Of a DNA stretch of 64,000 nt, positions 1 through 64,000 are shown piece by piece. Under the pieces are notes generated by a model that was not told the DNA's origin, searched no databases, and saw only the letters and a program-made list of their open reading frames with translations. The translations under genes and the position numbers were made by a program. Every line of letters starts with the position of its first letter. Positions within the stretch are counted from its first letter, which is position 1. Source of the stretch: Dokdonia sp. 4H-3-7-5 (GTDB taxonomy: Bacteria; Bacteroidota; Bacteroidia; Flavobacteriales; Flavobacteriaceae). The stretch lies in assembly GCF_000212355.1 (NCBI RefSeq), contig NC_015496.1, positions 1,674,001 through 1,738,000 on the forward strand. Reading direction: 5' to 3'.

Positions 1-1
1 A

Positions 2-475
2 AATTTGCTTAAGACACCTATTGATGTATTTGAAGTAGCGAGTCGTCTTGGAATATCTATTGTTGAACAAGATTTAGATGATGATGTTTCTGGCTTTCTA
101 GTAAGGAAAGACAATAAAAATATTATCGGGCTAAATAGAAATCAACACGTTGTTAGACAGAGGTTTACGGTTTCTCACGAAATCGGGCATTTTAGCCTCC
201 ACGTCGAAAAGCCACTTTTTGTAGACTTTTTTAAGGGCTCAAAATTATATAGGAGCACCACTCAGCCTAGTGATAGACAAATGGAAAAAGAGGCAAATGC
301 TTTTGCGGCTTCTCTATTAATGCCGAAACCTCTTCTTAAAAAAGAGTTAGGTAAACTTTCTGAGGATATATCTTATGAAAAGAAATTAAAGACTCTAAGC
401 GATCTTTTTAGAGTAAGTCAACAAGCTATGGATTATAGATTGAAATCTCTGGGATATTACGATTATGGTTTTTAA
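2..475 (+). CDS. ImmA/IrrE-family metallopeptidase, 5' end cut by window edge
   Basis: Zinc peptidase of the M78 (ImmA/IrrE) family. Counting from the TTG at 5, the HEIGH motif is at residues 58-62, and a downstream EKEANAFAASLLMP helix supplies the third zinc ligand, as in the family. ImmA-type proteins cleave phage or ICE repressors, or act as stress regulators, usually with an adjacent XRE-type HTH protein. The frame is open to the window edge and the visible start (PIDVFEVASRLGI) normally lies some 15-20 residues into the family, so the true start is probably outside the window. A terminator follows at 541-578. A chromosomal stress regulator and a mobile-element gene are both possible; the nearby tRNA-Pro 3' end favours the latter slightly. 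Confidence 0.85.
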   Translation, partial: NLLKTPIDVFEVASRLGISIVEQDLDDDVSGFLVRKDNKNIIGLNRNQHVVRQRFTVSHEIGHFSLHVEKPLFVDFFKGSKLYRSTTQPSDRQMEKEANAFAASLLMPKPLLKKELGKLSEDISYEKKLKTLSDLFRVSQQAMDYRLKSLGYYDYGF

Positions 476-540
476 ACCAGTAGCAGTTTGTAATTGTAAA
501 ATTTCACCTTACAGAAATCTTACATATTTTTTATTCAAGA

Positions 541-578
541 ATCTCAACTAATTAAAAAAAATTAGTTGAGATTTTTTT
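541..578 (+). terminator. Rho-independent terminator after the ImmA-like gene
   Basis: A 12-bp perfect stem (ATCTCAACTAAT pairing with ATTAGTTGAGAT) with an A-rich 8-nt loop is followed by seven T on the plus strand. The T-run lies on the plus-strand side only, so it serves the peptidase gene rather than the opposing tRNA. Confidence 0.85.
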
Positions 579-581
579 ATG

Positions 582-656
582 TCGGGTAGAGAGGATTCGA
601 ACCTCCGATCTCTGGTCCCCCAGACCAGCACTTTAACCGGACTAAGCTACTACCCG
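582..656 (-). tRNA. tRNA-Pro (anticodon GGG)
   Basis: Read on the minus strand, the 7-bp acceptor stem CGGGTAG/CTACCCG, a 5-bp anticodon stem CTGGT/ACCAG around the loop CTGGGGG (anticodon GGG) and a T-arm GGTTCGAATCC give a complete 75-nt cloverleaf. The discriminator base is A and no CCA is encoded. Its 3' end points towards the ImmA-like gene. A second proline tRNA lies about 0.7 kb away in the opposite orientation. Confidence 0.96.
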
Positions 657-793
657 TTTTTATGCGCGTAAATATAATAAAGCGTAATCATTAGGGAAAT
701 AGCTAGGTTCAAAAAAGATCTCAATGCATATCTTATTAATTTTTTTGTACCTTAAAGTGTTGAAAAATAAATTATTAACTAAACCCAAATATT

Positions 794-1240
794 ATGAAAA
801 CACTAATGATGCTTTGCTTTTATGTGATGGGTGCTACACTTTTAACAAGTGATGGATTGAATACTGATGAACCTGCTATGATCTTAGAAGGCGTGTGGGA
901 ATTAGAAAACCAGCAGATGTATGAAAACGGGATGCTCTCAGAAATGTTGCCCAATGAGAATGGCTATAGGCAGGTGAAGATGTATAGTAAAGGAAAAGTA
1001 ATGTGGACTCGCAACGATCCTTCAGATAGTAATGAATGGTTTGGCTATGGTACATATAGTGTGTCAGACGGTTTTCTCGAGGAGCGACTAGAGTATGCTT
1101 CTGGGCCTATGATGAATATAGTAGATACGACTCAAATTTTTAGATTTGAGCTAGTGATGGGGGCAAATAGTTACCAGCAAATACAGCTAGACGAAGATGG
1201 AAATAGAACAGAAGGCGAGAGTTATATAAGAATAGAGTAA
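794..1240 (+). CDS. Small secreted protein, lipocalin-like, unknown function
   Basis: A 148-residue protein with a short hydrophobic N-terminus (MKTLMMLCFYVMGATLL) consistent with a signal peptide. The rest is acidic and beta-rich: a GVWELENQQMYENG opening, then FGYGTYSVSDG and a closing YIRIE strand. That arrangement resembles small lipocalin-like or META-type barrels of Bacteroidetes (inference; family not identified). It sits alone between two proline tRNA genes of opposite strand, with AT-rich spacers on both sides. The ATG at 794 is the only start that keeps the hydrophobic leader. It may be lineage-restricted. Confidence 0.75.
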   Translation: MKTLMMLCFYVMGATLLTSDGLNTDEPAMILEGVWELENQQMYENGMLSEMLPNENGYRQVKMYSKGKVMWTRNDPSDSNEWFGYGTYSVSDGFLEERLEYASGPMMNIVDTTQIFRFELVMGANSYQQIQLDEDGNRTEGESYIRIE

Positions 1241-1265
1241 AATTTAAAATTATTGATTAATAAAG

Positions 1266-1298
1266 TTTGTGATTATATATTAGATTTTATTATATTTG
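1266..1298 (+). promoter_or_regulatory. Bacteroidetes sigma promoter of tRNA-Pro(TGG)
   Basis: TTTG at 1266-1269 (-33 element) and TATATTTG at 1291-1298 (-7 element, consensus TAnnTTTG) are separated by 21 bp, ending 16 bp before the mature tRNA. It is the cleanest complete promoter in the window. Confidence 0.8.
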
Positions 1299-1314
1299 CA
1301 CCCCGTTAAATACT

Positions 1315-1389
1315 CGGGGTATAGCGTAGCCCGGTTATCGCGCCTCGTTTGGGACGAGGAGGTCGCAAGTTCGAATCTTGCTACCCCGA
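1315..1389 (+). tRNA. tRNA-Pro (anticodon TGG)
   Basis: Acceptor stem CGGGGTA/TACCCCG, anticodon stem CCTCG/CGAGG around TTTGGGA (anticodon TGG) and T-arm GCAAG-TTCGAAT-CTTGC form a full 75-nt cloverleaf. CCA is not encoded, as is usual in this phylum. A terminator follows directly. Confidence 0.97.
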
Positions 1390-1390
1390 C

Positions 1391-1418
1391 AAAAACCAGC
1401 CTTTTTAGGCTGGTTTTT
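1391..1418 (+). terminator. Terminator after tRNA-Pro(TGG)
   Basis: Perfect 12-bp stem AAAAACCAGCCT / AGGCTGGTTTTT with a TTTT loop, ending in a run of T. It starts 2 nt after the tRNA discriminator base. Confidence 0.9.
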
Positions 1419-1476
1419 TCATTTTAAAAGGTTTTGGGTATTTATAATCTTTTATATTATGAAGTTGCTACAAAGC

Positions 1477-1508
1477 AAAAATGCGAGCCTGTAAGGGCTC
1501 GCATTTTT
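1477..1508 (-). terminator. Terminator downstream of the first DUF3078 gene (bidirectional)
   Basis: A 13-bp stem AAAAATGCGAGCC / GGCTCGCATTTTT with a 6-nt loop lies just beyond the 3' end of the minus-strand gene ending at 1551. Stem A/T ends supply the U-tract on either strand. Confidence 0.8.
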
Positions 1509-1550
1509 ATTATGTATCATTAGCCTTTAAGCTAGTAGTATTGCAATTAT

Positions 1551-2489
1551 TTAGAATGCATACGTAAGTCCAAGAAGGTAGTATGATTGTATTTGAGAAT
1601 CTATGCTGTCAAATGTAGGTCTCACTTCTGTAGGTGCAACCTGTGCATCAAATAGTCCTTGTTGGAAAGCAAGGTTTTCTTGTTTGTTTCCTCTTAAACC
1701 AAATTCAAAACCAATACCGATTTGGTTCCATAGCTTATAGCTAAAAGAGTTAATCCAAGTAAAGTTTGAGAAGTCGCTAGACTTATAGCTTTGGAAAGCA
1801 GATAAGTTAGACTTGAATGCAATTTTACCAATCTGACGAGTATAATCTGCAACAATTTTTGCTCCTAAAGAAGATTCAAAAACAGAATCACCACTACTAA
1901 ATACAAAATTATAGTTAAGTGGGTGTACCACAACAATAAGATTAGGAATAGGAGTCCATGTAGCACCAACACCTAGATCTAAGTAACCTGGATCGTTAAA
2001 GTTATTTAATATCGTAGTTCTGTACTCACCTAATGCAGATACAGCGATCTTGTCAGTTAGTTTGTAACCATATAAAGAAGAAACATTAAAAACATCTGTA
2101 GCTTCTTGAAAGCCTTCTTCTTCCTCACCTTCTTCATCAAATTTTACCCATCCTAAGTTTACGCTAAGGCTGTTTCTCCAGAAGTATTTTTCTTCTAGTT
2201 TGTTTGCAAAAGCATTACCAGTAATACCTATATTACCTGAAGATACGTTAGGTGCACCTTGAGAATACCAGTTGCTGAATTCAGAGAAATTTCCTCCTAT
2301 AGTTCCAAATGCTCCATATTTCCATCCTGGAAGGGCATCGATTTGTGCTTGTAAACTATTTACTTCTCCTTGAAGTTTTGCAATTTCTGCTTTCTTAGGA
2401 GCTTGTTGCGCCTTTAATTCTTCTTCTGTTTGTGCTTGCGCGCTGATTGTGAGGAGGATAGATGCTCCTAAAACAATAAGTCTTTTCAT
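1551..2489 (-). CDS. DUF3078 outer-membrane barrel protein
   Basis: A 312-residue protein with signal peptide (cleavage after SAQA-Q, about residue 20), a short coiled-coil stretch (residues 21-53: EEELKAQQAPKKAEIAKLQG and on) and then a beta-rich domain with GWKYGAFGTIGGNFSEFSNWY. It ends in the aromatic YAF typical of the BAM beta-signal of outer-membrane barrels. DUF3078 proteins are abundant in Bacteroidetes and have no settled function. The upstream neighbour on the same strand is a paralogue, so this looks like a tandem duplication. The coiled-coil insert before the barrel is missing in the paralogue. An exact TATCTTTG -7 box lies 27 nt upstream of the start. Confidence 0.85.
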   Translation of the reverse strand: MKRLIVLGASILLTISAQAQTEEELKAQQAPKKAEIAKLQGEVNSLQAQIDALPGWKYGAFGTIGGNFSEFSNWYSQGAPNVSSGNIGITGNAFANKLEEKYFWRNSLSVNLGWVKFDEEGEEEEGFQEATDVFNVSSLYGYKLTDKIAVSALGEYRTTILNNFNDPGYLDLGVGATWTPIPNLIVVVHPLNYNFVFSSGDSVFESSLGAKIVADYTRQIGKIAFKSNLSAFQSYKSSDFSNFTWINSFSYKLWNQIGIGFEFGLRGNKQENLAFQQGLFDAQVAPTEVRPTFDSIDSQIQSYYLLGLTYAF

Positions 2490-2516
2490 AATAATAATTC
2501 GTTAAGATTTGTAGAA

Positions 2517-2524
2517 CAAAGATA
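2517..2524 (-). promoter_or_regulatory. Putative -7 promoter box (TATCTTTG) for the DUF3078 gene at 1551-2489
   Basis: The minus-strand octamer TATCTTTG matches TAnnTTTG exactly and lies 27 nt before the ATG. No clear -33 TTTG is visible at the usual spacing. Confidence 0.55.
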
Positions 2525-2642
2525 TAATTAAATAAAAATTGCTGCCTTTAATCTCAATAAATTAATGTTATGCTCTCTTTATCGATTAAATATGACATTA
2601 ATCGTGGGCTTATAATTATAGTTTTGTAAAGTGGTGTGCTGT

Positions 2643-3599
2643 CTAAGATTTCCACTCAAGAAAAGCGTACTTAAGTCCTACTCCAAGTACTTCTCGCACT
2701 TGTAAACCGCTCACTGCATTTTCATCATAAATGAGCTGTAGTGCAAGATTAGTTGTGACATACTTATTTACTTGCATGGCAACATTTAGCGTATAATCTA
2801 AATCGACATTTTTTACTTTCTCTAGATAATCTGCATACAGATTTAAGGTGTTTTCAAAAACTACATTTTCAAAAAGTTCTTCTTTATAATAAACGCTTAA
2901 TGATGAACCTAGTTCAAAACGAGTATTTTCATTTGCAGCTACACCAAAGAATGGTTCATATGCTGCTACAGCCATTGGGTCGCTTTCATCTACTCTGGTA
3001 AATCTAGATTGGACAAAAATAAGTCTTGAAGTAGCTGGTGCTAAGTTTACTGTAAAGTCATTACTTTTTTTCCAAAGAATACCTGGTCCGGCCTGAATAT
3101 ATGCAGGAGAGAAAGTGTCTGTAATTTCTCTTCTGTCTTGTACAGTGGTAATAATCTCTCCATCATCATCAAGAATATTACGGTCAAAAAATTCATAACC
3201 AGGTGCCATTTGTGTTCTAAAGTTAAAAACTCCAGAGTAGTACCAGTTAGATTTATTGATTCTACTACCTACAAGGCTATTTAGTTCTAGTCTGTCTGTA
3301 GTTTTACGCACAAATTTTTGATCTTTTGTCGCTGCAAGACCAAGGATAGAAGTGAGTCTAGTATCCCACGTAAGTTTATTGCGTTTATAATTGAGATCCC
3401 AGCTTATATTAAAGTTACCAGCGATGTTAGAAGTACCTCCACCTTGCCATTCCTTATTAAAGGCACTTTGGCTAAAAAGTAATTCTGCAAGTCCTTTGCT
3501 TTTCCATCCATCAGGAAGAGAATCTTTTTTCTTTGTCTTCGTCTGGGCGACTAGAATGCTACTTGTGGCTAGTAGCAATAAAAAAAGATATGTTCTCAT
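2643..3599 (-). CDS. DUF3078 outer-membrane barrel protein (paralogue)
   Basis: A 318-residue secreted protein: signal peptide MRTYLFLLLLATSSILVAQ, a short lysine-rich linker, then the DUF3078 hallmark GWKSKGLAELLFSQSAFNKEW and GGTSNIAGNFNISWDLNYKR. Repeated amphipathic beta strands run to the C-terminus (LGVGLKYAFLEWKS). It is more typical of the family than its downstream neighbour, because it lacks the coiled coil. It probably sits in the outer membrane; ligand and partner are unknown. The two genes are 153 bp apart and need not be co-transcribed, since the downstream copy has its own -7 box. Confidence 0.85.
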   Translation of the reverse strand: MRTYLFLLLLATSSILVAQTKTKKKDSLPDGWKSKGLAELLFSQSAFNKEWQGGGTSNIAGNFNISWDLNYKRNKLTWDTRLTSILGLAATKDQKFVRKTTDRLELNSLVGSRINKSNWYYSGVFNFRTQMAPGYEFFDRNILDDDGEIITTVQDRREITDTFSPAYIQAGPGILWKKSNDFTVNLAPATSRLIFVQSRFTRVDESDPMAVAAYEPFFGVAANENTRFELGSSLSVYYKEELFENVVFENTLNLYADYLEKVKNVDLDYTLNVAMQVNKYVTTNLALQLIYDENAVSGLQVREVLGVGLKYAFLEWKS

Positions 3600-3664
3600 A
3601 GGGACTTACTTAAAAATTAAGAGAGTAAATATACACAGGGAGTATATGAATGTCAAGGCAATTT

Positions 3665-4174
3665 TTAAGCGCGCTTCTTAAAGAGAGGAACGGTAGAGCA
3701 AGCTTCTCCAAACATAATACTGCGTGCCACAGGCTGAAGTTTTTCTATAAGCAGTAAATATGCGTTAGGAGGAACTGGTTTATTAGAGCATCCCTTTATT
3801 ATCAATGGAACACCGTGATAAGGTGTCGTGTCAAGATTTGCAATAGCTGTGGTGTAAAGAATAGTTTCTAGAAGTTCTAGAGATCCTACGATGGTCTTTT
3901 GTGCAATATCTTGTAAATGGGTAGAAACAAGCATATATGCCCACGCTGGAACAATAGCATCTGTGCTGCAGTGTAAAGCCACAAATGAGCCCGAATATTG
4001 CTGCCAATCGTGATTTTTTATGCTTTCGCGAAACTGGGTTTCACGTAGAATAAATCCTTGGTCCAGCCATTCGGAAATATCTAGTGTTTCTCTCTTTCCT
4101 TTGGGATATAAATCTTCCAAATCAAAAGTGATGAGTTTACTCCCGGCGACTCTATTTATGATTTCTTCTGCCAT
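3665..4174 (-). CDS. DUF2480 family protein
   Basis: A 169-residue cytoplasmic protein with no signal peptide. It opens with EEIINRVAGSKLITFDLEDLYPKGKR and has a C-terminal YLLLIEKLQPVARSIMFGEACSTVPLFKK; this start and end pattern is recognised as DUF2480, a family found beside SUF genes in many Bacteroidetes (from memory). It contains a GCSNKPVP stretch with a conserved-looking Cys and a second Cys in GEACS, which could suit a metal or sulfur-handling role, but that is speculation. It is separated from the sufT-like gene by a terminator hairpin. A degenerate copy of the dispersed palindrome at 4023-4034 encodes FRES. Confidence 0.8.
   Translation of the reverse strand: MAEEIINRVAGSKLITFDLEDLYPKGKRETLDISEWLDQGFILRETQFRESIKNHDWQQYSGSFVALHCSTDAIVPAWAYMLVSTHLQDIAQKTIVGSLELLETILYTTAIANLDTTPYHGVPLIIKGCSNKPVPPNAYLLLIEKLQPVARSIMFGEACSTVPLFKKRA
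4023..4034. repeat. Dispersed palindrome, degenerate copy (CTTTCGCGAAAC)
   Basis: One mismatch to the CTTTCGCGAAAG core. Lies inside the DUF2480 gene, read as F-R-E. Confidence 0.6.
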
Positions 4175-4195
4175 AATAATGTAATTAAAAAGTGA

Positions 4196-4230
4196 TGATG
4201 CGTTTTAATCTATAAGTTTAAAACGCATCA
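4196..4230 (-). terminator. Terminator of the sufS-sufE-sufT transcript
   Basis: A 13-bp perfect stem TGATGCGTTTTAA / TTAAAACGCATCA with a 9-nt loop begins 9 bp beyond the 3' end of the DUF59 gene. On the minus strand it is followed by a T-rich stretch, so it separates this operon from the DUF2480 gene. Confidence 0.8.
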
Positions 4231-4238
4231 CAATACTT

Positions 4239-4556
4239 TTACAACATTCCTAATTCTAGTTTTGCTTCTTCACTCATAAGGTCTTGTGTCCATGGTGGGT
4301 CAAATGTGATTTCCACTTCACAATCTTTTACTTCTTTGAGAGATTTTACTTTCTCTTCCACCTCAAGTGGTAATGTTTCGGCTACGGGGCAGTTAGGTGT
4401 AGTAAGCGTCATAAGGATTTTGGTATCCATGTCTTCATTTACAAAAACATCATAAATCAAACCTAACTCATAAATATCTACAGGAATTTCTGGATCGTAA
4501 ATGGTTTTCAGTACTCTTACAATCTTATCTCCTAACTCTTCTGTGTTTACTTCCAT
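4239..4556 (-). CDS. sufT: SUF-associated DUF59/MIP18 protein (SufT-like)
   Basis: A 105-residue protein of the DUF59/MIP18 family, which helps mature Fe-S proteins. The sequence shows IYDPEIPVDIYELGLIYDV, the signature of the family, then TLTTPNCPVAETLP carrying the conserved Cys, and FDPPWTQDLMSEEAKLELG at the C-terminus. Length and sequence match the short Bacteroidetes SUF-cluster form. It follows sufE by 87 bp on the same strand and is closed by a strong terminator, so it is the last gene of the sufS to sufT transcript. The gene symbol rests on family and position. Confidence 0.9.
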   Translation of the reverse strand: MEVNTEELGDKIVRVLKTIYDPEIPVDIYELGLIYDVFVNEDMDTKILMTLTTPNCPVAETLPLEVEEKVKSLKEVKDCEVEITFDPPWTQDLMSEEAKLELGML

Positions 4557-4643
4557 ATGTATTGTTGTACTGCAATGCAGTCTCTTTTATTTAGTTAATA
4601 ATGGTGAATTGCATCACATTTTCGCGCAAGCGTAATTTGTAAT

Positions 4644-5069
4644 CTAATTCAGTTGTGTTTGATAAGCTACAGCATATAGCTTTATCTGTTTGATCATGCT
4701 CACAAGTCCATTTGCACGGGTAGGAGAGAGGTGATCTTTAAGTCCTATCTCATCTATAAACGAAGTGTCTGCATCTATAATTGCTTGTGGCGGCTGTCCA
4801 GAAAAAGCACGTATAAGTATCGCTATGATTCCTTTTGTAATAATCGCATCACTATCTGCAGTAAAGGCAATCTCGCCGTCTGTCATATCTGCGTGTACCC
4901 AGACCTTGCTCTGGCAACCTTTTATAATATAATCATCAGTTTTAAACTGATTATCAATCATAGGAAGTGATTTTCCTAAGTCTATCATATACTCATAACG
5001 TTGCATCCAGTCTTCAAACATGCTGAACTCATCAACGATTTCATCTTGTATTTCTTTTATACTTGCCAT
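4644..5069 (-). CDS. sufE: Cysteine desulfuration protein SufE
   Basis: A 141-residue SufE homologue that accepts persulfide sulfur from SufS and passes it to the SufBCD scaffold. The acceptor cysteine is in the motif IIKGCQSKVW (Cys52). The ends SIKEIQDEIVDEF and GLKDHLSPTRANGLVSMI are typical of the family. It starts 2 nt after the stop of the META lipoprotein gene, suggesting translational coupling, and lies downstream of sufS with two unrelated genes in between. Confidence 0.95.
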   Translation of the reverse strand: MASIKEIQDEIVDEFSMFEDWMQRYEYMIDLGKSLPMIDNQFKTDDYIIKGCQSKVWVHADMTDGEIAFTADSDAIITKGIIAILIRAFSGQPPQAIIDADTSFIDEIGLKDHLSPTRANGLVSMIKQIKLYAVAYQTQLN

Positions 5070-5071
5070 AA

Positions 5072-5500
5072 TTATAGTGCTGTTGAAGTTGCGTTAAAAA
5101 GTACTTGATCTTCATTATATAAAGTAAGTGTTCCGTTTTTAAGAGTGTACCTATTTACCTTGATGAGATTTTTAAATACTTTTTTCTCTAAGTCCATAGC
5201 TTCTGCAGGACATGCTTTCTTAGTAGATAACGGATCTGTGATATCTAATTTATCCTTAGTAAGGGTAAACGCTGCGTTATAGGAGTTGCATCCAGAAAAA
5301 CCAGTTATTCTTCTTTTTTGACTTTCTATATTAAAAGTGATTCCTTGTTTTGTAATAGGTGTCTCTTCTATACTCGTAAGTGTGTAGTATCCAGAAAATC
5401 TAGGCGCTTTTACATCAGGTTCACTTTCCTTTTTTTCGGTAGCACAGCTACTTAAAAAGAGGCCTATTGCTAAAGCGATTATGTAATATGTGTGTTTCAT
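5072..5500 (-). CDS. META-domain lipoprotein (HslJ-like)
   Basis: A 142-residue lipoprotein: signal peptide with lipobox FLSSC (Cys19), then a META domain (about 33-140) with GYYTLTSIEE, the characteristic GFSGCNSYNAAF and a C-terminal LTLYNEDQVLFNA strand. META domains occur in HslJ and other stress-related envelope proteins. It lies between a GNAT gene and sufE; the sufE start is 2 nt away. An exact TATCTTTG -7 box 16 nt upstream suggests that this gene and sufE can be transcribed independently of sufS. Confidence 0.85.
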   Translation of the reverse strand: MKHTYYIIALAIGLFLSSCATEKKESEPDVKAPRFSGYYTLTSIEETPITKQGITFNIESQKRRITGFSGCNSYNAAFTLTKDKLDITDPLSTKKACPAEAMDLEKKVFKNLIKVNRYTLKNGTLTLYNEDQVLFNATSTAL

Positions 5501-5516
5501 AGTAAAAGAGTATTTG

Positions 5517-5524
5517 CAAAGATA
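5517..5524 (-). promoter_or_regulatory. Putative -7 box (TATCTTTG) before the META lipoprotein and sufE
   Basis: An exact TAnnTTTG match on the minus strand, 16 nt before the ATG at 5500, inside the short spacer after the GNAT gene. No clear -33 element. Confidence 0.5.
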
Positions 5525-5543
5525 GTGCCCAGAAGATTAACTG

Positions 5544-6092
5544 TCATTCTGTCGAGTCTAGCATTTTATGCATAAACCACATGGGACGATGCTCGTCATG
5601 TAATAATGGGAAATCTAATCTTTGTTTTTCTGTCTTTTGATATCCTAGTTTTTTATAAAAACGTTGTGCTTGTGCGTGTTTATCCATCGCATCAAGCCAG
5701 ATAAGACTGTGTTTTTGAGCTATTGCAACATGCTGTGCATAACTCATTAATGCTCTGCCTACACTTTTACCTTGAACAGAAGGGTCTAGGTAAATACGAT
5801 GTATTTTAAAACCTTTTTCATAAGCTAGTGGAGGATACTTACAATTTTTAATAAGCTTTAAAATCCCTACTGTCTCATCGTTATAATACACAAAGTAATA
5901 CATACTATTTGCATCACTAAGCTCTTGTTTTAAGTTTTCCTTACTATAAATCTGATTGAGATACCATGAGCCTTCATCTTTCCAAAAATGCGCATATGCA
6001 GATGGATACACCCTTTTCATCAAATTGTATAATCGCTCTTGATCAACTAGGGTGACGGGCGATAATGTGATATGTGAATTTACCTGTATCAA
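5544..6092 (-). CDS. GNAT-family N-acetyltransferase
   Basis: A 182-residue GNAT acetyltransferase. The acetyl-CoA binding loop is IYLDPSVQGKSVGRALMSYAQ (about 100-120), preceded by the beta4 strand YYNDETVGILKLI and followed by LDAMDKHAQAQRFYKKLGYQKT. The substrate is unknown. The start is a TTG at 6092; no in-frame ATG precedes the conserved core. It follows sufS by 35 bp and is likely co-transcribed, but nothing suggests a role in Fe-S assembly. Confidence 0.88.
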   Translation of the reverse strand: MIQVNSHITLSPVTLVDQERLYNLMKRVYPSAYAHFWKDEGSWYLNQIYSKENLKQELSDANSMYYFVYYNDETVGILKLIKNCKYPPLAYEKGFKIHRIYLDPSVQGKSVGRALMSYAQHVAIAQKHSLIWLDAMDKHAQAQRFYKKLGYQKTEKQRLDFPLLHDEHRPMWFMHKMLDSTE

Positions 6093-6127
6093 TATAACAA
6101 TGTCTGAAAACGATGTTCTGCTAGATA

Positions 6128-7342
6128 TTACGAGAGCATGGTGACCGCTCGTTTTAATCCAGTTACAAAGGTGTCTATTTCTTCCTTGGTATTATAAAAT
6201 GAAAAAGAAGCGCGTACCGTTCCTGGTATTTTATAATACTCCATAATAGGTTGTGCACAGTGATGACCTGTGCGTACTGCAATACCTAGTTTATCAAGTA
6301 TAGTCCCTATGTCATAAGGATGAATATTGCCCACATTAAATGAAATAACGGCGGTTTTGTGTGCAGAAGTACCATAAATTTTGAGACCTTCTATTTCAAG
6401 TAATTTCTCTGTTCCGTATTGTAATAGCTCATCTTCATAGCTAGCGATATTATCAAAACCTATGGCATTCATATAATCAAGACCTGCAGCCGTTGCAATT
6501 CCTCCACAAATGTTAGGCGTTCCGGCTTCAAATTTGTGAGGTAAACCAGCATAGGTGGTTTTTTCAAAACTTACCTGATCTATCATCTCGCCACCACCTT
6601 GATAAGGAGGTAATTTAGTAAGCCATTCTTCTTTTCCGTATAGAATACCCACACCAGTAGGACCGCAAATTTTATGAGCAGAACATACGTAGAAGTCGGC
6701 GTCTAGTGCTTGTACATCTGGTTTGATGTGTGGCGTAGCTTGTGCGCCGTCTATAAGAACTGCAGCACCTACTTTATGAGCTTCCTCAATGATGTGCTCT
6801 ATAGGGTTTATAGTTCCTAATGCGTTAGATACGTGGTTTACAAAGACTAGTTTTAAGTTAGGAGATAACGCTTTCGCGAAAGCGTCCATATCCAGTTCAC
6901 CACTTTCTGTCTGAGGTATCACTTTAAGGATGGCTCCAGTTTTCTCACAAAGCATCTGCCACGGTACAATATTACTGTGATGCTCTAGAGCCGAAACTAA
7001 AACCTCTTCACCTTCTTTAAGTATGGAGGCAAAACCATGTGCTACAAGATTAATGGCATGCGTAGTTCCTGCTGTGAGAATAATCTCGTAAGGTTTTGCA
7101 GCGTTAAAATGCTTTTGAATTGTAATACGAGCCTCCTCATAAGCATCTGTTGCTTCCTGAGAAAGTGAGTGTACGCCGCGATGGATATTTGCATTATAGT
7201 TTGAGTAGTAGTCTACAATAGCATCTATCACCACTTGTGGTGTTTGTGAAGTGGCGGCATTATCAAAATAAATAAGCGGATTCCCATTGACTTCTCGTTT
7301 GAGAATAGGGAAATCTTTGCGTATTTTCTTAACGTCTAGCAT
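6128..7342 (-). CDS. sufS: Cysteine desulfurase SufS
   Basis: A 404-residue group II cysteine desulfurase (PLP aminotransferase class V). The PLP lysine is in SAHKICGPTG (Lys224), the catalytic Cys is in RTGHHCAQP (Cys362), and DFPIL and NAATSQ-P mark the N-terminus. It mobilises sulfur from cysteine for SufE and SufBCD. It follows sufD, but a strong terminator (7419-7446) lies between and a TATCTTTG box is just upstream of its start, so it is probably at least partly an independent unit. A palindrome copy encodes A-F-A-K-A at residues 154-158. Confidence 0.97.
   Translation of the reverse strand: MLDVKKIRKDFPILKREVNGNPLIYFDNAATSQTPQVVIDAIVDYYSNYNANIHRGVHSLSQEATDAYEEARITIQKHFNAAKPYEIILTAGTTHAINLVAHGFASILKEGEEVLVSALEHHSNIVPWQMLCEKTGAILKVIPQTESGELDMDAFAKALSPNLKLVFVNHVSNALGTINPIEHIIEEAHKVGAAVLIDGAQATPHIKPDVQALDADFYVCSAHKICGPTGVGILYGKEEWLTKLPPYQGGGEMIDQVSFEKTTYAGLPHKFEAGTPNICGGIATAAGLDYMNAIGFDNIASYEDELLQYGTEKLLEIEGLKIYGTSAHKTAVISFNVGNIHPYDIGTILDKLGIAVRTGHHCAQPIMEYYKIPGTVRASFSFYNTKEEIDTFVTGLKRAVTMLS
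6871..6882. repeat. Dispersed palindrome CTTTCGCGAAAG (in sufS)
   Basis: Exact core, symmetric out to ACGCTTTCGCGAAAGCGT. Read in sufS as AFAKA. Confidence 0.9.
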
Positions 7343-7359
7343 AGCATTTTTCTTTGTTA

Positions 7360-7367
7360 CAAAGATA
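7360..7367 (-). promoter_or_regulatory. Putative -7 box (TATCTTTG) of sufS
   Basis: An exact TAnnTTTG match on the minus strand, 17 nt before the sufS ATG and downstream of the sufD terminator. The -33 element is not evident. Confidence 0.5.
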
Positions 7368-7418
7368 CAAACTGGACTACTTTTAGACTACTCCAGTGCG
7401 TATTGTGTTTAAAATGAA

Positions 7419-7446
7419 AAAGCCGTTACTCGAGAGTAACGGCTTT
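7419..7446 (-). terminator. Terminator between sufD and sufS
   Basis: A 12-bp stem AAAGCCGTTACT / AGTAACGGCTTT with loop CGAG, followed on the minus strand by TTCATTTT. It begins 20 bp after the sufD stop and splits the suf cluster into two transcripts, or acts as a partial read-through point. Confidence 0.85.
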
Positions 7447-7466
7447 AAATATATAGGTCTAATCGT

Positions 7467-8780
7467 TTACTGCTCGAAGCCGATGTTTACACCGATTTTC
7501 TTAGCAATAAGTTTTGTGATTCTTTCCTTTAACTGAGGAATTTTCACACTTGATAGTACCGTGTTTGCAAAAGCATACATTAATAATGCACGACCTTCTT
7601 TTTCTCCAATACCACGAGATTGTAGATAGAAAAGGGCACTCTCATCTAGTTGTCCTATGGTACAACCGTGAGAACAGCGTACGTCATCTGCAAAAATCTC
7701 TAATTGAGGCTTTGAGTTGATAGTTGCTGTATCATCTAATAAAATATTGTTATTAGACTGGTAAGCATTTGTTTTTTGAGCTTCTTTCTCAACAACTACT
7801 TTTCCATTAAATACTCCTACAGATTTGTCTGCAAAAATACCTTTGTAATCTTGGTGGCTCTCGCAGTTAGGAGTAATGTGGTGTACTAGTGTGTTGTGAT
7901 CTACGTGTTGCTTTCCTTCTATAATCGTAATACCTTTAAGGATAGAGTCCATGTACTCTCCTTTTTGATAAAAGTTAAGGTTGTTACGAGTGATGTTTCC
8001 ACCTAGAGAAAAAGTATGCACAGAAACGATACTTTCTTTGTGTTGCTCTATCTCTGTAGTATCTACAAGGGAAGCGCTTAGGTTGTCGTTCTGAATTTTA
8101 TAGTAATCTACAAGCGCTCTTTTATCTGCAAAGATTTCTGTAACAACATTAGTAAGCACTTTCTTGTCTGTAAGACTCTGGTGGCGCTCTATAATTTGTA
8201 CTTCAGAATTTTCTTCGGCAACAATAAGGTTGCGTGGTTGTAGCATCATTGCCTCATTTGCTCCTGTAGCAAAGTGTACAATCTGGATAGGCTTTTGTGC
8301 TACTTTCCCTTTTGGGATGTAGATATAAGCACCATCTTTTGCAAATGCAGTGTTAAGAGAATCCATAGATTCTCCTTTTGCAATCTTATTAAAGTAAACG
8401 TCTATAACTTGTTTGTACTTTGGTTTTGATAGTGCTGCACCCATGGTGCATACATCAATACCATCATGCGTAGTTTCTGAAAGAAATGAGCTATACACCC
8501 CATCTACAAAAACGATTTTATAAGTATCTACATCATTAAGAAAATACTGCTTTACATCTTTAAAGTCTAGTGCAGCTTCTTTGCTAGGGAAGATGTTATA
8601 ATCTTCCTTGAGAATGCTGTTAAGAGATGTGTATTTCCAGTTTTCTAATTTCTTTGTAGGAAACCCTTCTGCTTCAAAAGTCTTGATGGCCTCGTTACGA
8701 ATGTCGTATATAGGAGAATCTGCATCAATACTTTCTTGAAGTACGATATGGTTACTTACTAATTTATCTTTTAAACTCAT
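7467..8780 (-). CDS. sufD: Fe-S cluster assembly protein SufD
   Basis: A 437-residue SufB/SufD-family scaffold subunit, of usual length. It forms the SufBC2D complex that builds Fe-S clusters. Recognisable parts are the N-terminal helical region ending in KLENWKYTSL, the beta-helix core with HNTLVHHITPNCESHQDYKG, and the C-terminal DDVRCSHGCTIGQLDESALFYLQSRGI. It is preceded by sufC with an 81-bp spacer that can fold into a long hairpin, and is closed by a terminator. Confidence 0.96.
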   Translation of the reverse strand: MSLKDKLVSNHIVLQESIDADSPIYDIRNEAIKTFEAEGFPTKKLENWKYTSLNSILKEDYNIFPSKEAALDFKDVKQYFLNDVDTYKIVFVDGVYSSFLSETTHDGIDVCTMGAALSKPKYKQVIDVYFNKIAKGESMDSLNTAFAKDGAYIYIPKGKVAQKPIQIVHFATGANEAMMLQPRNLIVAEENSEVQIIERHQSLTDKKVLTNVVTEIFADKRALVDYYKIQNDNLSASLVDTTEIEQHKESIVSVHTFSLGGNITRNNLNFYQKGEYMDSILKGITIIEGKQHVDHNTLVHHITPNCESHQDYKGIFADKSVGVFNGKVVVEKEAQKTNAYQSNNNILLDDTATINSKPQLEIFADDVRCSHGCTIGQLDESALFYLQSRGIGEKEGRALLMYAFANTVLSSVKIPQLKERITKLIAKKIGVNIGFEQ

Positions 8781-8799
8781 CTTTTCTAAGTTATGAATC

Positions 8800-8855
8800 T
8801 AGACAGTTAAGTATAAGGGATATTTTTATTGGGAATATCTCTTATGTGTTGTCTA
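8800..8855 (-). other. Long imperfect hairpin between sufC and sufD
   Basis: The intergenic DNA has nested inverted repeats: an inner arm ATAAGGGATATT / AATATCTCTTAT with one mismatch and an outer TAGACA / TGTCTA. No U-tract follows. It fills most of the 81-bp spacer and may be an RNA processing or stability element. Confidence 0.5.
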
Positions 8856-8861
8856 AACGTA

Positions 8862-9614
8862 TTACGCTCCCACTTCTTCTTTTAACCAGTCGTATCCTTT
8901 TTCTTCAAGTTCAAGAGCAAGCTCTTTTCCTCCAGAACGTACAATTTTTCCATTCATAAGAACGTGTACAAAATCAGGAACGATGTATTCTAGAAGGCGC
9001 TGGTAGTGAGTAATCACTAGAACTGCGTTATCTTTACTCTTTAATTTATTTACACCATTTGCAACAATGCGTAGTGCGTCAATGTCAAGACCAGAATCTG
9101 TCTCGTCTAGAATAGCGAGTTTAGGCTCTAGCATTGCCATTTGGAAAATCTCATTACGCTTCTTCTCTCCTCCAGAGAATCCTACGTTTAATGATCTAGA
9201 AAGAAACTTACGATCCATCTCAAGAAGTTCTGCCTTCTCTTTGATTTTTTTAAGCATCTCACTAGCTGGCATATTTTCTAGGCCTTTTGCTTTGCGAGTT
9301 TCATTTATCGCAGTCTTGATAAAGTTAGTTACAGAAACTCCAGGGATCTCTACAGGATATTGAAAAGATAAGAAAACACCTTCGTGAGCTCTTTCTTCTG
9401 GATCCATTTCTAGTATTGATTCTCCTTCAAGTTCGATGTCTCCACCGCTTACTTCATACTCTTCTTTTCCTGCAATAACAGAAGCGAGTGTACTTTTTCC
9501 AGAACCGTTTGGTCCCATGATAGCGTGCACTTCGCCAGCTTTTATCTCAAGATTAATACCTTTAAGGATATCTTTCTCTTCAATTCGTGCGTGTAAATCT
9601 TTAACTGATAACAT
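8862..9614 (-). CDS. sufC: Fe-S cluster assembly ATPase SufC
   Basis: A 250-residue ABC-type ATPase. Walker A GPNGSGKS (34-41), SUF-specific [14 protein letters not shown] signature FSGGEKKR (146-153) and Walker [13 protein letters not shown] (167-178) are all intact. It energises the SufBC2D scaffold in the cytoplasm and lacks transmembrane segments. It lies 23 bp after a lipoprotein gene that separates it from sufB, an unusual interruption of the sufBCD order. Confidence 0.97.
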
Positions 9615-9637
9615 AATTCTACGTTCTTATTGTGCGA

Positions 9638-10057
9638 TTATTTACCGCTTTCTACTTTAATGGAACCACCCTCTGTCTTGAGTTTGTCTCCTGCTTCTAA
9701 TTTAATTGAAGTGTCAGCCGTTGGTGCTTTTACTTCTACTATTTCTTTAATGGTTACTATAAAATCCCAGCCTTCTTCATTAGTAGGCTTAGGATTAATA
9801 ATACCCTTTATAACAACTGGCACCATATCATATTCATCACGTTGTAGTGGTTTGACTATGGTTGCTAGTTCGCGCATTTTGTCATCTAGAGCTACACCAT
9901 AAATAAAGGAATCTCCTTTAATGATAGCAGCATCTACTAGATATATAAATTCACCTTCAATAACTTCATATGAGTTAGAAGACGAGTCTTCGGTAGATTT
10001 CTGATTACATGATACAAGTGCGAGACCTGCTATTAATAAAAAGAGAATCTTCTTCAT
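9638..10057 (-). CDS. Small lipoprotein inside the suf operon, possible OB-fold
   Basis: A 139-residue predicted lipoprotein: MKKILFLLIAGLALVSC with lipobox LVSC (Cys17) and a Ser-rich linker. A beta-rich domain follows (YEVIEGEFIYLVDAAIIKGD, ELATIVKPL, VPVVIKGIINPKP, WDFIVTIKEIVEV) whose pattern recalls the OB-fold domain of NlpE-type lipoproteins (inference). The start is 3 nt after the stop of the upstream hydrolase gene and the stop is 23 nt before sufC, so it is surely co-transcribed with the suf genes. No direct role in Fe-S assembly is known for this kind of protein. Confidence 0.8.
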   Translation of the reverse strand: MKKILFLLIAGLALVSCNQKSTEDSSSNSYEVIEGEFIYLVDAAIIKGDSFIYGVALDDKMRELATIVKPLQRDEYDMVPVVIKGIINPKPTNEEGWDFIVTIKEIVEVKAPTADTSIKLEAGDKLKTEGGSIKVESGK

Positions 10058-10060
10058 ATC

Positions 10061-10948
10061 TTAATTAAGTATCGCTGGTGTTTGTGCAAAGTTTCCTGCA
10101 TCATGCTGGATAATCACTTTTGCATTTTCCGCTTTCGCGAAAGCTTCAAAATCCTTTATACTTTGCTCCGTTGCTGGGATATCGTAGTTGAACTGTGGTA
10201 CAATCGCATCCTTGCGGTTTTGCTCAAAATGATAGATATCTCCAGATAATAGCGTTGGTCCATTATCCTTTAAGCGTAAGAACAATATTTGGTGTCCTGC
10301 TGTGTGTCCTGGCATAGATTTTATTACCACCGTGCCATCTCCAAAAACATCCTTCTCTCCATTCAGTTTTTCTACGTTTGTAAGCTTGTTAAAGCTATCT
10401 GGCGCATAAAACGAATTTCCTTTGATGTCTTCTCCATTTGCAAAATCATATTCTGATTCTTGAACCAACCATGTAGCTTTTGCAAAATGATTTGCAGCAC
10501 CTGTGTGATCAAAATGAATGTGAGAAAACGCAATCATATCGATATCATCAGGAGTCATCCCGATACCTTTAAGTTGTGTTGTTATAGAGTCTTTGCGAGT
10601 AATGGTAAAAGCCCCTCCTTCTGGAGTATATGGTTCTTGACCTACTAGCATTTCAGGTAAACCGGTATCCCATAAAAGAGTTCCTTTAGGGTGCTTGATG
10701 ACAAAAAATGCATCTGCAAGCTCTTTTGATTCTCCTTTGTAAGTGTCGCCTTGTGCAAATAAGTTTAAGTTATTTGCCATTACAGTACCACCGTCTAGTT
10801 TATATAAAGTTACCTCAGGAAGTTCTTGTGTAGCGGCTGACTCTTTTTGATCTTCTGCTTTTTGCTTTCCATCTTCATATCCTTTCTTGAATTCTTCACA
10901 AGAAATTGTAGTGATGGCAAGAGCGGCAATTAATAATATATTTTTCAT
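10061..10948 (-). CDS. Lipoprotein metallo-beta-lactamase-fold hydrolase (AHL-lactonase-like)
   Basis: A 295-residue protein with lipobox TISC (Cys17) and a charged linker, then an MBL-fold hydrolase with HIHFDH (143-148), PGHTAGHQ (His215) and LLSGDIYHF (Asp237). The layout (LLWDTGLP and GGAFTITRKDSITTQLKGIG before the metal motif) resembles N-acyl homoserine lactonase-type enzymes such as AttM/AiiA; the true substrate is not evident. It is exported and lipid-anchored, so it acts outside the cytoplasm, in contrast to its suf neighbours. It lies 44 bp after sufB. A palindrome copy near the C-terminus encodes AFAKA. Confidence 0.85.
   Translation of the reverse strand: MKNILLIAALAITTISCEEFKKGYEDGKQKAEDQKESAATQELPEVTLYKLDGGTVMANNLNLFAQGDTYKGESKELADAFFVIKHPKGTLLWDTGLPEMLVGQEPYTPEGGAFTITRKDSITTQLKGIGMTPDDIDMIAFSHIHFDHTGAANHFAKATWLVQESEYDFANGEDIKGNSFYAPDSFNKLTNVEKLNGEKDVFGDGTVVIKSMPGHTAGHQILFLRLKDNGPTLLSGDIYHFEQNRKDAIVPQFNYDIPATEQSIKDFEAFAKAENAKVIIQHDAGNFAQTPAILN
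10132..10143. repeat. Dispersed palindrome CTTTCGCGAAAG (in MBL lipoprotein gene)
   Basis: Exact core, symmetric only to GCTTTCGCGAAAGC. Read as AFAKA. Confidence 0.88.
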
Positions 10949-10992
10949 TGTTGTGATAATCTTGGTTTATAGTTTGATTGTATTGATAAATA

Positions 10993-12438
10993 CTACCCTA
11001 CAGATCCTTCTAGGCTAATCTCAAGTAATTTCTGAGCTTCTACAGCAAACTCCATAGGGAGTTTATTAAGTACCTCTTTTGAGAATCCGTTTACAATTAA
11101 AGCAATTGCCTTTTCTGTATCAATACCACGCTGGTTACAGTAGAAGATTTGGTCTTCACCTATCTTACTAGTAGTAGCTTCGTGTTCTACTTGAGCAGTT
11201 TTATTTTTAGTCTCAATGTATGGGAAAGTGTGTGCTCCACACTCGTTACCCATTAATAGAGAATCACACTGCGAGAAGTTACGAGCGTTTGTAGCTCCTG
11301 CATTAATCTTTACAAGACCTCTATATGAGTTCTGAGATTTTCCTGCAGAGATACCTTTTGATATAATCGTACTCTTGGTGTTTTTTCCAAGGTGGATCAT
11401 CTTAGTGCCTGTGTCTGCCTGCTGGTGATTGTTTGTCACTGCGATAGAGTAAAACTCACCTATAGAGTTATCTCCTTTGAGAATACAAGAAGGGTATTTC
11501 CATGTAACTGCAGATCCTGTTTCGACTTGTGTCCATGAGATTTTTGCATTCTTCTCACAGAGACCACGCTTTGTTACAAAGTTGTAAACCCCACCTTTTC
11601 CTTCTGCATTACCGGGATACCAGTTTTGTACGGTACTATATTTAATCTCTGCATCGTCCATTGCGATAAGTTCTACAACGGCAGCATGCAATTGATTCTC
11701 ATCACGACTAGGAGCGGTGCAGCCTTCAAGGTAACTTACATAGCTGCCTTCGTCTGCTACCAATAATGTTCTTTCAAACTGTCCAGTTCCTCCTTGATTA
11801 ATACGGAAGTAAGTAGAAAGTTCCATTGGGCATTTTACACCTTTAGGGATGTAACAGAAAGAGCCATCAGAAAATACTGCGCTATTTAAGGCTGCGTAGT
11901 AATTATCTTTTACAGGAACGATGGTTCCTAAGTGCTTACGTACTAGTTCTGGGTGCTCTTTTATAGCCTCAGAGATACTCATGAAAATAATTCCCTTCTC
12001 TGCAAGCGTCTTTTTAAAAGTAGTTGCTACAGAAACAGAATCTACCACGATATCCATCGCGATGTTGTTCATTTTCTTTTGCTCATCTACAGAGATTCCT
12101 AATTTCTTATACATAGCGAGTAGATCTGGATCTACATCATCTAGTGTTTTATTAGGGTCTACAGCTACGGGAGCAGAGTAATAAGCGATTGCTTGAAAAT
12201 CTGGCTTCTCGTAATTTACGTTTGCCCAGTCTGGCTCTTCCATAGATAGCCAAACCTTGTATGCCTCAAGTCTCCACTCAGTCATCCATTGCGGCTCATC
12301 CTTTTTCTTAGAAATAGCTCGTATAATGTCTTCGTTTAATCCTACAGGAAATGTCTCAGACTCAATGTCTGTAAAAAAACCATATTCGTATTCTTTGGTT
12401 TTTAGTTCTTCCCTTAAATCATCTTCAGTATATGCCAT
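10993..12438 (-). CDS. sufB: Fe-S cluster assembly protein SufB
   Basis: A 481-residue SufB, the scaffold subunit on which the nascent cluster forms. It is very well conserved: [77 protein letters not shown], and a C-terminal [22 protein letters not shown]. Length fits the family. It heads the sufB-MBL-lipoprotein-sufC-sufD run; sufA lies upstream across a spacer that holds a 30-bp palindrome. Confidence 0.97.
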
Positions 12439-12562
12439 GTTTCTTTTTTCAATGTGTGATAGAAAAGTATTCCTGCCCTAAGGGTAACTTTTCATGGTGT
12501 GCTAGTTTTCTTGTATTAAGGGTGTTATCATGAAAACTGTAATATATTTTAAATTGGTTACG

Positions 12563-12574
12563 CTTTCGCGAAAG
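12563..12574. repeat. Dispersed palindrome, longest perfect copy (30 bp), between sufA and sufB
   Basis: The core is CTTTCGCGAAAG and the perfect dyad extends to 12553-12582 (TTGGTTACG.. to ..CGTAACCAA). It is intergenic, 10 bp beyond the sufA stop. There is no U-tract, so it is not a standard terminator. Confidence 0.92.
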
Positions 12575-12591
12575 CGTAACCAACTAAGTTA

Positions 12592-12921
12592 TTATAGAGA
12601 AAAGCTTTCTCCGCATCCACAGGTACGCTGTGCATTTGGATTGTTAAAAACAAATCCTTTTCCATTAAGTCCGCCACTATATTCTAGTGTAGTACCTATT
12701 AAATAAAGGAAACTCTTCTTGTCTACTATTAGCTTTACATCATTATCTTCAAAAACTTTATCATCTTCTTGATGCGTTTTGTCAAAATGAAGATCGTATG
12801 ATAAACCACTGCAACCACCACTTTTTACGCCTACGCGCACATAGTCCGTAGTTACATCAAAACCGTCTTCCTGCATGAGGCTTGCGATTTTAGTTTTTGC
12901 TTGTGAATCTACTTTAATCAT
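12592..12921 (-). CDS. sufA: HesB/IscA-type Fe-S carrier (SufA)
   Basis: A 109-residue A-type carrier with the three metal-binding cysteines in GVKSGGCSGLSY and the C-terminal CGCGESF. It is thought to carry nascent clusters to targets or supply iron to the SUF scaffold. The start is placed at the ATG at 12921 (MIKVDSQAKTK): a TTG 21 nt upstream is in frame but lies inside a TATATTTG promoter box, so it cannot be the start of a transcript from that box. It heads the SUF region on the minus strand. Confidence 0.93.
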   Translation of the reverse strand: MIKVDSQAKTKIASLMQEDGFDVTTDYVRVGVKSGGCSGLSYDLHFDKTHQEDDKVFEDNDVKLIVDKKSFLYLIGTTLEYSGGLNGKGFVFNNPNAQRTCGCGESFSL

Positions 12922-12939
12922 ATCGTTATAAATAGTTTG

Positions 12940-12947
12940 CAAATATA
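12940..12947 (-). promoter_or_regulatory. -7 box (TATATTTG) of sufA, which decides the start codon
   Basis: An exact TAnnTTTG on the minus strand with its 3' end 18 nt before the ATG at 12921. It overlaps the in-frame TTG, ruling that out as the start. Confidence 0.55.
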
Positions 12948-13414
12948 AGGGTTAGGTCTCGTTTTTACACGATTCCTAACATATAACTAATGCATAGTGC
13001 GATAGGGTTTTCTTATGGGCTATCTAAATGAGTTTTAGGGATGTTTTAATGGTTTGTAGATATAGATTATTTTCAAGATTCTATGTGTTTTGAGTTAAAG
13101 CTTTGTATTTGCGGGGGTCTCTAAAAAGCAAAGCCATTTCTACTTGAAATGACTCATCAAACCTAATTTAAGGAAGAAGTTTTTTGACTAAGTTTTCCAC
13201 ACCCTAATGTTGATAGATTTGTGTAAATCGTGTCATCATATGCAAATAGACTTGATGACAGAGATGAGTGTGAAAATGAAACCTTTGTGAAGCCTAGTAA
13301 AATGGCAATTGTGAATATCCTGTTGAAAACGTTGAAAGATAAACGGTGGTTTGAGCCCATAAAAAGTAGACCTTTATTATCCGCATAATTCTAATTATTA
13401 TACTCAATATAGCT
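12948..13414. other. Intergenic region between sufA and nrdB
   Basis: About 470 bp without a convincing gene. A 65-codon minus-strand reading frame (13163-13360) has no recognisable features and no start context. A short hairpin (CATTTC/GAAATG near 13138-13154) and a GCTTTG/CAAAGC inverted repeat around 13098-13133 are present without a U-tract. It presumably holds the divergent promoters; no clear nrdB promoter was found. Confidence 0.5.
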
Positions 13415-14692
13415 ATGGAAATTACCCACATCGTCAAGCGCGACTTTCAAACGAAACCGTTTCACCAAGAGAAGATTACAAGTGCCATTCTTAAGGCCAT
13501 GACAGCTATTGAACATGGAGGTCCAGAGGATGCACAGCGTATTTCTGATATGGTATATAGTGACCTTAAGAAGAGAAAGGAACTTGATGCAAGTTACATT
13601 CCTACTATTGAGCAAATACAAGATCTTGTAGAGCGTAAGTTAATGCTAAGTGAGGAGTTTGTAGATGTTGCAAAAACGTACATTTTGTACCGTGATGAAC
13701 AAGCACAAAAGCGTAAAACAAACATCTTTGAAAAGCGTATCAATCTTAAGCCTTACGAGTATCCACAATTATATGATTACGTTCCAGCAATAAGACACTC
13801 TTACTGGATACATACAGAGTATAACTTTACGAGTGATATACAAGATTTTAAAACACGTATTACAGATGTAGAACGTAGTGCTATCAAAAATACAATGCTA
13901 GCAATCTCTCAAATAGAAGTTGCGGTAAAAGGATTTTGGGGAGATATCTATCACAAAATGCCTAAGCCAGAAGTAGGAGCGGTAGGAGCAACATTTGCAG
14001 AGAGTGAAGTGCGTCACGCAGATGCATACTCACACCTTCTTGAAATACTAGGTCTTAATAAAGAGTTTAAATTACTCAAGAAAAAGCCAGTAATGATGAA
14101 GCGTGTGCAGTACCTTGAGACGGCACTTAAGAATGCAAAAAGTGAAGACAATAAAGAATACTCAGAGTCTATCTTATTATTCTCTCTCTTTATTGAGCAC
14201 GTTTCACTGTTTTCTCAGTTCTTAATTATCATGGCATTTAATAAGCATAAAAACATGCTTAAAGGAATATCAAACGTAGTAGAGGCAACTTCTAAGGAGG
14301 AGCAGATACACGGTGATTTTGGTATTGATATTATAAAAATTATTAAAGCAGAAAATCCAGAGTGGTTTGATGCAGAGCATAGCGCAACCGTACAAGAAAT
14401 GTGTAAGGAAGCATTCAAAGCAGAAAGCAATATTGTAGACTGGATCTTTGAGGCTGGAGAATTAGACTTCTTACCTAAAGCGCTTGTAAACGAATTTATA
14501 AAAGACAGATTCAATAAATCTCTTACGAGTATTGGTATTGAACCTGTTTTTGAAGTTGATGAAACTTTATTAAAAGATGCAGAGTGGTTTGATGATGAAA
14601 TCATAGGGACCAAACATGGCGATTTCTTTGTTAAGAGATCTGTCAACTACACAAAAAGAGCACAAAGTATAACCGAAGACGACCTATTTTAA
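13415..14692 (+). CDS. nrdB: Class I ribonucleotide reductase beta subunit with N-terminal ATP-cone
   Basis: A 425-residue radical-generating subunit. Residues 1 to about 100 form an ATP-cone (VKRDFQTKPFHQEKI, AIEHGGPEDA, TYILYRDEQ), a domain normally found on the alpha subunit. The ferritin-like core follows with likely metal ligands Glu168, Glu198-x-x-His201, Glu261 and Glu296-x-x-His299; Tyr205 sits four residues after His201, the radical-Tyr position. Such ATP-cone beta subunits are known from Leeuwenhoekiella blandensis, where nucleotide binding to beta controls its oligomeric state and activity. The stop codon directly abuts the nrdA ATG, so the genes are coupled. Confidence 0.96.
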   Translation: MEITHIVKRDFQTKPFHQEKITSAILKAMTAIEHGGPEDAQRISDMVYSDLKKRKELDASYIPTIEQIQDLVERKLMLSEEFVDVAKTYILYRDEQAQKRKTNIFEKRINLKPYEYPQLYDYVPAIRHSYWIHTEYNFTSDIQDFKTRITDVERSAIKNTMLAISQIEVAVKGFWGDIYHKMPKPEVGAVGATFAESEVRHADAYSHLLEILGLNKEFKLLKKKPVMMKRVQYLETALKNAKSEDNKEYSESILLFSLFIEHVSLFSQFLIIMAFNKHKNMLKGISNVVEATSKEEQIHGDFGIDIIKIIKAENPEWFDAEHSATVQEMCKEAFKAESNIVDWIFEAGELDFLPKALVNEFIKDRFNKSLTSIGIEPVFEVDETLLKDAEWFDDEIIGTKHGDFFVKRSVNYTKRAQSITEDDLF

Positions 14693-16483
14693 ATGAACGA
14701 TCAAGAACTAATTAAAGGACAAGTTTCTGCAACGACAGCAGGAAAAGAAAATGAATTGCTAACTGCTCGTAAAGAAGCGTTGTCTAATAAAACAGAGAGT
14801 GAAGGAGCCGGATTTAAGTGGCTTACAGAAAATAGTCGTAAGTTTTTAGGTGCAGGATATTTAAGCCCTGGAGTATCTCCAGAGGAACGTATACGTGAAG
14901 TAGCAGATAGAGCAGAGCAAATTTTAGGGATACCAGGATTTAGTGATAAATTCTATGGGTATATGTCTGAAGGTTTTTTCTCACTAGCTTCTCCAGTATG
15001 GTCAAACTTTGGAAAAGAAAGAGGACTTCCTATAAGCTGTTTCGGGTCACATATCTCTGATGATATGGGTAACATCTTGTATACTCAATCTGAGGTAGGA
15101 ATGATGTCAAAACTAGGAGGTGGTACTTCTGGTTATTTCGGTAAAATAAGACCGAGAGGAGCAGATGTAAAGAACAACGGGCAAGCGTCTGGTTCTGTGC
15201 ACATCATGCAGCTTTTTGAATCTATGGTAGATGTAGTAAGTCAAGGATCTGTGAGACGTGGTCGTTTTTCTCCTTACCTACCTATCGAGCATGCAGATAT
15301 CGAAGAATTCTTAAAAATAGGAACAGAAGGAAATAGCATCCAAGAGCTTACACACGGTGTAACTGTGACAAACGAGTGGATGGAAGAAATGATTGCGGGC
15401 GATAGTGCTAAGCGTTCATTATGGGCAAAAGTATTGCAGTCTAGAGGAGAGATGGGATATCCATACATTTTCTTTACAGACAATGCAAATAATGGTGCTG
15501 CCGATGTATATAAGGATAACGATCACAAAATCTACGCAAGTAACCTTTGTACTGAGATTATGTTACCTTCTAATGATGATTGGTCATTTGTATGTGTACT
15601 TTCTTCGGTAAATGTATTACACTACGATAAGTGGAAGAATACAGATGCTGTAGAAACTATGGTGTATTTCTTAGATGCAGTTATTACTGAGTTCTTAGAA
15701 AAATTAGAAAGATATAGAGATTCAGATTCTAGAGAAGATCGCCAGACGTTCTTATTTATGGAGCGTGCTTATAACTTTGCAAAGGCTAACCGTTCATTAG
15801 GTTTAGGAGTACTAGGATGGCACTCATTATTACAGTCTAGAATGCTACCTTTTAATAGTCAAGAAGCATACAACTTGAACAGCGAAATCTTCAAGGCAAT
15901 TAAAGATAAGTCTTATGAAGCATCAGAAGAGCTTGCAAAGACATTTGGAGAGCCAGAAGTACTTAAAGGATATGGTAGACGTAACGCGACACTTAATGCG
16001 GTTGCACCTACAACATCATCTGCTTTTATACTAGGTCAAGTGTCTCAAGGTATTGAGCCAATCTGGTCTAATATTTATGTAAAAGATATTGCAAAGATTA
16101 AGACTACAATCAAGAACCCATTCTTAGAAGAACTTCTTGAAGAAAAAGGAATGAATACTACAGAGGTGTGGAGAAGCATCCGTGATATGGATGGGTCTGT
16201 GCAGCACTTAGAATTCTTGAGTGAGAATGAGAAGGATACTTTTAAAACGTATTCAGAAATTGACCAGATGGATATTATCTATCAAGCAGCAAACCGTCAA
16301 AATCACATTGATCAAGGACAATCTGTAAATATTATTGTGCATCCAGAGATGCCGGTAAAAGAGATTAACAAGATCCACGTGACTGCATGGAAGCTAGGGT
16401 TAAAATCTTTATACTACCAGCACAGTATGAATGCAGCACAAAAATTCAAGCAAAAGAAAGACTGTGCGAGTTGTGAAGCATAA
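14693..16483 (+). CDS. nrdA: Ribonucleotide reductase alpha subunit, short form without ATP-cone
   Basis: A 596-residue catalytic subunit. Active-site residues are visible: redox Cys116 (GLPISCFGS) and Cys301 (FVCVLSS), the NLCTEI motif with Asn284, thiyl-radical Cys286 and Glu288, a Tyr pair in LYYQHS for radical transfer, and a C-terminal CASC pair for re-reduction. It starts directly with the catalytic 10-helix region and has no ATP-cone, which explains its small size (E. coli NrdA is about 760 residues). Overall activity control must therefore lie on the partner beta subunit. It is followed by a hairpin and a palindrome copy. Confidence 0.96.
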   Translation: MNDQELIKGQVSATTAGKENELLTARKEALSNKTESEGAGFKWLTENSRKFLGAGYLSPGVSPEERIREVADRAEQILGIPGFSDKFYGYMSEGFFSLASPVWSNFGKERGLPISCFGSHISDDMGNILYTQSEVGMMSKLGGGTSGYFGKIRPRGADVKNNGQASGSVHIMQLFESMVDVVSQGSVRRGRFSPYLPIEHADIEEFLKIGTEGNSIQELTHGVTVTNEWMEEMIAGDSAKRSLWAKVLQSRGEMGYPYIFFTDNANNGAADVYKDNDHKIYASNLCTEIMLPSNDDWSFVCVLSSVNVLHYDKWKNTDAVETMVYFLDAVITEFLEKLERYRDSDSREDRQTFLFMERAYNFAKANRSLGLGVLGWHSLLQSRMLPFNSQEAYNLNSEIFKAIKDKSYEASEELAKTFGEPEVLKGYGRRNATLNAVAPTTSSAFILGQVSQGIEPIWSNIYVKDIAKIKTTIKNPFLEELLEEKGMNTTEVWRSIRDMDGSVQHLEFLSENEKDTFKTYSEIDQMDIIYQAANRQNHIDQGQSVNIIVHPEMPVKEINKIHVTAWKLGLKSLYYQHSMNAAQKFKQKKDCASCEA

Positions 16484-16532
16484 GCTGTAAAAGATTAAAA
16501 ACATTGCTTAATGTATGTTGAGCAAAGCATAT

Positions 16533-16570
16533 AAAAGAAAGACCTGCTTTGATAGCGGTTCTTTCTTTTT
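16533..16570 (+). terminator. Terminator after nrdBA
   Basis: An A-rich arm AAAAGAAAGA pairs with TCTTTCTTTT across a loop of about 18 nt and runs into more T. The stem is imperfect near the loop. Confidence 0.6.
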
Positions 16571-16594
16571 TGTGTTTATACTGTTTTTAATACG

Positions 16595-16606
16595 CTTTCG
16601 CGAAAG
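16595..16606. repeat. Dispersed palindrome CTTTCGCGAAAG (between nrdA and hydrolase)
   Basis: Exact, symmetric over 20 bp (TACGCTTTCGCGAAAGCGTA), 25 bp downstream of the nrd terminator and 7 bp from the stop of the opposing gene. Confidence 0.92.
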
Positions 16607-16616
16607 CGTACCTACA

Positions 16617-18998
16617 TCACAATCGTTTCATAAAACCAACATTATCTAAAATGATTACACCTTCTGAAGTGTTGTCAAATACGAACGAGATACTCACAAT
16701 TCCTTTTACATCAAGAGCCTTGTTGCGATCATGGAAGTCCTCTAGTGGGAAATAATAAGTCTGGAATACATTTTCTGAGAGTGTTTCCTCTTCTATAAAT
16801 TGAGACTTCCATACTCGCACACCTATTTCCTTTTGTAATGCAGAGAAGTCACTTAAACACATAGAAGCGGTGTTTCCAGCGGTGTCCTCCATAATAACTG
16901 TAAAGTCAATAGGTTCTTCTGGAAGCGCTGTGTCTTCACTATCATCTATACTATCTTCGGTAGTTTGCTGACTGTTGTTAGCGATATTGTTAGTCGGTAA
17001 TGGTTCCTTATTTATATTGTTGTCTTCATCGTTTATCCATTTTCCACCTGATTTTGGATTTGTACTTTCGGTGGATTCTGCTAGTGAAAATGTAAACACC
17101 TTGCTACTGTCTTTGGTGCTGAGCGGTTTTTTAAATACAAATGAATAATTAGCAACAATGCTATCGGGAAGAGTTGTTTCTTCATCAATATTGTCATAGC
17201 TCCAGCCTATATATGCCGCACGACTACCTTTCTCTCCCCATTTTAGTGCTATTTCTTGTTCTCTCCACACGCTTAGGTTTTCCGTTAATATTGTTGTGGT
17301 AGTGTCTACAGTAGTCACAACATCAAAATCTTCATCAAAAGTAGCAATGGCATCAAAGGAACTATCTTCATATTGGTTAAGGTAGATGGTTTCTGGAAGC
17401 CATTCTCTCCCTTTGCGAGCATCAATAAATAGCGGTAAGTATTCTCTGTGATTTTTAAGTGTAGTCTCTAGAAATGCGCTTATGTAAACTTTGGCTATTT
17501 CTTCTTGATCTTTTTTGGGAAGCAATTGCTTGTTGTTTAAAAACGGCGTTACTGCAAGTCCCGCATCATTAGCTCCCCAGCTAGTATTAAACTGTCCATG
17601 ATTTGCTCCCTGTATATAAAGTCCGCTTTTTATGTAGTCTGTACTATCAGAAAATGTAATGCGCTCATATTGTTTAGACCCTACATAAGAACTCACATCC
17701 CCATCTTGAGCGCCATGCATTACAAAATAGTTGATGTCCTTGAGTGATGTGCGTGTATTTCCAGGTTCGTACTGTCCGTCTACAGGAGCAATCGCAATGA
17801 TTGTATTGATATTGTAGTTGTAATCCATAGCGATGGTTGCATCATCAGGATAATGTGAAAGCTTGTTTAGTAGGGCGGCATGTGCCACAGCTTCGCCACC
17901 TCGAGAGTGACCTAGTAATGCTATCTGAGTAGTATTTATTTTTTTATAAAAACTACTTTCTGTATCTTCATTCCACTCATGCCATGCTTTTAGATGTTCT
18001 AGAAGTATCCAGGCACGGGCATCATTTTCTTCGTCAAGACCTTCAGGGATATCTGACCAACTACTATTGATGAAATTTTGATCTACAGATGCAAAAATGA
18101 ATCCTCTTGAAGCCATTAATTCTCCTAGATAGGCATACCCTTCGTCTGAGAAGTCGTGCATGGAGTGATTACCGTGTACAATTAACGCAAGTGGGAACGG
18201 GCCTTCTCCCTCTGGATACCAGACCCGACCATTTACAGGAAGTTCTCTAGCGTCAAATCCCCAAAAACGTTCTCTATACCATCCACTCATTCCTTCCCAA
18301 TTATCTAAAAACGGTATTCCATCAATAGTATTTGTGATAATAGTGGCTTCTTCTCCATATTCAGGTCTGTGTTTGTCAGTACCGCTTCCATACGTTAATG
18401 TCTGTACTTTGTAATTACCATTTAGGGATGGAGAAGGAGCGTTAATAGGTGCAATATTATCTGAGCTTAGAGCAGCCGCATTTGCTATCGGTTTCATGTC
18501 AAACCCTTTAGGTGAAAGCCCTAAAATTGCAAGTGTACATCCAGTAATTGCGAGTACTCCTCCCAGAAGTGTTATTATTTTTTTTATAATAGTCTTCTGT
18601 CTAAATCCTTTGCTAGTAAGGACAGCAATAGCAGCTCCTGCGGTTGCAAGTATAATCACAGCCCACAACCAGTAAACGAGTTCTTCTGATAATGATAGCA
18701 GAAGGAGTGGTGTAGTGATCAGTAGTGCTACCTGAAGAATTTTGGGAATGCGAGCGAGCTTTTTGAGTACCCATAATCCTAAGTATACAGATAGTACAGT
18801 CCCTATGAGAATAGCGAGCTGTAATAGCATGAGTGTACTGTCACCCATTGTTTGTATAGCGTGTATCGCAAAAATCAAAAAGATAATGGAGGTCCCTATA
18901 AAAAGTCCTTTTGCGGCACCTTTAATGGCGATTGCACCAGGAGTTATCGCATTTAATTGCTTATAAATCCACTTTTTAAGTTGTAATAATCGTTTCAT
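16617..18998 (-). CDS. Membrane-anchored alpha/beta hydrolase with C-terminal jelly-roll-like region
   Basis: About 793 residues from the ATG at 18998; an upstream in-frame TTG at 19019 is less likely. The N-terminus has about five hydrophobic helices (residues 30-165). Next is an alpha/beta hydrolase domain (about 195-530) with oxyanion-side LIVHGNHS, nucleophile elbow LLGHSRGGE (Ser365), an acid in MHGAQDGD, and His467 in GANHGQFN. The C-terminal 250 residues are beta-rich, have an acidic Asn/Thr-rich low-complexity linker and end in EGVIILDNVGFMKRL, like a carbohydrate-binding jelly roll (inference). The chlorophyllase/dienelactone hydrolase group is the nearest recognisable family. Substrate unknown; the catalytic part probably faces the periplasm. 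Confidence 0.82.
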   Translation of the reverse strand: MKRLLQLKKWIYKQLNAITPGAIAIKGAAKGLFIGTSIIFLIFAIHAIQTMGDSTLMLLQLAILIGTVLSVYLGLWVLKKLARIPKILQVALLITTPLLLLSLSEELVYWLWAVIILATAGAAIAVLTSKGFRQKTIIKKIITLLGGVLAITGCTLAILGLSPKGFDMKPIANAAALSSDNIAPINAPSPSLNGNYKVQTLTYGSGTDKHRPEYGEEATIITNTIDGIPFLDNWEGMSGWYRERFWGFDARELPVNGRVWYPEGEGPFPLALIVHGNHSMHDFSDEGYAYLGELMASRGFIFASVDQNFINSSWSDIPEGLDEENDARAWILLEHLKAWHEWNEDTESSFYKKINTTQIALLGHSRGGEAVAHAALLNKLSHYPDDATIAMDYNYNINTIIAIAPVDGQYEPGNTRTSLKDINYFVMHGAQDGDVSSYVGSKQYERITFSDSTDYIKSGLYIQGANHGQFNTSWGANDAGLAVTPFLNNKQLLPKKDQEEIAKVYISAFLETTLKNHREYLPLFIDARKGREWLPETIYLNQYEDSSFDAIATFDEDFDVVTTVDTTTTILTENLSVWREQEIALKWGEKGSRAAYIGWSYDNIDEETTLPDSIVANYSFVFKKPLSTKDSSKVFTFSLAESTESTNPKSGGKWINDEDNNINKEPLPTNNIANNSQQTTEDSIDDSEDTALPEEPIDFTVIMEDTAGNTASMCLSDFSALQKEIGVRVWKSQFIEEETLSENVFQTYYFPLEDFHDRNKALDVKGIVSISFVFDNTSEGVIILDNVGFMKRL

Positions 18999-19035
18999 AT
19001 CATGAATATGTTTACACAAGTAAATGTAGCTTTAT

Positions 19036-19066
19036 TTTGAGTTTCTTGTTATAGGCAGTACTTTTC
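19036..19066 (+). promoter_or_regulatory. Promoter of the TonB receptor at 19084
   Basis: TTTG at 19036-19039, a 19-bp spacer, then TACTTTTC at 19059-19066 (TAnnTTT with C for the final G). The leader to the TTG at 19084 would be very short. Confidence 0.5.
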
Positions 19067-19083
19067 GCCAAAAATTGCTACCC

Positions 19084-21135
19084 TTGAAAAATATTATCAC
19101 CTCTTTTATCTGTTCGATGGCATTCTTTTATGGTGCCTATAGTCAGACGGGATCTATACCTAATCAGACTATTGATACTATTGTAATTTCCTCATCGAGA
19201 ATTAAGAGTAATGTACAGCAAATACCTGCAGCCGTTTCTGTTATTACTGCGAGCAAAGAAGATGCTACTAGACAGCAACTATCCTTACAAGAGTATGTAC
19301 AGCAAGTGCCAGGTGTGTTTACTCAAAATGCAAACAACTTTGCTCAGGATTTACGAATATCCATTCGTGGTTTTGGAGCAAGATCTAGTTTTGGGATACG
19401 AGGTATAAAACTTATTGTAGATGGGATTCCAGAGACCACTCCAGATGGGCAAGGACAACTTGATAATATTAATCTTGGGATTATTGATCGTATTGAGATT
19501 ACAAAAGGAGCAAGTGCTAGCCTTTACGGTAATGCTTCTGGTGGTGTGATTGATGTAATCACAAAATCTTTTGACACACTGGCGGGAAATATCACCTCAG
19601 TAAAAGCTGGAATAGGTGCTTTTGAATTTCAAAATTATCAAGCCACGGCTACCATAGGAGATTCAAATGCAAACTATACCTTCCATGGTAATTATGCGAC
19701 TAGCGATGGTTACAGAGATCAAAGCGGTTTTGAGCAAATAAACACCAATTTTAAAGGGCAATTTAAAATAGGTGAGAATACTTTTCTAACGGCTATTCTT
19801 AATTATGCAGACTCACCACAGGCAGATGACCCTGGCGGATTGACGCTGGAGGAAGTTAACGCTAATAGACGACAGGCAAGAGATAGAAATGTGCAGTTTA
19901 AAACTGGTGAGGCCATAGAACAGTTTAAAGTAGGAACCAGCCTAGCGTGGAATAAGAATGAGAATACCACCGTAAATGCCTATGCTTTTTATAGCAACCG
20001 ACAGTTTAATGGGTTGTTGCCATTTGAATTTGGTGGTATTGTAGACTTATCACGCAATTACTTAGGGCAAGGAACGAGTATAACTTACAAGAAAAATAAG
20101 AATACCATACGCGCAGGATACGACTTTGCTTATCAAAATGATCGCAGAAACAGATTTAGAAACCTTGATGGAGAAGAGGGAAGTCAAACGCTGGGACAGC
20201 GTGAGAAATTTACTAACCTAGGTGTTTATATTACAGACCACCTTTCGCTAGGTAAATTATTGATTACAGCCGGAGCGAGGTTTGATTACAACAAACTTTC
20301 GGCAGATGATGATTTACTGGATAACGGTGATGATTCTGGAAGTCTTACATTAAATTCTTTTAACCCTAGTGTTGGTGTTAGTTACGCTTTCGCGAAAGCA
20401 TTATCTCCATACATGAATGTCGCAACAAGTTTTGAGACACCGTCATTATCAGAATTATCATCAAATCCTGATGGTTCTATAGGATTTAATGAAAATCTAA
20501 AAGCGCAAAAGGCAGCTAGCTTTGAGGTGGGTTTAAAAGGGACTATTGCAAGCAAGTTGCAATATCAACTCGCTGCGTTTTTGATAAACACAAAAGATGA
20601 TTTAGTGCCTTTTGAGTTGGCGGAATTTCCAGATCGTGAGTTTTTTAGAAATGCAGGAAAAACTAAGCGTCATGGTGTTGAGGTTGAGGCTTCATACAGA
20701 GCATTGCCCTTAGGAAACGGTTGGTTAAACGCTACGGGTTCTTATACCTACTCAGACTTTACCTATGATGAATTTGAAACGCCAAACGGAGATTTTGACG
20801 GTAATTTCTTACCGGGCATTGCAAAGCATATGTCTAGTGTAGGGTTACAATATGCAGGTGAAACTGGTATAAGTGCAAGCATAAATACAAATTTTATAGG
20901 AGAGCAATTTGCTCAAGATAGTAACGAGACTACTATAGATGGATATGAGCTCGTTAATGTGAGAGCCAGCTATGAGACATTATTTAGAGAGGTGAGTTTA
21001 AAGCCTTACGTTGGGATCAACAACGTGTTAGATCAAAAATATACAGATAACGTGCGCATTAATGCCTTTGGAGGAAGGTTTTATGAACCTGCGCCGGGAC
21101 TCACTATTTTTGGAGGAATCACACTCGAATTTTAA
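19084..21135 (+). CDS. TonB-dependent outer-membrane receptor (siderophore type)
   Basis: About 683 residues. Signal peptide KNIITSFICSMAFFYGAYSQ, a TonB-box-like start DTIVISSSRI, a plug domain (about 50-160: QQIPAAVSVITASKED, RISIRGFGARSSFGIRGIKLIVDGIPET, GASASLYGNASGGVIDV) and a 22-strand barrel ending in GGITLEF with terminal Phe. It lacks the CarboxypepD_reg domain of the larger receptor at 42 kb and resembles ferric-siderophore or citrate receptors. No ATG precedes the signal peptide, so a TTG start is inferred: 19084 (MKNI) fits a signal peptide better than 19075. The TauE gene follows after 4 nt. A palindrome copy encodes YAFAKAL in the barrel. Confidence 0.9.
   Translation: MKNIITSFICSMAFFYGAYSQTGSIPNQTIDTIVISSSRIKSNVQQIPAAVSVITASKEDATRQQLSLQEYVQQVPGVFTQNANNFAQDLRISIRGFGARSSFGIRGIKLIVDGIPETTPDGQGQLDNINLGIIDRIEITKGASASLYGNASGGVIDVITKSFDTLAGNITSVKAGIGAFEFQNYQATATIGDSNANYTFHGNYATSDGYRDQSGFEQINTNFKGQFKIGENTFLTAILNYADSPQADDPGGLTLEEVNANRRQARDRNVQFKTGEAIEQFKVGTSLAWNKNENTTVNAYAFYSNRQFNGLLPFEFGGIVDLSRNYLGQGTSITYKKNKNTIRAGYDFAYQNDRRNRFRNLDGEEGSQTLGQREKFTNLGVYITDHLSLGKLLITAGARFDYNKLSADDDLLDNGDDSGSLTLNSFNPSVGVSYAFAKALSPYMNVATSFETPSLSELSSNPDGSIGFNENLKAQKAASFEVGLKGTIASKLQYQLAAFLINTKDDLVPFELAEFPDREFFRNAGKTKRHGVEVEASYRALPLGNGWLNATGSYTYSDFTYDEFETPNGDFDGNFLPGIAKHMSSVGLQYAGETGISASINTNFIGEQFAQDSNETTIDGYELVNVRASYETLFREVSLKPYVGINNVLDQKYTDNVRINAFGGRFYEPAPGLTIFGGITLEF
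20387..20398. repeat. Dispersed palindrome CTTTCGCGAAAG (in TonB receptor)
   Basis: Exact core, symmetric to GCTTTCGCGAAAGC. Read as AFAKA. Confidence 0.88.
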
Positions 21136-21139
21136 TATT

Positions 21140-21898
21140 GTGACAGAAGTACAAACATATATTATTGCTATAATAGGAGGTCTTATCGCTGGCGGGATCA
21201 ATACCCTTGCAGGAAATGGAAGCGCCATTACCTTAACGATTCTTACGGAGGTGCTTGGGCTGCCAGGCAATATTGCAAATGGAACTAACCGCATTGGGAT
21301 TTTTACACAATGCTCTGCAACCTCGTGGGTTTTTTATAAGAATGGAAGGCTTGATATCGCAAAGAATAAAAAATATATAATTCCCATTTTTATAGGAGCT
21401 ATTGCGGGAGCTATTCTTGCCATAAATGTAAGCAATGAGCAGTTTAGAGCGGTGTTCAAATTCATGATGGTGTTCATGCTGCTAGCTGTATTAGTGAAGC
21501 CTAAGCGCTGGCTCAGAGAAACAGATCTTACGTTTAAACCTAAATGGTACATTTATATCCCATTGCTTTTTGCTCTTGGATTTTATGGAGGATTTATCCA
21601 GATGGGTATGGGCGTGTTTTTCCTTATAATCATGGTGTTAGGAATGCGCTTTAATATCATAGAAAGTAATGCGCTCAAAAGTTTTGTAATAGGACTTTAT
21701 ACGCTCTTTGTAATTGCAATTTTTCACTACCAAGGGCTCATTGATTGGAAACTGGGAGGCATTATGGCAATAGGACAAACTACAGGTGGGTTTCTTACTG
21801 CTCGTTTCGCTAGTAAGAATAAATGGGCAGATCAAGTAGCATATTACGTTCTTATTATTGTGCTTATAGGTGCCATAGGAAAGATGTTTTTGTTTTAA
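21140..21898 (+). CDS. TauE/SafE-family (TSUP) permease
   Basis: A permease of about 252 residues with roughly eight hydrophobic helices. The first helix IIAIIGGLIAGGINTLAGNGSAI and the second-half repeat ALGFYGGFIQMGMGVFFLIIM carry the paired glycine-rich motifs of the TSUP family, whose members move sulfite, sulfonates or other organic anions. The GTG at 21140, four nt after the TonB receptor stop, is preferred because longer in-frame starts would overlap the receptor gene by up to 70 nt and lack hydrophobic sequence. Likely co-transcribed with the receptor, but no shared substrate can be named. Confidence 0.88.
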   Translation: MTEVQTYIIAIIGGLIAGGINTLAGNGSAITLTILTEVLGLPGNIANGTNRIGIFTQCSATSWVFYKNGRLDIAKNKKYIIPIFIGAIAGAILAINVSNEQFRAVFKFMMVFMLLAVLVKPKRWLRETDLTFKPKWYIYIPLLFALGFYGGFIQMGMGVFFLIIMVLGMRFNIIESNALKSFVIGLYTLFVIAIFHYQGLIDWKLGGIMAIGQTTGGFLTARFASKNKWADQVAYYVLIIVLIGAIGKMFLF

Positions 21899-21905
21899 AA
21901 GTCCG

Positions 21906-21917
21906 CTTTCGCGAAAG
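21906..21917. repeat. Dispersed palindrome CTTTCGCGAAAG (TauE - ThuA spacer)
   Basis: Exact, symmetric over CGCTTTCGCGAAAGCG, starting a few bp after the TauE stop. Confidence 0.9.
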
Positions 21918-21973
21918 CGTGCTTATCCTCTTTATTATTTTGTAAGTATTTTTAAGAATCTAAATAAGAAATT

Positions 21974-23035
21974 ATGCGTGTCAAAATGTTACTCAAAATA
22001 AGTTTCTGTATACTATTTATTACTAGTTGCAATCAGGCTGAAGATAAGAAGCAGGTGATAGATGAATCACCTAAGCAACTTAGAGCGCTCATAGTAGACG
22101 GTCAAAACAATCATGGAGTATGGCCTAAAACAACGATGATGATGAAATCATATCTAGAAGAAACAGGTCTTTTTGAAGTAGATATTTACAGAACGGCTTA
22201 TACGTACCAGGGACCTCATCACGGTATTGTAGACGGACTCAATCACGATAGTATCACACAATTGGTCGAAAAGTATAGAGTAGATGATGCACGAATACAT
22301 GAAGTAAAAGATAGCATCATTGCCGATGCTTCTTTTAATCCCGAATTTGATACATATGATGTGATCTTATCAAACTTTGGTGACAAAACTGCGAATTGGC
22401 CTGAGGATACAAAAGAAGATTTTGAATCTTATATGAAGAATGGTGGCGGTCTTGTGGTTGTGCATGGAGCAAATAATTCTTGGGGAGACTGGCCTGCATT
22501 TAATAAGATGATAGGTGTAGGTGGCTGGGGAAACCGCCCACACGATAGACTTAATCAGATTTACATTAACGAAGAAGAACAACTTAAGATTGAACCAAGT
22601 AATGGTGAGGAATCTTCACACGGTCCAGAAACCGAATTTGTACTAACAGCCTGGGATACATTACACCCTATCATGCGCGGATTACCTAAGCAATGGATGC
22701 ATACTAAAGACGAACTCTATGATCGTTTGCGCGGCCCTGCTAAGAATGTAAATGTATTATACTACGCTTATTCTGATGTAGAGGGAAATGCACAACCGTG
22801 GGCCCCAGAAAATAAAGGATCAGGCAGGGGAGAGCCGCTTATTATGACTATAAATTATGAGAAAGGACGTGTATTCCATACTGCCTTAGGACATATGGAT
22901 ATTTCTATGGAGAGTGTCGGCTTTATAACGACCTTGCAGCGAGGAGCAGAGTGGGCAGCCACTGGGAGGGTAACACAAGAAGTGCCAAGTGATTTCCCAA
23001 CAAAAAAGAGCGCCGTAAAGCGCTCTTGGAGATAA
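21974..23035 (+). CDS. ThuA-domain lipoprotein
   Basis: A 353-residue exported lipoprotein (FITSC lipobox, Cys19) with a ThuA-like domain (about 35-325). The glutamine-amidotransferase-like fold is seen in LRALIVDGQNNHGVWPKT, FDTYDVILSNFGD, GGGLVVVHGANNSWGDWP and GRVFHTALGHMD. ThuA proteins relate to trehalose/sugar utilisation; many Bacteroidetes copies are secreted with unknown substrate. The last codons (SAVKRSW) overlap an inverted repeat that acts as terminator for the convergent small gene, so the C-terminal tail sequence is constrained by that structure. Confidence 0.88.
   Translation: MRVKMLLKISFCILFITSCNQAEDKKQVIDESPKQLRALIVDGQNNHGVWPKTTMMMKSYLEETGLFEVDIYRTAYTYQGPHHGIVDGLNHDSITQLVEKYRVDDARIHEVKDSIIADASFNPEFDTYDVILSNFGDKTANWPEDTKEDFESYMKNGGGLVVVHGANNSWGDWPAFNKMIGVGGWGNRPHDRLNQIYINEEEQLKIEPSNGEESSHGPETEFVLTAWDTLHPIMRGLPKQWMHTKDELYDRLRGPAKNVNVLYYAYSDVEGNAQPWAPENKGSGRGEPLIMTINYEKGRVFHTALGHMDISMESVGFITTLQRGAEWAATGRVTQEVPSDFPTKKSAVKRSWR
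23006..23027 (-). terminator. Terminator of the minus-strand small gene, inside the ThuA 3' end
   Basis: Perfect 8-bp stem AAGAGCGC / GCGCTCTT with a 6-nt loop; on the minus strand it runs into TTTT. It lies 25 bp beyond the stop of the 73-residue gene and within the last codons of the ThuA gene. Confidence 0.75.
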
Positions 23036-23051
23036 TTATATGGTTAAGGTA

Positions 23052-23273
23052 TTATGCGGCTAATCTGCCCTTAATACGTTTTTCAATTTTTTTCTTTTTA
23101 ACAGTAAGACGTTTCATAACGTCCATGAGTTTACTGTCTTTTGTTTTCTTGTATATTTCATTAATAGCAAGAATCAATTTTTTGCCTTCACGTGATGCTG
23201 CTACTCGATCACTAGTAGACATATGACTCATCGTTCTATTTTCATATACTTCTGCTTGTTGTAAGAGGTCCAT
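23052..23273 (-). CDS. Small basic helical protein, unknown function
   Basis: A 73-residue protein without signal peptide, rich in Lys and Arg towards the C-terminus (TVKKKKIEKRIKGRLAA) and predicted mostly helical. No family recognised. Its reality is supported by a downstream terminator on its own strand, an ATG start, and a spacer of over 250 bp upstream. The basic tail would suit nucleic-acid or ribosome contact (speculation). It converges on the ThuA gene with a 16-bp gap. Confidence 0.7.
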   Translation of the reverse strand: MDLLQQAEVYENRTMSHMSTSDRVAASREGKKLILAINEIYKKTKDSKLMDVMKRLTVKKKKIEKRIKGRLAA

Positions 23274-23527
23274 AGTAAATTGTTTAATTTTAGGTTAAAT
23301 TACTTAAACAATTTTGACTAACCAACGCAATAGCTGGCTTTTAAGAATACTTTATGAAAATATGGCTGATTTGCTTATAATTTACTAGTTTTTGCTCTTT
23401 TTTCTCTCTTAAATCTAAACAATGAAGGAGATCTTTAATTCTGTTTAAGTTGAATTGGGAGGAAGTATTTCAATTTTTTCTAAAACTAGCTATCCTATTT
23501 TGAAAGTAATAAAAGAAGATGTTTAAG

Positions 23528-23535
23528 TATCTTTG
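23528..23535 (+). promoter_or_regulatory. -7 box (TATCTTTG) of thiL, nearly leaderless
   Basis: An exact TAnnTTTG only 5 nt before the thiL ATG, so transcription would begin at or next to the start codon. A TTTG lies 25 bp further upstream, longer than the usual 19-21 bp spacing. Confidence 0.55.
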
Positions 23536-23540
23536 CACCT

Positions 23541-24593
23541 ATGTTAGAAGATAAAAATCAAGAGCGCACTTCGCTATCAGAATTAGGAGAATTTGGTCTT
23601 ATTGACCACTTAACAAAGCACTTTAAAATCCATCATAAAAGCACGGTAGTTAGCGTGGGTGATGATGCTGCAGTGTTGAAGTTTCCTAAGAGTCAGGTTA
23701 TTGTTACTACAGACCTTCTTGTAGAGGGTGTACATTTTGATTTAAGTTACGTGCCATTAAAACATTTAGGATATAAATCAGTGATGGCAAATCTATCTGA
23801 CGTGTACGCTATGAATGCAGAGGCTACTCAGATTACAGTTTCAATCGCGGTTTCAAATCGTTTCCCACTAGAGGCACTAGAAGAATTATATGCAGGCATT
23901 CAAACTGCATGTACTAACTATAAAGTGGATCTTATAGGTGGGGATACTACATCGTCTAATGTAGGTTTAGTAATAAGTGTTACGGCAATAGGCCACGCAG
24001 CACCTAAAAAAATTGCAAAGAGATCTACTGCCAAAGCTGGAGATTTACTTGTGGTAACAGGAGATATAGGTGCAGCATATATGGGTTTACAAATCCTAGA
24101 GAGAGAAAAGGCAGTTTTTAAAGTAAATCCTAACAGCCAGCCAGATCTTGAGCAGTATAGTTACCTTATTGAACGCCAACTTAAACCAGAAGCACGTAAA
24201 GATGTTAAGGGAATTCTAGAATCTCTAGAAGTACAGCCTACATCAATGATTGATGTAAGTGACGGACTATCATCAGAAGTACTGCATATATGTAAAAATT
24301 CTGGTGTAGGGTGTAATCTATATGAAGATAAAATCCCGCTTGATCCTCAAGTTATAAGTAGTTGTGAGGAGTTTGAACTAGATAGTACTACTATAGCATT
24401 AAGCGGAGGAGAGGATTATGAGCTTTTATTTACAATTAGTCAAGATGACTTTCCAAAAATAAAAGCAAACCCTAATTTTTCTATTATAGGTCACATGACA
24501 GAAGAGAAAGAAGGTATACACCTCATCACACGAGCAAATACTAAAATACCATTAGTTGCTCGTGGATGGAATGCACTTCAAAAAGAAGATTAA
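23541..24593 (+). CDS. thiL: Thiamine-monophosphate kinase
   Basis: A 350-residue ThiL, which phosphorylates thiamine monophosphate to the cofactor diphosphate. Typical motifs are SVGDDAAVL, TTDLLVEGVHFDL, KSVMANLSDVYAMNA, LIGGDTTSS, the second-domain VVTGDIGAAYMGL, MIDVSDGLSSEVLHI and GGEDYELLF, all in the expected order for this PurM-like fold. It stands alone; no other thiamine genes and no recognisable TPP riboswitch are visible nearby. The stop codon overlaps the stop of the convergent gene by 2 nt. Confidence 0.96.
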   Translation: MLEDKNQERTSLSELGEFGLIDHLTKHFKIHHKSTVVSVGDDAAVLKFPKSQVIVTTDLLVEGVHFDLSYVPLKHLGYKSVMANLSDVYAMNAEATQITVSIAVSNRFPLEALEELYAGIQTACTNYKVDLIGGDTTSSNVGLVISVTAIGHAAPKKIAKRSTAKAGDLLVVTGDIGAAYMGLQILEREKAVFKVNPNSQPDLEQYSYLIERQLKPEARKDVKGILESLEVQPTSMIDVSDGLSSEVLHICKNSGVGCNLYEDKIPLDPQVISSCEEFELDSTTIALSGGEDYELLFTISQDDFPKIKANPNFSIIGHMTEEKEGIHLITRANTKIPLVARGWNALQKED

Positions 24594-24844
24594 GAGGTAC
24601 GAGCGAGTTTGCGCGTGTAAAACTCTTCGTATACCTCATTAATACGACGTAACTTAGGTGTCAATGGTGTGTAATGACCATATCCATCTAACGTGTATTG
24701 TTTTTTACACTGTGAGCATTCAAATTCTTTTAGATTGGACTCGTAACGCTTTGTAATTCTATACTTATGTCCAAATAATTTACAGCCTACAGTAGTGAGT
24801 GGGTTGATACTTTGTTTTTCTGATTTAAGGTTGATTGTTTTCAT
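24590..24844 (-). CDS. Small zinc-ribbon-like protein
   Basis: An 84-residue protein with four possible metal ligands: GCKLFGHKY (Cys and His) and CSQCKKQY. This spacing resembles DUF1660-type or rubredoxin-like zinc ribbons (inference). The N-terminus is polar with no signal peptide, and the C-terminus is basic (PKLRRINEVYEEFYTRKLARTS). Function unknown. It converges on thiL with overlapping stop codons. Confidence 0.72.
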   Translation of the reverse strand: MKTINLKSEKQSINPLTTVGCKLFGHKYRITKRYESNLKEFECSQCKKQYTLDGYGHYTPLTPKLRRINEVYEEFYTRKLARTS

Positions 24845-25017
24845 TCAGGGGTTGATTTGGGATACACAAATAAAGGAATCATCTGTGAAATACACAAATT
24901 TACCGATAAAATACTTAAAATTTTAACATTTAAGCCCAACTATCAAAATATCTATTCGCCCTTAATTAGTGCTTCCTCATTCGAGAAGATTGCCTAATCA
25001 TCTTAATAGCTAACTTG

Positions 25018-25806
25018 TCAAGTGCTAGACGAGGCAGATAGAAAGTCAAGTATATTATTAATAGTCTCTGTAGCATTAGTAATATGTGACATATGTCCGC
25101 TTTCTATGATAGAAAAGAAATTTGTAGACTTCTTATAACTTATTTTATGAGTTTCTGCATCAATGAGCAAATCAGAATTTCCTAAAATCATTCCCGTTGT
25201 GATAGCAGTTGTTTTCCAAAACTCAGAACTGTCTGGTCTATCTTTCATTCCAGAATTTGCAGCAATATATCCTTGCACAGGTGTATTAAGCGCTAGTTCA
25301 AGTGCATACTTTATTTCTGTCGTATGATTCGTACTTGCTTTTTTGTCAAAAAGATTTATAAATGACATTCTAACAAGTTGTTCATATTGTTTTTTTGCCA
25401 TCACATTTGCTCGTGATCTCAATTTTTTTCTAGCGTCGTCATCAGGTTCTGGAGTGGAGTTAAGAAGACATAATTTTGATACAAATTCTGGATACGCTTT
25501 CGCGAAAGCGATACCCACATAACCTCCCATGGAGTGTCCTATTATCGTAATTTTTTTAAGCGCTAGCTGATTTGCGACAGCAGCAACTGCAGCAGCCATT
25601 TCTTCCATACTATGAACATAACCTACAGACTCTGAAAATCCATGGCCTAATAAGTCAATGCAGATGACGCGGTGGTGATCACACAAAACGCTAAGGAAAT
25701 GATCCCACATCATGTGATTTCCTAAGAATCCGTGTAGTAAGATTACGGGTGTTCCTTTTCCTTGATCTGTATAAAATATGGAAGCACCTTTGTGGTTAAT
25801 AGTCAT
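25018..25806 (-). CDS. Alpha/beta-fold hydrolase (MenH/BioH-like)
   Basis: About 262 residues from the ATG at 25806. Core motifs are VILLHGFLGNHMMWD (oxyanion hole), LLGHGFS, nucleophile elbow IIGHSMGGYVG, and the late acid and His in ILGNSDLLID and ESGHMSHI. The fold covers many esterases, lactonases and thioesterases, so the substrate cannot be given. An upstream in-frame TTG at 25827 lies in a GATATTTG promoter-like box, which is why the ATG is preferred. Divergent from brnQ with a 35-bp spacer. A palindrome copy encodes IAFAKAYPE straight after the elbow helix. Confidence 0.88.
   Translation of the reverse strand: MTINHKGASIFYTDQGKGTPVILLHGFLGNHMMWDHFLSVLCDHHRVICIDLLGHGFSESVGYVHSMEEMAAAVAAVANQLALKKITIIGHSMGGYVGIAFAKAYPEFVSKLCLLNSTPEPDDDARKKLRSRANVMAKKQYEQLVRMSFINLFDKKASTNHTTEIKYALELALNTPVQGYIAANSGMKDRPDSSEFWKTTAITTGMILGNSDLLIDAETHKISYKKSTNFFSIIESGHMSHITNATETINNILDFLSASSST
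25497..25508. repeat. Dispersed palindrome CTTTCGCGAAAG (in hydrolase gene)
   Basis: Exact, symmetric over CGCTTTCGCGAAAGCG. Read as AFAKA. Confidence 0.88.
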
Positions 25807-25841
25807 TAGTTCTATATTGGAGGGCAAATATCACGCAACCT

Positions 25842-27116
25842 ATGAGAATGACCAAACAAACCTTCATCACAGCCTTTGCTTTATTTTCTCTTTTTTTCGG
25901 TGCAGGTAACTTAATCTTGCCATCCTTTCTAGGTTATAATGCCGGGAGCTCTTGGTTATTTGTGCTGGCAGGTTTTCTTATTTCGGCGGTGGTAGTGCCT
26001 ATTCTTGCAATTTACGGCCATGCAAGACTGCAAGGAACGTTGATTGATTTTGCAAAAAAAGTTTCACCACTCTTTGCGCTTCTATATACAATTGTTGTTT
26101 ATGCTATTTCTATCGCATTGCCGGGCCCGCGTACTGCCTCTGTGACTTATGAGATGGCAATTGCTCCCTATTTTGAAATTTCTAGTTGGCTGTGGAGTAC
26201 GATATACTTTGGATTAGTCCTGTTATTTGTGCTTAATAGATCTAAGATGATGGATCTAGTAGGTAAATATCTTACTCCTGCTATTCTCATTATTTTGGCA
26301 TTGGTGATTGGTATTGGGATATTTGGAGAGTATGAGCCTATGCGTGCATCAATTTTTGATAGTACGCTCACTAGCGGAATCTTAGAAGGTTATCAAACTT
26401 TTGATGCCATAGGTGGAGTGGTTGTAGGAGGAGTGATCGTGATTTCTCTTGGTTTTAAAGAGGGCTCCAGTAGAGCAAAGCAACGTTTATTAACTAGAGC
26501 AGGAATCATTGCAGGTATAGGATTGTTACTAATATATGGAGGACTTATCTATCTAGGCGCTCTAAGAAGTGGTGGTATAGAGATGACAGATCGTACGGCA
26601 CTTCTCAACCTTCTTAGTACAGATACATTAGGAGTTATAGGTACTAAGGTGCTGGCTGTTTTAGTGAGTTTAGCTTGCTTTACAACGGCTGTAGGAATCG
26701 TAACAGGAACTGCAGATTTTGTAAAAGGAATCCTAGGGAACTCGCAAGTAGCTTATACCATCACAGCAATTCTAGGAGCCATACTTGGTGTTGTAATGGG
26801 GCAACTAGATGTAAATTCTATCATTATAGTTGCTGTACCAGCACTTATGTTTATTTACCCTATCACTATCGTGTTAATATTACTTAACGCAATGCCTAGA
26901 AGGTGGACGGCACCAGTTGTGTTTAGAGCAGTAGTAATTGCTACTATACTCTTTAGCGCACCAGATTTTTGGGCCTCTGTAGGTTTTGGTGACCAGATGA
27001 AAGTGCTGCAGGAAATGATTCCGCTAGGCACCGTAAGTTTAGGTTGGTTATTACCTGCTGTGGTGACTTATATAATGGTGAGTGCTATTACGCTTTCGCG
27101 AAAGCGTACCATCTAA
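25842..27116 (+). CDS. brnQ: Branched-chain amino acid carrier (LIVCS family)
   Basis: A 424-residue transporter with about 12 hydrophobic helices. The N-terminal FALFSLFFGAGNLILPSFLG is the LIVCS hallmark, followed by GPRTASVTYEMAIAP and QTFDAIGGVVVGGVIV. It is expected to import Leu, Ile and Val with a cation. The last codons (ITLSRKRTI) are formed by a full palindrome copy, so the tail was probably created or remodelled by it. The stop overlaps the stop of the opposing ACT-domain gene. A possible promoter, TTTG-N20-TATATTGG (25789-25820), lies in the divergent hydrolase gene. Confidence 0.93.
   Translation: MRMTKQTFITAFALFSLFFGAGNLILPSFLGYNAGSSWLFVLAGFLISAVVVPILAIYGHARLQGTLIDFAKKVSPLFALLYTIVVYAISIALPGPRTASVTYEMAIAPYFEISSWLWSTIYFGLVLLFVLNRSKMMDLVGKYLTPAILIILALVIGIGIFGEYEPMRASIFDSTLTSGILEGYQTFDAIGGVVVGGVIVISLGFKEGSSRAKQRLLTRAGIIAGIGLLLIYGGLIYLGALRSGGIEMTDRTALLNLLSTDTLGVIGTKVLAVLVSLACFTTAVGIVTGTADFVKGILGNSQVAYTITAILGAILGVVMGQLDVNSIIIVAVPALMFIYPITIVLILLNAMPRRWTAPVVFRAVVIATILFSAPDFWASVGFGDQMKVLQEMIPLGTVSLGWLLPAVVTYIMVSAITLSRKRTI
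27093..27104. repeat. Dispersed palindrome CTTTCGCGAAAG (3' end of brnQ)
   Basis: Exact, 20-bp symmetric. Read as L-S-R-K, five codons before the stop. Confidence 0.9.
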
Positions 27117-27769
27117 GACTGTAACTTCTTAATGGTAGAAAACGCACGATCAACAAGGTGGTCTTCTACTAGGATAATAAATTCATTAGTGGTCGAAATA
27201 ACCTCTTGTAATGAAATACCTTCCCAAGCCAAACGCTTAAATATCTGGTAGTATAAACCTGCAACAGCAGTGTTACCCTGTGGAAGTCTTATGCTTATAG
27301 CAGATAAGTTATCTTGAAATCCAAGAATGCTTTCTGTCTCAAAATGATTACGAATGTTCTCCTCCTCACTAGAAGAGCTTATGAGCGTGCTTTCATGAAT
27401 ACCACGTGTAAACGTATAAAACACCTGTGTGTTTGTAGCAATAGTGCTTAATATCTGAGCATGATTCTGGATAAGTGTACCAGAATTTTGAAAGGTAAAC
27501 ACAATAAGCTTAGAACGTACTGTGATATCACCTAGCGTACTAAGTACCTCCTTTAAGCGCAGCGACTTCTGCGTATCTGTAGGTGATGCATAACGACGCA
27601 ACGCCATTAAGATAGCTCCATCTTTTACAGGTTTCTTAAGGAGCTGTGAGACTTGAGGGTTGAGGTTCTCAGCGAGAGCCGCATAATTAATAATCTTCTG
27701 TGATAATGCCTCTTCTAGGTAAGGTTGCTGTGCGATAATCTCTGATACGCAGTCGGATATAGTATTCAA
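27113..27769 (-). CDS. ACT-domain-like regulatory protein, divergent from lysC
   Basis: A 218-residue cytoplasmic protein. The N-terminal 60 residues (CVSEIIAQQPYLEEALSQKI, PVKDGAILMALRRY) look like a small winged or helical domain. The last 65 residues (LSAISIRLPQGNTAVAGLYY, GISLQEVISTTNEFIILVED) have the beta-alpha-beta pattern of an ACT domain. Homologues next to aspartate kinase genes are sometimes labelled aspartate kinase, but no kinase domain is present here. Start codon TTG (27769). It faces lysC across about 100 bp, so a role in sensing amino acids or regulating lysC is plausible but unproven. Confidence 0.78.
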   Translation of the reverse strand: MNTISDCVSEIIAQQPYLEEALSQKIINYAALAENLNPQVSQLLKKPVKDGAILMALRRYASPTDTQKSLRLKEVLSTLGDITVRSKLIVFTFQNSGTLIQNHAQILSTIATNTQVFYTFTRGIHESTLISSSSEEENIRNHFETESILGFQDNLSAISIRLPQGNTAVAGLYYQIFKRLAWEGISLQEVISTTNEFIILVEDHLVDRAFSTIKKLQS

Positions 27770-27844
27770 ATCGTTATATAGTTAACATTTTGTTCAAAAT
27801 TAGTCTATTTTCTTCATTTATGTGGTGGTAATCTAACTCTGAAA

Positions 27845-27852
27845 TACTTTTG
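27845..27852 (+). promoter_or_regulatory. -7 box (TACTTTTG) of lysC
   Basis: An exact TAnnTTTG, 16 nt before the lysC ATG in the divergent spacer. No clear -33 element. Confidence 0.5.
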
Positions 27853-27868
27853 TTTAAAAATATCACGT

Positions 27869-29194
27869 ATGCAAGTTTTAAAATTTGGGGGTACCTCCGT
27901 TGGGTCTATAGAAAATATGATTTCAGTAAGACATATTATTGACACGCCAACTCCTAAAATAGTAGTGCTTTCTGCAATGTCTGGTACTACTAATGCCTTA
28001 GTCCAAATCGCAAATGCCGCAAGAGCTTCAAATCTTGCAGAAGCAAACCAGCTAAGTAGCAGCCTGCAGTCTAGGTATGACGATGTAGTGGAGCAGTTAA
28101 TTACAGATAAAAGGTTAAAGCCTCTTGTAATAGGATATGTAGATGAGATTTTTGCAGAGATAGAGCGACTTTCATCTGAAGATTTTAGTGATCAAAAAGC
28201 GGAGGCAATTGTAGCGCAAGGAGAATTACTTTCTACTTTTATATTTTGTCATTTCCTAGAGCAAGAAGGGCTTAAAGCTGTCTTGTTACCTGCGCTAGAA
28301 TTTATGCGAATTGATAAAGAGCATGAGCCAGATCAATTTTACATCGCGCAAAACTTACGTCGAGTAATTGAGCAGACTGATGATAGTGTGGTGTATATCA
28401 CCCAAGGTTTTATATGCCGTAATTATTATGGTCAGATTTCAAACTTACAACGTGGAGGAAGTGATTATACAGCAACTATAATAGGGGCTGCAATACAGGC
28501 AAGTGAGGTGCAAATCTGGACAGACATAGATGGCTTTCACAATAATGACCCTAGAGAAGTTGAGAAAACAAAAGCTATAGGTGCACTCTCTTATGATGAG
28601 GCGGCAGAGTTGGCTTATTTTGGAGCCAAAATTTTGCATCCTCAAACAGTGCAGCCGCTACGTGAGGATCGTATACCGTTAAGACTTAAAAATACGATGG
28701 AGCCAGATGCTCCTGGAACAGTAATAACTCATAGATCTGAAGGGGAAGGGATAAAAGCAATCGCTGCCAAAGATGGGATTACAGCACTGAAAATAAAATC
28801 TAGTAAGATGCTACTAGCACATGGATTTTTAAGTAAAGTATTTGCAATCTTCCAGCGCTATGAGACTTCCATAGATATGATTACCACTTCAGAAATTGCG
28901 GTGTCACTCACGATTGATGACACAACACATCTTGATGCTATACAAGCAGAGTTGTTACAATTTGCGCAAGTGGTGGTAGATAAAAATCAGACTATTATCT
29001 GTCTTGTAGGTAATGAGGTAAATCGCCATGCAGATACACACAAGTTATTCCAAGTGCTCCAAGACGTGCAAGTGCGCATGATTTCTTACGGAGGAAGTGA
29101 TCATAACATATCATTGCTAGTCGCAACGGAGGATAAACGTAGTGCTCTAGAGCTATTACAGCGTTATGTATTTTCTCTTCCTGTAGCAAACTAA
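27869..29194 (+). CDS. lysC: Aspartate kinase, monofunctional
   Basis: A 441-residue aspartokinase catalysing the first step of the Asp-family amino acid pathway. The amino-acid kinase domain starts with VLKFGGTSVGS and contains QGFICRNYYGQISNLQRGGSDYTA (substrate and ATP site) and WTDIDGFHNNDPR. Two ACT domains follow (about 300-440: ITALKIKSSKML, FQRYETSIDMITTSEIAVSL, QVRMISYGGSDHNISLLV), indicating allosteric feedback. There is no homoserine dehydrogenase fusion. A strong bidirectional terminator follows. Confidence 0.94.
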   Translation: MQVLKFGGTSVGSIENMISVRHIIDTPTPKIVVLSAMSGTTNALVQIANAARASNLAEANQLSSSLQSRYDDVVEQLITDKRLKPLVIGYVDEIFAEIERLSSEDFSDQKAEAIVAQGELLSTFIFCHFLEQEGLKAVLLPALEFMRIDKEHEPDQFYIAQNLRRVIEQTDDSVVYITQGFICRNYYGQISNLQRGGSDYTATIIGAAIQASEVQIWTDIDGFHNNDPREVEKTKAIGALSYDEAAELAYFGAKILHPQTVQPLREDRIPLRLKNTMEPDAPGTVITHRSEGEGIKAIAAKDGITALKIKSSKMLLAHGFLSKVFAIFQRYETSIDMITTSEIAVSLTIDDTTHLDAIQAELLQFAQVVVDKNQTIICLVGNEVNRHADTHKLFQVLQDVQVRMISYGGSDHNISLLVATEDKRSALELLQRYVFSLPVAN

Positions 29195-29205
29195 GAAGTT
29201 CTTAT

Positions 29206-29250
29206 AACTATAAAAGCCCGTTTTCAATGTGAAAACGGGCTTTTATAGTT
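29206..29250. terminator. Strong bidirectional terminator between lysC and pepP
   Basis: A 21-bp perfect stem beginning AACTATAAAAGCCCG and closing with CGGGCTTTTATAGTT, 3-nt loop. It serves two convergent genes, and a palindrome copy follows 6 bp later. Confidence 0.92.
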
Positions 29251-29256
29251 TGATAG

Positions 29257-29268
29257 CTTTCGCGAAAG
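29257..29268. repeat. Dispersed palindrome CTTTCGCGAAAG (lysC - pepP spacer)
   Basis: Exact core, symmetric over AGCTTTCGCGAAAGC apart from the outer base; 6 bp from the terminator. Confidence 0.88.
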
Positions 29269-29278
29269 CGTACTTATT

Positions 29279-30571
29279 TTACTTATTCATAAGATCTTCA
29301 ATCTCCTCAACTGTGATAGGAATGTCACCCATAAGATTTACAGGAGCTCCATTTTCTTGGATGACTAGATCATCCTCTATACGTATCCCAAAACCTTCTT
29401 TAGGAATGTATATTCCAGGCTCTACAGTAAACACATTGTTGGCTTGCATAGGTTCATGTAGCAATCCGTAATCATGAGTATCAAGTCCAATATGGTGAGA
29501 AGTACCGTGCATAAAATACTTCTTATAAGCAGGCCAGTCTGGATTCTCATTCTGCACATCTGCTTTGTCAAGTAACCCTAGACCTAGTAACTCAGAAGTC
29601 ATCAGTTTACCCACTTCTACGTGATATTGTTCCCACATAGTGCCAGGTACTAACATTTTTGTAGCGTCATCCTTTACGCGTAATACTGCGTTATAAACAT
29701 CTTTTTGTCTGTCTGTAAACCTTCCATTAACAGGAATGGTTCTTGTCATGTCACTTGAGTAGTTTGCATACTCTGCTCCTACATCCATTAATATAAGTTC
29801 TCCATCTTTACACTGATTGTTGTTTTCAATGTAGTGAAGTACGTTTGCGCTATTACCAGAAGCTATGATTGGTGTGTACGCAAACTTCTTAGAGCGATTG
29901 CGTAAGAATTCATGCATGTACTCTGCTTCAATCTCATACTCCCAAACTCCAGGTTTTACAAACCCAAGCACGCGACGGAAACCTTTATTAGTAATATCAC
30001 AAGCCTTCTGCATTAGATCTAACTCGATAGGATCTTTTACAGAACGTAAGCGCTGTAGGATTGGGTTACTTTTTGCAACACTGTGCGCTGGATATTTTGC
30101 TTTCCACCATTTTGTAAAACGATCTTCTCTTGTCTCAAGTGCTACAGACTGGCGATAGTGTTCATTAGTGTTTACATATACAGTATCTGCATACGTCATA
30201 AGCTCTGCAAACACTTTCTCTAAGTCTTGAAGCCAAAAAACTGTTTTGATTCCTGAAGTTTCTAATGCTTTTTCCTTTGTAAGTTTTTCTCCTTCCCAAA
30301 CTGCGATGTGATCGTTAGTTTCTGTTAAGAAAAGGATCTCACGATATTGCTCTTTTGGACAGTCTGGAAATAAAACAAGGATAGACTCTTCTTGATCAAC
30401 GCCGCTTAAATAAAAAATATCACGATGTTGCTCAAAAGGAAGAGTAGAGTCTGCGCTTACTGGGTAAGTGTCATTACTATTAAAAACAGCAAGACTCTTA
30501 GGCTTCATTTGCGCCATAAAGTTTTTGCGGTTTTTTATAAAAAGGGTGTTGTCTATTAAGTCGTATTTCAT
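29279..30571 (-). CDS. pepP: Aminopeptidase P (Xaa-Pro aminopeptidase)
   Basis: A 430-residue M24 peptidase that removes N-terminal residues preceding proline. The N-terminal creatinase-like domain (about 1-170) is followed by the pita-bread domain with metal ligands in LMDVGAEYANYSSDMTRTIPV (two Asp), HGTSHHIGLDTHD (His), FTVEPGIYIP (Glu) and GIRIEDDLV (Glu). No signal peptide, hence cytoplasmic. Stand-alone gene closed by the shared bidirectional terminator. Confidence 0.93.
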   Translation of the reverse strand: MKYDLIDNTLFIKNRKNFMAQMKPKSLAVFNSNDTYPVSADSTLPFEQHRDIFYLSGVDQEESILVLFPDCPKEQYREILFLTETNDHIAVWEGEKLTKEKALETSGIKTVFWLQDLEKVFAELMTYADTVYVNTNEHYRQSVALETREDRFTKWWKAKYPAHSVAKSNPILQRLRSVKDPIELDLMQKACDITNKGFRRVLGFVKPGVWEYEIEAEYMHEFLRNRSKKFAYTPIIASGNSANVLHYIENNNQCKDGELILMDVGAEYANYSSDMTRTIPVNGRFTDRQKDVYNAVLRVKDDATKMLVPGTMWEQYHVEVGKLMTSELLGLGLLDKADVQNENPDWPAYKKYFMHGTSHHIGLDTHDYGLLHEPMQANNVFTVEPGIYIPKEGFGIRIEDDLVIQENGAPVNLMGDIPITVEEIEDLMNK

Positions 30572-30811
30572 AATTGTGACTTTTTATGCGGGTGTATCTA
30601 TTATTCTTTAATCTACTATTGTAAAAGTACAAATTAGAACATGCTTTTTAGTGAAAATAGCATCACAATAATTGACTGTCAATATCACTGTAGAAGAGCA
30701 TATGAGTTAATTATTGGTTAAAATAATAGCATAAGTTTTAAAAATGATAGTATTACTATTAAATTTGAAACTAGTTATATCGTTATGAATAACTAAATAA
30801 AAATTAGAAAA

Positions 30812-31576
30812 ATGAGAAAGCTATTAAATGTATCACTAGTTGCGATTTGCATGATTTTTTTAAACTCTTGTAAAGAGAACTCCAATGAAATTGCACAAGA
30901 AAAACCAGCAACTCCTGAGGTGGTAGAAAACAAAGTCGTACAAAGCATTATGACAGCCGAGGAGCAAGCTGGAATGACTCCTGACGAAATTATAAATCGA
31001 CTAAAAAAGGGAAATCAGAACTTTATAGATAATAATTTGACACAACGCGACCACTCCGCACAAAGGAGAAAAGCCACTATAGGTCAATATCCTAAAGCGA
31101 TTGTGCTTTCTTGTGTTGATAGTAGAGTACCTGTAGAAGATGTTTTTGACCTAGGAATAGGCGATATTTTTGTTGCAAGAGTAGCGGGTAATATTGAAAA
31201 TAGAGATATCGTGGGCTCTATGGAATTTGCTACAGCCGTTGCAGGATCAAAAGTAGTAATCGTAATGGGTCATACAGAATGTGGCGCAGTAAAGCATGCT
31301 ATAGATAATACGGATGCTGCATCTATGGGTATGAATTCTCTTTCAGATTTACTTGATGAGATTAAACCGTCAGTACTTGAAACCGAGAATGATGGCGACC
31401 TATCTTCTAAGAATGTTGCATTTACTAATAATGTAATTCACAAAAATGCTATTAAAACGGTTGAAGATATCCGAGAGCAATCACCTAAAATGGCAGCAAT
31501 GGAAAATGATGGTACGATTAAAATTGTTTCGGCGATATATGATATGGAAACTGGTAAAGTAAATTTTATTAATTAA
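30812..31576 (+). CDS. Lipoprotein beta-class carbonic anhydrase
   Basis: A 254-residue beta-carbonic anhydrase with an N-terminal lipoprotein signal (IFLNSC, Cys20). The zinc and catalytic residues are intact: Cys101, Asp103 and Arg105 in LSCVDSRVP, His154 and Cys157 in MGHTECGAV. It interconverts CO2 and bicarbonate and, because of the lipobox, should be tethered in the periplasm or outer membrane instead of the usual cytoplasmic location. It is a single gene with a terminator after it. Likely role: supplying bicarbonate or handling CO2 at the cell envelope (inference). Confidence 0.92.
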   Translation: MRKLLNVSLVAICMIFLNSCKENSNEIAQEKPATPEVVENKVVQSIMTAEEQAGMTPDEIINRLKKGNQNFIDNNLTQRDHSAQRRKATIGQYPKAIVLSCVDSRVPVEDVFDLGIGDIFVARVAGNIENRDIVGSMEFATAVAGSKVVIVMGHTECGAVKHAIDNTDAASMGMNSLSDLLDEIKPSVLETENDGDLSSKNVAFTNNVIHKNAIKTVEDIREQSPKMAAMENDGTIKIVSAIYDMETGKVNFIN

Positions 31577-31613
31577 ATATGATAGACTCACAATTGATGA
31601 TGTAATCGGTTTT

Positions 31614-31650
31614 AATGCTCTCCTAGCTTTAATAAGTTTCGGAGAGCATT
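31614..31650 (+). terminator. Terminator after the carbonic anhydrase gene
   Basis: A 10-bp stem AATGCTCTCC / GGAGAGCATT with a 17-nt loop is followed by TCTTTTT, 38 bp after the stop. Confidence 0.8.
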
Positions 31651-31768
31651 TCTTTTTGGGTGTTGATTCTTGCAAACCATTCTGTATAATGTCTGTTAAA
31701 CAAAAACCAAAAGTTTTCTTAAAATAAGTCCTTTCCGTATTTTCATTGCCTTATAAAATCCAAACCAA

Positions 31769-34639
31769 ATGAAATTACGTTATTTCCTTGCCTCAAGTGC
31801 GGTTCTTTTTGCACTTACTAAAGGGCAGTCACAACAACCAGCGACCTCTATACAATTACAAGAACAGGCAGTGCTTCAAAAAGAGCAGTCGCTTAGTAAC
31901 AGTATTGTAAAAAATATCCCTTTTGAAAATATAGGGCCTTCGGTAATGAGTGGTCGTATTGTAGATATTGCGGTAAATCCAGAAATGCCTTCAGAGTTTT
32001 ATGCAGGCTATGCAAGTGGTGGTTTATGGTACACTAATAATAATGGAACCACTTTTACACCAGTAATGGATAATGCACCTACGCAGAACGTAGGAGAAGT
32101 GACCGTAGACTGGAAAAGCGGAACAATATGGGTAGGTACTGGAGAGAATAACGCCTCTAGATCTAGTTATGCGGGTATCGGGTTATTAAAATCTACAGAT
32201 AAAGGAGCGACATGGCAAAATATGGGACTTATAGATAGTCATCACATAGGGCGTATTTTAATAAACCCGTCTAATCCAGATGAGGTTGTCGTAGGAGCAT
32301 TGGGTCATCTATATTCAGATAACGAAGAGCGAGGAGTTTATAAAACAGCAGATGGCGGTAAGACCTGGAAGAAAACCTTATTTATTGATAATAAAACGGG
32401 AATTATAGATATAGATAATGATCCTACAAATTTTAATTTGATGTATGCCTCGGCATGGCAAAAGGATCGCAAAGCGTGGAACTTTGAAGGAGCGGGCGCT
32501 GGATCTGGAATCTATAAGAGTACAGATGGTGGAGATACTTGGCAACAACTTACTAATTTTCCATCTGGTGATGGTGTGGGTAGAATAGGTATTGCGGTGT
32601 ATGACGAGAATACGGTGTATGCTGTGCATGATAGCCAATTTCGACGTGAGGGCGAGGGAAAAAAATCATCTTCAAATAAGTTAGAAAAAGACGATTTTAA
32701 AACAATGTCTAAAGAGGCACTACTAGCTCTTGATGACAAGAAACTAGATGATTACCTAAAGCGCAATGGTTTTCAAGAAAAATATCGTGCTGCAAACGTA
32801 AAATCTATGGTACGTCAAGGAGATGTACAGCCAGTAGATCTTGCCACGTACTTAGAAACTGCAAATACACAAATGTTTGATACGCCTGTAGTAGGGGCAG
32901 AGGTGTATAGATCTAATGATGGTGGGGCCACATGGAAAAAAACTCACAAAGGCTATATAGATGATTTATATTATAGCTACGGGTATTATTTTGGGGAGAT
33001 TAATGTAAATCCATCAGATGCTCAAGATATTTACATTTACGGTGTGCCTATTGTGAAGTCTAAGGATGGAGGAAAGACATTTACGAGTATCAATGCTCCT
33101 AACGTGCACTCGGATCATCACGCGCTGTGGATTAATCCTAAGAATGAAAAGCACCTTATAAATGGGAATGATGGAGGGATTAATATTTCATACGATGATG
33201 GTGCTAGCTGGATAAAGGCAAATGATCCATCTGTTGGTCAGTTTTACTTTATTCAAGTAGATAATGAGGAGCCTTATAATATATATGGAGGATTACAAGA
33301 TAATGGGGTGTGGGTAGCTCCTAGTACTACACAAGAAAGTAGAGGCTGGTTACAAAGCGGGCAGTACCCTTGGGAAAGTATCATGGGTGGTGACGGTATG
33401 CAAGTACAAGTAGATAGTCGTGATGCAAATATTGTGTACACAGGATTTCAGTTTGGAAACTACTTCAGGATTAATCGCGAGACGGGAGAAAACAAGCGAT
33501 TTGATATAAAGCACACCTTAGGAGAGAAGCCATATCGTTTTAACTGGCAAACGCCTATTTTACTAAGTTCTCATAACCAAGATATTTTATATCTAGGAGG
33601 TAATAAACTCATGAGATCTATGGATCAAGGTGATAGCTGGACTGCAATAAGCCCAGACCTTACACATGGCGGTAAGCCTGGTAATGTGGCTTATGGAACT
33701 CTTACTTCAGTTTCAGAGTCTCCTTTTCAATTTGGGTTGATATACACAGGAAGTGATGACGGTAAGATTTCGGTTACAAAGAACAGCGGTAGTGATTGGC
33801 AAGTGATAAGTAATACATTGCCTAAAGATTTGTGGGTATCACGTGTCGTGGCTTCAGAGCATAAGAAGGAGCGAGTATATGCCACCTTAAATGGATATCG
33901 CTGGGATGATTTTGCAACGTATATCTATGTATCTGATAATTATGGACAGACATGGAAGAATATTTCGGCAGGGATTCCTATGTCTCCTGTTAATGTGATT
34001 ATCGAAGATCCTGTAAAAGAAAATATCATTTACGTAGGTACAGATAATGGTGCTTATGTGAGCATGAATGGTGGTGAGAGTTATAACGCTTTCGCGAAAG
34101 CGGTATCAGATAAAACCACTGCGCCACTACCGGCAGTAGCAGTTCACGATATGAAAATCCAGAAAAAAGCAAATCACCTATTACTAGGAACGCACGGCCG
34201 AAGCATATACAGAGCAGATCTAGCACCTATACAGCAAGTAAATACAGGGGCAAATGCTCAAATATTTGACATTGCTAGTGTAAGATCAAGCGGGAGATGG
34301 GGTAATAGTTGGAGCGGCTGGTCTGAACCAAACGAGCCAAATGTTGCAATCAATTACTACACAAGCAACGCAGGTAAATTTGCTATGGTTATTAAGGATG
34401 CAGAAGGGAAAGAAGTGCAACGAGCAGCATTACTGCCTTCGGCGGGACTTAATGTGTTTAATTACGATCTTTCTATAACAGAAAAAGGGAAGAAGATACT
34501 TGAAAAGGCAAACTCTTCATTAGACATTCAGAAAGCCAAAAATGGTAAGTATTATCTCCCAAAAGGAGTGTATACAGTTTCCCTTGATGGTGGAGGAGGT
34601 AATAGTAATGCAGCGCAAACTACCTTAGAGATTAAATAA
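31769..34639 (+). CDS. Large secreted sortilin/VPS10-type BNR-repeat protein
   Basis: A 956-residue protein with signal peptide (cleavage near KGQS-Q). At least ten Asp-box/BNR-type motifs of the form S-x-D-x-G-x-T-W are spaced along the sequence (STDKGATWQ, TADGGKTWK, STDGGDTWQ, SNDGGATWK, SMDQGDSWT, SDNYGQTWK), giving a beta-propeller as in sortilin/VPS10 and glycosyl-hydrolase-like exoproteins. An insert around residues 290-370 is lysine-rich and breaks the repeat. The C-terminal 120 residues form an extra beta domain; no clear T9SS sorting domain is visible. Substrate unknown. A palindrome copy encodes NAFAKAVSD after one Asp box. Confidence 0.86.
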   Translation: MKLRYFLASSAVLFALTKGQSQQPATSIQLQEQAVLQKEQSLSNSIVKNIPFENIGPSVMSGRIVDIAVNPEMPSEFYAGYASGGLWYTNNNGTTFTPVMDNAPTQNVGEVTVDWKSGTIWVGTGENNASRSSYAGIGLLKSTDKGATWQNMGLIDSHHIGRILINPSNPDEVVVGALGHLYSDNEERGVYKTADGGKTWKKTLFIDNKTGIIDIDNDPTNFNLMYASAWQKDRKAWNFEGAGAGSGIYKSTDGGDTWQQLTNFPSGDGVGRIGIAVYDENTVYAVHDSQFRREGEGKKSSSNKLEKDDFKTMSKEALLALDDKKLDDYLKRNGFQEKYRAANVKSMVRQGDVQPVDLATYLETANTQMFDTPVVGAEVYRSNDGGATWKKTHKGYIDDLYYSYGYYFGEINVNPSDAQDIYIYGVPIVKSKDGGKTFTSINAPNVHSDHHALWINPKNEKHLINGNDGGINISYDDGASWIKANDPSVGQFYFIQVDNEEPYNIYGGLQDNGVWVAPSTTQESRGWLQSGQYPWESIMGGDGMQVQVDSRDANIVYTGFQFGNYFRINRETGENKRFDIKHTLGEKPYRFNWQTPILLSSHNQDILYLGGNKLMRSMDQGDSWTAISPDLTHGGKPGNVAYGTLTSVSESPFQFGLIYTGSDDGKISVTKNSGSDWQVISNTLPKDLWVSRVVASEHKKERVYATLNGYRWDDFATYIYVSDNYGQTWKNISAGIPMSPVNVIIEDPVKENIIYVGTDNGAYVSMNGGESYNAFAKAVSDKTTAPLPAVAVHDMKIQKKANHLLLGTHGRSIYRADLAPIQQVNTGANAQIFDIASVRSSGRWGNSWSGWSEPNEPNVAINYYTSNAGKFAMVIKDAEGKEVQRAALLPSAGLNVFNYDLSITEKGKKILEKANSSLDIQKAKNGKYYLPKGVYTVSLDGGGGNSNAAQTTLEIK
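34089..34100. repeat. Dispersed palindrome CTTTCGCGAAAG (in BNR-repeat gene)
   Basis: Exact, symmetric over CGCTTTCGCGAAAGCG. Read as AFAKA. Confidence 0.88.
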
Positions 34640-34660
34640 TATAATTAGACAAGATTTTTT

Positions 34661-34689
34661 AAAACCCTGTACCAAGTGTACGGGGTTTT
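34661..34689 (+). terminator. Terminator after the BNR-repeat gene
   Basis: A 12-bp stem AAAACCCTGTAC / GTACGGGGTTTT with one G-T pair and a 5-nt loop, then T-rich sequence; 22 bp after the stop. Confidence 0.88.
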
Positions 34690-34812
34690 TCGTTTTAAAA
34701 AGAGACTGATTACCGAAGAGATGATGTGATCCTTGGTTGTGTAACGTCTATTTATAAGTTTAAAATGTCATAGTAAATCTGACTGAAATAGGTCTTTGTG
34801 ATTGAATTTATG

Positions 34813-34824
34813 CTTTCGCGAAAG
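34813..34824. repeat. Dispersed palindrome CTTTCGCGAAAG (upstream of sdhC)
   Basis: Exact core in the 350-bp spacer between the BNR-gene terminator and sdhC. The rest of that spacer is AT-rich with no gene except for the sdh promoter. Confidence 0.88.
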
Positions 34825-34979
34825 CGTAAAAATTTATAAATCTCTCTTAAAAGTTTTCAATAATATTGAAAATGTTGAACGTAAAATGAAGTTTTTGCAA
34901 TACCTACCTTTTAGTGTTCAACATAGTTGTGATTTTTCTTATAATCATTCTAAATAATAGCAATGCTTTCCTTGTATAG

Positions 34980-35010
34980 TTGCCAAAACAACGTTTGCGC
35001 CGTATTTTTG
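34980..35010 (+). promoter_or_regulatory. Promoter of sdhCAB
   Basis: TTG at 34980-34982, a 20-bp spacer, and TATTTTTG at 35003-35010 (exact TAnnTTTG), 27 nt before the sdhC ATG. Confidence 0.65.
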
Positions 35011-35037
35011 TATAGATTATTCCAAACCAAAAATTAA

Positions 35038-35706
35038 ATGAGCGGATTATTAAAATCTTCGATTGGCCGAAAGGTAGCCATGGCGCTATCAGGTCTTTTT
35101 CTAGTTGTCTTTTTAACACAGCACTTTGTAATTAACAGTACAGCGGTTATTGCGCCAGATACATTTAATGCGTGGTCGCATTTTATGGGTACGAACCCAT
35201 TAGTACAATATGGATTGCAACCTATTCTTATTTTCGGAGTGGTTTTTCACTTTGTTATGGGGTTTGTGTTAGAACTACAAAATAGAAAAGCACGTCCAGT
35301 AGGATATGCGCAGTATAAAGGAAGTGCAAATGCACCTTGGACATCACGTAATATGATCCTATCTGGGCTTGTAGTGCTTGCCTTCTTAGGACTTCACTTT
35401 TATGATTTCTGGATTCCAGAAATGATTCATAAGTATGTAGAGACGCATCCAGAAGATCCTACAAGATATTATGCAGAGACTGTTCACAAATTTGAAAGCC
35501 CTGTACGTGTAATACTATATGTGATTTCTTTTGTATTACTAGCACTTCACTTATGGCACGGATTTGCATCAACATTCCAGTCTGTAGGATTTAATAATAA
35601 ATACTCTGCTGGACTTTCAAAGTTTGCTAAAGTTTGGGCAATTACAATACCTGTAGGATTTATAATAATTGCAGTATACCTGCACTTTAATCAAATTCCT
35701 CACTAA
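35038..35706 (+). CDS. sdhC: Succinate dehydrogenase cytochrome b subunit
   Basis: A 222-residue membrane anchor with five hydrophobic helices. SSIGRKVAMALSGLFLVVFLTQH at the start, HFVMGFVLE, LGLHFYDFW and LALHLWHGFASTFQS contain the His residues expected to bind two b hemes, as in the single-anchor (type B) quinol:fumarate/succinate oxidoreductases of Bacteroidetes and epsilon-proteobacteria. It precedes sdhA by 12 bp in the order C-A-B with no separate sdhD gene, consistent with that type. Confidence 0.94.
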   Translation: MSGLLKSSIGRKVAMALSGLFLVVFLTQHFVINSTAVIAPDTFNAWSHFMGTNPLVQYGLQPILIFGVVFHFVMGFVLELQNRKARPVGYAQYKGSANAPWTSRNMILSGLVVLAFLGLHFYDFWIPEMIHKYVETHPEDPTRYYAETVHKFESPVRVILYVISFVLLALHLWHGFASTFQSVGFNNKYSAGLSKFAKVWAITIPVGFIIIAVYLHFNQIPH

Positions 35707-35718
35707 AAAAATAAAGCT

Positions 35719-37731
35719 ATGGCATTAGATTCTAAAATACCTCAAGGACCACTAGCTGATAAGTGGACTAATTATAAAAATGAAATTAACCTTGTAAATC
35801 CTGCAAACAAACGTCTTATTGATGTAATTGTTGTAGGTACAGGTCTTGCCGGAGGATCTGCAGCAGCAACGCTTGCAGAACTAGGCTATAACGTAAAGGC
35901 TTTTTGCTTTCAAGATTCTCCACGTCGTGCGCACTCCATTGCTGCACAAGGAGGTATTAACGCAGCCAAAAACTACCAAGGAGATGGTGACTCTACCTAC
36001 CGTTTATTTTATGATACGGTAAAAGGTGGTGATTACCGCTCACGTGAGGCAAACGTTTATCGTCTTGCTGAGGTTTCTACAAACATTATTGATCAGTGTG
36101 TAGCACAAGGGGTTCCTTTTGCACGTGATTATGGTGGGTTGCTAGATAACCGTTCTTTTGGTGGTGTACTTGTAAGTCGTACTTTTTATGCAAAAGGACA
36201 AACAGGACAACAATTACTACTAGGAGCATACTCTGCTATGAATCGTCAGATAGGTCGTGGTAAGATAAAAATGTATAACCGTCACGAGATGCTAGATGTC
36301 GTTAAGGTAGACGGTAAAGCTCGTGGTATTATCACTCGTAACCTTGTTACAGGAGAAATAGAACGTCACTCTGCACACGCGGTTGTACTAGGAACGGGAG
36401 GATATGGAAACGTATTTTACCTTTCTACAAACGCAATGGGCTCAAACGTAACGGCAGCTTGGAAAGCTCACAAACGAGGTGCTTATTTTGCAAACCCTTG
36501 TTATACGCAAATACACCCTACATGTATACCGGTTTCTGGTGATCACCAGTCTAAGTTAACACTTATGTCTGAATCACTACGTAATGATGGTCGTATTTGG
36601 GTGCCTAAGAAAAAAGAAGATGCTATCGCAATACGCGAAGGAAAGAAGAAGCCTACAGAGTTAACCGAAGACGAGAGAGATTATTATCTAGAGCGTCGCT
36701 ACCCAGCCTTTGGTAACCTAGTGCCACGTGATGTAGCATCAAGAGCTGCAAAAGAGCGTTGTGATGCAGGTTTTGGAGTAAACAAAACTGGAGAAGCAGT
36801 ATACTTGGACTTTGCAAGCGCAATCGAGCGTTACGGTAAAGAACAAGCGTATGTACAGCATAAAGATGCAAATGATAAAGCAGTCGTAACAGCATTAGGA
36901 ACAGAGGTAGTACGTAATAAATATGGAAATTTATTCCAGATGTACGAGAAGATTGTAGATCAAAACCCTTACAAAACACCTATGATGATTTACCCAGCGG
37001 TACATTACACAATGGGAGGATTATGGGTAGATTATAACTTACAAACTTCTGTAGAGGGATTATATGCGATAGGAGAAGCAAACTTCTCAGATCACGGTGC
37101 AAACCGTTTAGGAGCTTCGGCGCTTATGCAAGGTCTTGCAGATGGATACTTTGTATTACCATATACAATAGGTGACTACTTATCTCATGATATACGTACG
37201 GGTCCTATCTCTACAGACTCTCCTGAGTTTGAAGAAGCAGAGCAAAACGTGCGTAAGCAAGTAGATGCTTTAGTAAATAACAATGGAACAAAATCTGTAG
37301 ACTACTTCCACAAGAAGTTAGGTAAGATTATGTGGAACAAATGTGGTATGTCACGTAACGCGACAGACCTACAAAGTGCTATTGACGAAATCGCAGCACT
37401 GCGTGATGATTTTTATAAAGAAGTGCGTGTACCTGGAGGACAGAATGAATTTAATGAAGAACTTGCCAAAGCACTTCGTGTAGCAGATTTCTTAGAGCTA
37501 GGTGAGTTATTTGCAAAGGATGCATTAACTCGTAACGAATCTGCTGGTGGGCACTTTAGAGAAGAGTCTGTAGAGCTAGATGGTCCTCAAAAAGGTGAGG
37601 CACTACGTGATGACGAGAATTATACTTTTGTATCTGCTTGGGAGCATAAAGGTGCGCCTAAAGACGCAGTTCTACATAAAGAAGAATTGATTTTTGAGAA
37701 TATTGAGTTAAAACAAAGAAGCTATAAATAA
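35719..37731 (+). CDS. sdhA: Succinate dehydrogenase/fumarate reductase flavoprotein subunit
   Basis: A 670-residue FAD subunit that oxidises succinate in the TCA cycle. Dinucleotide-binding [20 protein letters not shown] near residue 30, the covalent-FAD motif [14 protein letters not shown], the active-site segment [23 protein letters not shown] and [19 protein letters not shown] are all present. Length fits the long type B form. Next gene sdhB starts 7 nt downstream. Confidence 0.96.
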
Positions 37732-37738
37732 GAAGACG

Positions 37739-38485
37739 ATGAAACTAACGCTAAAGGTATGGCGCCAGAAAAACGCCACAGCTAAAGGAAGCATAGTAAC
37801 GTACCCAATCGATGGTATCGATGGTGATATGTCTTTCTTAGAAATGATGGATGTGCTTAATAATAAGCTCATCAGTGAAGGAGATGAACCCGTAACATTT
37901 GATCATGATTGTCGTGAGGGTATTTGTGGTTCATGTTCTATGTTTATCAACGGTGAAGCACACGGTCCAGATAGACTTGTAACAACGTGTCAGTTACACA
38001 TGCGTAAATTTAAGGATGGAGATACAATTACTATAGAGCCTTTTAGAGCTGCGGGATTCCCAGTGATAAAAGATCTTATGGTAGATCGCTCTGCTTTTGA
38101 CCGTATACAGCATGCAGGAGGATTTATATCTGTTAATACTTCTGGTAATACACAAGATGCAAACTCGATTCCTATTGAAAAGGAAAATGCAGATGACGCT
38201 TTTGCAGCGGCTACATGTATCGGTTGTGGAGCTTGTGTAGCAAGTTGTAAAAACTCGAGTGCTATGCTATTTGTAGGAGCAAAGGTGAGTCAGTTTGCAT
38301 TACTTCCACAAGGAGAGGTAGAGGCAACTACTCGTGTTCTTAATATGGTAAAGCAGATGGATGAAGAAGGTTTTGGTAACTGTACAAATACAGGTGCTTG
38401 TGAGGTTGAGTGTCCTAAAGGGATATCTCTAGAAAACATCGCACGTATGAACCGTGAGTACCTTTCTGCGTCCCTAAAAGGATAA
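37739..38485 (+). CDS. sdhB: Succinate dehydrogenase/fumarate reductase iron-sulfur subunit
   Basis: A 248-residue electron-transfer subunit. [2Fe-2S] ligands are in [16 protein letters not shown] and VTTCQLH; the [4Fe-4S] and [3Fe-4S] ligands in [13 protein letters not shown] and [14 protein letters not shown]. It hands electrons from SdhA to the heme anchor and is the last gene of the operon, closed by a strong terminator at 38521-38556 after a degenerate palindrome copy. Confidence 0.96.
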
Positions 38486-38495
38486 TTTATATTCG

Positions 38496-38507
38496 CTTTC
38501 GCGAAAA
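38496..38507. repeat. Dispersed palindrome, degenerate copy (CTTTCGCGAAAA)
   Basis: One mismatch to the core, between the sdhB stop and its terminator. Confidence 0.6.
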
Positions 38508-38520
38508 AGTTATAGATAAT

Positions 38521-38556
38521 AAAAAGCCCGAATTCCATATGGAATTCGGGCTTTTT
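38521..38556. terminator. Terminator after sdhCAB
   Basis: A 16-bp perfect stem AAAAAGCCCGAATTCC / GGAATTCGGGCTTTTT with an ATAT loop, and a T-run after it. Confidence 0.92.
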
Positions 38557-38674
38557 TATGTTTTGCATTCTTGTTGAAAAGGTTTGATTGCGATTTGATT
38601 AGGGGTAAACACCCCGTTAATTTTTAATAAATGATGTGCATATTTGCTAGGTATAAATCCTCAAAATAATAATT

Positions 38675-38734
38675 ATGAAAATTACAATCATCATTATCGT
38701 GTGTGTTCTTTTAGCAATCGCGTTTATACCTTAA
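38675..38734 (+). CDS. Candidate 19-residue hydrophobic microprotein
   Basis: ATG to TAA encodes MKITIIIIVCVLLAIAFIP: one basic residue, then a single transmembrane-length hydrophobic stretch. That composition is typical of small membrane peptides and unlikely in random AT-rich DNA. A CATATTTG sequence (one mismatch to the -7 consensus) lies about 30 nt upstream. It faces the 50-residue membrane protein gene on the other strand with 18 bp between the stops. Expression is not shown by sequence alone. Confidence 0.45.
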   Translation: MKITIIIIVCVLLAIAFIP

Positions 38735-38752
38735 AATTTCGGTTTAAAAATA

Positions 38753-38905
38753 TTATAATCCTAATGCAAAGTAGGTTGCTACCACTGCAATTATTAGGAT
38801 TACTAATGTTATAATTATAAAAGTCGCTCCAAAGCGTGTCTTCTTATTATCTTGAAGTAAATACTCATCTGTAGGATCTTTTTCGTCCTTAACTATATCT
38901 GCCAT
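38753..38905 (-). CDS. Small single-pass membrane protein, 50 residues
   Basis: The minus-strand ATG at 38905 gives a 50-residue protein: an acidic, soluble N-terminal half (MADIVKDEKDPTDEYLLQDN), a short basic stop-transfer patch KKTR, and one transmembrane helix (residues about 27-47) ending in ALGL. The clear two-part design and proper charge distribution argue that it is real. No family is recognised. It converges with the 19-residue microprotein gene and is divergent from nothing nearby; upstream DNA is AT-rich. Confidence 0.7.
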   Translation of the reverse strand: MADIVKDEKDPTDEYLLQDNKKTRFGATFIIITLVILIIAVVATYFALGL

Positions 38906-39103
38906 AATATTAATTTTTGGTTAGGTTATAATATTAAGGATTACTGCTGCTATTTCATTTTGTCTTAAGTAAGATTAACAGACGTTTTTAGTAAGCTTTA
39001 ACGCTTTGAGCCGTTTTTAGGTGTTATTCGACTACATAGTTTTACTTTAATAGTAAACAAGCCTTAAATCAATTGATAGAGCCTTTTGCGGGATATGATT
39101 ACG

Positions 39104-39115
39104 CTTTCGCGAAAG
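39104..39115. repeat. Dispersed palindrome CTTTCGCGAAAG (beside the PiT terminator)
   Basis: Exact, 20-bp symmetric (39100-39119), about 20 bp from the terminator of the phosphate transporter gene. Confidence 0.92.
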
Positions 39116-39135
39116 CGTATCTACATCACAAATAA

Positions 39136-39170
39136 AAAATGCCAGAAACAAATAATGTTTCCGGCATTTT
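39136..39170 (-). terminator. Terminator of the PiT-family transporter gene
   Basis: A 14-bp stem AAAATGCCAGAAAC / GTTTCCGGCATTTT with one mismatch and a 7-nt loop, followed on the minus strand by TTATTTG; 22 bp after the stop. Confidence 0.82.
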
Positions 39171-39191
39171 GGTACACATATGTGATACACT

Positions 39192-41432
39192 TTATTTTGA
39201 TCTTTTGTGCTCTGTGTTATAGAGTTCAAGTAAGTTCATGATCTCTTCTATAAGATCTTTAGTTTCTAATAATAGCCCAAAGTACAAGGTGGTATTTTTA
39301 GGACTAGACTCTTCAGATCGTGTGCGCTCTACCTGCTTTTGAATCTTATCTGTTACGTGACCATAAAGCTCTTGTTTCCTTCCTAAAAGCTTCTCTATTT
39401 TGTTGTAATTACGGTCTTTAAAAGCTTGAGCTGTTTCTTGTAAGAAGTCACACAGCTTGTTGTCTATTTCTTGTAAATCTCTAATTTGATTAAAACGTAG
39501 CGGTTTGTGATTGTTGTTAACGTGCTTGTAACTCACTTTTGCTATGTACTCAAGCGATTGAGTGATATCTTCAAGATATCCCAATATCTCTATGTAGAAG
39601 TTTGATCCTCGTACACTTGTTTCTTCTAGGTTTTTAATGAAATAGAAAATATTATTGCGCAGTTCATCTATCTCTTCATTAAGTTTTTCGACGGTGGCTC
39701 TACTCTTTCTGAGGCTTCCTACCTTATTTTTAGCAAGACCCTTTAGAGTTCCTGTATAAATTTTATCAGTACGAATAATCGTTTTTGCAATGTTATCAGC
39801 ACTTTCTTCGATTATACCAGAAATGGTTTTACTTTCTGCTTTACGAAGATCTTCTTCAATTTTTGCTTCCTTATTTTTCTTTTTAGTAGATAAATAATTT
39901 CTTACCAGCATGGCAATAGCAAGGAAGAATAAGCCTATGATGGCAATATTCCCTCCTAGATACATTAGGTATGCTAGAATACCTGCCGCAGTAAATGCGC
40001 TAAATGCTGTCAAGAACCATCCGCTTATTACATTAAGAACACCAGCTACTCTATAAACAGCGCTTTCTGCTCCCCAAGCACGATCTGCTAGGGAAGTACC
40101 CATAGCAACCATAAAAGTAACATAAGTTGTAGATAGTGGAAGCTTAAGTCCAGTAGCTACTGATATAAGAACACTCGCAATTACAAGATTTACGGCAGCT
40201 CTCACCATATCAAAAGCGGGTGCTTCCGATGCTTTTGTGTGGATTACAGTCGATGGTTCAAAGCTCTTGTTTATGCTTTGGCGCAGCTTTGCAGGTAATA
40301 TTTTATTAACACCATTATTTGCAATGATAACTCCACGTACTAAGTGTTGTGAAACCCAGTTAGGTTTAAATCGCTCTTTTACTTCATCTTGACGTGATAA
40401 ATCTACAGAGGTTTTTACAACGCGTCTTGCTTTTTTACTAAACCACAATGTAAGAACCATGATTAAACCAGCGACCAGAAGTAAAATAGGTTGTGTAGGT
40501 ACTTTATCGGCAAGCTGCTCCATGCTGAATGCACTTGGTAGTATTCCAGAACCAGACCAGGCTATAAATGAATTATAGGCAGCCATAGGAACTCCTATAA
40601 AGTTTACTAAGTCATTGCCAGCAAAGGCCATTGCGAGTGCAAAGGTTCCTAAGATGATCACAAGTTTGTATATATTCTGTTTGAGAATTGCATGAAACAC
40701 CCAAGAGACTGCAGTCCAAATAATAAAATTAGCGCTTAGAAATTGAATTAAATTATCGTTTGCCCAGCTACTAAACTCAGGCGGTAAAATATTTGCTCCC
40801 TTTAATCCTTTAATAATGATAAAGTAGGAAATAGATGAAACTGCAAAACCTCCAAAAACAGCAGCTATCCAAGATGGCTTTTTCTCAAAATTAAAAGTCA
40901 AAAGGAATCTTGTTAAAAACTGTATAATAGCTCCTATAGTGAAAGCGATAAAAACAGAGAGTAGTATACCTAATATAATCTCCGTTGCTTTATCTGTATT
41001 TATATATTCACCTATCTGTGCAAGAGAATCACTATTGTTTGATATTTTAATAATGGACATAACCACAGAAGCTCCTAGTAGTTCAAATACTATAGAGACC
41101 GTTGTAGAGGTAGGCATACCCAGACTGTTAAAAATATCAAGTAGTATAATATCTGTAATCATGACGGCCATGAAAATGATCATGATTTCATCAAAATAAA
41201 ACTGACTAGGATCAAAAATTCCTTTCCTTGCAACCTCCATCATCCCGCTAGAGGAAAGCGCTCCAAAAGCTATACCCACACTAGCCACAACCATCACTGT
41301 TTTAAAAGTAACCGCCTTAGATCCTATTGCGGAATTTAGAAAGTTTACTGCGTCATTACTCACTCCGACTACCAAATCTGCAATTGCGAGAATTGCCAAC
41401 GCAGCAATCATAAAAATGTAAATATTTTCCAT
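39192..41432 (-). CDS. PiT-type phosphate transporter fused to a PhoU-like domain
   Basis: About 746 residues from the ATG at 41432 (MENIYIF); the longer in-frame start adds nothing recognisable. The membrane part (about 1-515) carries the duplicated PiT motifs: GVSNDAVNFLNSAIGSKAV with MPTSTTVSIVFELLG in the first half and MAFAGNDLVNFIGVP with LKLPLSTTYVTFMVAMGTSLADRAWG in the second. The last 200 residues are charged and helical (IIEESADNIAKTI, EELRNN-like heptads), resembling PhoU. Such fusions probably let phosphate uptake be controlled in cis. Stand-alone gene. Confidence 0.9.
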   Translation of the reverse strand: MENIYIFMIAALAILAIADLVVGVSNDAVNFLNSAIGSKAVTFKTVMVVASVGIAFGALSSSGMMEVARKGIFDPSQFYFDEIMIIFMAVMITDIILLDIFNSLGMPTSTTVSIVFELLGASVVMSIIKISNNSDSLAQIGEYINTDKATEIILGILLSVFIAFTIGAIIQFLTRFLLTFNFEKKPSWIAAVFGGFAVSSISYFIIIKGLKGANILPPEFSSWANDNLIQFLSANFIIWTAVSWVFHAILKQNIYKLVIILGTFALAMAFAGNDLVNFIGVPMAAYNSFIAWSGSGILPSAFSMEQLADKVPTQPILLLVAGLIMVLTLWFSKKARRVVKTSVDLSRQDEVKERFKPNWVSQHLVRGVIIANNGVNKILPAKLRQSINKSFEPSTVIHTKASEAPAFDMVRAAVNLVIASVLISVATGLKLPLSTTYVTFMVAMGTSLADRAWGAESAVYRVAGVLNVISGWFLTAFSAFTAAGILAYLMYLGGNIAIIGLFFLAIAMLVRNYLSTKKKNKEAKIEEDLRKAESKTISGIIEESADNIAKTIIRTDKIYTGTLKGLAKNKVGSLRKSRATVEKLNEEIDELRNNIFYFIKNLEETSVRGSNFYIEILGYLEDITQSLEYIAKVSYKHVNNNHKPLRFNQIRDLQEIDNKLCDFLQETAQAFKDRNYNKIEKLLGRKQELYGHVTDKIQKQVERTRSEESSPKNTTLYFGLLLETKDLIEEIMNLLELYNTEHKRSK

Positions 41433-41694
41433 AAAATGTAAGCTGAAAAGCCAAGGTGGCAAAAATCTTAATTAAAAAAAGATTAAGCGTTATGTAAAGG
41501 TTATATCGAGCGAAAGATAATAACTTTTTACATCGAACCATAATGCAAATTTATAGTATTCGCAGTACACTAGCAGCCTGTGAACCATAAAGAGAGGTAG
41601 TTTAAAATATAATCTCAAAAATCTTTAAAAGTCTAAAAACCAGTATTTTGAGAATTCAATGTTAATTCAATGTAAACAAAATGTTATGTAAAAG
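41433..41694. other. Intergenic region between PiT gene and small secreted protein
   Basis: About 260 bp of AT-rich DNA. It contains an AATCTT..AAGATT inverted repeat near 41465-41485 and no gene-like reading frame. It presumably carries the PiT promoter; only a weak TATCTTTC match is visible. Confidence 0.4.
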
Positions 41695-41725
41695 TTTGTT
41701 TTATGTAAATTTTATGTTACATTTA
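41695..41725 (+). promoter_or_regulatory. Promoter of the MORN-like secreted protein gene
   Basis: TTTG at 41695-41698, a 19-bp spacer, then TACATTTA at 41718-41725 (TAnnTTT with A for the last G), 28 nt before the ATG. Confidence 0.6.
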
Positions 41726-41753
41726 TATCATAGAAAAATTAAAATCCCAAATT

Positions 41754-42119
41754 ATGAAAAAGATAATGATGATAGCAGTTGCATTTTTAATGGTTGTTTC
41801 AATGCAAGCTCAAGAAAAAAATAATAAGCCTACATATGTAGAAGTAGGAGACTTAGTTAAGGCAACTTTATATTTTGATAATGGTGAAGTAAGTCAAACA
41901 GGTTTTTATACTAAGGAGGGACAGGTTACTGGACAATGGATTAGTTATAATCGTGACGGAGATAAAACTGCCAAAGCTCAATATGACAATGGAACTAAAG
42001 TAGGTACTTGGTTCTTTTGGTCAAGTGATAAACTTACTGAGGTAGACTATCAAGATTCACGAGTAGCTTCTGTTAATACTTGGAAGAATGAAGGTTCAAA
42101 AGTTGCTAGTAATAGATAA
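41754..42119 (+). CDS. Small secreted MORN-like (YwqK-type) protein
   Basis: A 121-residue protein with signal peptide MKKIMMIAVAFLMVVSMQAQ followed by two to three MORN-type repeats: ATLYFDNGEVSQTGFYTKEGQVTGQW, AQYDNGTKVGTWFFW and DSRVASVNTWK. Related proteins are annotated as YwqK antitoxins, but no toxin gene is adjacent and the signal peptide makes that label doubtful. It lies between a good promoter and a strong terminator, as a monocistronic unit. Function unknown. Confidence 0.85.
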   Translation: MKKIMMIAVAFLMVVSMQAQEKNNKPTYVEVGDLVKATLYFDNGEVSQTGFYTKEGQVTGQWISYNRDGDKTAKAQYDNGTKVGTWFFWSSDKLTEVDYQDSRVASVNTWKNEGSKVASNR

Positions 42120-42124
42120 TAACG

Positions 42125-42136
42125 CTTTCGCGAAAG
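42125..42136. repeat. Dispersed palindrome CTTTCGCGAAAG (next to terminator)
   Basis: Exact, symmetric over ACGCTTTCGCGAAAGCGT, directly after the stop at 42119 and 18 bp before a terminator. Confidence 0.92.
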
Positions 42137-42153
42137 CGTAAAACGATACAAAT

Positions 42154-42184
42154 AAAAAAGGTCTCCATCATGGAGACCTTTTTT
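42154..42184. terminator. Bidirectional terminator between convergent genes
   Basis: A 14-bp stem AAAAAAGGTCTCCA / TGGAGACCTTTTTT with a 3-nt loop; serves the MORN-like gene and the TonB receptor gene. Confidence 0.92.
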
Positions 42185-42209
42185 TGTGGCTAATTTAAAT
42201 AACGGTTGA

Positions 42210-45029
42210 TTAGAACTTAAAGCTATAGCTCAAGCTAAAATCTTGTCCAGGGCTCCACTTAGAGTATAACTGGTCTTCTGCTTTGTAAGATTGAAAAACA
42301 CTCTCGCGGTCATCATTAAGTAAGTTTCCTGCCTTAAATGTGATTGTTTGATTTTGATCTTCTCCAAATGACTTTGAAATATTGAATTTCAGGTCATTAA
42401 AAGGAAGTGTGTATACATCTGCTATTTCTCCAGCTCCTACAATTTGAAGTGTTTTACCTTGAACATTGTAGGACAGACTTGATTTCCATGCAGAATCTTC
42501 AGATTCGAAAGCAATACCAGCATTTAATAGAAATGGCGATTGTCCTTGTAAAACTCTTCCAGAGTCAAGAGTTTCTCCATCTCTAAGTAAGTTTTCTCTT
42601 AATAATCTTTCATCTTCATTATAAGTTTCATCAGACTCGATAATTGAGTAGTTTACGTTTAAAGAGAAATTGTTGAGACCTATGAAATCTAAATTTTTTC
42701 GTAGCTCAATTTCTGCTCCTATTACATTTGCATCTCCTAGGTTACGCGGTGTTACTTGTCCAGTTGCTTCGGCAAAAAATGTAAGTTCGATAGGGTCTTT
42801 GAAGCTTTTGTAAAAACCACTGAATGCAGCAAAATCGCCTACTCCAAATTTCTTTTCACTAGCACCGTAAATCTCATATCTTAGATCTAAGTTGTTAATG
42901 TAAGTAGGCTGTAAATTTATATTACCTATAAAAAGTTCGTTTTCAATTGGGTTAAATATTTGTGCAAGCGATGCCTCCTTAAATGAAGGACGGGCTGTAG
43001 TTCTAGAGTATGATGCTCTAATCTTTTTATTTCCATCCTCATTTAGATCAAATATTAAATTTGCAGAAGGAAATAAATCAGCTTTGTCTAATATTCTTTC
43101 ATCATTAAAAACATTTCCTTGTTGATCTTGTCCAGTGTAGATAAGGTCAAATTTTTCAAATCGTAATCCTATAATTGCTGTGAACCACGAAGCTGGTCTA
43201 AGTTCTTCAGACGCATATAAAGCTCCTACATTGATATTTGAATCATACTGGTCATTATCATTAGAGTCTCTTCTTACAAAGAAGCCGCTGTCAGTATCAG
43301 GATTATATACGTTTTGCCCTAAAATTGCATTAGGGTCTCCGTTTAAAAGAGCGCTATTAAAGTTTCTAAAAGGTGTTGCAAAACGTATTGTTTTGAAATC
43401 ACGTTGCTTATAAGTATATGCTGCACCAAATTTAAATTTTGCATCCTTTGCAAATAATTCATGCTTGCGAGTCATATCTAATTTACCAGCTAGGTTTATC
43501 TCATCAAGATTTCTGAAAAAACGGGAAGCATCACCAGATTCACTTGGGCTTATTGTAAAGCTTCCATCTTCATCATTAACTAGAAATGGAGTAGTACGGA
43601 AGTCCTTATCATCTACTCTTGAAAAAGTAGGAGACAATTTCCACTCCGTTGTCCATGAGGCATCTTCATTAGTGTGTTTTCCACTCAAAAGTACATTTGT
43701 AAGAGCACGTTCTGTATAAATTAAGATGTCCTTTTTAATGGTGTTACTGTTGTCTATTCTGTTAGTTTGACTAAGTAATGAAGCGCCAGATTCACCATTT
43801 TGTATGTGTAGTACGTTAAGACGATATTTAGAGTTGCTAGTTTTATAAGATAACCCTCCTAGTGCGCTGATAAGAACATTATTTTCTCCTCTTTCACCTT
43901 GTTGTGTTCTGTCTGTGTTTAATTCAAAAATGCTTGCATCAGTATCTTTTCTAAAACGTTGGCCATCTACATAATCATCATAATAAGTAGTTTCATTGCG
44001 GTAAGAAACGGAAGCAAGATATCCCAATTTATTATCACCTACATCATAAGAGTTTCCTGTTGTAAACGATAAGTTAAAATCTGCACCACTGTTTTCTCTC
44101 TGTGCAGCTAGTACAGGATTGAGTCTGCCCGCTAAAAAAGACGCGGTATTAGGCGTGTTTGTAGGGAAATCAAATACTTGATTCTCATTAAAAGGGTTAG
44201 TGCGCTGTCCGTTATCATAACCTAGAAAATCTGTCCCACTAGATTCGTTGCTTATGTAGCTATCGTTAAAGTGAAAATTAGGGTTATAGCCAAGGCCTAT
44301 AGAAGCACTAGTTTCTTTTCCGTTAGGGATGTCTTTAGTAACTATATCAACTACACCTCCAGTAAAATCTGCTGGTTGATCTGCAGTAGAGGATTTTACA
44401 ACTATGATATTTTCCAAAATTGATGAAGGAAAAATATCAAGTTGTAGTGTATTTCTATCTGGATCAAGTCCAGGTACATCTACACCATTGAGTATAGTTT
44501 TTGTATAACGATCACCTAAGCCTCTTACATATACGTATTTTCCACCCTGAACAGATACTCCAGGAATGTTCTTCACTGCAGCAGCAACATTACTAGCACC
44601 ACTTTTCTTAATGCTTTCTAATGATAATCCATCGAGCAATTGAACCGATTTTTTTTGAAGATTTAAAACTGATTGCTCTGTATTTTGACGACTAGTCGAT
44701 GTGATGATAACTTCGTCTAGTGATGCTCCCGATAGTGTTACATCAAGATTTGTAGTATTATTTTCTGTAACAACTACTTCAGAAATTTGCTGTGTATTAT
44801 ATCCAACAAAAGAAAATTCTATTACATAGGTTCCAGGAGCAATTTCTAGTGTGTATTTTCCATCAAAGTCTGATGTAGTACCCTTTGTTGTTCCTTGAAC
44901 AATAACATTTGCAAATGGCAATATGTCATTGAGCTGCCCATCGTTAATAGTACCAGCGATAATTCCCGTTTGAGAATTTGCAGTTATTGCAGACAGTAAA
45001 AGTAAGAGTGAATATAAAACGGTTTTCAT
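42210..45029 (-). CDS. TonB-dependent receptor with CarboxypepD_reg-like domain
   Basis: About 939 residues from the ATG at 45029 (MKTVLYSLLLLL signal peptide; the ATG-less upstream extension is not hydrophobic). A carboxypeptidase-regulatory-like beta-sandwich (about 22-100: GTINDGQLNDILPFANVIVQGTTKGTTSDFDGKY) precedes the plug (ASNVAAAVKNIPGVSVQGGKYVYVRGLGDRY) and a barrel ending in FSLSYSFKF. The plug signature with VYVRGLGDRYTKTILNGVDVPG defines a distinct Bacteroidetes receptor group without SusD partner. The upstream co-directional beta-helix lipoprotein is the likely partner. Substrate unknown. Confidence 0.92.
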   Translation of the reverse strand: MKTVLYSLLLLLSAITANSQTGIIAGTINDGQLNDILPFANVIVQGTTKGTTSDFDGKYTLEIAPGTYVIEFSFVGYNTQQISEVVVTENNTTNLDVTLSGASLDEVIITSTSRQNTEQSVLNLQKKSVQLLDGLSLESIKKSGASNVAAAVKNIPGVSVQGGKYVYVRGLGDRYTKTILNGVDVPGLDPDRNTLQLDIFPSSILENIIVVKSSTADQPADFTGGVVDIVTKDIPNGKETSASIGLGYNPNFHFNDSYISNESSGTDFLGYDNGQRTNPFNENQVFDFPTNTPNTASFLAGRLNPVLAAQRENSGADFNLSFTTGNSYDVGDNKLGYLASVSYRNETTYYDDYVDGQRFRKDTDASIFELNTDRTQQGERGENNVLISALGGLSYKTSNSKYRLNVLHIQNGESGASLLSQTNRIDNSNTIKKDILIYTERALTNVLLSGKHTNEDASWTTEWKLSPTFSRVDDKDFRTTPFLVNDEDGSFTISPSESGDASRFFRNLDEINLAGKLDMTRKHELFAKDAKFKFGAAYTYKQRDFKTIRFATPFRNFNSALLNGDPNAILGQNVYNPDTDSGFFVRRDSNDNDQYDSNINVGALYASEELRPASWFTAIIGLRFEKFDLIYTGQDQQGNVFNDERILDKADLFPSANLIFDLNEDGNKKIRASYSRTTARPSFKEASLAQIFNPIENELFIGNINLQPTYINNLDLRYEIYGASEKKFGVGDFAAFSGFYKSFKDPIELTFFAEATGQVTPRNLGDANVIGAEIELRKNLDFIGLNNFSLNVNYSIIESDETYNEDERLLRENLLRDGETLDSGRVLQGQSPFLLNAGIAFESEDSAWKSSLSYNVQGKTLQIVGAGEIADVYTLPFNDLKFNISKSFGEDQNQTITFKAGNLLNDDRESVFQSYKAEDQLYSKWSPGQDFSLSYSFKF

Positions 45030-45045
45030 TATGTTATAATTCATA

Positions 45046-45075
45046 AGATTGCCCACCATTAATGGCGGGCAATCT
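45046..45075 (-). other. Stable hairpin between lipoprotein and TonB receptor genes
   Basis: Two 15-nt arms (AGATTGCCCACCATT and AATGGCGGGCAATCT) pair fully on the minus-strand RNA, with one G-U pair. It lies 16 nt before the receptor ATG and is not followed by a U-run, so it looks like an RNA stability, processing or translation-control element more than a terminator. Confidence 0.65.
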
Positions 45076-45127
45076 ATATTATTGTATAGTTTGTATGCGT
45101 GTGGGATGTTAAAGCCCCTTTTGTTAT

Positions 45128-46390
45128 TTAGTCAATTACACCAGATGTACTTGCTGCTGCAAATGTCCATCCAAACACTGTAAGATCTGCACCTCCAGAT
45201 GTTCCAGCTGTTGTCCAATCTGCAGCTTGATCTGTAAATGATGGAGATATAATAGTAGACTCACCATCTCCAGTTTTTTCAACAAAAATTGAATTTGCAG
45301 GAGTAACTCCTTCTACGATCCAGTTTGTGAAAGAAATTAATCCATCAATGTAGTTTTGAGAAACCCCATTGTTATCTAATTCAACATCCTTACCATCTTG
45401 GAATCCTGTTACAAATACATTGTTGGTTGCTCCTTGAGCACCATCTCTGTAGTCTGCATGTTCTCCATTTGGAGCAGTTGCGCTTCCTATAAGTGTAATG
45501 TTATTAAGAGTAAAAGCACCGTTTAAAGATCCTTCTGGACCATCTATTTCTAAAGCGTGATCAGAGATGTCTCCAGCAATTACAACTGCGTTTGTTACAG
45601 TTCCTGAGTATGCTTGATCGATGTCAAGACCATCATCACCTTGAGCCCACACTAAAAGATTTGATGCATTCACAGTACCTCCAAAAAATTCGATACCATC
45701 ATCTACATTTCCTACAACCTCTACATGATCGATAGTAGTTCCTGTTCCTACACCACCTAAAGTAAGTCCGTTAATTTCGTTACCCTCACCTATGAGTGTT
45801 CCGCCATGACGTATTGAAACATAAGTTATAGTTCCTGAGTCATCTGCTGCATCAGTACCTCCATAAAGACCGTTAGTGTCACTAGCAGGTATTCCTTCAA
45901 TTTGAGATGCTTCTACGTCACCATCCTCAGAGATAGGTGCGTTACCTAATACGATAAGTCCTCCCCATAAACCACGAGTATTTTCATCAAGAGTTCCTTC
46001 TGTTTGTCCTAGTTGTATACCATCTGCACTAGAAGTCATTATAATTGGAGCAGCAGCCGTTCCGTTTGCCTCTATTTTTGCATCACGTGCAATGATTAAA
46101 ACAGAAGCGTTTGCCTCTTGTCCTGCAAATGCTTTAATGATTGTTCCTGGCTCTATAGTAAGAGTGTTTCCAGCTGTTACAATCACACGACCATCTAACT
46201 GCCAGATAGCATCATTTGTTAATGTAATGTCTTCGGTGATATTTCCAGAAAGTGTAGTATCTACGCTATCTGTATCATCACCACCTCCAGTTCCAGGAAC
46301 TTCAGTTATTACGATAGGTTGATCATCATCACTTGAACATCCTGCTAAAATTCCACCTAATAAGGCTAAACTAAAAATTAATTTTTTCAT
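45128..46390 (-). CDS. Exported beta-helix lipoprotein, partner of the TonB receptor
   Basis: About 420 residues from the ATG at 46390 (MKKLIFSLALLGGILAGC, lipobox LAGC). After a Gly/Asp/Thr-rich linker come many short parallel-beta-helix coils (ITLTNDAIWQLDGRVIVTAG, TTIDHVEVVGNVDDGIEFFGG, NASNLLVWAQGDDGLDID, TVTNAVVIAGDISDHALEID). Homologues are sometimes mislabelled multidrug transporter; there is no membrane domain. It is acidic and almost without Cys or Lys in the helix. It lies 98 bp upstream of the receptor gene in the same direction, suggesting a surface-exposed binding partner. Confidence 0.83.
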   Translation of the reverse strand: MKKLIFSLALLGGILAGCSSDDDQPIVITEVPGTGGGDDTDSVDTTLSGNITEDITLTNDAIWQLDGRVIVTAGNTLTIEPGTIIKAFAGQEANASVLIIARDAKIEANGTAAAPIIMTSSADGIQLGQTEGTLDENTRGLWGGLIVLGNAPISEDGDVEASQIEGIPASDTNGLYGGTDAADDSGTITYVSIRHGGTLIGEGNEINGLTLGGVGTGTTIDHVEVVGNVDDGIEFFGGTVNASNLLVWAQGDDGLDIDQAYSGTVTNAVVIAGDISDHALEIDGPEGSLNGAFTLNNITLIGSATAPNGEHADYRDGAQGATNNVFVTGFQDGKDVELDNNGVSQNYIDGLISFTNWIVEGVTPANSIFVEKTGDGESTIISPSFTDQAADWTTAGTSGGADLTVFGWTFAAASTSGVID

Positions 46391-46556
46391 CTTGGTTTTC
46401 GATTTGATTGTCATTTAAAATCTTCGATGCAAAGATGCTAGCATTATCTTTTTTTGAAGTTACCTCATTGTTATAGTTGTATTAGCTTCTTGTAATTTTA
46501 GTGTTATCTGAAGGTTAAGAATGTTATGCAATTCCTTAAATGTTATGTTTTTTACG

Positions 46557-46568
46557 CTTTCGCGAAAG
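46557..46568. repeat. Dispersed palindrome CTTTCGCGAAAG (divergent spacer before dgt)
   Basis: Exact, symmetric over 24 bp (46551-46574, TTTACG.. to ..CGTAAA), between the lipoprotein gene and dgt, which are divergent. Confidence 0.92.
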
Positions 46569-46633
46569 CGTAAATCAATCAAAAAAAAGTAGAAAAAGAC
46601 TATCTTTCCCCTTGCTAACAAAGGATTGAAAAA

Positions 46634-47968
46634 ATGATGCAATGGGAACGACTGCTTTCACTTAAGAGGCAAGGAGATACAAATAAGAGATTACGAGCAG
46701 AGCAAGATGAAACCCGTTTAGGCTTTGAAGTAGATTACGATCGTATAATCTTTTCGTCGGCTTTTAGAAGCCTACAAGATAAGACGCAGGTAATCCCTTT
46801 GTCCAAAACAGATTTTGTTCATACACGATTAACGCATAGTCTAGAGGTTGCTGTTGTGGGAAGGTCATTAGGTAGGCAAGTAGGGAAACAAATTCTAGAA
46901 AAATATCCTCACCTTTCTGAGGTACATGGCTATAAGATGAATGATTTTGGGGCAATTGTAGCTGCTGCTGCGCTGGCACACGACATTGGGAATCCTCCTT
47001 TTGGTCATTCTGGAGAAAAATCTATAGGTGATTATTTCAAAAATGGTGGAGGTAAGCGATTTGAAGCAGAGCTCACAGATAAAGAATATCAAGATCTATG
47101 CACTTTTGAAGGAAATGCAAACGGGTTTAAAATACTCACGGAATCCCGTCCTGGTGCAGATGGTGGTCTAAGACTTTCGTATGCTACTTTAGGTACTTTT
47201 ATGAAGTACCCAAAAGAATCGCTCCCACATAAGCCTACAAAACATATAGCAGATAAGAAATATGGTTTCTTTCAAGATGATAAAGCCTCTTTTCAAGATG
47301 TAGCCGAAGAACTAGGTCTTATCCAGACCAGATTAGGGAAAGATATAAGTTATGCGAGACACCCGCTTACTTTCTTAGTAGAAGCAGCAGATGATATTTG
47401 CTATACTATTATAGACTTTGAAGATGGCATTAACTTAGGGCTTATCCCAGAAGAATATGCTTTAGAATATCTTATAAAACTCGTTCCACATATCAATAGA
47501 TCTAAATATTCAACCCTTACAGATAAGGCGGCAAGAGTGGGTTATCTGAGAGCACTCGCAATAGGAACGCTCATAGAAGAGGCTGTTTCTATTTTTATGA
47601 AAAACGAAGAGGCTATTCTCGAGGGAGTATTTGATAAGGCATTGCTAGATAAATCTAAATATGAAGCGCAAATCAATGATGTTCTCAAAATAAGTGTTTC
47701 AAATATTTATGAGAGTGACGAGGTGATTTCCAAAGAAATAGCGGGTTATGAAATTTTAAACACTTTATTGTCTGCAAGGTGCAATGCAATAACAGTCTCT
47801 CCTACACATTACGATAAGCTAGTTCTAAAATTATTTAATACAAGATCAGACGGTGATTATACTTTGTATCAAGAACTCTTAGAAATTTGCAATCAAGTAT
47901 CTGTGATGACAGATAGTAAGTCTGTTAAAATATTTCAACAGCTTCAAGGAATGAACATTAATGGGTAA
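46634..47968 (+). CDS. dgt: dGTP triphosphohydrolase
   Basis: A 444-residue HD-domain hydrolase that cleaves dGTP to deoxyguanosine and triphosphate. The start region WERLLSLKRQGD and DYDRIIFSSAFRSLQDKTQV is typical. Metal-binding residues are seen in TRLTHSLEVA (His68) and ALAHDIGNPPFGHSGE (His116-Asp117), followed by FEGNANGF and ADDICYTIIDFEDG. A second ATG at 46637 gives MQWE and may be the real start. Together with nrdBA it would help set the dNTP pools, though the genes are 30 kb apart. Confidence 0.93.
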   Translation: MMQWERLLSLKRQGDTNKRLRAEQDETRLGFEVDYDRIIFSSAFRSLQDKTQVIPLSKTDFVHTRLTHSLEVAVVGRSLGRQVGKQILEKYPHLSEVHGYKMNDFGAIVAAAALAHDIGNPPFGHSGEKSIGDYFKNGGGKRFEAELTDKEYQDLCTFEGNANGFKILTESRPGADGGLRLSYATLGTFMKYPKESLPHKPTKHIADKKYGFFQDDKASFQDVAEELGLIQTRLGKDISYARHPLTFLVEAADDICYTIIDFEDGINLGLIPEEYALEYLIKLVPHINRSKYSTLTDKAARVGYLRALAIGTLIEEAVSIFMKNEEAILEGVFDKALLDKSKYEAQINDVLKISVSNIYESDEVISKEIAGYEILNTLLSARCNAITVSPTHYDKLVLKLFNTRSDGDYTLYQELLEICNQVSVMTDSKSVKIFQQLQGMNING

Positions 47969-47979
47969 ACAATTATGTT

Positions 47980-47997
47980 AATGAACGTACATTCATT
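47980..47997. promoter_or_regulatory. Possible operator palindrome upstream of the M36 protease gene
   Basis: AATGAACGTACATTCATT is an 18-bp dyad with a single mismatched pair, about 60 nt before the protease ATG. The TGAAnGTACnTTCA style is reminiscent of TetR-type operators (inference). No regulator gene is nearby. Confidence 0.3.
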
Positions 47998-48057
47998 GTG
48001 GGGTTAGTGGCTTTCGTTTAATTTTATTGCATAATTTAAATTAAATCCTATATTCCT

Positions 48058-50760
48058 ATGAAAAAAAATTACGTTAAGATTTTAATGATTTTGTTGTTTG
48101 TCACCTCGATGGGTGTTCAGGCACAGGATTATTTATCACTGCTCAAGCAGGAAATTACCTCACAGAGGAGCCAATTAGGAATTGGGTCTCAAGATATAAA
48201 TGAACTATATATTTATAGTAAGAGCAAAACTCAAAAAACTGATGTAATGCATGTATATGCAGGACAAAAGTATAATGATATTTCGATATTTAATGCTACG
48301 GTAAATGGAGCGTTTAAAGGACAAGAATTAGTTTATTTCTCAAACACTCTTGAAGCAAACATATCTGCTCGTGTAAATACAACAACGCCACAATTAAATC
48401 CTTTACAAGCAGCAACAGCAGCAGCAGTTGAATTAGGTCTGGGCTCTGGAAGCTTCTCCTTAATAGAGACAGTAACAACTAAAGAATTTTTGCTAACTAA
48501 TGGTGGTGTTTCTTTAGAAGATGTGCCTGTAGAATTAGTTTATGTGCCCGTGGATGAGGACTTAAAACTTGCGTGGGATCTTAATCTTCATACTCTAAAT
48601 GGCAAGCATTGGTGGAGTGTGCGCATAGATGCTCAAACAGGAGAAATTATCAATCAGAACGATTGGGTGGTTTCTTGTTCATTTAGCACTCATAATCACC
48701 AATCAATAAACGAGAACAACAATTCATCTAAGAAAAACTTTAGTTTATTTAAAACAGAGGAATCTAGTGCAGCTTTTGCTGGGGAGCAGTATAACGTATA
48801 CGCCCTTCCATTAGAGAGTCCTAATCATGGTAATGCTTCACTAGTGGTAGACCCACAAAATCTTGATGCTTCTCCATTTGGATGGCATGATACAGATGGT
48901 GCAGAAGGAGCCGAGTTTACAATAACTCGTGGTAATAATGTACTTGCATGGGATGATATATTAGGAGATAATGAGGATACAGGAGGTACTTCGCCAGATG
49001 GCGGTGATGCTTTGAACTTTGATTTTCCATACGCATTTGACACAGATCCAGTAAATATGTTAGAAGCGTCCACAACAAATTTATTTTACTGGAACAATAT
49101 CATGCATGATGTTCTCTTTCTTTATGGTTTTGATGAGGAGAGTGGGAACTTTCAACAGACTAACTATTCCAATTTAGGAATAGGGAATGATTTTGTAATT
49201 GCAGATTCTCAAGACGGATCTGGACTTAACAACGCAAACTTTGCAACTCCACCAGATGGTAACAATCCAAGAATGCAAATGTTCCTTTGGACTGCGAGTG
49301 GACCTCCAGGAGAAGCTGTTACGATTCTTGATGGGTCTTTAGCAGGTTCATATATTGGAATTCCTGCTGGATTTGGAGCTCCTCTTCCAGAGGAAACCGC
49401 ACTACAGGGAGAACTTGTTATACTGTTAGATGATAACGCGGGAGAGTCAACAGATGAGCTTGATGGTTGTGATAATGTGACAAATGCTGCTGATGTAGCT
49501 GGGAAGATTGCCCTATTGAGAAGAGGTGCATGTGAGTTTGGAACTAAAGTATTATCAGCAGAACAAGCTGGGGCAATTGCAGTAATTGTAGTAAATAATG
49601 TTCCTGATGCACCAATTGGAATGGCTCCAGGAGCAACAGGTGATCAGGTCACGATACCTAGCGTAATGGTCTCACAAGAAGATGGAGAAGCTTTAATCGC
49701 AGCGTTACAGAACGGAGAGGTGATAAATGGATCTCTTCTTAACGACGGTCCATTCCAGATTGATGGTAATTTAGATAATGGGATTGTCGCTCATGAATAT
49801 GGCCACGGCGTATCAAATAGACTAACTGGAGGGGCAAATAATTCTAATTGTATGAGGACTTGTGTACAATTTAATGCAGATGGTTGTGTTCCAGGTAGGG
49901 CTACAGAAGTAATGAGTGAAGGATGGTCAGATTATTTTGGACTCATGCTTACAATGAGGGAAGGTGATACGGGAGAAGATGTAAGGGGTATTGGAACTTA
50001 TGCAATAGGACAGCCTACAGATGGTGTTGGTATACGCCCAACAGCTTATAGTACGGATTTTGCGATAAACAATTCTTCATACGATTCTGTTGCAGAATTC
50101 GAAAGCACGACGGCACCACACCCAGTAGGGTATGTTTGGGCAACAATGATTTGGGATATGACATGGGGATTCATTGATGAGTTTGGTTTTGACGCAGATA
50201 TATATAATGGTACAGGAGGTAATAATATAGCACTTCAATTAGTAATGGATGGTCTTAAATTACAACCGTGTAATCCAGGTTTTGTAGACGGTAGAGATGC
50301 TATACTAGCGGCTGTAGAAATGAGCCCATACTTTACAGATGAGGATACGAAAGCCACAGCTGGATGTATTATTTGGACAGCATTTGCAAAAAGAGGATTA
50401 GGTTTTTCTGCAGATCAAGGTGATTGGAGAGAGCGAGAGGACGGAACTTCAGCTACAGATCTACCACCAGATAATCTTAACCCTTGTTTAGGACCTCTTT
50501 CTGTAGAACGAGTTGCGGCAGCTGGAGTGTTTAGCGTATTTCCTAACCCTAGTAACGGTAATATCAATATTGCAGTAAACACACCTCAAGGTCGAGGAAC
50601 TGTAAAAATTATTGATATAAATGGACGTGTAGTTTATACAAAAGATGCTGTTCTTGAGGGTTCTTTAAAATTACAAGCAGAAGGACTTGCAGCAGGTATT
50701 TACTTACTACAGGTACAGAGTGCTAATGCTACTGAAACTATTAAGATTATCATCGAGTAA
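48058..50760 (+). CDS. Secreted M36 (fungalysin) metalloprotease with PA domain and T9SS sorting domain
   Basis: A 900-residue extracellular protease. Signal peptide (MKKNYVKILMILLFVTSMGVQAQ), FTP/PepSY-type propeptide (about 25-215), then the M36 catalytic region with zinc motif HEYGH at 579-583 and third ligand Glu621 in SEGWSDYFG. A protease-associated domain (about 435-560, DVAGKIALLRRGACEFGTKV) is inserted just before the zinc motif. The last 75 residues (FSVFPNPSNGNINIAV, IIDINGRVVY, GIYLLQVQS) are a type A T9SS C-terminal domain, so it is exported through the type IX system. Role: protein degradation outside the cell. Confidence 0.93.
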   Translation: MKKNYVKILMILLFVTSMGVQAQDYLSLLKQEITSQRSQLGIGSQDINELYIYSKSKTQKTDVMHVYAGQKYNDISIFNATVNGAFKGQELVYFSNTLEANISARVNTTTPQLNPLQAATAAAVELGLGSGSFSLIETVTTKEFLLTNGGVSLEDVPVELVYVPVDEDLKLAWDLNLHTLNGKHWWSVRIDAQTGEIINQNDWVVSCSFSTHNHQSINENNNSSKKNFSLFKTEESSAAFAGEQYNVYALPLESPNHGNASLVVDPQNLDASPFGWHDTDGAEGAEFTITRGNNVLAWDDILGDNEDTGGTSPDGGDALNFDFPYAFDTDPVNMLEASTTNLFYWNNIMHDVLFLYGFDEESGNFQQTNYSNLGIGNDFVIADSQDGSGLNNANFATPPDGNNPRMQMFLWTASGPPGEAVTILDGSLAGSYIGIPAGFGAPLPEETALQGELVILLDDNAGESTDELDGCDNVTNAADVAGKIALLRRGACEFGTKVLSAEQAGAIAVIVVNNVPDAPIGMAPGATGDQVTIPSVMVSQEDGEALIAALQNGEVINGSLLNDGPFQIDGNLDNGIVAHEYGHGVSNRLTGGANNSNCMRTCVQFNADGCVPGRATEVMSEGWSDYFGLMLTMREGDTGEDVRGIGTYAIGQPTDGVGIRPTAYSTDFAINNSSYDSVAEFESTTAPHPVGYVWATMIWDMTWGFIDEFGFDADIYNGTGGNNIALQLVMDGLKLQPCNPGFVDGRDAILAAVEMSPYFTDEDTKATAGCIIWTAFAKRGLGFSADQGDWREREDGTSATDLPPDNLNPCLGPLSVERVAAAGVFSVFPNPSNGNINIAVNTPQGRGTVKIIDINGRVVYTKDAVLEGSLKLQAEGLAAGIYLLQVQSANATETIKIIIE

Positions 50761-50783
50761 TATTAGATATTGAATCAAATAAG

Positions 50784-50811
50784 AATCGGCAGACTCATAA
50801 GTCTGCCGATT
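50784..50811. terminator. Terminator between the M36 gene and dxs
   Basis: A 12-bp stem AATCGGCAGACT / AGTCTGCCGATT, CATA loop, then seven or more T; serves the protease gene and lies at the 3' end of the convergent dxs. Confidence 0.92.
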
Positions 50812-50815
50812 TTTT

Positions 50816-52579
50816 TTATGCAAGATTTTTAAGAAGGCTAGTAATTGCGTTTACAGATATTCCAGCTTCTTCATACTGCTCCTCAACCGTGGCATGTTCT
50901 ATAAACGCGTCTGGTACTCCTAGTACGGTAAGTTTGCCTTTGTACGCTTTCGCGAAAGCGTAATCACCCACAACACTTCCCAGTCCACCTATTTTTGAGC
51001 CATCTTCTACAGTGATGATATGTTTATAGGTTTTAAAAACCTCATCTAATAAGTCGGTGTCAATTGGTTTTAAAAAGCCAATATCATAAATACCGCATTC
51101 ATTTTTAGATTGTTTTACCGCTGTCAAAACATTCTTTAAAATGTTTCCTATACTTATAATGGCAACATCTTTACCTCCCTGAATACAACGTCCTTTACCT
51201 ATTTCAATCTTTTTAAAAGGAAGTTGCCAGATTATATGGATACCGCGACCACGAGGGTAACGTATCGCAATAGGGTTGTCTAATCCAAGTTGTGCTGTGT
51301 ACAAAATATTACGAAGTGCAATCTCATCACTTGGGGCATATATAATGAGATTAGGAATACAATTGAGATAGGCCAAATCAAAGACACCCTGATGAGTGCC
51401 GCCGTCTTGCCCCACCAGTCCTGCTCTATCTAAACAGAAAATCACAGGTAAGTTTTGAAGCGCAACATCATGAATAATTTGGTCGTATGCGCGTTGTAAA
51501 AAAGTAGAATAGATGTTGCAATACACAACCATTCCCTCTGTAGTCATACCTGCCGAAAGCGTTACGGCATGCTGCTCTGCGATGCCTACGTCAAAGGCAC
51601 GATCTGGAAAAGCAGCAATCATGTACTTAAGGGAACTTCCCGTAGGCATGGCAGGTGTAATCCCTATTATTTTCTTATTAAGTGTAGCGAGCTCCACGAT
51701 AGTATGCCCAAAAACATCTTGATATTTTGGAGGCTCTGGTATTTCTTCTTTTTTTACTCTAATGCCAGTAATGGCGTCAAATTTCCCAGGTGCGTGATAG
51801 GTGATCTGTTCTTGTTCGGCGAGGGCTAGTCCCTTTCCTTTGGTGGTAATTACATGTAAGAATTTTGGACCTTCTACTTTTTTGAGAGCTTCTAAGGTCC
51901 CTAGTAGTTTAGGTAAATCGTGACCGTCTATCGGGCCAAAATATTTAAAATTAAGAGCTTCAAAGATGTTGTCTTCCCTAGCAGTGCCTTTTTTTACGTT
52001 AGTTAGATATTTTTTTAGAGCTCCAACGCTGGGATCAATACCTATAGCATTGTCGTTAAGGATAACAAGCAAGTTTGCGTTAGTGACTCCGGCATGGTTT
52101 AGCCCTTCAAAAGCCATACCGCTAGCTATGGAGGCATCACCTATTACGGCGATGTGATGTCTATCTTTTTGACCTTTTAATGTTGCAGCCATCGCCATTC
52201 CCAAAGCTGCAGATATAGAGGTGCTGCTGTGGCCAGTTCCAAAGGTGTCATATACACTCTCCATACGATTAGGAAAACCACTTATGCCACCTTTTTGCCT
52301 GTTAGTATGGAAAATATCTTTACGTCCCGTTAATATTTTATGTCCATAAGCCTGGTGACCCACGTCCCAGATAAGATTATCTTCTGGGGTGTTAAATATA
52401 TAGTGTAGGGCAATTGTAATTTCAACAACTCCTAAACTAGCGCCTAGATGTCCTTCCTTAGTTGCAATAATATCAATAATAAAACGACGAAGCTCTACCG
52501 CAAGTTGGGGTAGTTGCTCTTGCGTCAATAGACGCAAATCGCTTGGTGTTTTTATAGTATCAAGAATACTCTCTGGCAT
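50816..52579 (-). CDS. dxs: 1-deoxy-D-xylulose-5-phosphate synthase
   Basis: About 587 residues from the ATG at 52579 (MPESILDTI). It joins pyruvate and glyceraldehyde-3-phosphate in the non-mevalonate isoprenoid pathway. Landmarks are GHLGASLGVVEITIALHY, DVGHQAYGHKILTGR, the ThDP segment GDASIASGMAFEGLNHAG with NDNAIGI, FDVGIAEQHAVTLSAGM and DRAGLVGQDGGTHQG. It is a little shorter than the E. coli enzyme (620). The upstream ATG at 52594 is excluded because a TACCTTTG promoter box lies between. A palindrome copy gives GDYAFAKAYKG in the C-terminal domain. Confidence 0.95.
   Translation of the reverse strand: MPESILDTIKTPSDLRLLTQEQLPQLAVELRRFIIDIIATKEGHLGASLGVVEITIALHYIFNTPEDNLIWDVGHQAYGHKILTGRKDIFHTNRQKGGISGFPNRMESVYDTFGTGHSSTSISAALGMAMAATLKGQKDRHHIAVIGDASIASGMAFEGLNHAGVTNANLLVILNDNAIGIDPSVGALKKYLTNVKKGTAREDNIFEALNFKYFGPIDGHDLPKLLGTLEALKKVEGPKFLHVITTKGKGLALAEQEQITYHAPGKFDAITGIRVKKEEIPEPPKYQDVFGHTIVELATLNKKIIGITPAMPTGSSLKYMIAAFPDRAFDVGIAEQHAVTLSAGMTTEGMVVYCNIYSTFLQRAYDQIIHDVALQNLPVIFCLDRAGLVGQDGGTHQGVFDLAYLNCIPNLIIYAPSDEIALRNILYTAQLGLDNPIAIRYPRGRGIHIIWQLPFKKIEIGKGRCIQGGKDVAIISIGNILKNVLTAVKQSKNECGIYDIGFLKPIDTDLLDEVFKTYKHIITVEDGSKIGGLGSVVGDYAFAKAYKGKLTVLGVPDAFIEHATVEEQYEEAGISVNAITSLLKNLA
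50947..50958. repeat. Dispersed palindrome CTTTCGCGAAAG (in dxs)
   Basis: Exact, 20-bp symmetric (50943-50962). Read as YAFAKAY. Confidence 0.9.
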
Positions 52580-52583
52580 GTTA

Positions 52584-52591
52584 CAAAGGTA
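52584..52591 (-). promoter_or_regulatory. -7 box (TACCTTTG) of dxs, leaderless arrangement
   Basis: An exact TAnnTTTG on the minus strand with only 4 nt between it and the ATG at 52579. The transcript would begin at the start codon. Confidence 0.55.
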
Positions 52592-52632
52592 CATCTTGAA
52601 TATGTATTTTTATATCATTAAAAACAGGATAC

Positions 52633-53082
52633 ATGCTAGAACCTTATGATGATGCTTACTTTATGAAGAAGGCTTTGCAAGAAGCGCAAGCTGCTTTTGA
52701 TCAAGGTGAAATTCCTGTTGGTGCCGTAGTCGTAATTGATAATATGATTATTGCCAGAGCACACAATCTTACAGAGCGTTTAACAGATGTAACCGCACAT
52801 GCAGAGATGCAGGCGATTACAAGTGCTTCTAATTTTATAGGTGGCAAATACCTTCAGCAATGTACATTGTATGTGACCTTAGAACCTTGCCAGATGTGTG
52901 CGGGTGCTCTCTATTGGAGTCAAATAGGTAGGATCGTTTATGGAGCAAAAGATTTGAGGCGTGGTTATGATGTGATGGGTACCATCTTGCATCCTAAGAC
53001 AAAGGTAGAAAGCGGAGTGCTCGCACAAGAGTGTGAAAGTATCATGAAGCGCTTTTTTGTAGATAAGCGCAATCTTAATTAA
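52633..53082 (+). CDS. tadA: tRNA-specific adenosine deaminase
   Basis: A 149-residue zinc deaminase converting A34 to inosine in tRNA-Arg(ACG). The catalytic set is His56-Ala-Glu58 (HAEM) and Pro-Cys86-x-x-Cys89 (LEPCQMCAGAL), with the TadA-type RIVYGAKDLRRGYDVMG after it. Divergent from dxs, spacer about 50 bp. The gene is followed by a palindrome copy. Confidence 0.94.
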   Translation: MLEPYDDAYFMKKALQEAQAAFDQGEIPVGAVVVIDNMIIARAHNLTERLTDVTAHAEMQAITSASNFIGGKYLQQCTLYVTLEPCQMCAGALYWSQIGRIVYGAKDLRRGYDVMGTILHPKTKVESGVLAQECESIMKRFFVDKRNLN

Positions 53083-53114
53083 TAATACTTTACCTTTTAT
53101 AACTCTTAATTACG

Positions 53115-53126
53115 CTTTCGCGAAAG
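53115..53126. repeat. Dispersed palindrome CTTTCGCGAAAG (tadA - TIGR03915 spacer)
   Basis: Exact, 20-bp symmetric (53111-53130), between two convergent genes 58 bp apart; no other hairpin is present there. Confidence 0.92.
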
Positions 53127-53140
53127 CGTAAACTTGCATT

Positions 53141-53911
53141 TTACGGCTGCTTTTCACTTAAATACTTCCAGTATCTCTTGGGTACATGCTGTAAGTGTAG
53201 TCTCATGTTTTTACGAGACGGAATATTGGTGCTTTTAAAATAGTTTTTCCATAAGTCTTGATAATGCATTTCATCATGCGTGAAGTAAAATGGCGCAGCT
53301 AGGCTACTATTAATATCATTTGAGATTTCAAGCTGTACATAGTTGACAGTCTTTAGATCATAGAAAATCCCATAATTCCTGCAGCGATCATAGATGAGCC
53401 ATTTTTGATCTGCATATCTATTTTTAAAGTGAATGGCATTAAGAGGTAAGGTGTCAAAATCTGGTTCTACCTCTGCAAAATATACATTGTCCTTAGTAAG
53501 TCTAAACCTGATAAAGGCATCCATTCTATGTTTTTCACGCCCTACAATTTTAACCAAATTGGTAAGTCTCAACACATCGATATCTGCAAAATTATCAGTG
53601 ACATTTTCACCTTTAAATCCTTTTTTAATTATTCGTAAGAGTACTTGCTCTCTATCTGATTGCTCACTTAAAAATGCTTTATAGATGAGATTACCGGCTT
53701 TCTTTCCTATTCTATATTCAATGCCTTTCCATACACGATCAGATTTTGCTTGATCTGTATATATTGTATGCTCCTCATCAAAGAAATTTACGGTGACTAG
53801 TCGCTCGCTTACAATTTTTACTCGTGTAGGTTTACGGTCATAAACCTCAAATACTGCAGTGAGAAAACCTTCGAAGGTCCCATCATAGATATATTGATCT
53901 ATCATTCCCAT
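53141..53911 (-). CDS. TIGR03915-type protein, partner of a radical SAM enzyme
   Basis: A 256-residue protein recognised by its start IYDGTFEGFLTAVFEVYDRK and by RMDAFIRFRLTKDNVYFAEVEPDFDTLPL, matching the family called probable DNA metabolism/repair protein, which elsewhere is fused to a uracil-DNA-glycosylase-like domain. No glycosylase domain is present here. No catalytic motif can be assigned from sequence. Its start is 1 nt after the stop of the radical SAM gene, so both are translated together, and the pair is conserved widely (established association). Biochemical role unknown. Confidence 0.87.
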   Translation of the reverse strand: MGMIDQYIYDGTFEGFLTAVFEVYDRKPTRVKIVSERLVTVNFFDEEHTIYTDQAKSDRVWKGIEYRIGKKAGNLIYKAFLSEQSDREQVLLRIIKKGFKGENVTDNFADIDVLRLTNLVKIVGREKHRMDAFIRFRLTKDNVYFAEVEPDFDTLPLNAIHFKNRYADQKWLIYDRCRNYGIFYDLKTVNYVQLEISNDINSSLAAPFYFTHDEMHYQDLWKNYFKSTNIPSRKNMRLHLQHVPKRYWKYLSEKQP

Positions 53912-53912
53912 C

Positions 53913-55199
53913 TTACGACACAGTTACATTTGCATTAGACTCAAAAAGGTTAAGCTGGCTGCTGTAAGCACCTCGCCATTTACTAGAAGAGGTTCCCATG
54001 ATTAAGCTTTTGAGTTGTGCAGCGGTGCGGTCTTTTGTTTCAAATTGTGAAGAAGCGCAAACAAGAAAATACTGAGCGCGATTCATAGAGATGCCTATAG
54101 CTTTTAGATGTTCCCAACCTAGTTTTCTATATCTACGAGCGTTAATAATTTTATCTACAGAGCGCATTCCTACACCAGGAATGCGAGCGAGCAATCTGCG
54201 GTCTGCATAATTTACATCTACAGGGAAGTGCTGTAAGTTGCGTAGTGCCCAACTTAATTTTGGGTCGATATCTGTTTCAAGATTAGGGTGTTCTTTGTTA
54301 AGTAATTCTTGTATGCTAAATCCATAAAAACGCAATAGCCAGTCTGTCTGATACAATCTATTTTCTCGTAACATAGGCACATCTGTACCTATAGAAGGCA
54401 ATCGCTCGTCATGACTTATAGGGATGTATCCAGAGTAGTACACCCTTTTCATTTGGAATTCTTTGTAAAAGTATGCACTTGTGTACATAATCTGAGCATC
54501 TGTCTCACCCGTAGCGCCTATGATCATCTGTGTACTCTGTCCAGCAGGTGCATATATAGGAGTACTTTTTATAAGCTTTTTCTCGCTTTTGTATTGAATG
54601 ATCTCATTCTTCACTTTGCGCATAGGCTTGATAAAGTCTTCACGCTTTTTATCTGGAGCAAGTAATTTAAGACCTTGCTCCGTGGGTATTTCAATATTTA
54701 CCGAAAGTCTATCGGCATAAAGTCCTGCTTCTCTCATTAATTCGTCGCTCGCTCCAGGAATAGATTTGAGATGGATATACCCATTAAAATTTTCTTCAAG
54801 GCGTAGTTTCTTGGCAACAAGAACCAGGCGCTCCATGGTATAGTCGGCATTTTTAAAAATACCACTACTTAAAAATAGGCCTTCAATATAATTTCTACGG
54901 TAAAAGTTGATGGTGAGATTCACTACCTCTTGTACTTTGAAAGCGGCACGTTTTACATCATTACTTTTGCGAGTTACACAATATGCACAGTCAAAAATGC
55001 AATGATTAGTAAGTAAGATTTTCAATAACGATACACATCGTCCATCTTCTGTATAGGTATGGCAAATTCCCATCCCACTAGAATCTCCTAGGCCTTTATT
55101 TTTATTTGCACGCTTACTGCCGCTAGAAGAGCAAGACACATCATATTTTGCAGCATCTGCGAGGATGTTGAGCTTTTCTTTAATACGTTCAAAATTCAT
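53913..55199 (-). CDS. Putative DNA-modification/repair radical SAM protein (TIGR03916 type)
   Basis: A 428-residue radical SAM enzyme. The [4Fe-4S] cysteines lie in LLTNHCIFDCAYCVTRKSND (C-x3-C-x2-C, about residues 68-76), with the SAM-barrel segments GLFLSSGIFKNADYTMER and YIHLKSIPGASDELM. A helix-hairpin-helix-like stretch (RRLLARIPGVGMRSVDKIINARRYRKLGWEHL) near 330-365 suggests nucleic-acid contact. It always pairs with the TIGR03915 partner, here directly downstream. The reaction catalysed is not known. Confidence 0.9.
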   Translation of the reverse strand: MNFERIKEKLNILADAAKYDVSCSSSGSKRANKNKGLGDSSGMGICHTYTEDGRCVSLLKILLTNHCIFDCAYCVTRKSNDVKRAAFKVQEVVNLTINFYRRNYIEGLFLSSGIFKNADYTMERLVLVAKKLRLEENFNGYIHLKSIPGASDELMREAGLYADRLSVNIEIPTEQGLKLLAPDKKREDFIKPMRKVKNEIIQYKSEKKLIKSTPIYAPAGQSTQMIIGATGETDAQIMYTSAYFYKEFQMKRVYYSGYIPISHDERLPSIGTDVPMLRENRLYQTDWLLRFYGFSIQELLNKEHPNLETDIDPKLSWALRNLQHFPVDVNYADRRLLARIPGVGMRSVDKIINARRYRKLGWEHLKAIGISMNRAQYFLVCASSQFETKDRTAAQLKSLIMGTSSSKWRGAYSSQLNLFESNANVTVS

Positions 55200-55291
55200 A
55201 GCAATAGGATTTATGTCAAAATTATGGCATAATTCCTAATATATGGATTGTAACGCAAATTTTGTGAATGGTATTGAAAGAAATAAGTACG

Positions 55292-55303
55292 CTTTCGCGA
55301 AAG
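55292..55303. repeat. Dispersed palindrome CTTTCGCGAAAG (before nitrilase gene)
   Basis: Exact, 20-bp symmetric (55288-55307), in the divergent spacer between the radical SAM gene and the nitrilase gene. Confidence 0.92.
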
Positions 55304-55368
55304 CGTAACCCCATGAAGCCGACTACTATTTATTACTTTTAACATCATCACTTTTTTAAACTATATAT

Positions 55369-56328
55369 ATGTCACAGCCTAATCATTTAAAAGTTGCTCT
55401 TGCTCAAATCGCTCCAGTTTGGGGGAATAGGGAAGAGACGATTAAAAAAATAAAAATCGCCATTCAAGAAGCCGCCGAAAATGAGGCAGAACTCATTGTC
55501 TTTGGAGAAGGGTTGTTGCCTGGATATCCATATTGGTTATCACTCACAGATGGTGCGGCATGGGATACAAAAGTGGTGAAGGAATTACATGCGCACTACG
55601 CAAGAAATGCGGTTGAAGTAGAACGAGGCGATATAGATGAAATATGTTCATTATCGAAACATTTCAATATTGCAATATATCTCGGAATAATAGAAAAACC
55701 TATGGATAGAGGAGGAGCAAGTTTATATTGCTCCTTAGTGTATATCAATCAAAATGGAGAAATACAATCTGTTCACCGCAAATTACAACCTACATATGAT
55801 GAGCGATTAACTTGGGCGCCAGGAGATGGTCACGGTCTAAAAGTGCATCCTCTTAAACAATTTACAGTGGGCGGTCTTAATTGCTGGGAGAACTGGATGC
55901 CTTTGCCACGTGCTGCTATGTATGCACAAGGTGAAAATTTGCATATTGCCGTATGGCCAGGGAGTGATTACAATACGAAAGATATTACACGATTTATTGC
56001 CAGAGAATCTCGTAGTTATGTAATCTCTGTATCAAGCAGAATGGCAATTGCTACGGACTTTCCGGAAGATACTCCTCACCTCAATGAAATTTTAAAATGG
56101 GCTCCAGAGCGTTCATCAAACGGTGGTTCTTGCATTGCAGGACCAGATGGCGAATTCATCCTACCTCCAGATATTGAAACAGAAGGAAATATATATCACA
56201 CCTTAGATTTTAATAGGGTGTATGAGGAACGTCAGAATTTTGATCCTTCTGGGCATTATTCTCGTCCAGATGTAACAAAGCTCACAGTTAACAGAGAACG
56301 TCAGAGCACGGTAACCTTTAATGACTAA
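55369..56328 (+). CDS. Nitrilase-superfamily enzyme, true nitrilase branch
   Basis: A 319-residue carbon-nitrogen hydrolase. The catalytic triad is visible: Glu47 (VFGEGLLPGYP), Lys138 (VHRKLQPTYDERLTWAPGDG) and Cys172 (LNCWENWMPL). The CWEN signature and the RKLQPTYDERL segment are those of nitrilases acting on R-CN, not of amidases. It is cytoplasmic, monocistronic and ended by a strong terminator. The natural nitrile is unknown; aldoxime or aryl-nitrile substrates are possible. Confidence 0.9.
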   Translation: MSQPNHLKVALAQIAPVWGNREETIKKIKIAIQEAAENEAELIVFGEGLLPGYPYWLSLTDGAAWDTKVVKELHAHYARNAVEVERGDIDEICSLSKHFNIAIYLGIIEKPMDRGGASLYCSLVYINQNGEIQSVHRKLQPTYDERLTWAPGDGHGLKVHPLKQFTVGGLNCWENWMPLPRAAMYAQGENLHIAVWPGSDYNTKDITRFIARESRSYVISVSSRMAIATDFPEDTPHLNEILKWAPERSSNGGSCIAGPDGEFILPPDIETEGNIYHTLDFNRVYEERQNFDPSGHYSRPDVTKLTVNRERQSTVTFND

Positions 56329-56334
56329 TTGAAT

Positions 56335-56367
56335 AGCGGCAGAAATCACTTGAAGATTTCTGCCGCT
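56335..56367. terminator. Terminator between nitrilase and exbD genes
   Basis: A 13-bp stem AGCGGCAGAAATC / GATTTCTGCCGCT with a 7-nt loop and TTTT after it; convergent genes on both sides. Confidence 0.9.
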
Positions 56368-56389
56368 TTTTATTGTTTGAATAGGTATA

Positions 56390-57013
56390 TTAAATCCTTA
56401 ATTCTTTTGAAGTCTCTGCCTCAGAGATAAGCATTGGGAACATAGCTCGCACTTGTTTTAATTGTGCTGTTCTTTTTAATACATCTCCTTTGTAAGTACC
56501 ATTCTTTATATCCTTATCTGTAGCTGTAAAGTCAATCGCAAATAACCGTTGTGCTTCTCTATTTCTTAAAAACTCATAAGCACTTGAAATCTCATTCTGT
56601 ACCGTGATATACGTATTGTAGTTTGTAAGTCTATCTGGCGAAATAGAGATTACAGCTTTCTGAGGATTATCTGACGAGAGTAGATCTCTACTGCCTTCGC
56701 AGTAATCACAATATCCATCTTGATCTGATGGAATGCCGCCGTTATCAAGAAAGTCAATGGTTAATTGTCTTAAAGCTTCAAGCGGTACACGTTCATTTTC
56801 TACCAGCAGCATATTATCTGCGTTCACAATAATTTCAAAGAGGTTCTTGTTTTTGATAAGAACTTCGGTGTTGTCTTTAATCGCTGGCGGAAGCTGCCGT
56901 GCGATGCCTTTGTCCTTTTCTATAGTTGTGGTAACCAAGAAAAAAATAAGCAAGAGGAAGGCAATGTCTGCCATAGATCCTGCATTTACTTCGGGAGTAG
57001 TGCGTCTTCTCAT
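56390..57013 (-). CDS. exbD: ExbD/TolR-family biopolymer transport protein
   Basis: A 207-residue ExbD-like protein of the proton-driven TonB energy complex. Short basic cytoplasmic start MRRRTTPEVNAGSMADIAFLLLIFFLVTTTI with the key Asp at residue 16, one transmembrane helix (about 17-30), then a periplasmic domain. It contains a CDYC pair in the loop near residues 102-105, a feature I recall in other Bacteroidetes ExbD paralogues. No exbB or tonB gene is in the window, so the rest of the complex must be encoded elsewhere. Confidence 0.88.
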   Translation of the reverse strand: MRRRTTPEVNAGSMADIAFLLLIFFLVTTTIEKDKGIARQLPPAIKDNTEVLIKNKNLFEIIVNADNMLLVENERVPLEALRQLTIDFLDNGGIPSDQDGYCDYCEGSRDLLSSDNPQKAVISISPDRLTNYNTYITVQNEISSAYEFLRNREAQRLFAIDFTATDKDIKNGTYKGDVLKRTAQLKQVRAMFPMLISEAETSKELRI

Positions 57014-57243
57014 AATGTATAAAGTTTTAAAATGTTGAACAGGATGTGGGAATCAAGTTCTGTGCCAGTAGGCTGTTTTTTGAAAATGGAGAATGTCTAA
57101 GCTCTTAGCGAGTGTGTTTTATAAGCAGCTTTAGGATTTTAATTGTCAGTATTTATCCAGACGTTTATATGGTTTTAGATGTAATGAGAGTAGTATGTTG
57201 GGCTTATTTTACTTCATAAAAGCTTCTTTGTAATGCGGTCAAA

Positions 57244-57255
57244 TTTTCGCGAAAG
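57244..57255. repeat. Dispersed palindrome, degenerate copy (TTTTCGCGAAAG)
   Basis: One mismatch to the core; symmetric inside TTTCGCGAAA. Confidence 0.6.
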
Positions 57256-57308
57256 CGAGCAACTTATTATTATGCTCACTAGGTAGTAAAAGAGTACGGA
57301 GTAAATCT

Positions 57309-57316
57309 TACCTTTG
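57309..57316 (+). promoter_or_regulatory. -7 box (TACCTTTG) of the RluB-like gene
   Basis: Exact TAnnTTTG, 19 nt before the ATG at 57336. No clear -33 element. Confidence 0.5.
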
Positions 57317-57335
57317 CAGCTTAAACAATAATGTA

Positions 57336-58226
57336 ATGAGCAGAGGAGCAGATAATAGAGGAAAAGGAAAACCATCTGGGCGTAGTGGCGCTGGCGGAAA
57401 GCAAAAGAGTGGTTCTAGAGGGACACAACCCGTGCGTAAACAAGCGAATAAACCAGTAGGAAAACCTAAGGATAAAGCCTTTGATGCACAAAAAAAACAA
57501 GCGCCTAGAAAGAAGGATGATGGAACGATGCGCCTTAATAAGTATATAGCAAACTCAGGGATATGTTCTCGTCGTGAGGCAGATATGTATATCTCTATAG
57601 GTCAAGTTACCGTAAATGGTAAGGTGGTTAATGAGATGGGTTACCAAGTAAAACTAGAGGATGATGTTCGTTTTGATGGACGTCGTATCAATCCTGAGGC
57701 AAAAGCTTATGTGTTGCTTAACAAGCCTAAAGGCTTTGCAACTACAACAAGTAATGATAAAGGAAATACCGTAATGGATCTCGTAGCAGGTTCTACTAAA
57801 TCTCGTATTCAACCTATAGGAAGATTAGGCCGTAATGCGATGGGATTATTACTTTTTACTAATGATGATGAACTTGTACAGAAATTTACAAATTCTAAAA
57901 AAGGAGTAGATAAGTTATACCACGTAGAGCTTTCTAACAACTTGAAAGGTGCAGATATTGAGCGAATCAATGAGGGTCTTAAGATCGATGGCAAAACAAT
58001 TACCGTAGACGAAATAAGCTATGTAGATGGAGCACCAAAAAAGGAAGTAGGTCTTCGTATTAGAAATACTGGTAACAGTGTGATACGTACTATTTTTGAA
58101 CACCTTAACTACGAGGTGGTACGTGTAGACTGTGTGACTATAGCGGGACTTACAAAGAAAGATTTACCTAGAGGTCACTGGAGATACTTAACGAAACAAG
58201 AGGTTGTAAATCTTAAAAACGGATAG
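57336..58226 (+). CDS. RsuA/RluB-family pseudouridine-synthase-like protein lacking the catalytic Asp
   Basis: A 296-residue protein: a basic, Gly/Lys/Arg-rich disordered tail (1-60), an S4 RNA-binding domain (65-120: MRLNKYIANSGICSRREADMYI) and an RsuA/RluB-type synthase domain (125-290). The family motif GRLD, whose Asp is the catalytic residue, reads GRLGRNAMGLLLFTND here: Gly165 (codon GGC). The rest of the fold, with FEHLNYEVVRVDCVTIAGLTKKDLPRGHWRYL, is intact. It may be a non-catalytic rRNA-binding relative, use another residue, or reflect a sequencing error. The next gene starts 6 nt after the stop. Confidence 0.88.
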   Translation: MSRGADNRGKGKPSGRSGAGGKQKSGSRGTQPVRKQANKPVGKPKDKAFDAQKKQAPRKKDDGTMRLNKYIANSGICSRREADMYISIGQVTVNGKVVNEMGYQVKLEDDVRFDGRRINPEAKAYVLLNKPKGFATTTSNDKGNTVMDLVAGSTKSRIQPIGRLGRNAMGLLLFTNDDELVQKFTNSKKGVDKLYHVELSNNLKGADIERINEGLKIDGKTITVDEISYVDGAPKKEVGLRIRNTGNSVIRTIFEHLNYEVVRVDCVTIAGLTKKDLPRGHWRYLTKQEVVNLKNG

Positions 58227-58232
58227 GTTTTT

Positions 58233-58952
58233 ATGGAGTATCGTCTTACCATCGTAGTCCCAGTTTATAATGAAGAAGATAACCTCGCAAGGGTAGAGTC
58301 TGAATTTGTAGCTTATTTTCAAACTGCTACAGCAAAGAGTAAGGTGCTGTTTGTGAACGATGGTTCTAAGGATGCGAGTCTTGATATCATCAAGGAAATT
58401 TGCGCTAGAAATACTGATTTTGAGTACATCGCATTTACAGAAAATTGCGGACTAAGTGCCGCAATTAAAGCCGGATTTGATCACGCAGATACAGAACTCG
58501 TAGGTTATATAGATAGTGACTTACAGACGTCTCCAGAAGATTTTAATGTGCTTATTAAAGAAATAGGACCCTATGATCTTGTGACTGGCGTGCGTGCAGA
58601 TCGTAAGGATAAGTTTGTAAAAAACATGTCTTCTAAGATCGCAAATGGAATACGCCGTTCGTTTACACATGATGGGATGGATGACACTGGTTGTCCGCTT
58701 AAAATTATAAAAACGGAGTACGCCCAGCGCATACCTATGTTTAAAGGTCTACACCGTTTTCTTCCTGCAATGATTTTATTGCAACATGGGAAAGTAAAAC
58801 AAGTACCTGTAAGACACTTCCCGCGTATTGCTGGAGAGGCAAAATTTGGTGTTTGGAATAGATTATTGGGTCCACTTATGGATTGCTTTGCCTATCTCTG
58901 GATGAAGAAAAAGTACATCAATTATAAAGTAGGTAGTACAAGCCGTGGATAG
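58233..58952 (+). CDS. GT2 polyprenyl-phosphate glycosyltransferase (DPM1/ArnC-like)
   Basis: A 239-residue GT-A enzyme. VVPVYNEEDNLARV, LFVNDGSKDASLDI, GYIDSDLQTSPEDF (DxD-type metal site) and the DDTGCPLKIIKTEYAQRIPMFKGLHRFLPAMI segment place it among transferases that load a sugar onto a polyprenyl phosphate at the cytoplasmic face (DPM1/ArnC/DesI type). It lacks the C-terminal transmembrane helices of ArnC. First gene of a coupled cassette: its stop overlaps the GTG start of the next gene by 8 nt. Confidence 0.9.
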   Translation: MEYRLTIVVPVYNEEDNLARVESEFVAYFQTATAKSKVLFVNDGSKDASLDIIKEICARNTDFEYIAFTENCGLSAAIKAGFDHADTELVGYIDSDLQTSPEDFNVLIKEIGPYDLVTGVRADRKDKFVKNMSSKIANGIRRSFTHDGMDDTGCPLKIIKTEYAQRIPMFKGLHRFLPAMILLQHGKVKQVPVRHFPRIAGEAKFGVWNRLLGPLMDCFAYLWMKKKYINYKVGSTSRG

Positions 58953-59565
58953 TCTGTCGCTACTTGCCGTACTTGCGCAGCTTCTCTTTGGAGGGCGTAT
59001 GTTATCGCAGTGGTTACTTTCAGAAAAGAGTAAAAAAGTAGTAACACCGCTTACGTTCTGGTGGCTTAGTCTTTCTGGATCTTTTGTACTTTTTATTTAC
59101 GGATATTTCCGTACGGACTTCCCGCTTATGCTGGGTCAAGTGCTGGGATACATCATTTACATAAGAAATTTACAAATCCAAAAGCAGTGGAAATTGTTAC
59201 CCAAATGGTCTCAGTTTTTAATCATTGCCATTCCTGTCGGGATTATTGCATACGGGTGGAATAATGGGAAATTTGACCTTGCAGCATTATTCTCAAAAGA
59301 GGAGATGAGCACTTGGCTGCTTACCCTTGGAATCGTTGCACAAGTCTTATTTACACTTCGTTTTGTATACCAGTGGTTTCATGCGGAAAAGAATAAAGAA
59401 GCAACATTACCTCTTGGGTTCTGGTTGTTTTCATTTACGGGAGGACTACTCTCGTTGCTGTATTTCTTATACCGTGTAGATTATGTAATGGTGCTCTCTT
59501 ATGGGCTGGGAACGTTTATCTACGCGCGCAATATTTATCTTTATTATAAATCTCAAAAGGCTTGA
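58945..59565 (+). CDS. Duplicated LAB_N membrane protein, candidate flippase
   Basis: A 206-residue protein with about six to seven hydrophobic helices and two tandem LAB_N repeats (1-75 and 122-200). Both copies share AQ-LF--R---QW, an EK-K segment, PL-FW--S--G, Y--R-D and LG--IY-RN. LAB_N was named from the N-terminus of some lipid-A-disaccharide synthases, but no LpxB domain is present. The GTG start at 58945 overlaps the GT2 stop, and the stop TGA overlaps the TTG start of the GT39 gene. Position and fold suggest transport of the lipid-linked sugar (inference). Confidence 0.88.
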   Translation: MDSLSLLAVLAQLLFGGRMLSQWLLSEKSKKVVTPLTFWWLSLSGSFVLFIYGYFRTDFPLMLGQVLGYIIYIRNLQIQKQWKLLPKWSQFLIIAIPVGIIAYGWNNGKFDLAALFSKEEMSTWLLTLGIVAQVLFTLRFVYQWFHAEKNKEATLPLGFWLFSFTGGLLSLLYFLYRVDYVMVLSYGLGTFIYARNIYLYYKSQKA

Positions 59566-61193
59566 TCAAACTCATAGAAAAGCGGCCTGTTCTCACAATC
59601 ATTATCGTGGTTGGAGTTTTGTTATTGCCTTTTCTTGATGTACTAGAAGTGACGATCATGGAAGCTCGCAACTTTGTGACAGCGAGAGAAATGCTTACAG
59701 ATGGTAACTGGATACTCACCACCATGAATGGTGAGCCACGTTATGAAAAACCGCCTCTGCCCACTTGGCTATCGGCAATTTCTGGAGCTATTTTTGGTGT
59801 AAATAGTGTCTGGGCAATGCGTTTTCCAGCCGTATTAATGGTGATGTTGCTGGGGAGTATGATATATACGCTTTCGCGAAAGCTGACTCTTACTAAACGC
59901 AATAGTCTTATTAATGCACTCGTAAGTATAACGTCATTATATGTTATTCTTATAGTTTTTGAAGCACCGTGGGATATATATGCACATGCATTTATGCTCA
60001 CGGCAATTTATTGCATTTTTAAGGGATTGAGTGAAGATACATCACGCGGGAATATATCGACTTGGCTCATCGCTGCTATATGTATAGGAGCGTCTATATT
60101 GAGCAAAGGGCCTGTTTCTTTATACGTACTGTTCTTGCCATTTCTGATTGCTTATGTCGTAATCTATAGAAGAGAAACAGAACGTAGAAAGTGGTTGCCA
60201 GTAACGCTTGTTTTGCTAGGAGGGTTATTATTAGGTTTTAGTTGGTACGGTTATGTACGTGCTATAGATCCGGAAACTTTTGCAGCGATAGCATCAAAAG
60301 AAACAGGAAACTGGACGAGTTATAATGTGAGGCCATTTTACTACTACTGGAGCTTCTTTGTACAAAGCGGATTATGGACAATTCCAGCCTTTATAAGTCT
60401 ATTGTATCCTTATCTGAAGACTAGGGTTTCAAATAGAAAAGCATATCGTTTTACATTTTTGTGGACCATTATCGCTGTCGTACTACTTTCTGTCATTCCA
60501 GAGAAAAAATCTCGATACTTGATGCCTGTACTGATACCACTAGCCATGAATGTTGGTTTTTATATCACGTATCTCGTAAAACGTTTTAAAGAATTAAAAA
60601 GTAGAAAAGAGATTGTTCCCGTGTATTTCAATGTGGGCTTATTGCTTTTAATATTTATAGCTGCTCCTATTGCATTTATTTACCTAGCTATATCACACTC
60701 AATAGCTGTAAATGCTATTGGCGTAATTGCTTTTATGGTAGTTCTTATAGTTGCACTATATATTATACGTGCTTTGATGCGTGGAAATATATACCATGTT
60801 TTCCTGCTTATTGTCCTCGCTGTTATTTGTACGGCCATAGGAAGTCTTTCTGTTCTTAAAAACAACCTGTTTAATGAATATTACAGCGCATTTATCGATG
60901 AGGTTCTCGAAAGTAGCACACCACTTTATAGTTTTGAAATGGGCGCTCCTGAGGTGTTCTGGGGAGCTGAAAGGAAAATAGTTATGCTTGACTCTGAAGA
61001 GCCTGTACTGGTAGATGAAAGATTCTACTTGTTATTATGTTCAGATTGTGAAACTGTTCTTGCAGAGAAGTTTAATGGCTATCAAGCAACGTATATTCAA
61101 GACTTTGATTTTAATTATAACGCAAGCGGCAGTAGAGCTTATAAAGGTAGAAAGTCTGGAAAAGTGTATGAAATGATTAAGGTGGGAAAATAG
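59562..61193 (+). CDS. GT39/ArnT-like membrane glycosyltransferase
   Basis: A 543-residue GT-C enzyme with about 11-12 transmembrane helices. The first periplasmic loop has EVTIMEARNFVTAREML, GNWILTTMNGEPRYEKPPLPTWL, the ArnT/PMT-type motif with acidic and P-P-L residues. A C-terminal periplasmic domain follows the helices. It should transfer a sugar from polyprenyl phosphate to lipid A, LPS or a protein on the periplasmic side. The TTG start overlaps the preceding TGA. A palindrome copy encodes YTLSRKLTL in a loop. Convergent with the next gene, 1 nt apart. Confidence 0.9.
   Translation: MIKLIEKRPVLTIIIVVGVLLLPFLDVLEVTIMEARNFVTAREMLTDGNWILTTMNGEPRYEKPPLPTWLSAISGAIFGVNSVWAMRFPAVLMVMLLGSMIYTLSRKLTLTKRNSLINALVSITSLYVILIVFEAPWDIYAHAFMLTAIYCIFKGLSEDTSRGNISTWLIAAICIGASILSKGPVSLYVLFLPFLIAYVVIYRRETERRKWLPVTLVLLGGLLLGFSWYGYVRAIDPETFAAIASKETGNWTSYNVRPFYYYWSFFVQSGLWTIPAFISLLYPYLKTRVSNRKAYRFTFLWTIIAVVLLSVIPEKKSRYLMPVLIPLAMNVGFYITYLVKRFKELKSRKEIVPVYFNVGLLLLIFIAAPIAFIYLAISHSIAVNAIGVIAFMVVLIVALYIIRALMRGNIYHVFLLIVLAVICTAIGSLSVLKNNLFNEYYSAFIDEVLESSTPLYSFEMGAPEVFWGAERKIVMLDSEEPVLVDERFYLLLCSDCETVLAEKFNGYQATYIQDFDFNYNASGSRAYKGRKSGKVYEMIKVGK
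59871..59882. repeat. Dispersed palindrome CTTTCGCGAAAG (in GT39 gene)
   Basis: Exact core with symmetric GC flanks. Read as L-S-R-K. Confidence 0.88.
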
Positions 61194-61194
61194 T

Positions 61195-62631
61195 TCAACT
61201 CTCAATGGCGGTCTTTGCCATTACAGTAACCTTAGAAGGTCTATAAATTTCCCAGATAAAAAATACGATTACCACAACATACTCTATTGCCACTAGGCAT
61301 AAGTTTTCATTAAATCCATTTGCGCCGTATGCGGCATAGCTTAGCATCACGGTTGCACTCCATACTAGTGGAAAGCGATAGCGTGTAAACACACACAAAA
61401 GTAAAGGAGTAGCCACATACCAAGGGTGAACTGTGGTAGACATTAAAAAGTAAAAGGAGATACCAATAAGTATAGCGGTAATAGTTGCTTGTAATGATCT
61501 GTTATTTCTAAAAAAGGCTATAACTATCAGAAAACCTAACACAATCTTAGGAAGTAAAGGGCCTACATCTCCTATGATATTCCAGCCTATCGTTTGATAA
61601 CCTATGTATCTAATGATATAGTAGACGCTAGCGTTAAATTCAAATTTCTTAAACCATAACGCAATGGATGCTCCAAAGTTTTCGGCAAACTCATTTGTGA
61701 GAAATGGTAAGAAGGTTAATATGACTACTCCAATCACAATCAAATAGAAATAAACGAGACGAGGTAGGTTTTTTGTTATTTCGCGAAAGCGGACTTTCCA
61801 AGGATAAGAGCTTCTAAAGTGGGTTGTTTTTCTATCACCACGAGTTAAGAAGTATTGCATGAAAAGTGGCAGAAAGAGTAGCGGTAATAACTTAGTTGAT
61901 ATAGATAATGCAATCATCACAGCACTTAATATCCACTTACCTTGAGCCAGCAAATACAACGACAGGACTACAAAAAACAACATTACAGACTCAAAATGCA
62001 GATTGCCTGTCATCTCAATAATGATAAATGGATTGAGCCCGTACCAGAAGATATTATGGATGGGTAATCCTAGTTTTTGCAATAATTTTTTGCCGTAAAT
62101 GATAATCCCAACATCTGCTAGAATAATAGTAATTCTAAAAACGATAGCTGCGCCAATGATGCTATTGTCTGAGAATAATCCAGCAATTGCAAATATAAGT
62201 TGGTTTACGGGCGGGTAATTTGTAAAGTGACTTCCGTTAAGTGCTCCCATTCCCTCATAGAGCTGTCTTGCTTGCGCTACAATCTGGAGATTACCTACTT
62301 CTATATAGCTTTGTGGAGTCGTTAGGTACGGATTAAGACCTTGTACAAACATGCGTCCGTCCCATATAAAGCGATAAAAATCTTGAGAGAGATTTGGGAT
62401 TACAGGTATAAATATGAGTCTTAATGCTACTGCAAAAACGAGTAGCAAAGAGAAGTCATTTTTGCCTTTGCTTACTATGAAGTAAAAGCAAGCAAAAAGT
62501 ATGCTGTACAGACTTAGTAGGAGTGCGGTGTTAGCTCTTTCTAGTTGAAAAGCAAAGACGTAATAGGTAACTAAGGAAACAATCGCTAGTGCGATAGGAG
62601 TTTTTTGATATTTCCAAAGACGTTCTATCAC
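61195..62631 (-). CDS. GT-C mannosyltransferase-like membrane protein (GT87/MptB-like)
   Basis: A 478-residue protein with about 12 hydrophobic helices. The first extracytoplasmic loop contains NLSQDFYRFIWDGRMFVQGLNPYLT and the second NYPPVNQLIF, motifs of polyprenyl-phosphate-mannose-dependent GT-C enzymes. The acceptor is unknown. The GTG start overlaps the stop of the upstream GT2 gene by 4 nt (GTGA), so they are coupled. A degenerate palindrome copy lies inside and gives RFREI. Confidence 0.85.
   Translation of the reverse strand: MIERLWKYQKTPIALAIVSLVTYYVFAFQLERANTALLLSLYSILFACFYFIVSKGKNDFSLLLVFAVALRLIFIPVIPNLSQDFYRFIWDGRMFVQGLNPYLTTPQSYIEVGNLQIVAQARQLYEGMGALNGSHFTNYPPVNQLIFAIAGLFSDNSIIGAAIVFRITIILADVGIIIYGKKLLQKLGLPIHNIFWYGLNPFIIIEMTGNLHFESVMLFFVVLSLYLLAQGKWILSAVMIALSISTKLLPLLFLPLFMQYFLTRGDRKTTHFRSSYPWKVRFREITKNLPRLVYFYLIVIGVVILTFLPFLTNEFAENFGASIALWFKKFEFNASVYYIIRYIGYQTIGWNIIGDVGPLLPKIVLGFLIVIAFFRNNRSLQATITAILIGISFYFLMSTTVHPWYVATPLLLCVFTRYRFPLVWSATVMLSYAAYGANGFNENLCLVAIEYVVVIVFFIWEIYRPSKVTVMAKTAIES
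61778..61789. repeat. Dispersed palindrome, degenerate copy (ATTTCGCGAAAG)
   Basis: One mismatch to the core, in the GT87-like gene, read as F-R-E. Confidence 0.6.
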
Positions 62632-64000
62632 GCTTTACTCGTAAGTGATTTAAAAAACACAAAACCAAATCCCATGAATAACATAAAGTGAAAAGGGAAC
62701 AATCCAAAGTCACCACCTTGATCACCTACGACAGATGCATAGTACATCCCAAAACCAAAGTACAGCATCAAAAGTCCTTCAAAAATTACATTGATTGATA
62801 TGTTCTTTTTGAGGTATTTATTGCCTTTCCAAGAGTCTTTGAGTTCGCTTATATTAAACTTAGGCGTACGTATAAAATCACTTCGTTTACCTAGGTGACC
62901 TTCTATTACTGCAATAGAATTATGAAGTGAGAATCCCATGGCAATACTAAAAAATACAAAGAACATCCCCGTGTATTTTAAAAATTGCTTGAAACCTCCA
63001 CCATATATACTTTTAAACATAAACCAGTAGCAGATAAAGAAAATCACACTACTTATTACAAAGAAAGACATCACATAAAAGTATGGCTTTAGGTGTGCAT
63101 ATTCGTTTTTGATATAGAGCATTGGGATACTCAATATCGCTACAATAAGAACATTTAAAAACATGGTACTATTTAAAAGGTGTAGTAAGCCATGCAATTT
63201 TGTTTTTGGAGAAATACTCTTGCTTGCTAATACCTTTCTAGACATTTTCTGGAAGTTCTCTGCTCCACCTTTATTCCATCGAAACTGTTGAGAGCGTGCA
63301 GCACTTATTACTACTGGAAGCTCTGCAGGAGTTTCTACATCTTCAAGATATTTAAATTTCCAGTTTTTGAGTTGTGCTCGGTAGCTCAAGTCTAGATCTT
63401 CGGTAAGGGTATCACCTTCCCAGTTTCCAGCATCTTCAATACATTGCTTGCGCCATAAGCCAGCAGTTCCATTAAAGTTTATAAAATGTCCTTTACTATT
63501 TCTACCTACTTGTTCTAGTGTAAAGTGTGCGTCAAGTGCAAAAGCCTGCACTTTTGTAAGCAAAGAATAATCTCTATTTATATGTCCCCAGCGAGTTTGT
63601 ACAACGCCTATGTTACGATCCTTAAAATAAGGAACGGTGCGCTGCAGCCAGTTAGGTTCTGGAAGAAAATCTGCATCAAATATGGCAATAAATTCGCCTT
63701 TTGCAACTTTAAGTCCTTCCTTTAAAGCACCGGCTTTAAAACCTGAACGGTCTGTACGAGTAACATGTTTTATGTCTAGTCCTTTATCGCTAAGGCGTTT
63801 TATGTGATTTCTTGTAGTTTCAAAAGACTCATCTGTACTATCATCTAGTACTTGGATTTCAAGCTTATTTGCAGGGTAGTCTAAGAGCGCAATATTATCT
63901 AATAGACGCTCCATGACATACAGTTCATTATATACTGGAAGCTGTATCGTTACAAATGGAATTTGTGCAGGATCTTTAAAATTAAATAAGACAGCGTCAT
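62628..64000 (-). CDS. Processive GT2 glycosyltransferase (CESA/BcsA-like), 5' end cut by window edge
   Basis: At least 457 residues are visible; the frame is open to the window edge. The first visible residues include PFVTIQLPVYNEL, so only the N-terminal membrane part is missing. Landmarks are LDDSTDESFE, a DADFLPEPNWL motif (DxD), EDLDLSYRAQLKNWK and QQFRWNKGG (the Q-x-x-R-W signature of processive GT2 enzymes), then about four transmembrane helices. This fits the cellulose synthase-like glycosyltransferases common in Bacteroidetes, probably making an envelope glycan or glycolipid. The ATG at 63914 is internal. Confidence 0.88.
   Translation of the reverse strand, partial: DAVLFNFKDPAQIPFVTIQLPVYNELYVMERLLDNIALLDYPANKLEIQVLDDSTDESFETTRNHIKRLSDKGLDIKHVTRTDRSGFKAGALKEGLKVAKGEFIAIFDADFLPEPNWLQRTVPYFKDRNIGVVQTRWGHINRDYSLLTKVQAFALDAHFTLEQVGRNSKGHFINFNGTAGLWRKQCIEDAGNWEGDTLTEDLDLSYRAQLKNWKFKYLEDVETPAELPVVISAARSQQFRWNKGGAENFQKMSRKVLASKSISPKTKLHGLLHLLNSTMFLNVLIVAILSIPMLYIKNEYAHLKPYFYVMSFFVISSVIFFICYWFMFKSIYGGGFKQFLKYTGMFFVFFSIAMGFSLHNSIAVIEGHLGKRSDFIRTPKFNISELKDSWKGNKYLKKNISINVIFEGLLMLYFGFGMYYASVVGDQGGDFGLFPFHFMLFMGFGFVFFKSLTSKA

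What the first reader, a model, noticed from the sequence alone, without database searches (positions are those of the whole stretch)
4023..61789. Very frequent dispersed palindrome CTTTCGCGAAAG with no explained function
Eighteen exact copies of the 12-mer CTTTCGCGAAAG (cores starting at 6871, 10132, 12563, 16595, 20387, 21906, 25497, 27093, 29257, 34089, 34813, 39104, 42125, 46557, 50947, 53115, 55292, 59871) plus four one-mismatch copies (4023, 38496, 57244, 61778) occur in 64 kb. Chance expectation for one 12-mer here is far below one (64000/4^12 is about 0.004). Most extend symmetrically to 16-20 bp, one to 30 bp. Copies lie in unrelated genes and spacers, with no flanking target duplication or terminal repeats. 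This recalls HIP1 in cyanobacteria or DNA uptake sequences; possible roles are chromosome organisation, strand/replichore marking, a methylation or repair site, or DNA uptake. The selective agent is unknown.
Basis: partly seen in the sequence, partly recalled or inferred. Interest (0 to 1): 0.75.

Follow-up and report, generated by a model that had tools for sequence, protein, structure and literature searches.

The report
Evenly spaced genome-wide DNA palindrome
A marine bacterium and its close relatives carry the same short mirror-symmetric DNA word about once every three to four thousand letters, built by point mutations and kept for a very long time, which suggests that an unknown protein reads the chromosome at regular intervals.

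Summary
In detail: 18 exact and 4 one-mismatch copies, 0.08 expected. The genome (a Dokdonia, name inferred) has 786 exact copies, its 17 searched congeners 383-937. In 249 family genomes drawn, only two other genera have hundreds, one sister to Dokdonia, one distant.

The unit is long: core TTTCGCGAAA, arms to TACGCTTTCGCGAAAGCGTA, weak symmetric bias to about ±25 bp. Genic copies arose by substitution, not insertion. Copies stay in place in diverged congeners: 51 of 61, 5.2 expected. They are evenly spaced in Dokdonia and in the distant genus; E. coli Chi is not. For 6 of 8 losses examined another site lies within 1.4 kb.

Methylation, REP/RAYT, terminator, ParB-paralogue and chance readings were tested and fail or weaken. 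Best reading: a genome-wide site for an unknown dimeric DNA-binding protein acting over a few kb, most likely in chromosome organisation; a palindromic DNA-uptake sequence is a close rival.

The parts
4023..4034 (.). site, one-armed (CTTTCGCGAAAC), inside DUF2480 gene 3665-4174
   Evidence: a site at the same place in D. pacifica, in two of three Leeuwenhoekiella loci, in a Planktosalinus locus and in g11
6871..6882 (.). site, 18-bp palindrome, inside gene 6128-7342 (called sufS from its position in the suf cluster, no family search), encodes AFAKA
   Evidence: shared with sister genus G230; 85 homologues outside bearers, none gapped at the site
10132..10143 (.). site, 14-bp palindrome, inside ORF 10061-10948
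   Evidence: shared with G230
12563..12574 (.). site, 30-bp palindrome, intergenic
   Evidence: lost in D. pacifica
16595..16606 (.). site, 20-bp palindrome, between convergent ORFs
20387..20398 (.). site, 14-bp palindrome, in TonB-dependent receptor gene
21906..21917 (.). site, 16-bp palindrome, just after ORF 21062-21898
25497..25508 (.). site, 16-bp palindrome, in alpha/beta hydrolase gene
27093..27104 (.). site, 20-bp palindrome, at 3' end of ORF 25842-27116
29257..29268 (.). site, 14-bp palindrome, between convergent ORFs; lost in G016 and G003
34089..34100 (.). site, 16-bp palindrome, in sortilin-like gene
34813..34824 (.). site, 14-bp palindrome, intergenic
38496..38507 (.). site, one-armed (CTTTCGCGAAAA), 11 bp after the end of ORF 37739-38485
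39104..39115 (.). site, 20-bp palindrome, intergenic
42125..42136 (.). site, 18-bp palindrome, just after ORF 41754-42119
46557..46568 (.). site, 24-bp palindrome, between divergent ORFs
50947..50958 (.). site, 20-bp palindrome, in the DXP synthase gene
   Evidence: the g11 homologue also has a site there
53115..53126 (.). site, 22-bp palindrome, between convergent ORFs; lost in G004 and G009
55292..55303 (.). site, 20-bp palindrome, between divergent ORFs; G014 has this site and a second one mapping 359 bp away (window coordinate 55652), G011 and G015 have only the second
57244..57255 (.). site, one-armed (TTTTCGCGAAAG), intergenic
59871..59882 (.). site, 14-bp palindrome, in PMT-family glycosyltransferase gene
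   Evidence: kept in 11 of 11 congeners aligned there
61778..61789 (.). site, one-armed (ATTTCGCGAAAG), in ORF 61195-62631; lost in G009, G014 and G015

Best explanation
The palindrome is a genome-wide recognition site for a symmetric, probably homodimeric, double-strand DNA-binding protein that has not been identified. Each site serves a few kb around it, so what is maintained is one site about every 3-4 kb and not a function of particular genes. The most likely role is chromosome organisation or marking (nucleoid structuring, domain anchoring). Shown: the long unit, origin of genic copies by substitution, conservation in place, even spacing in two separate lineages. Inferred: the dimeric reader, its kb range, and the chromosome-organising role.
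For: Long unit: TTTCGCGAAA 265 times in 864 kb against 0.84 expected, and TCGCGA not enriched outside it. Symmetric flank bias to about ±25 bp in both genic and intergenic sites. Even spacing: CV 0.597 against 1.028±0.058 in a null that weights genic and intergenic DNA, 0 of 2000 simulations as low, 9.8% of gaps below 1 kb against 34.5%; in g11 CV 0.489 (null 0.908), no gap below 1 kb against 25.6%; in other Dokdonia stretches CV 0.613 (null 0.948), many of these being orthologous to the window and so not independent. Kept in place: 51 of 61 comparisons with the ten most diverged Dokdonia partners, 5.2 expected from other 10-mers of the same alignments. For 6 of 8 losses examined another site maps 48-1357 bp away, and in G014 an old and a new site coexist. 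No stretch of the 864-kb sample is free of sites: 2 to 11 per 20 kb.
Against: No reader gene found. Recalled chromosome-organising sites (parS, Noc, SlmA, MatP) have tens of copies, not hundreds. In the 12 genomes of the genus at least 99% complete (own included) copy number does not rise significantly with genome size (Spearman 0.36, p 0.25) and density falls (-0.73, p 0.007), so large accessory regions seem to do without sites. The 6 of 8 rest on three distinct sites, one of them mapped by extrapolation beyond an alignment end; two losses (G004 at 53116, D. pacifica at 12564) have no mapped replacement, and two losses in G009 were not examined.
Confidence: 0.45

Rival explanations
1. A palindromic DNA uptake sequence: competent cells take up DNA carrying the site, recombination spreads it, and molecular drive accumulates it in long-resident DNA; neighbours within one fragment are redundant, which evens the spacing.
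For: Same mode of origin as Pasteurellacean USS, substitutions and not insertions, and long-term stability of single sites (passages of PMC1626085). Surplus of one-mismatch cores: 57 against 18-27 expected, highest ratio of 20 palindromes of the same composition. ComEC family present in 17 of 17 genomes searched. Self-DNA preference reported for Riemerella columbina of the same family (passages of PMC7965970). A polysaccharide locus, a class often exchanged (recalled), is site-poor, 2 in 20 kb.
Against: Known uptake sequences are not palindromes and not as evenly spaced as a compaction role would need (passages of PMC1939737); USS spacing is about 1 kb (passages of PMC7811141) against 3-4 kb here. 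ComEC is equally present in the 10 non-bearers searched. The same paper reports that Flavobacterium johnsoniae was not competent, so competence is not universal in the family. I know of no test of competence in Dokdonia, and search listing 91 showed none.
Confidence: 0.35
2. A Chi-like signal that stops a resection nuclease and loads RecA, or otherwise protects self DNA.
For: Density near that of Chi (99 Chi in 350 kb of E. coli). The 5' flank on each strand is T/G-rich and C-poor, as a RecA-friendly strand would be (recalled).
Against: E. coli Chi is not evenly spaced (CV 1.33, null 0.98 in 50-kb windows; 0.79, null 0.86, p 0.18 in 10-kb windows), and known Chi words are short and not palindromic (recalled).
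Confidence: 0.08
3. A HIP1-like word produced by a DNA methyltransferase plus methyl-directed repair.
For: Palindromic, highly iterated, clade-specific like HIP1 (PMC4390886: abstract, section 2.3 and the first part of section 3.4). That model also predicts saturation at a fixed density.
Against: The unit is 14 bp or more, and outside full sites TCGCGA (61 against 58-66) and TTCGCGAA (1 against 0.9 or 7.4, by two models) are not enriched. C5-methylase PF00145 missing from bearers G000, G004, G281, G230 but present in G011, G016, G027; PF01555 not above cut-off in G000, G004, G011, G016, G281, above it in G027 and G230. Other methylase families were not searched.
Confidence: 0.06
4. A selfish REP/REPIN or MITE repeat.
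For: Some one-armed sites occur as close pairs with intact arms outward (L157 12516/12565, L170 365/462), though one pair has them inward (L156 6149/6722). Y1_Tnp matches occur in bearers G011 (weak), G027 and G281.
Against: Of 235 alignments of genic sites with homologues outside bearer genomes 4 are gapped at the site; 143 of 265 sites are in ORFs; Y1_Tnp/RAYT not found in bearers G000, G004, G016, G230.
Confidence: 0.02
5. Bidirectional transcription terminators or mRNA hairpins.
For: The RNA of the longest copy folds well (-17.3 kcal/mol, z -4.8 for 12545-12595; the only one folded); sites are enriched 16-24 bp after stop codons (26 seen, 8.9 expected).
Against: TTTT within 8 bases follows 6 of 250 stem ends, and ends with 4 or more A (110) outnumber those with 4 or more T (47); a separate terminator-like hairpin lies beside a site in L333 (read by eye); over half of sites are inside ORFs.
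Confidence: 0.03

Closest known systems
HIP1 and alternate HIPs of cyanobacteria
   Same: Highly iterated palindrome in coding and non-coding DNA, clade-specific.
   Different: 14-22 bp instead of 5-8 bp; 1 per 3-4 kb instead of about 1 per kb; two methyltransferase families tested are missing from several bearers; evenly spaced (HIP1 spacing was not tested here); Flavobacteriaceae.
DNA uptake sequences (USS/DUS) of Pasteurellaceae and Neisseriaceae
   Same: Substitution-born, long stable, flanking bias (as in USS), surplus of one-mismatch forms, denser between genes, clade-specific.
   Different: Perfect palindrome, strongly even spacing, lower density, uptake not shown.
Chi sites
   Same: Similar density.
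   Different: Chi is short and directional (recalled) and not evenly spaced in the E. coli sample.
parS, Noc and SlmA sites
   Same: Palindromes of about 14-20 bp read by dimers (recalled).
   Different: Hundreds of copies all round the chromosome; no extra ParB-family gene in the 7 bearer genomes searched.
REP/REPIN elements
   Same: Hundreds of short palindromic copies.
   Different: No insertion at genic copies, no RAYT in four of seven bearers, over half in genes.

Membership tests
HIP1-type palindromes | Highly over-represented palindrome across the genome | tested here: met
   786 copies; 265 against 0.84 in 864 kb for the 10-mer
HIP1-type palindromes | Cognate DNA methyltransferase in the genome | tested here: inconclusive
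   PF00145 and PF01555 each missing from several bearers, both from G000, G004 and G281, so neither can be a shared cause; other methylase families not searched
HIP1-type palindromes | The word GCGATCGC or a short alternate HIP with a methylase core | tested here: not met
   unit is 14 bp or more; hexamer core not enriched outside it
DNA uptake sequence | Arises by substitution, not insertion | tested here: met
   4 of 235 alignments gapped at the site; codons of gene 6128-7342
DNA uptake sequence | Competence machinery present | tested here: met
   ComEC family in 17 of 17 genomes, 7 bearers and 10 others; not discriminating; other competence genes not searched
DNA uptake sequence | Non-palindromic word | tested here: not met
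   perfect palindrome of at least 14 bp in 198 of 265 sites
DNA uptake sequence | Raises uptake of DNA by competent cells | not testable with these tools
   needs a transformation assay
REP/RAYT | RAYT transposase in the genome | tested here: not met
   none in bearers G000, G004, G016, G230 (matches in G011, G027, G281)
REP/RAYT | Extragenic, inserted element | tested here: not met
   143 of 265 in ORFs; genic copies not inserted
Chi site | Stops RecBCD/AddAB | not testable with these tools
   none
ParB/Noc binding site | A ParB-family reader beyond the chromosomal ParB | tested here: not met
   one ParB match in each of 7 bearer genomes
Intrinsic terminator | Stem followed by U-run | tested here: not met
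   TTTT after 6 of 250 stem ends

The most novel reading that the evidence does not exclude
Probability: 0.28. Interest if true: 0.92.

Novelty: new variant of a known kind. Interest (0 to 1): 0.72.

Why it matters
The function of highly iterated genomic palindromes has been open since HIP1. This case speaks against two usual explanations (a short methylase site, a mobile repeat) and adds new facts: the same 14-bp word in two separate lineages, even spacing in both, and another site near some lost ones. Those point to a function with a range of a few kb. Not in print as far as these full-text searches show by listing: for the word (ten papers print the 10-mer, none the 12-mer; not opened), Dokdonia with palindromes and repeats, Flavobacteria and palindromes (25 of 492 listed), related genera, uptake sequences in the family (15 of 161 listed), evenly spaced chromosome motifs (none).

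Tried and rejected
Methylation: PF00145 and PF01555. Mobile REP: PF01797 and gap test. ParB/Noc paralogue: PF02195. Terminator. A different word ('dialect') in other genera: 15 non-bearer stretches and 77 named non-Dokdonia loci of 5-21 kb, no 10-mer palindrome with G+C above 4 copies, no dispersed 11-mer with G+C above 4 copies. Some of the closest site pairs were inspected for an autoregulated reader gene; none was recognised. Sites shared between g11 and Dokdonia: 3 of 6 g11 sites and 14 of 23 Dokdonia/G230 entries with a homologue have a site within 26 bases; the 23 entries are about 7 distinct places counted per species, 3 of them shared, so parallel gain and common ancestry are not separated. 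Sites in mobile islands outside bearers are kept in 54 of 76 comparisons, 17.4 expected (both directions counted, not independent), so conservation is not seen in bearers alone. Six blind congener stretches and four others were aligned to the G000 sample for more gains and losses; three gave aligned sites, 3 of 4 sites shared.
Full report
What is there. All 22 places of the finding are real. The genome holds 786 exact 12-mers and none of the reversed word. The genus name comes from the best SufD matches in named genomes, which are Dokdonia at 99, 96 and 83% identity; the window's own record carries no name.

Distribution. All 18 genomes of the genus searched (own and 17) carry 383-937 copies. 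Among 249 family genomes drawn, apart from the window's own genome and one congener, only G027 and G281 (one genus, g11; 586 and 685) and G230 (445) have hundreds; the next highest are 19, 19, 13 and 11. Among 395 phylum genomes drawn, searched with the 14-mer and including no other bearer, nobody but G000 exceeds 6. A tree of Suf proteins (three or four per genome, some partial) puts G230 next to Dokdonia (support 0.977), Leeuwenhoekiella next to both (0.999 for the three), and g11 far away beside G127 (0.992). So there are two separate bearer lineages, or one old origin with many losses; one search does not decide.

Low-copy genomes. In G116 all 19 copies lie in one 78-kb stretch and in G091 18 of 19 lie on two contigs; G184 and G082 have about ten scattered copies each besides a pair spaced as in the islands. 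Several islands share a 933-bp spacing and ORFs that read as copper or heavy-metal efflux genes, and one is 96% identical over 8 kb between G127 and the window's own genome. I read these as mobile islands exchanged with bearer hosts; the gene names are my reading of the ORFs, not a family search.

Anatomy. In a 864-kb sample (40 stretches plus the window) there are 265 TTTCGCGAAA and 205 12-mers; 122 of 265 are outside ORFs although about 90% of the sample falls in ORFs as called by a simple script. The 10-mer core is the strict part; GC flanks it in 462 of 530 arms, 198 sites have both arms, 66 one and 1 none, which by my arithmetic is close to independent arms. Flanks are T/G-rich before and A/C-rich after the site to about 25 bp, in genic and intergenic sites alike; pairing between the two flanks is no higher than column composition gives. 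In ORFs 80 of 143 sites use the reading frame that gives AFAKA-like peptides.

Origin. In gene 6128-7342 Dokdonia and G230 encode DAFAKALS where two Leeuwenhoekiella loci encode DAFEQLLS, without a gap. Over 24 entries of genic sites with homologues outside bearer genomes (one site entered twice through overlapping stretches), 4 of 235 alignments are gapped at the site, 3 of 231 without the double. Most of the 235 come from four window genes, and some targets are islands that carry the site themselves (23 have the identical peptide). Genic sites therefore arise by substitution, amino-acid changes included. Intergenic sites could not be tested this way.

Maintenance. Of 100 site comparisons with Dokdonia relatives 90 keep the core exactly; in the ten most diverged partners 51 of 61, where 5.2 are expected from other 10-mers of the same alignments. 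A caveat is that a kept site helps an intergenic alignment to form. Of the ten losses, eight were examined for a nearby site: six have one mapped within 1.4 kb (55293: 359 bp away in G015 and G011, while G014 has both; 61779: about 50 bp away in G015 and G014; 29258: 1,357 bp away by extrapolation in G016 and G003), two have none mapped (53116 in G004, 12564 in D. pacifica). The events are few and no significance is claimed.

Spacing. Sites repel each other and also avoid long gaps: CV 0.597 against 1.028±0.058 with genic and intergenic weights, 0 of 2000 simulations as low; the first 100 sites of the genome agree (CV 0.74, p 0.0012). g11 shows it too (CV 0.489, no gap under 1 kb; 12 stretches from two species, overlap between them not checked), as do other Dokdonia species (CV 0.613; largely orthologous to the window). 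Islands in G116/G091 are weaker (CV 0.675, p 0.04). E. coli Chi (99 sites in 350 kb, CV 1.33 or 0.79 by window size, neither significantly even), one other E. coli octamer and the one control palindrome that met the count criterion in G000, TTTTAAAA, show no such order.

What it is not, as far as tested. A short methylase word (families), a REP, a terminator, a site of an extra ParB. A gene-regulatory site is unlikely because sites sit in and between unrelated genes.

How it most likely works. The symmetry points to a dimeric reader of double-stranded DNA; the spacing points to an action over a few kb. Chromosome organisation and DNA uptake are the two processes that fit best. PMC1939737 uses absence of palindromes and lack of even spacing to argue that uptake sequences are not compaction signals (passages); this motif has both features, which is why I put organisation first, at 0.45, and uptake second, at 0.35.

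Literature seen: PMC4390886 (abstract, section 2.3, first part of section 3.4); PMC1939737, PMC1626085, PMC7965970 and PMC7811141 (passages only); others as search listings only. Statements on Noc, SlmA, MatP, RecA and Chi biology are recalled.

Noticed in passing
L152 (G000:C1:1271251-1291250) and L258: An 8-kb stretch of the window's own genome is 96% identical to a stretch of G127, a non-bearer genus, and carries motif copies: recent transfer of an island.
   Followed up: partly
L257 1086-17918: Island whose ORFs read as P-type ATPases, a CusA-like efflux pump and a multicopper oxidase (by eye), found in several genera with motif places 933 and about 2446 bp apart.
   Followed up: partly
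L157 12516-12565; L170 365-462: One-armed sites form close pairs with the intact arms outward, 49 and 97 bp apart; the L157 pair lies after a 2490-aa ORF that looks like SprA (by eye). Meaning unknown.
   Followed up: no
window 3665-4174: The site in the DUF2480 gene is also present in two Leeuwenhoekiella loci and one Planktosalinus locus that otherwise lack the motif; the peptide FRES there may pre-adapt the codons.
   Followed up: partly
L173 (G000:C1:3135751-3155750): Polysaccharide biosynthesis locus, 32.8% GC, only 2 sites in 20 kb.
   Followed up: partly
G184 and G082: About ten scattered motif copies each, more than most family genomes have; of 8 of their sites compared with held Dokdonia/G230 DNA, 3 had a homologue and none of these had a site there.
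   Followed up: partly
window 581-656 and 1315-1390: Two tRNA-Pro genes (GGG and TGG anticodons) in opposite orientation at the window's left end.
   Followed up: no
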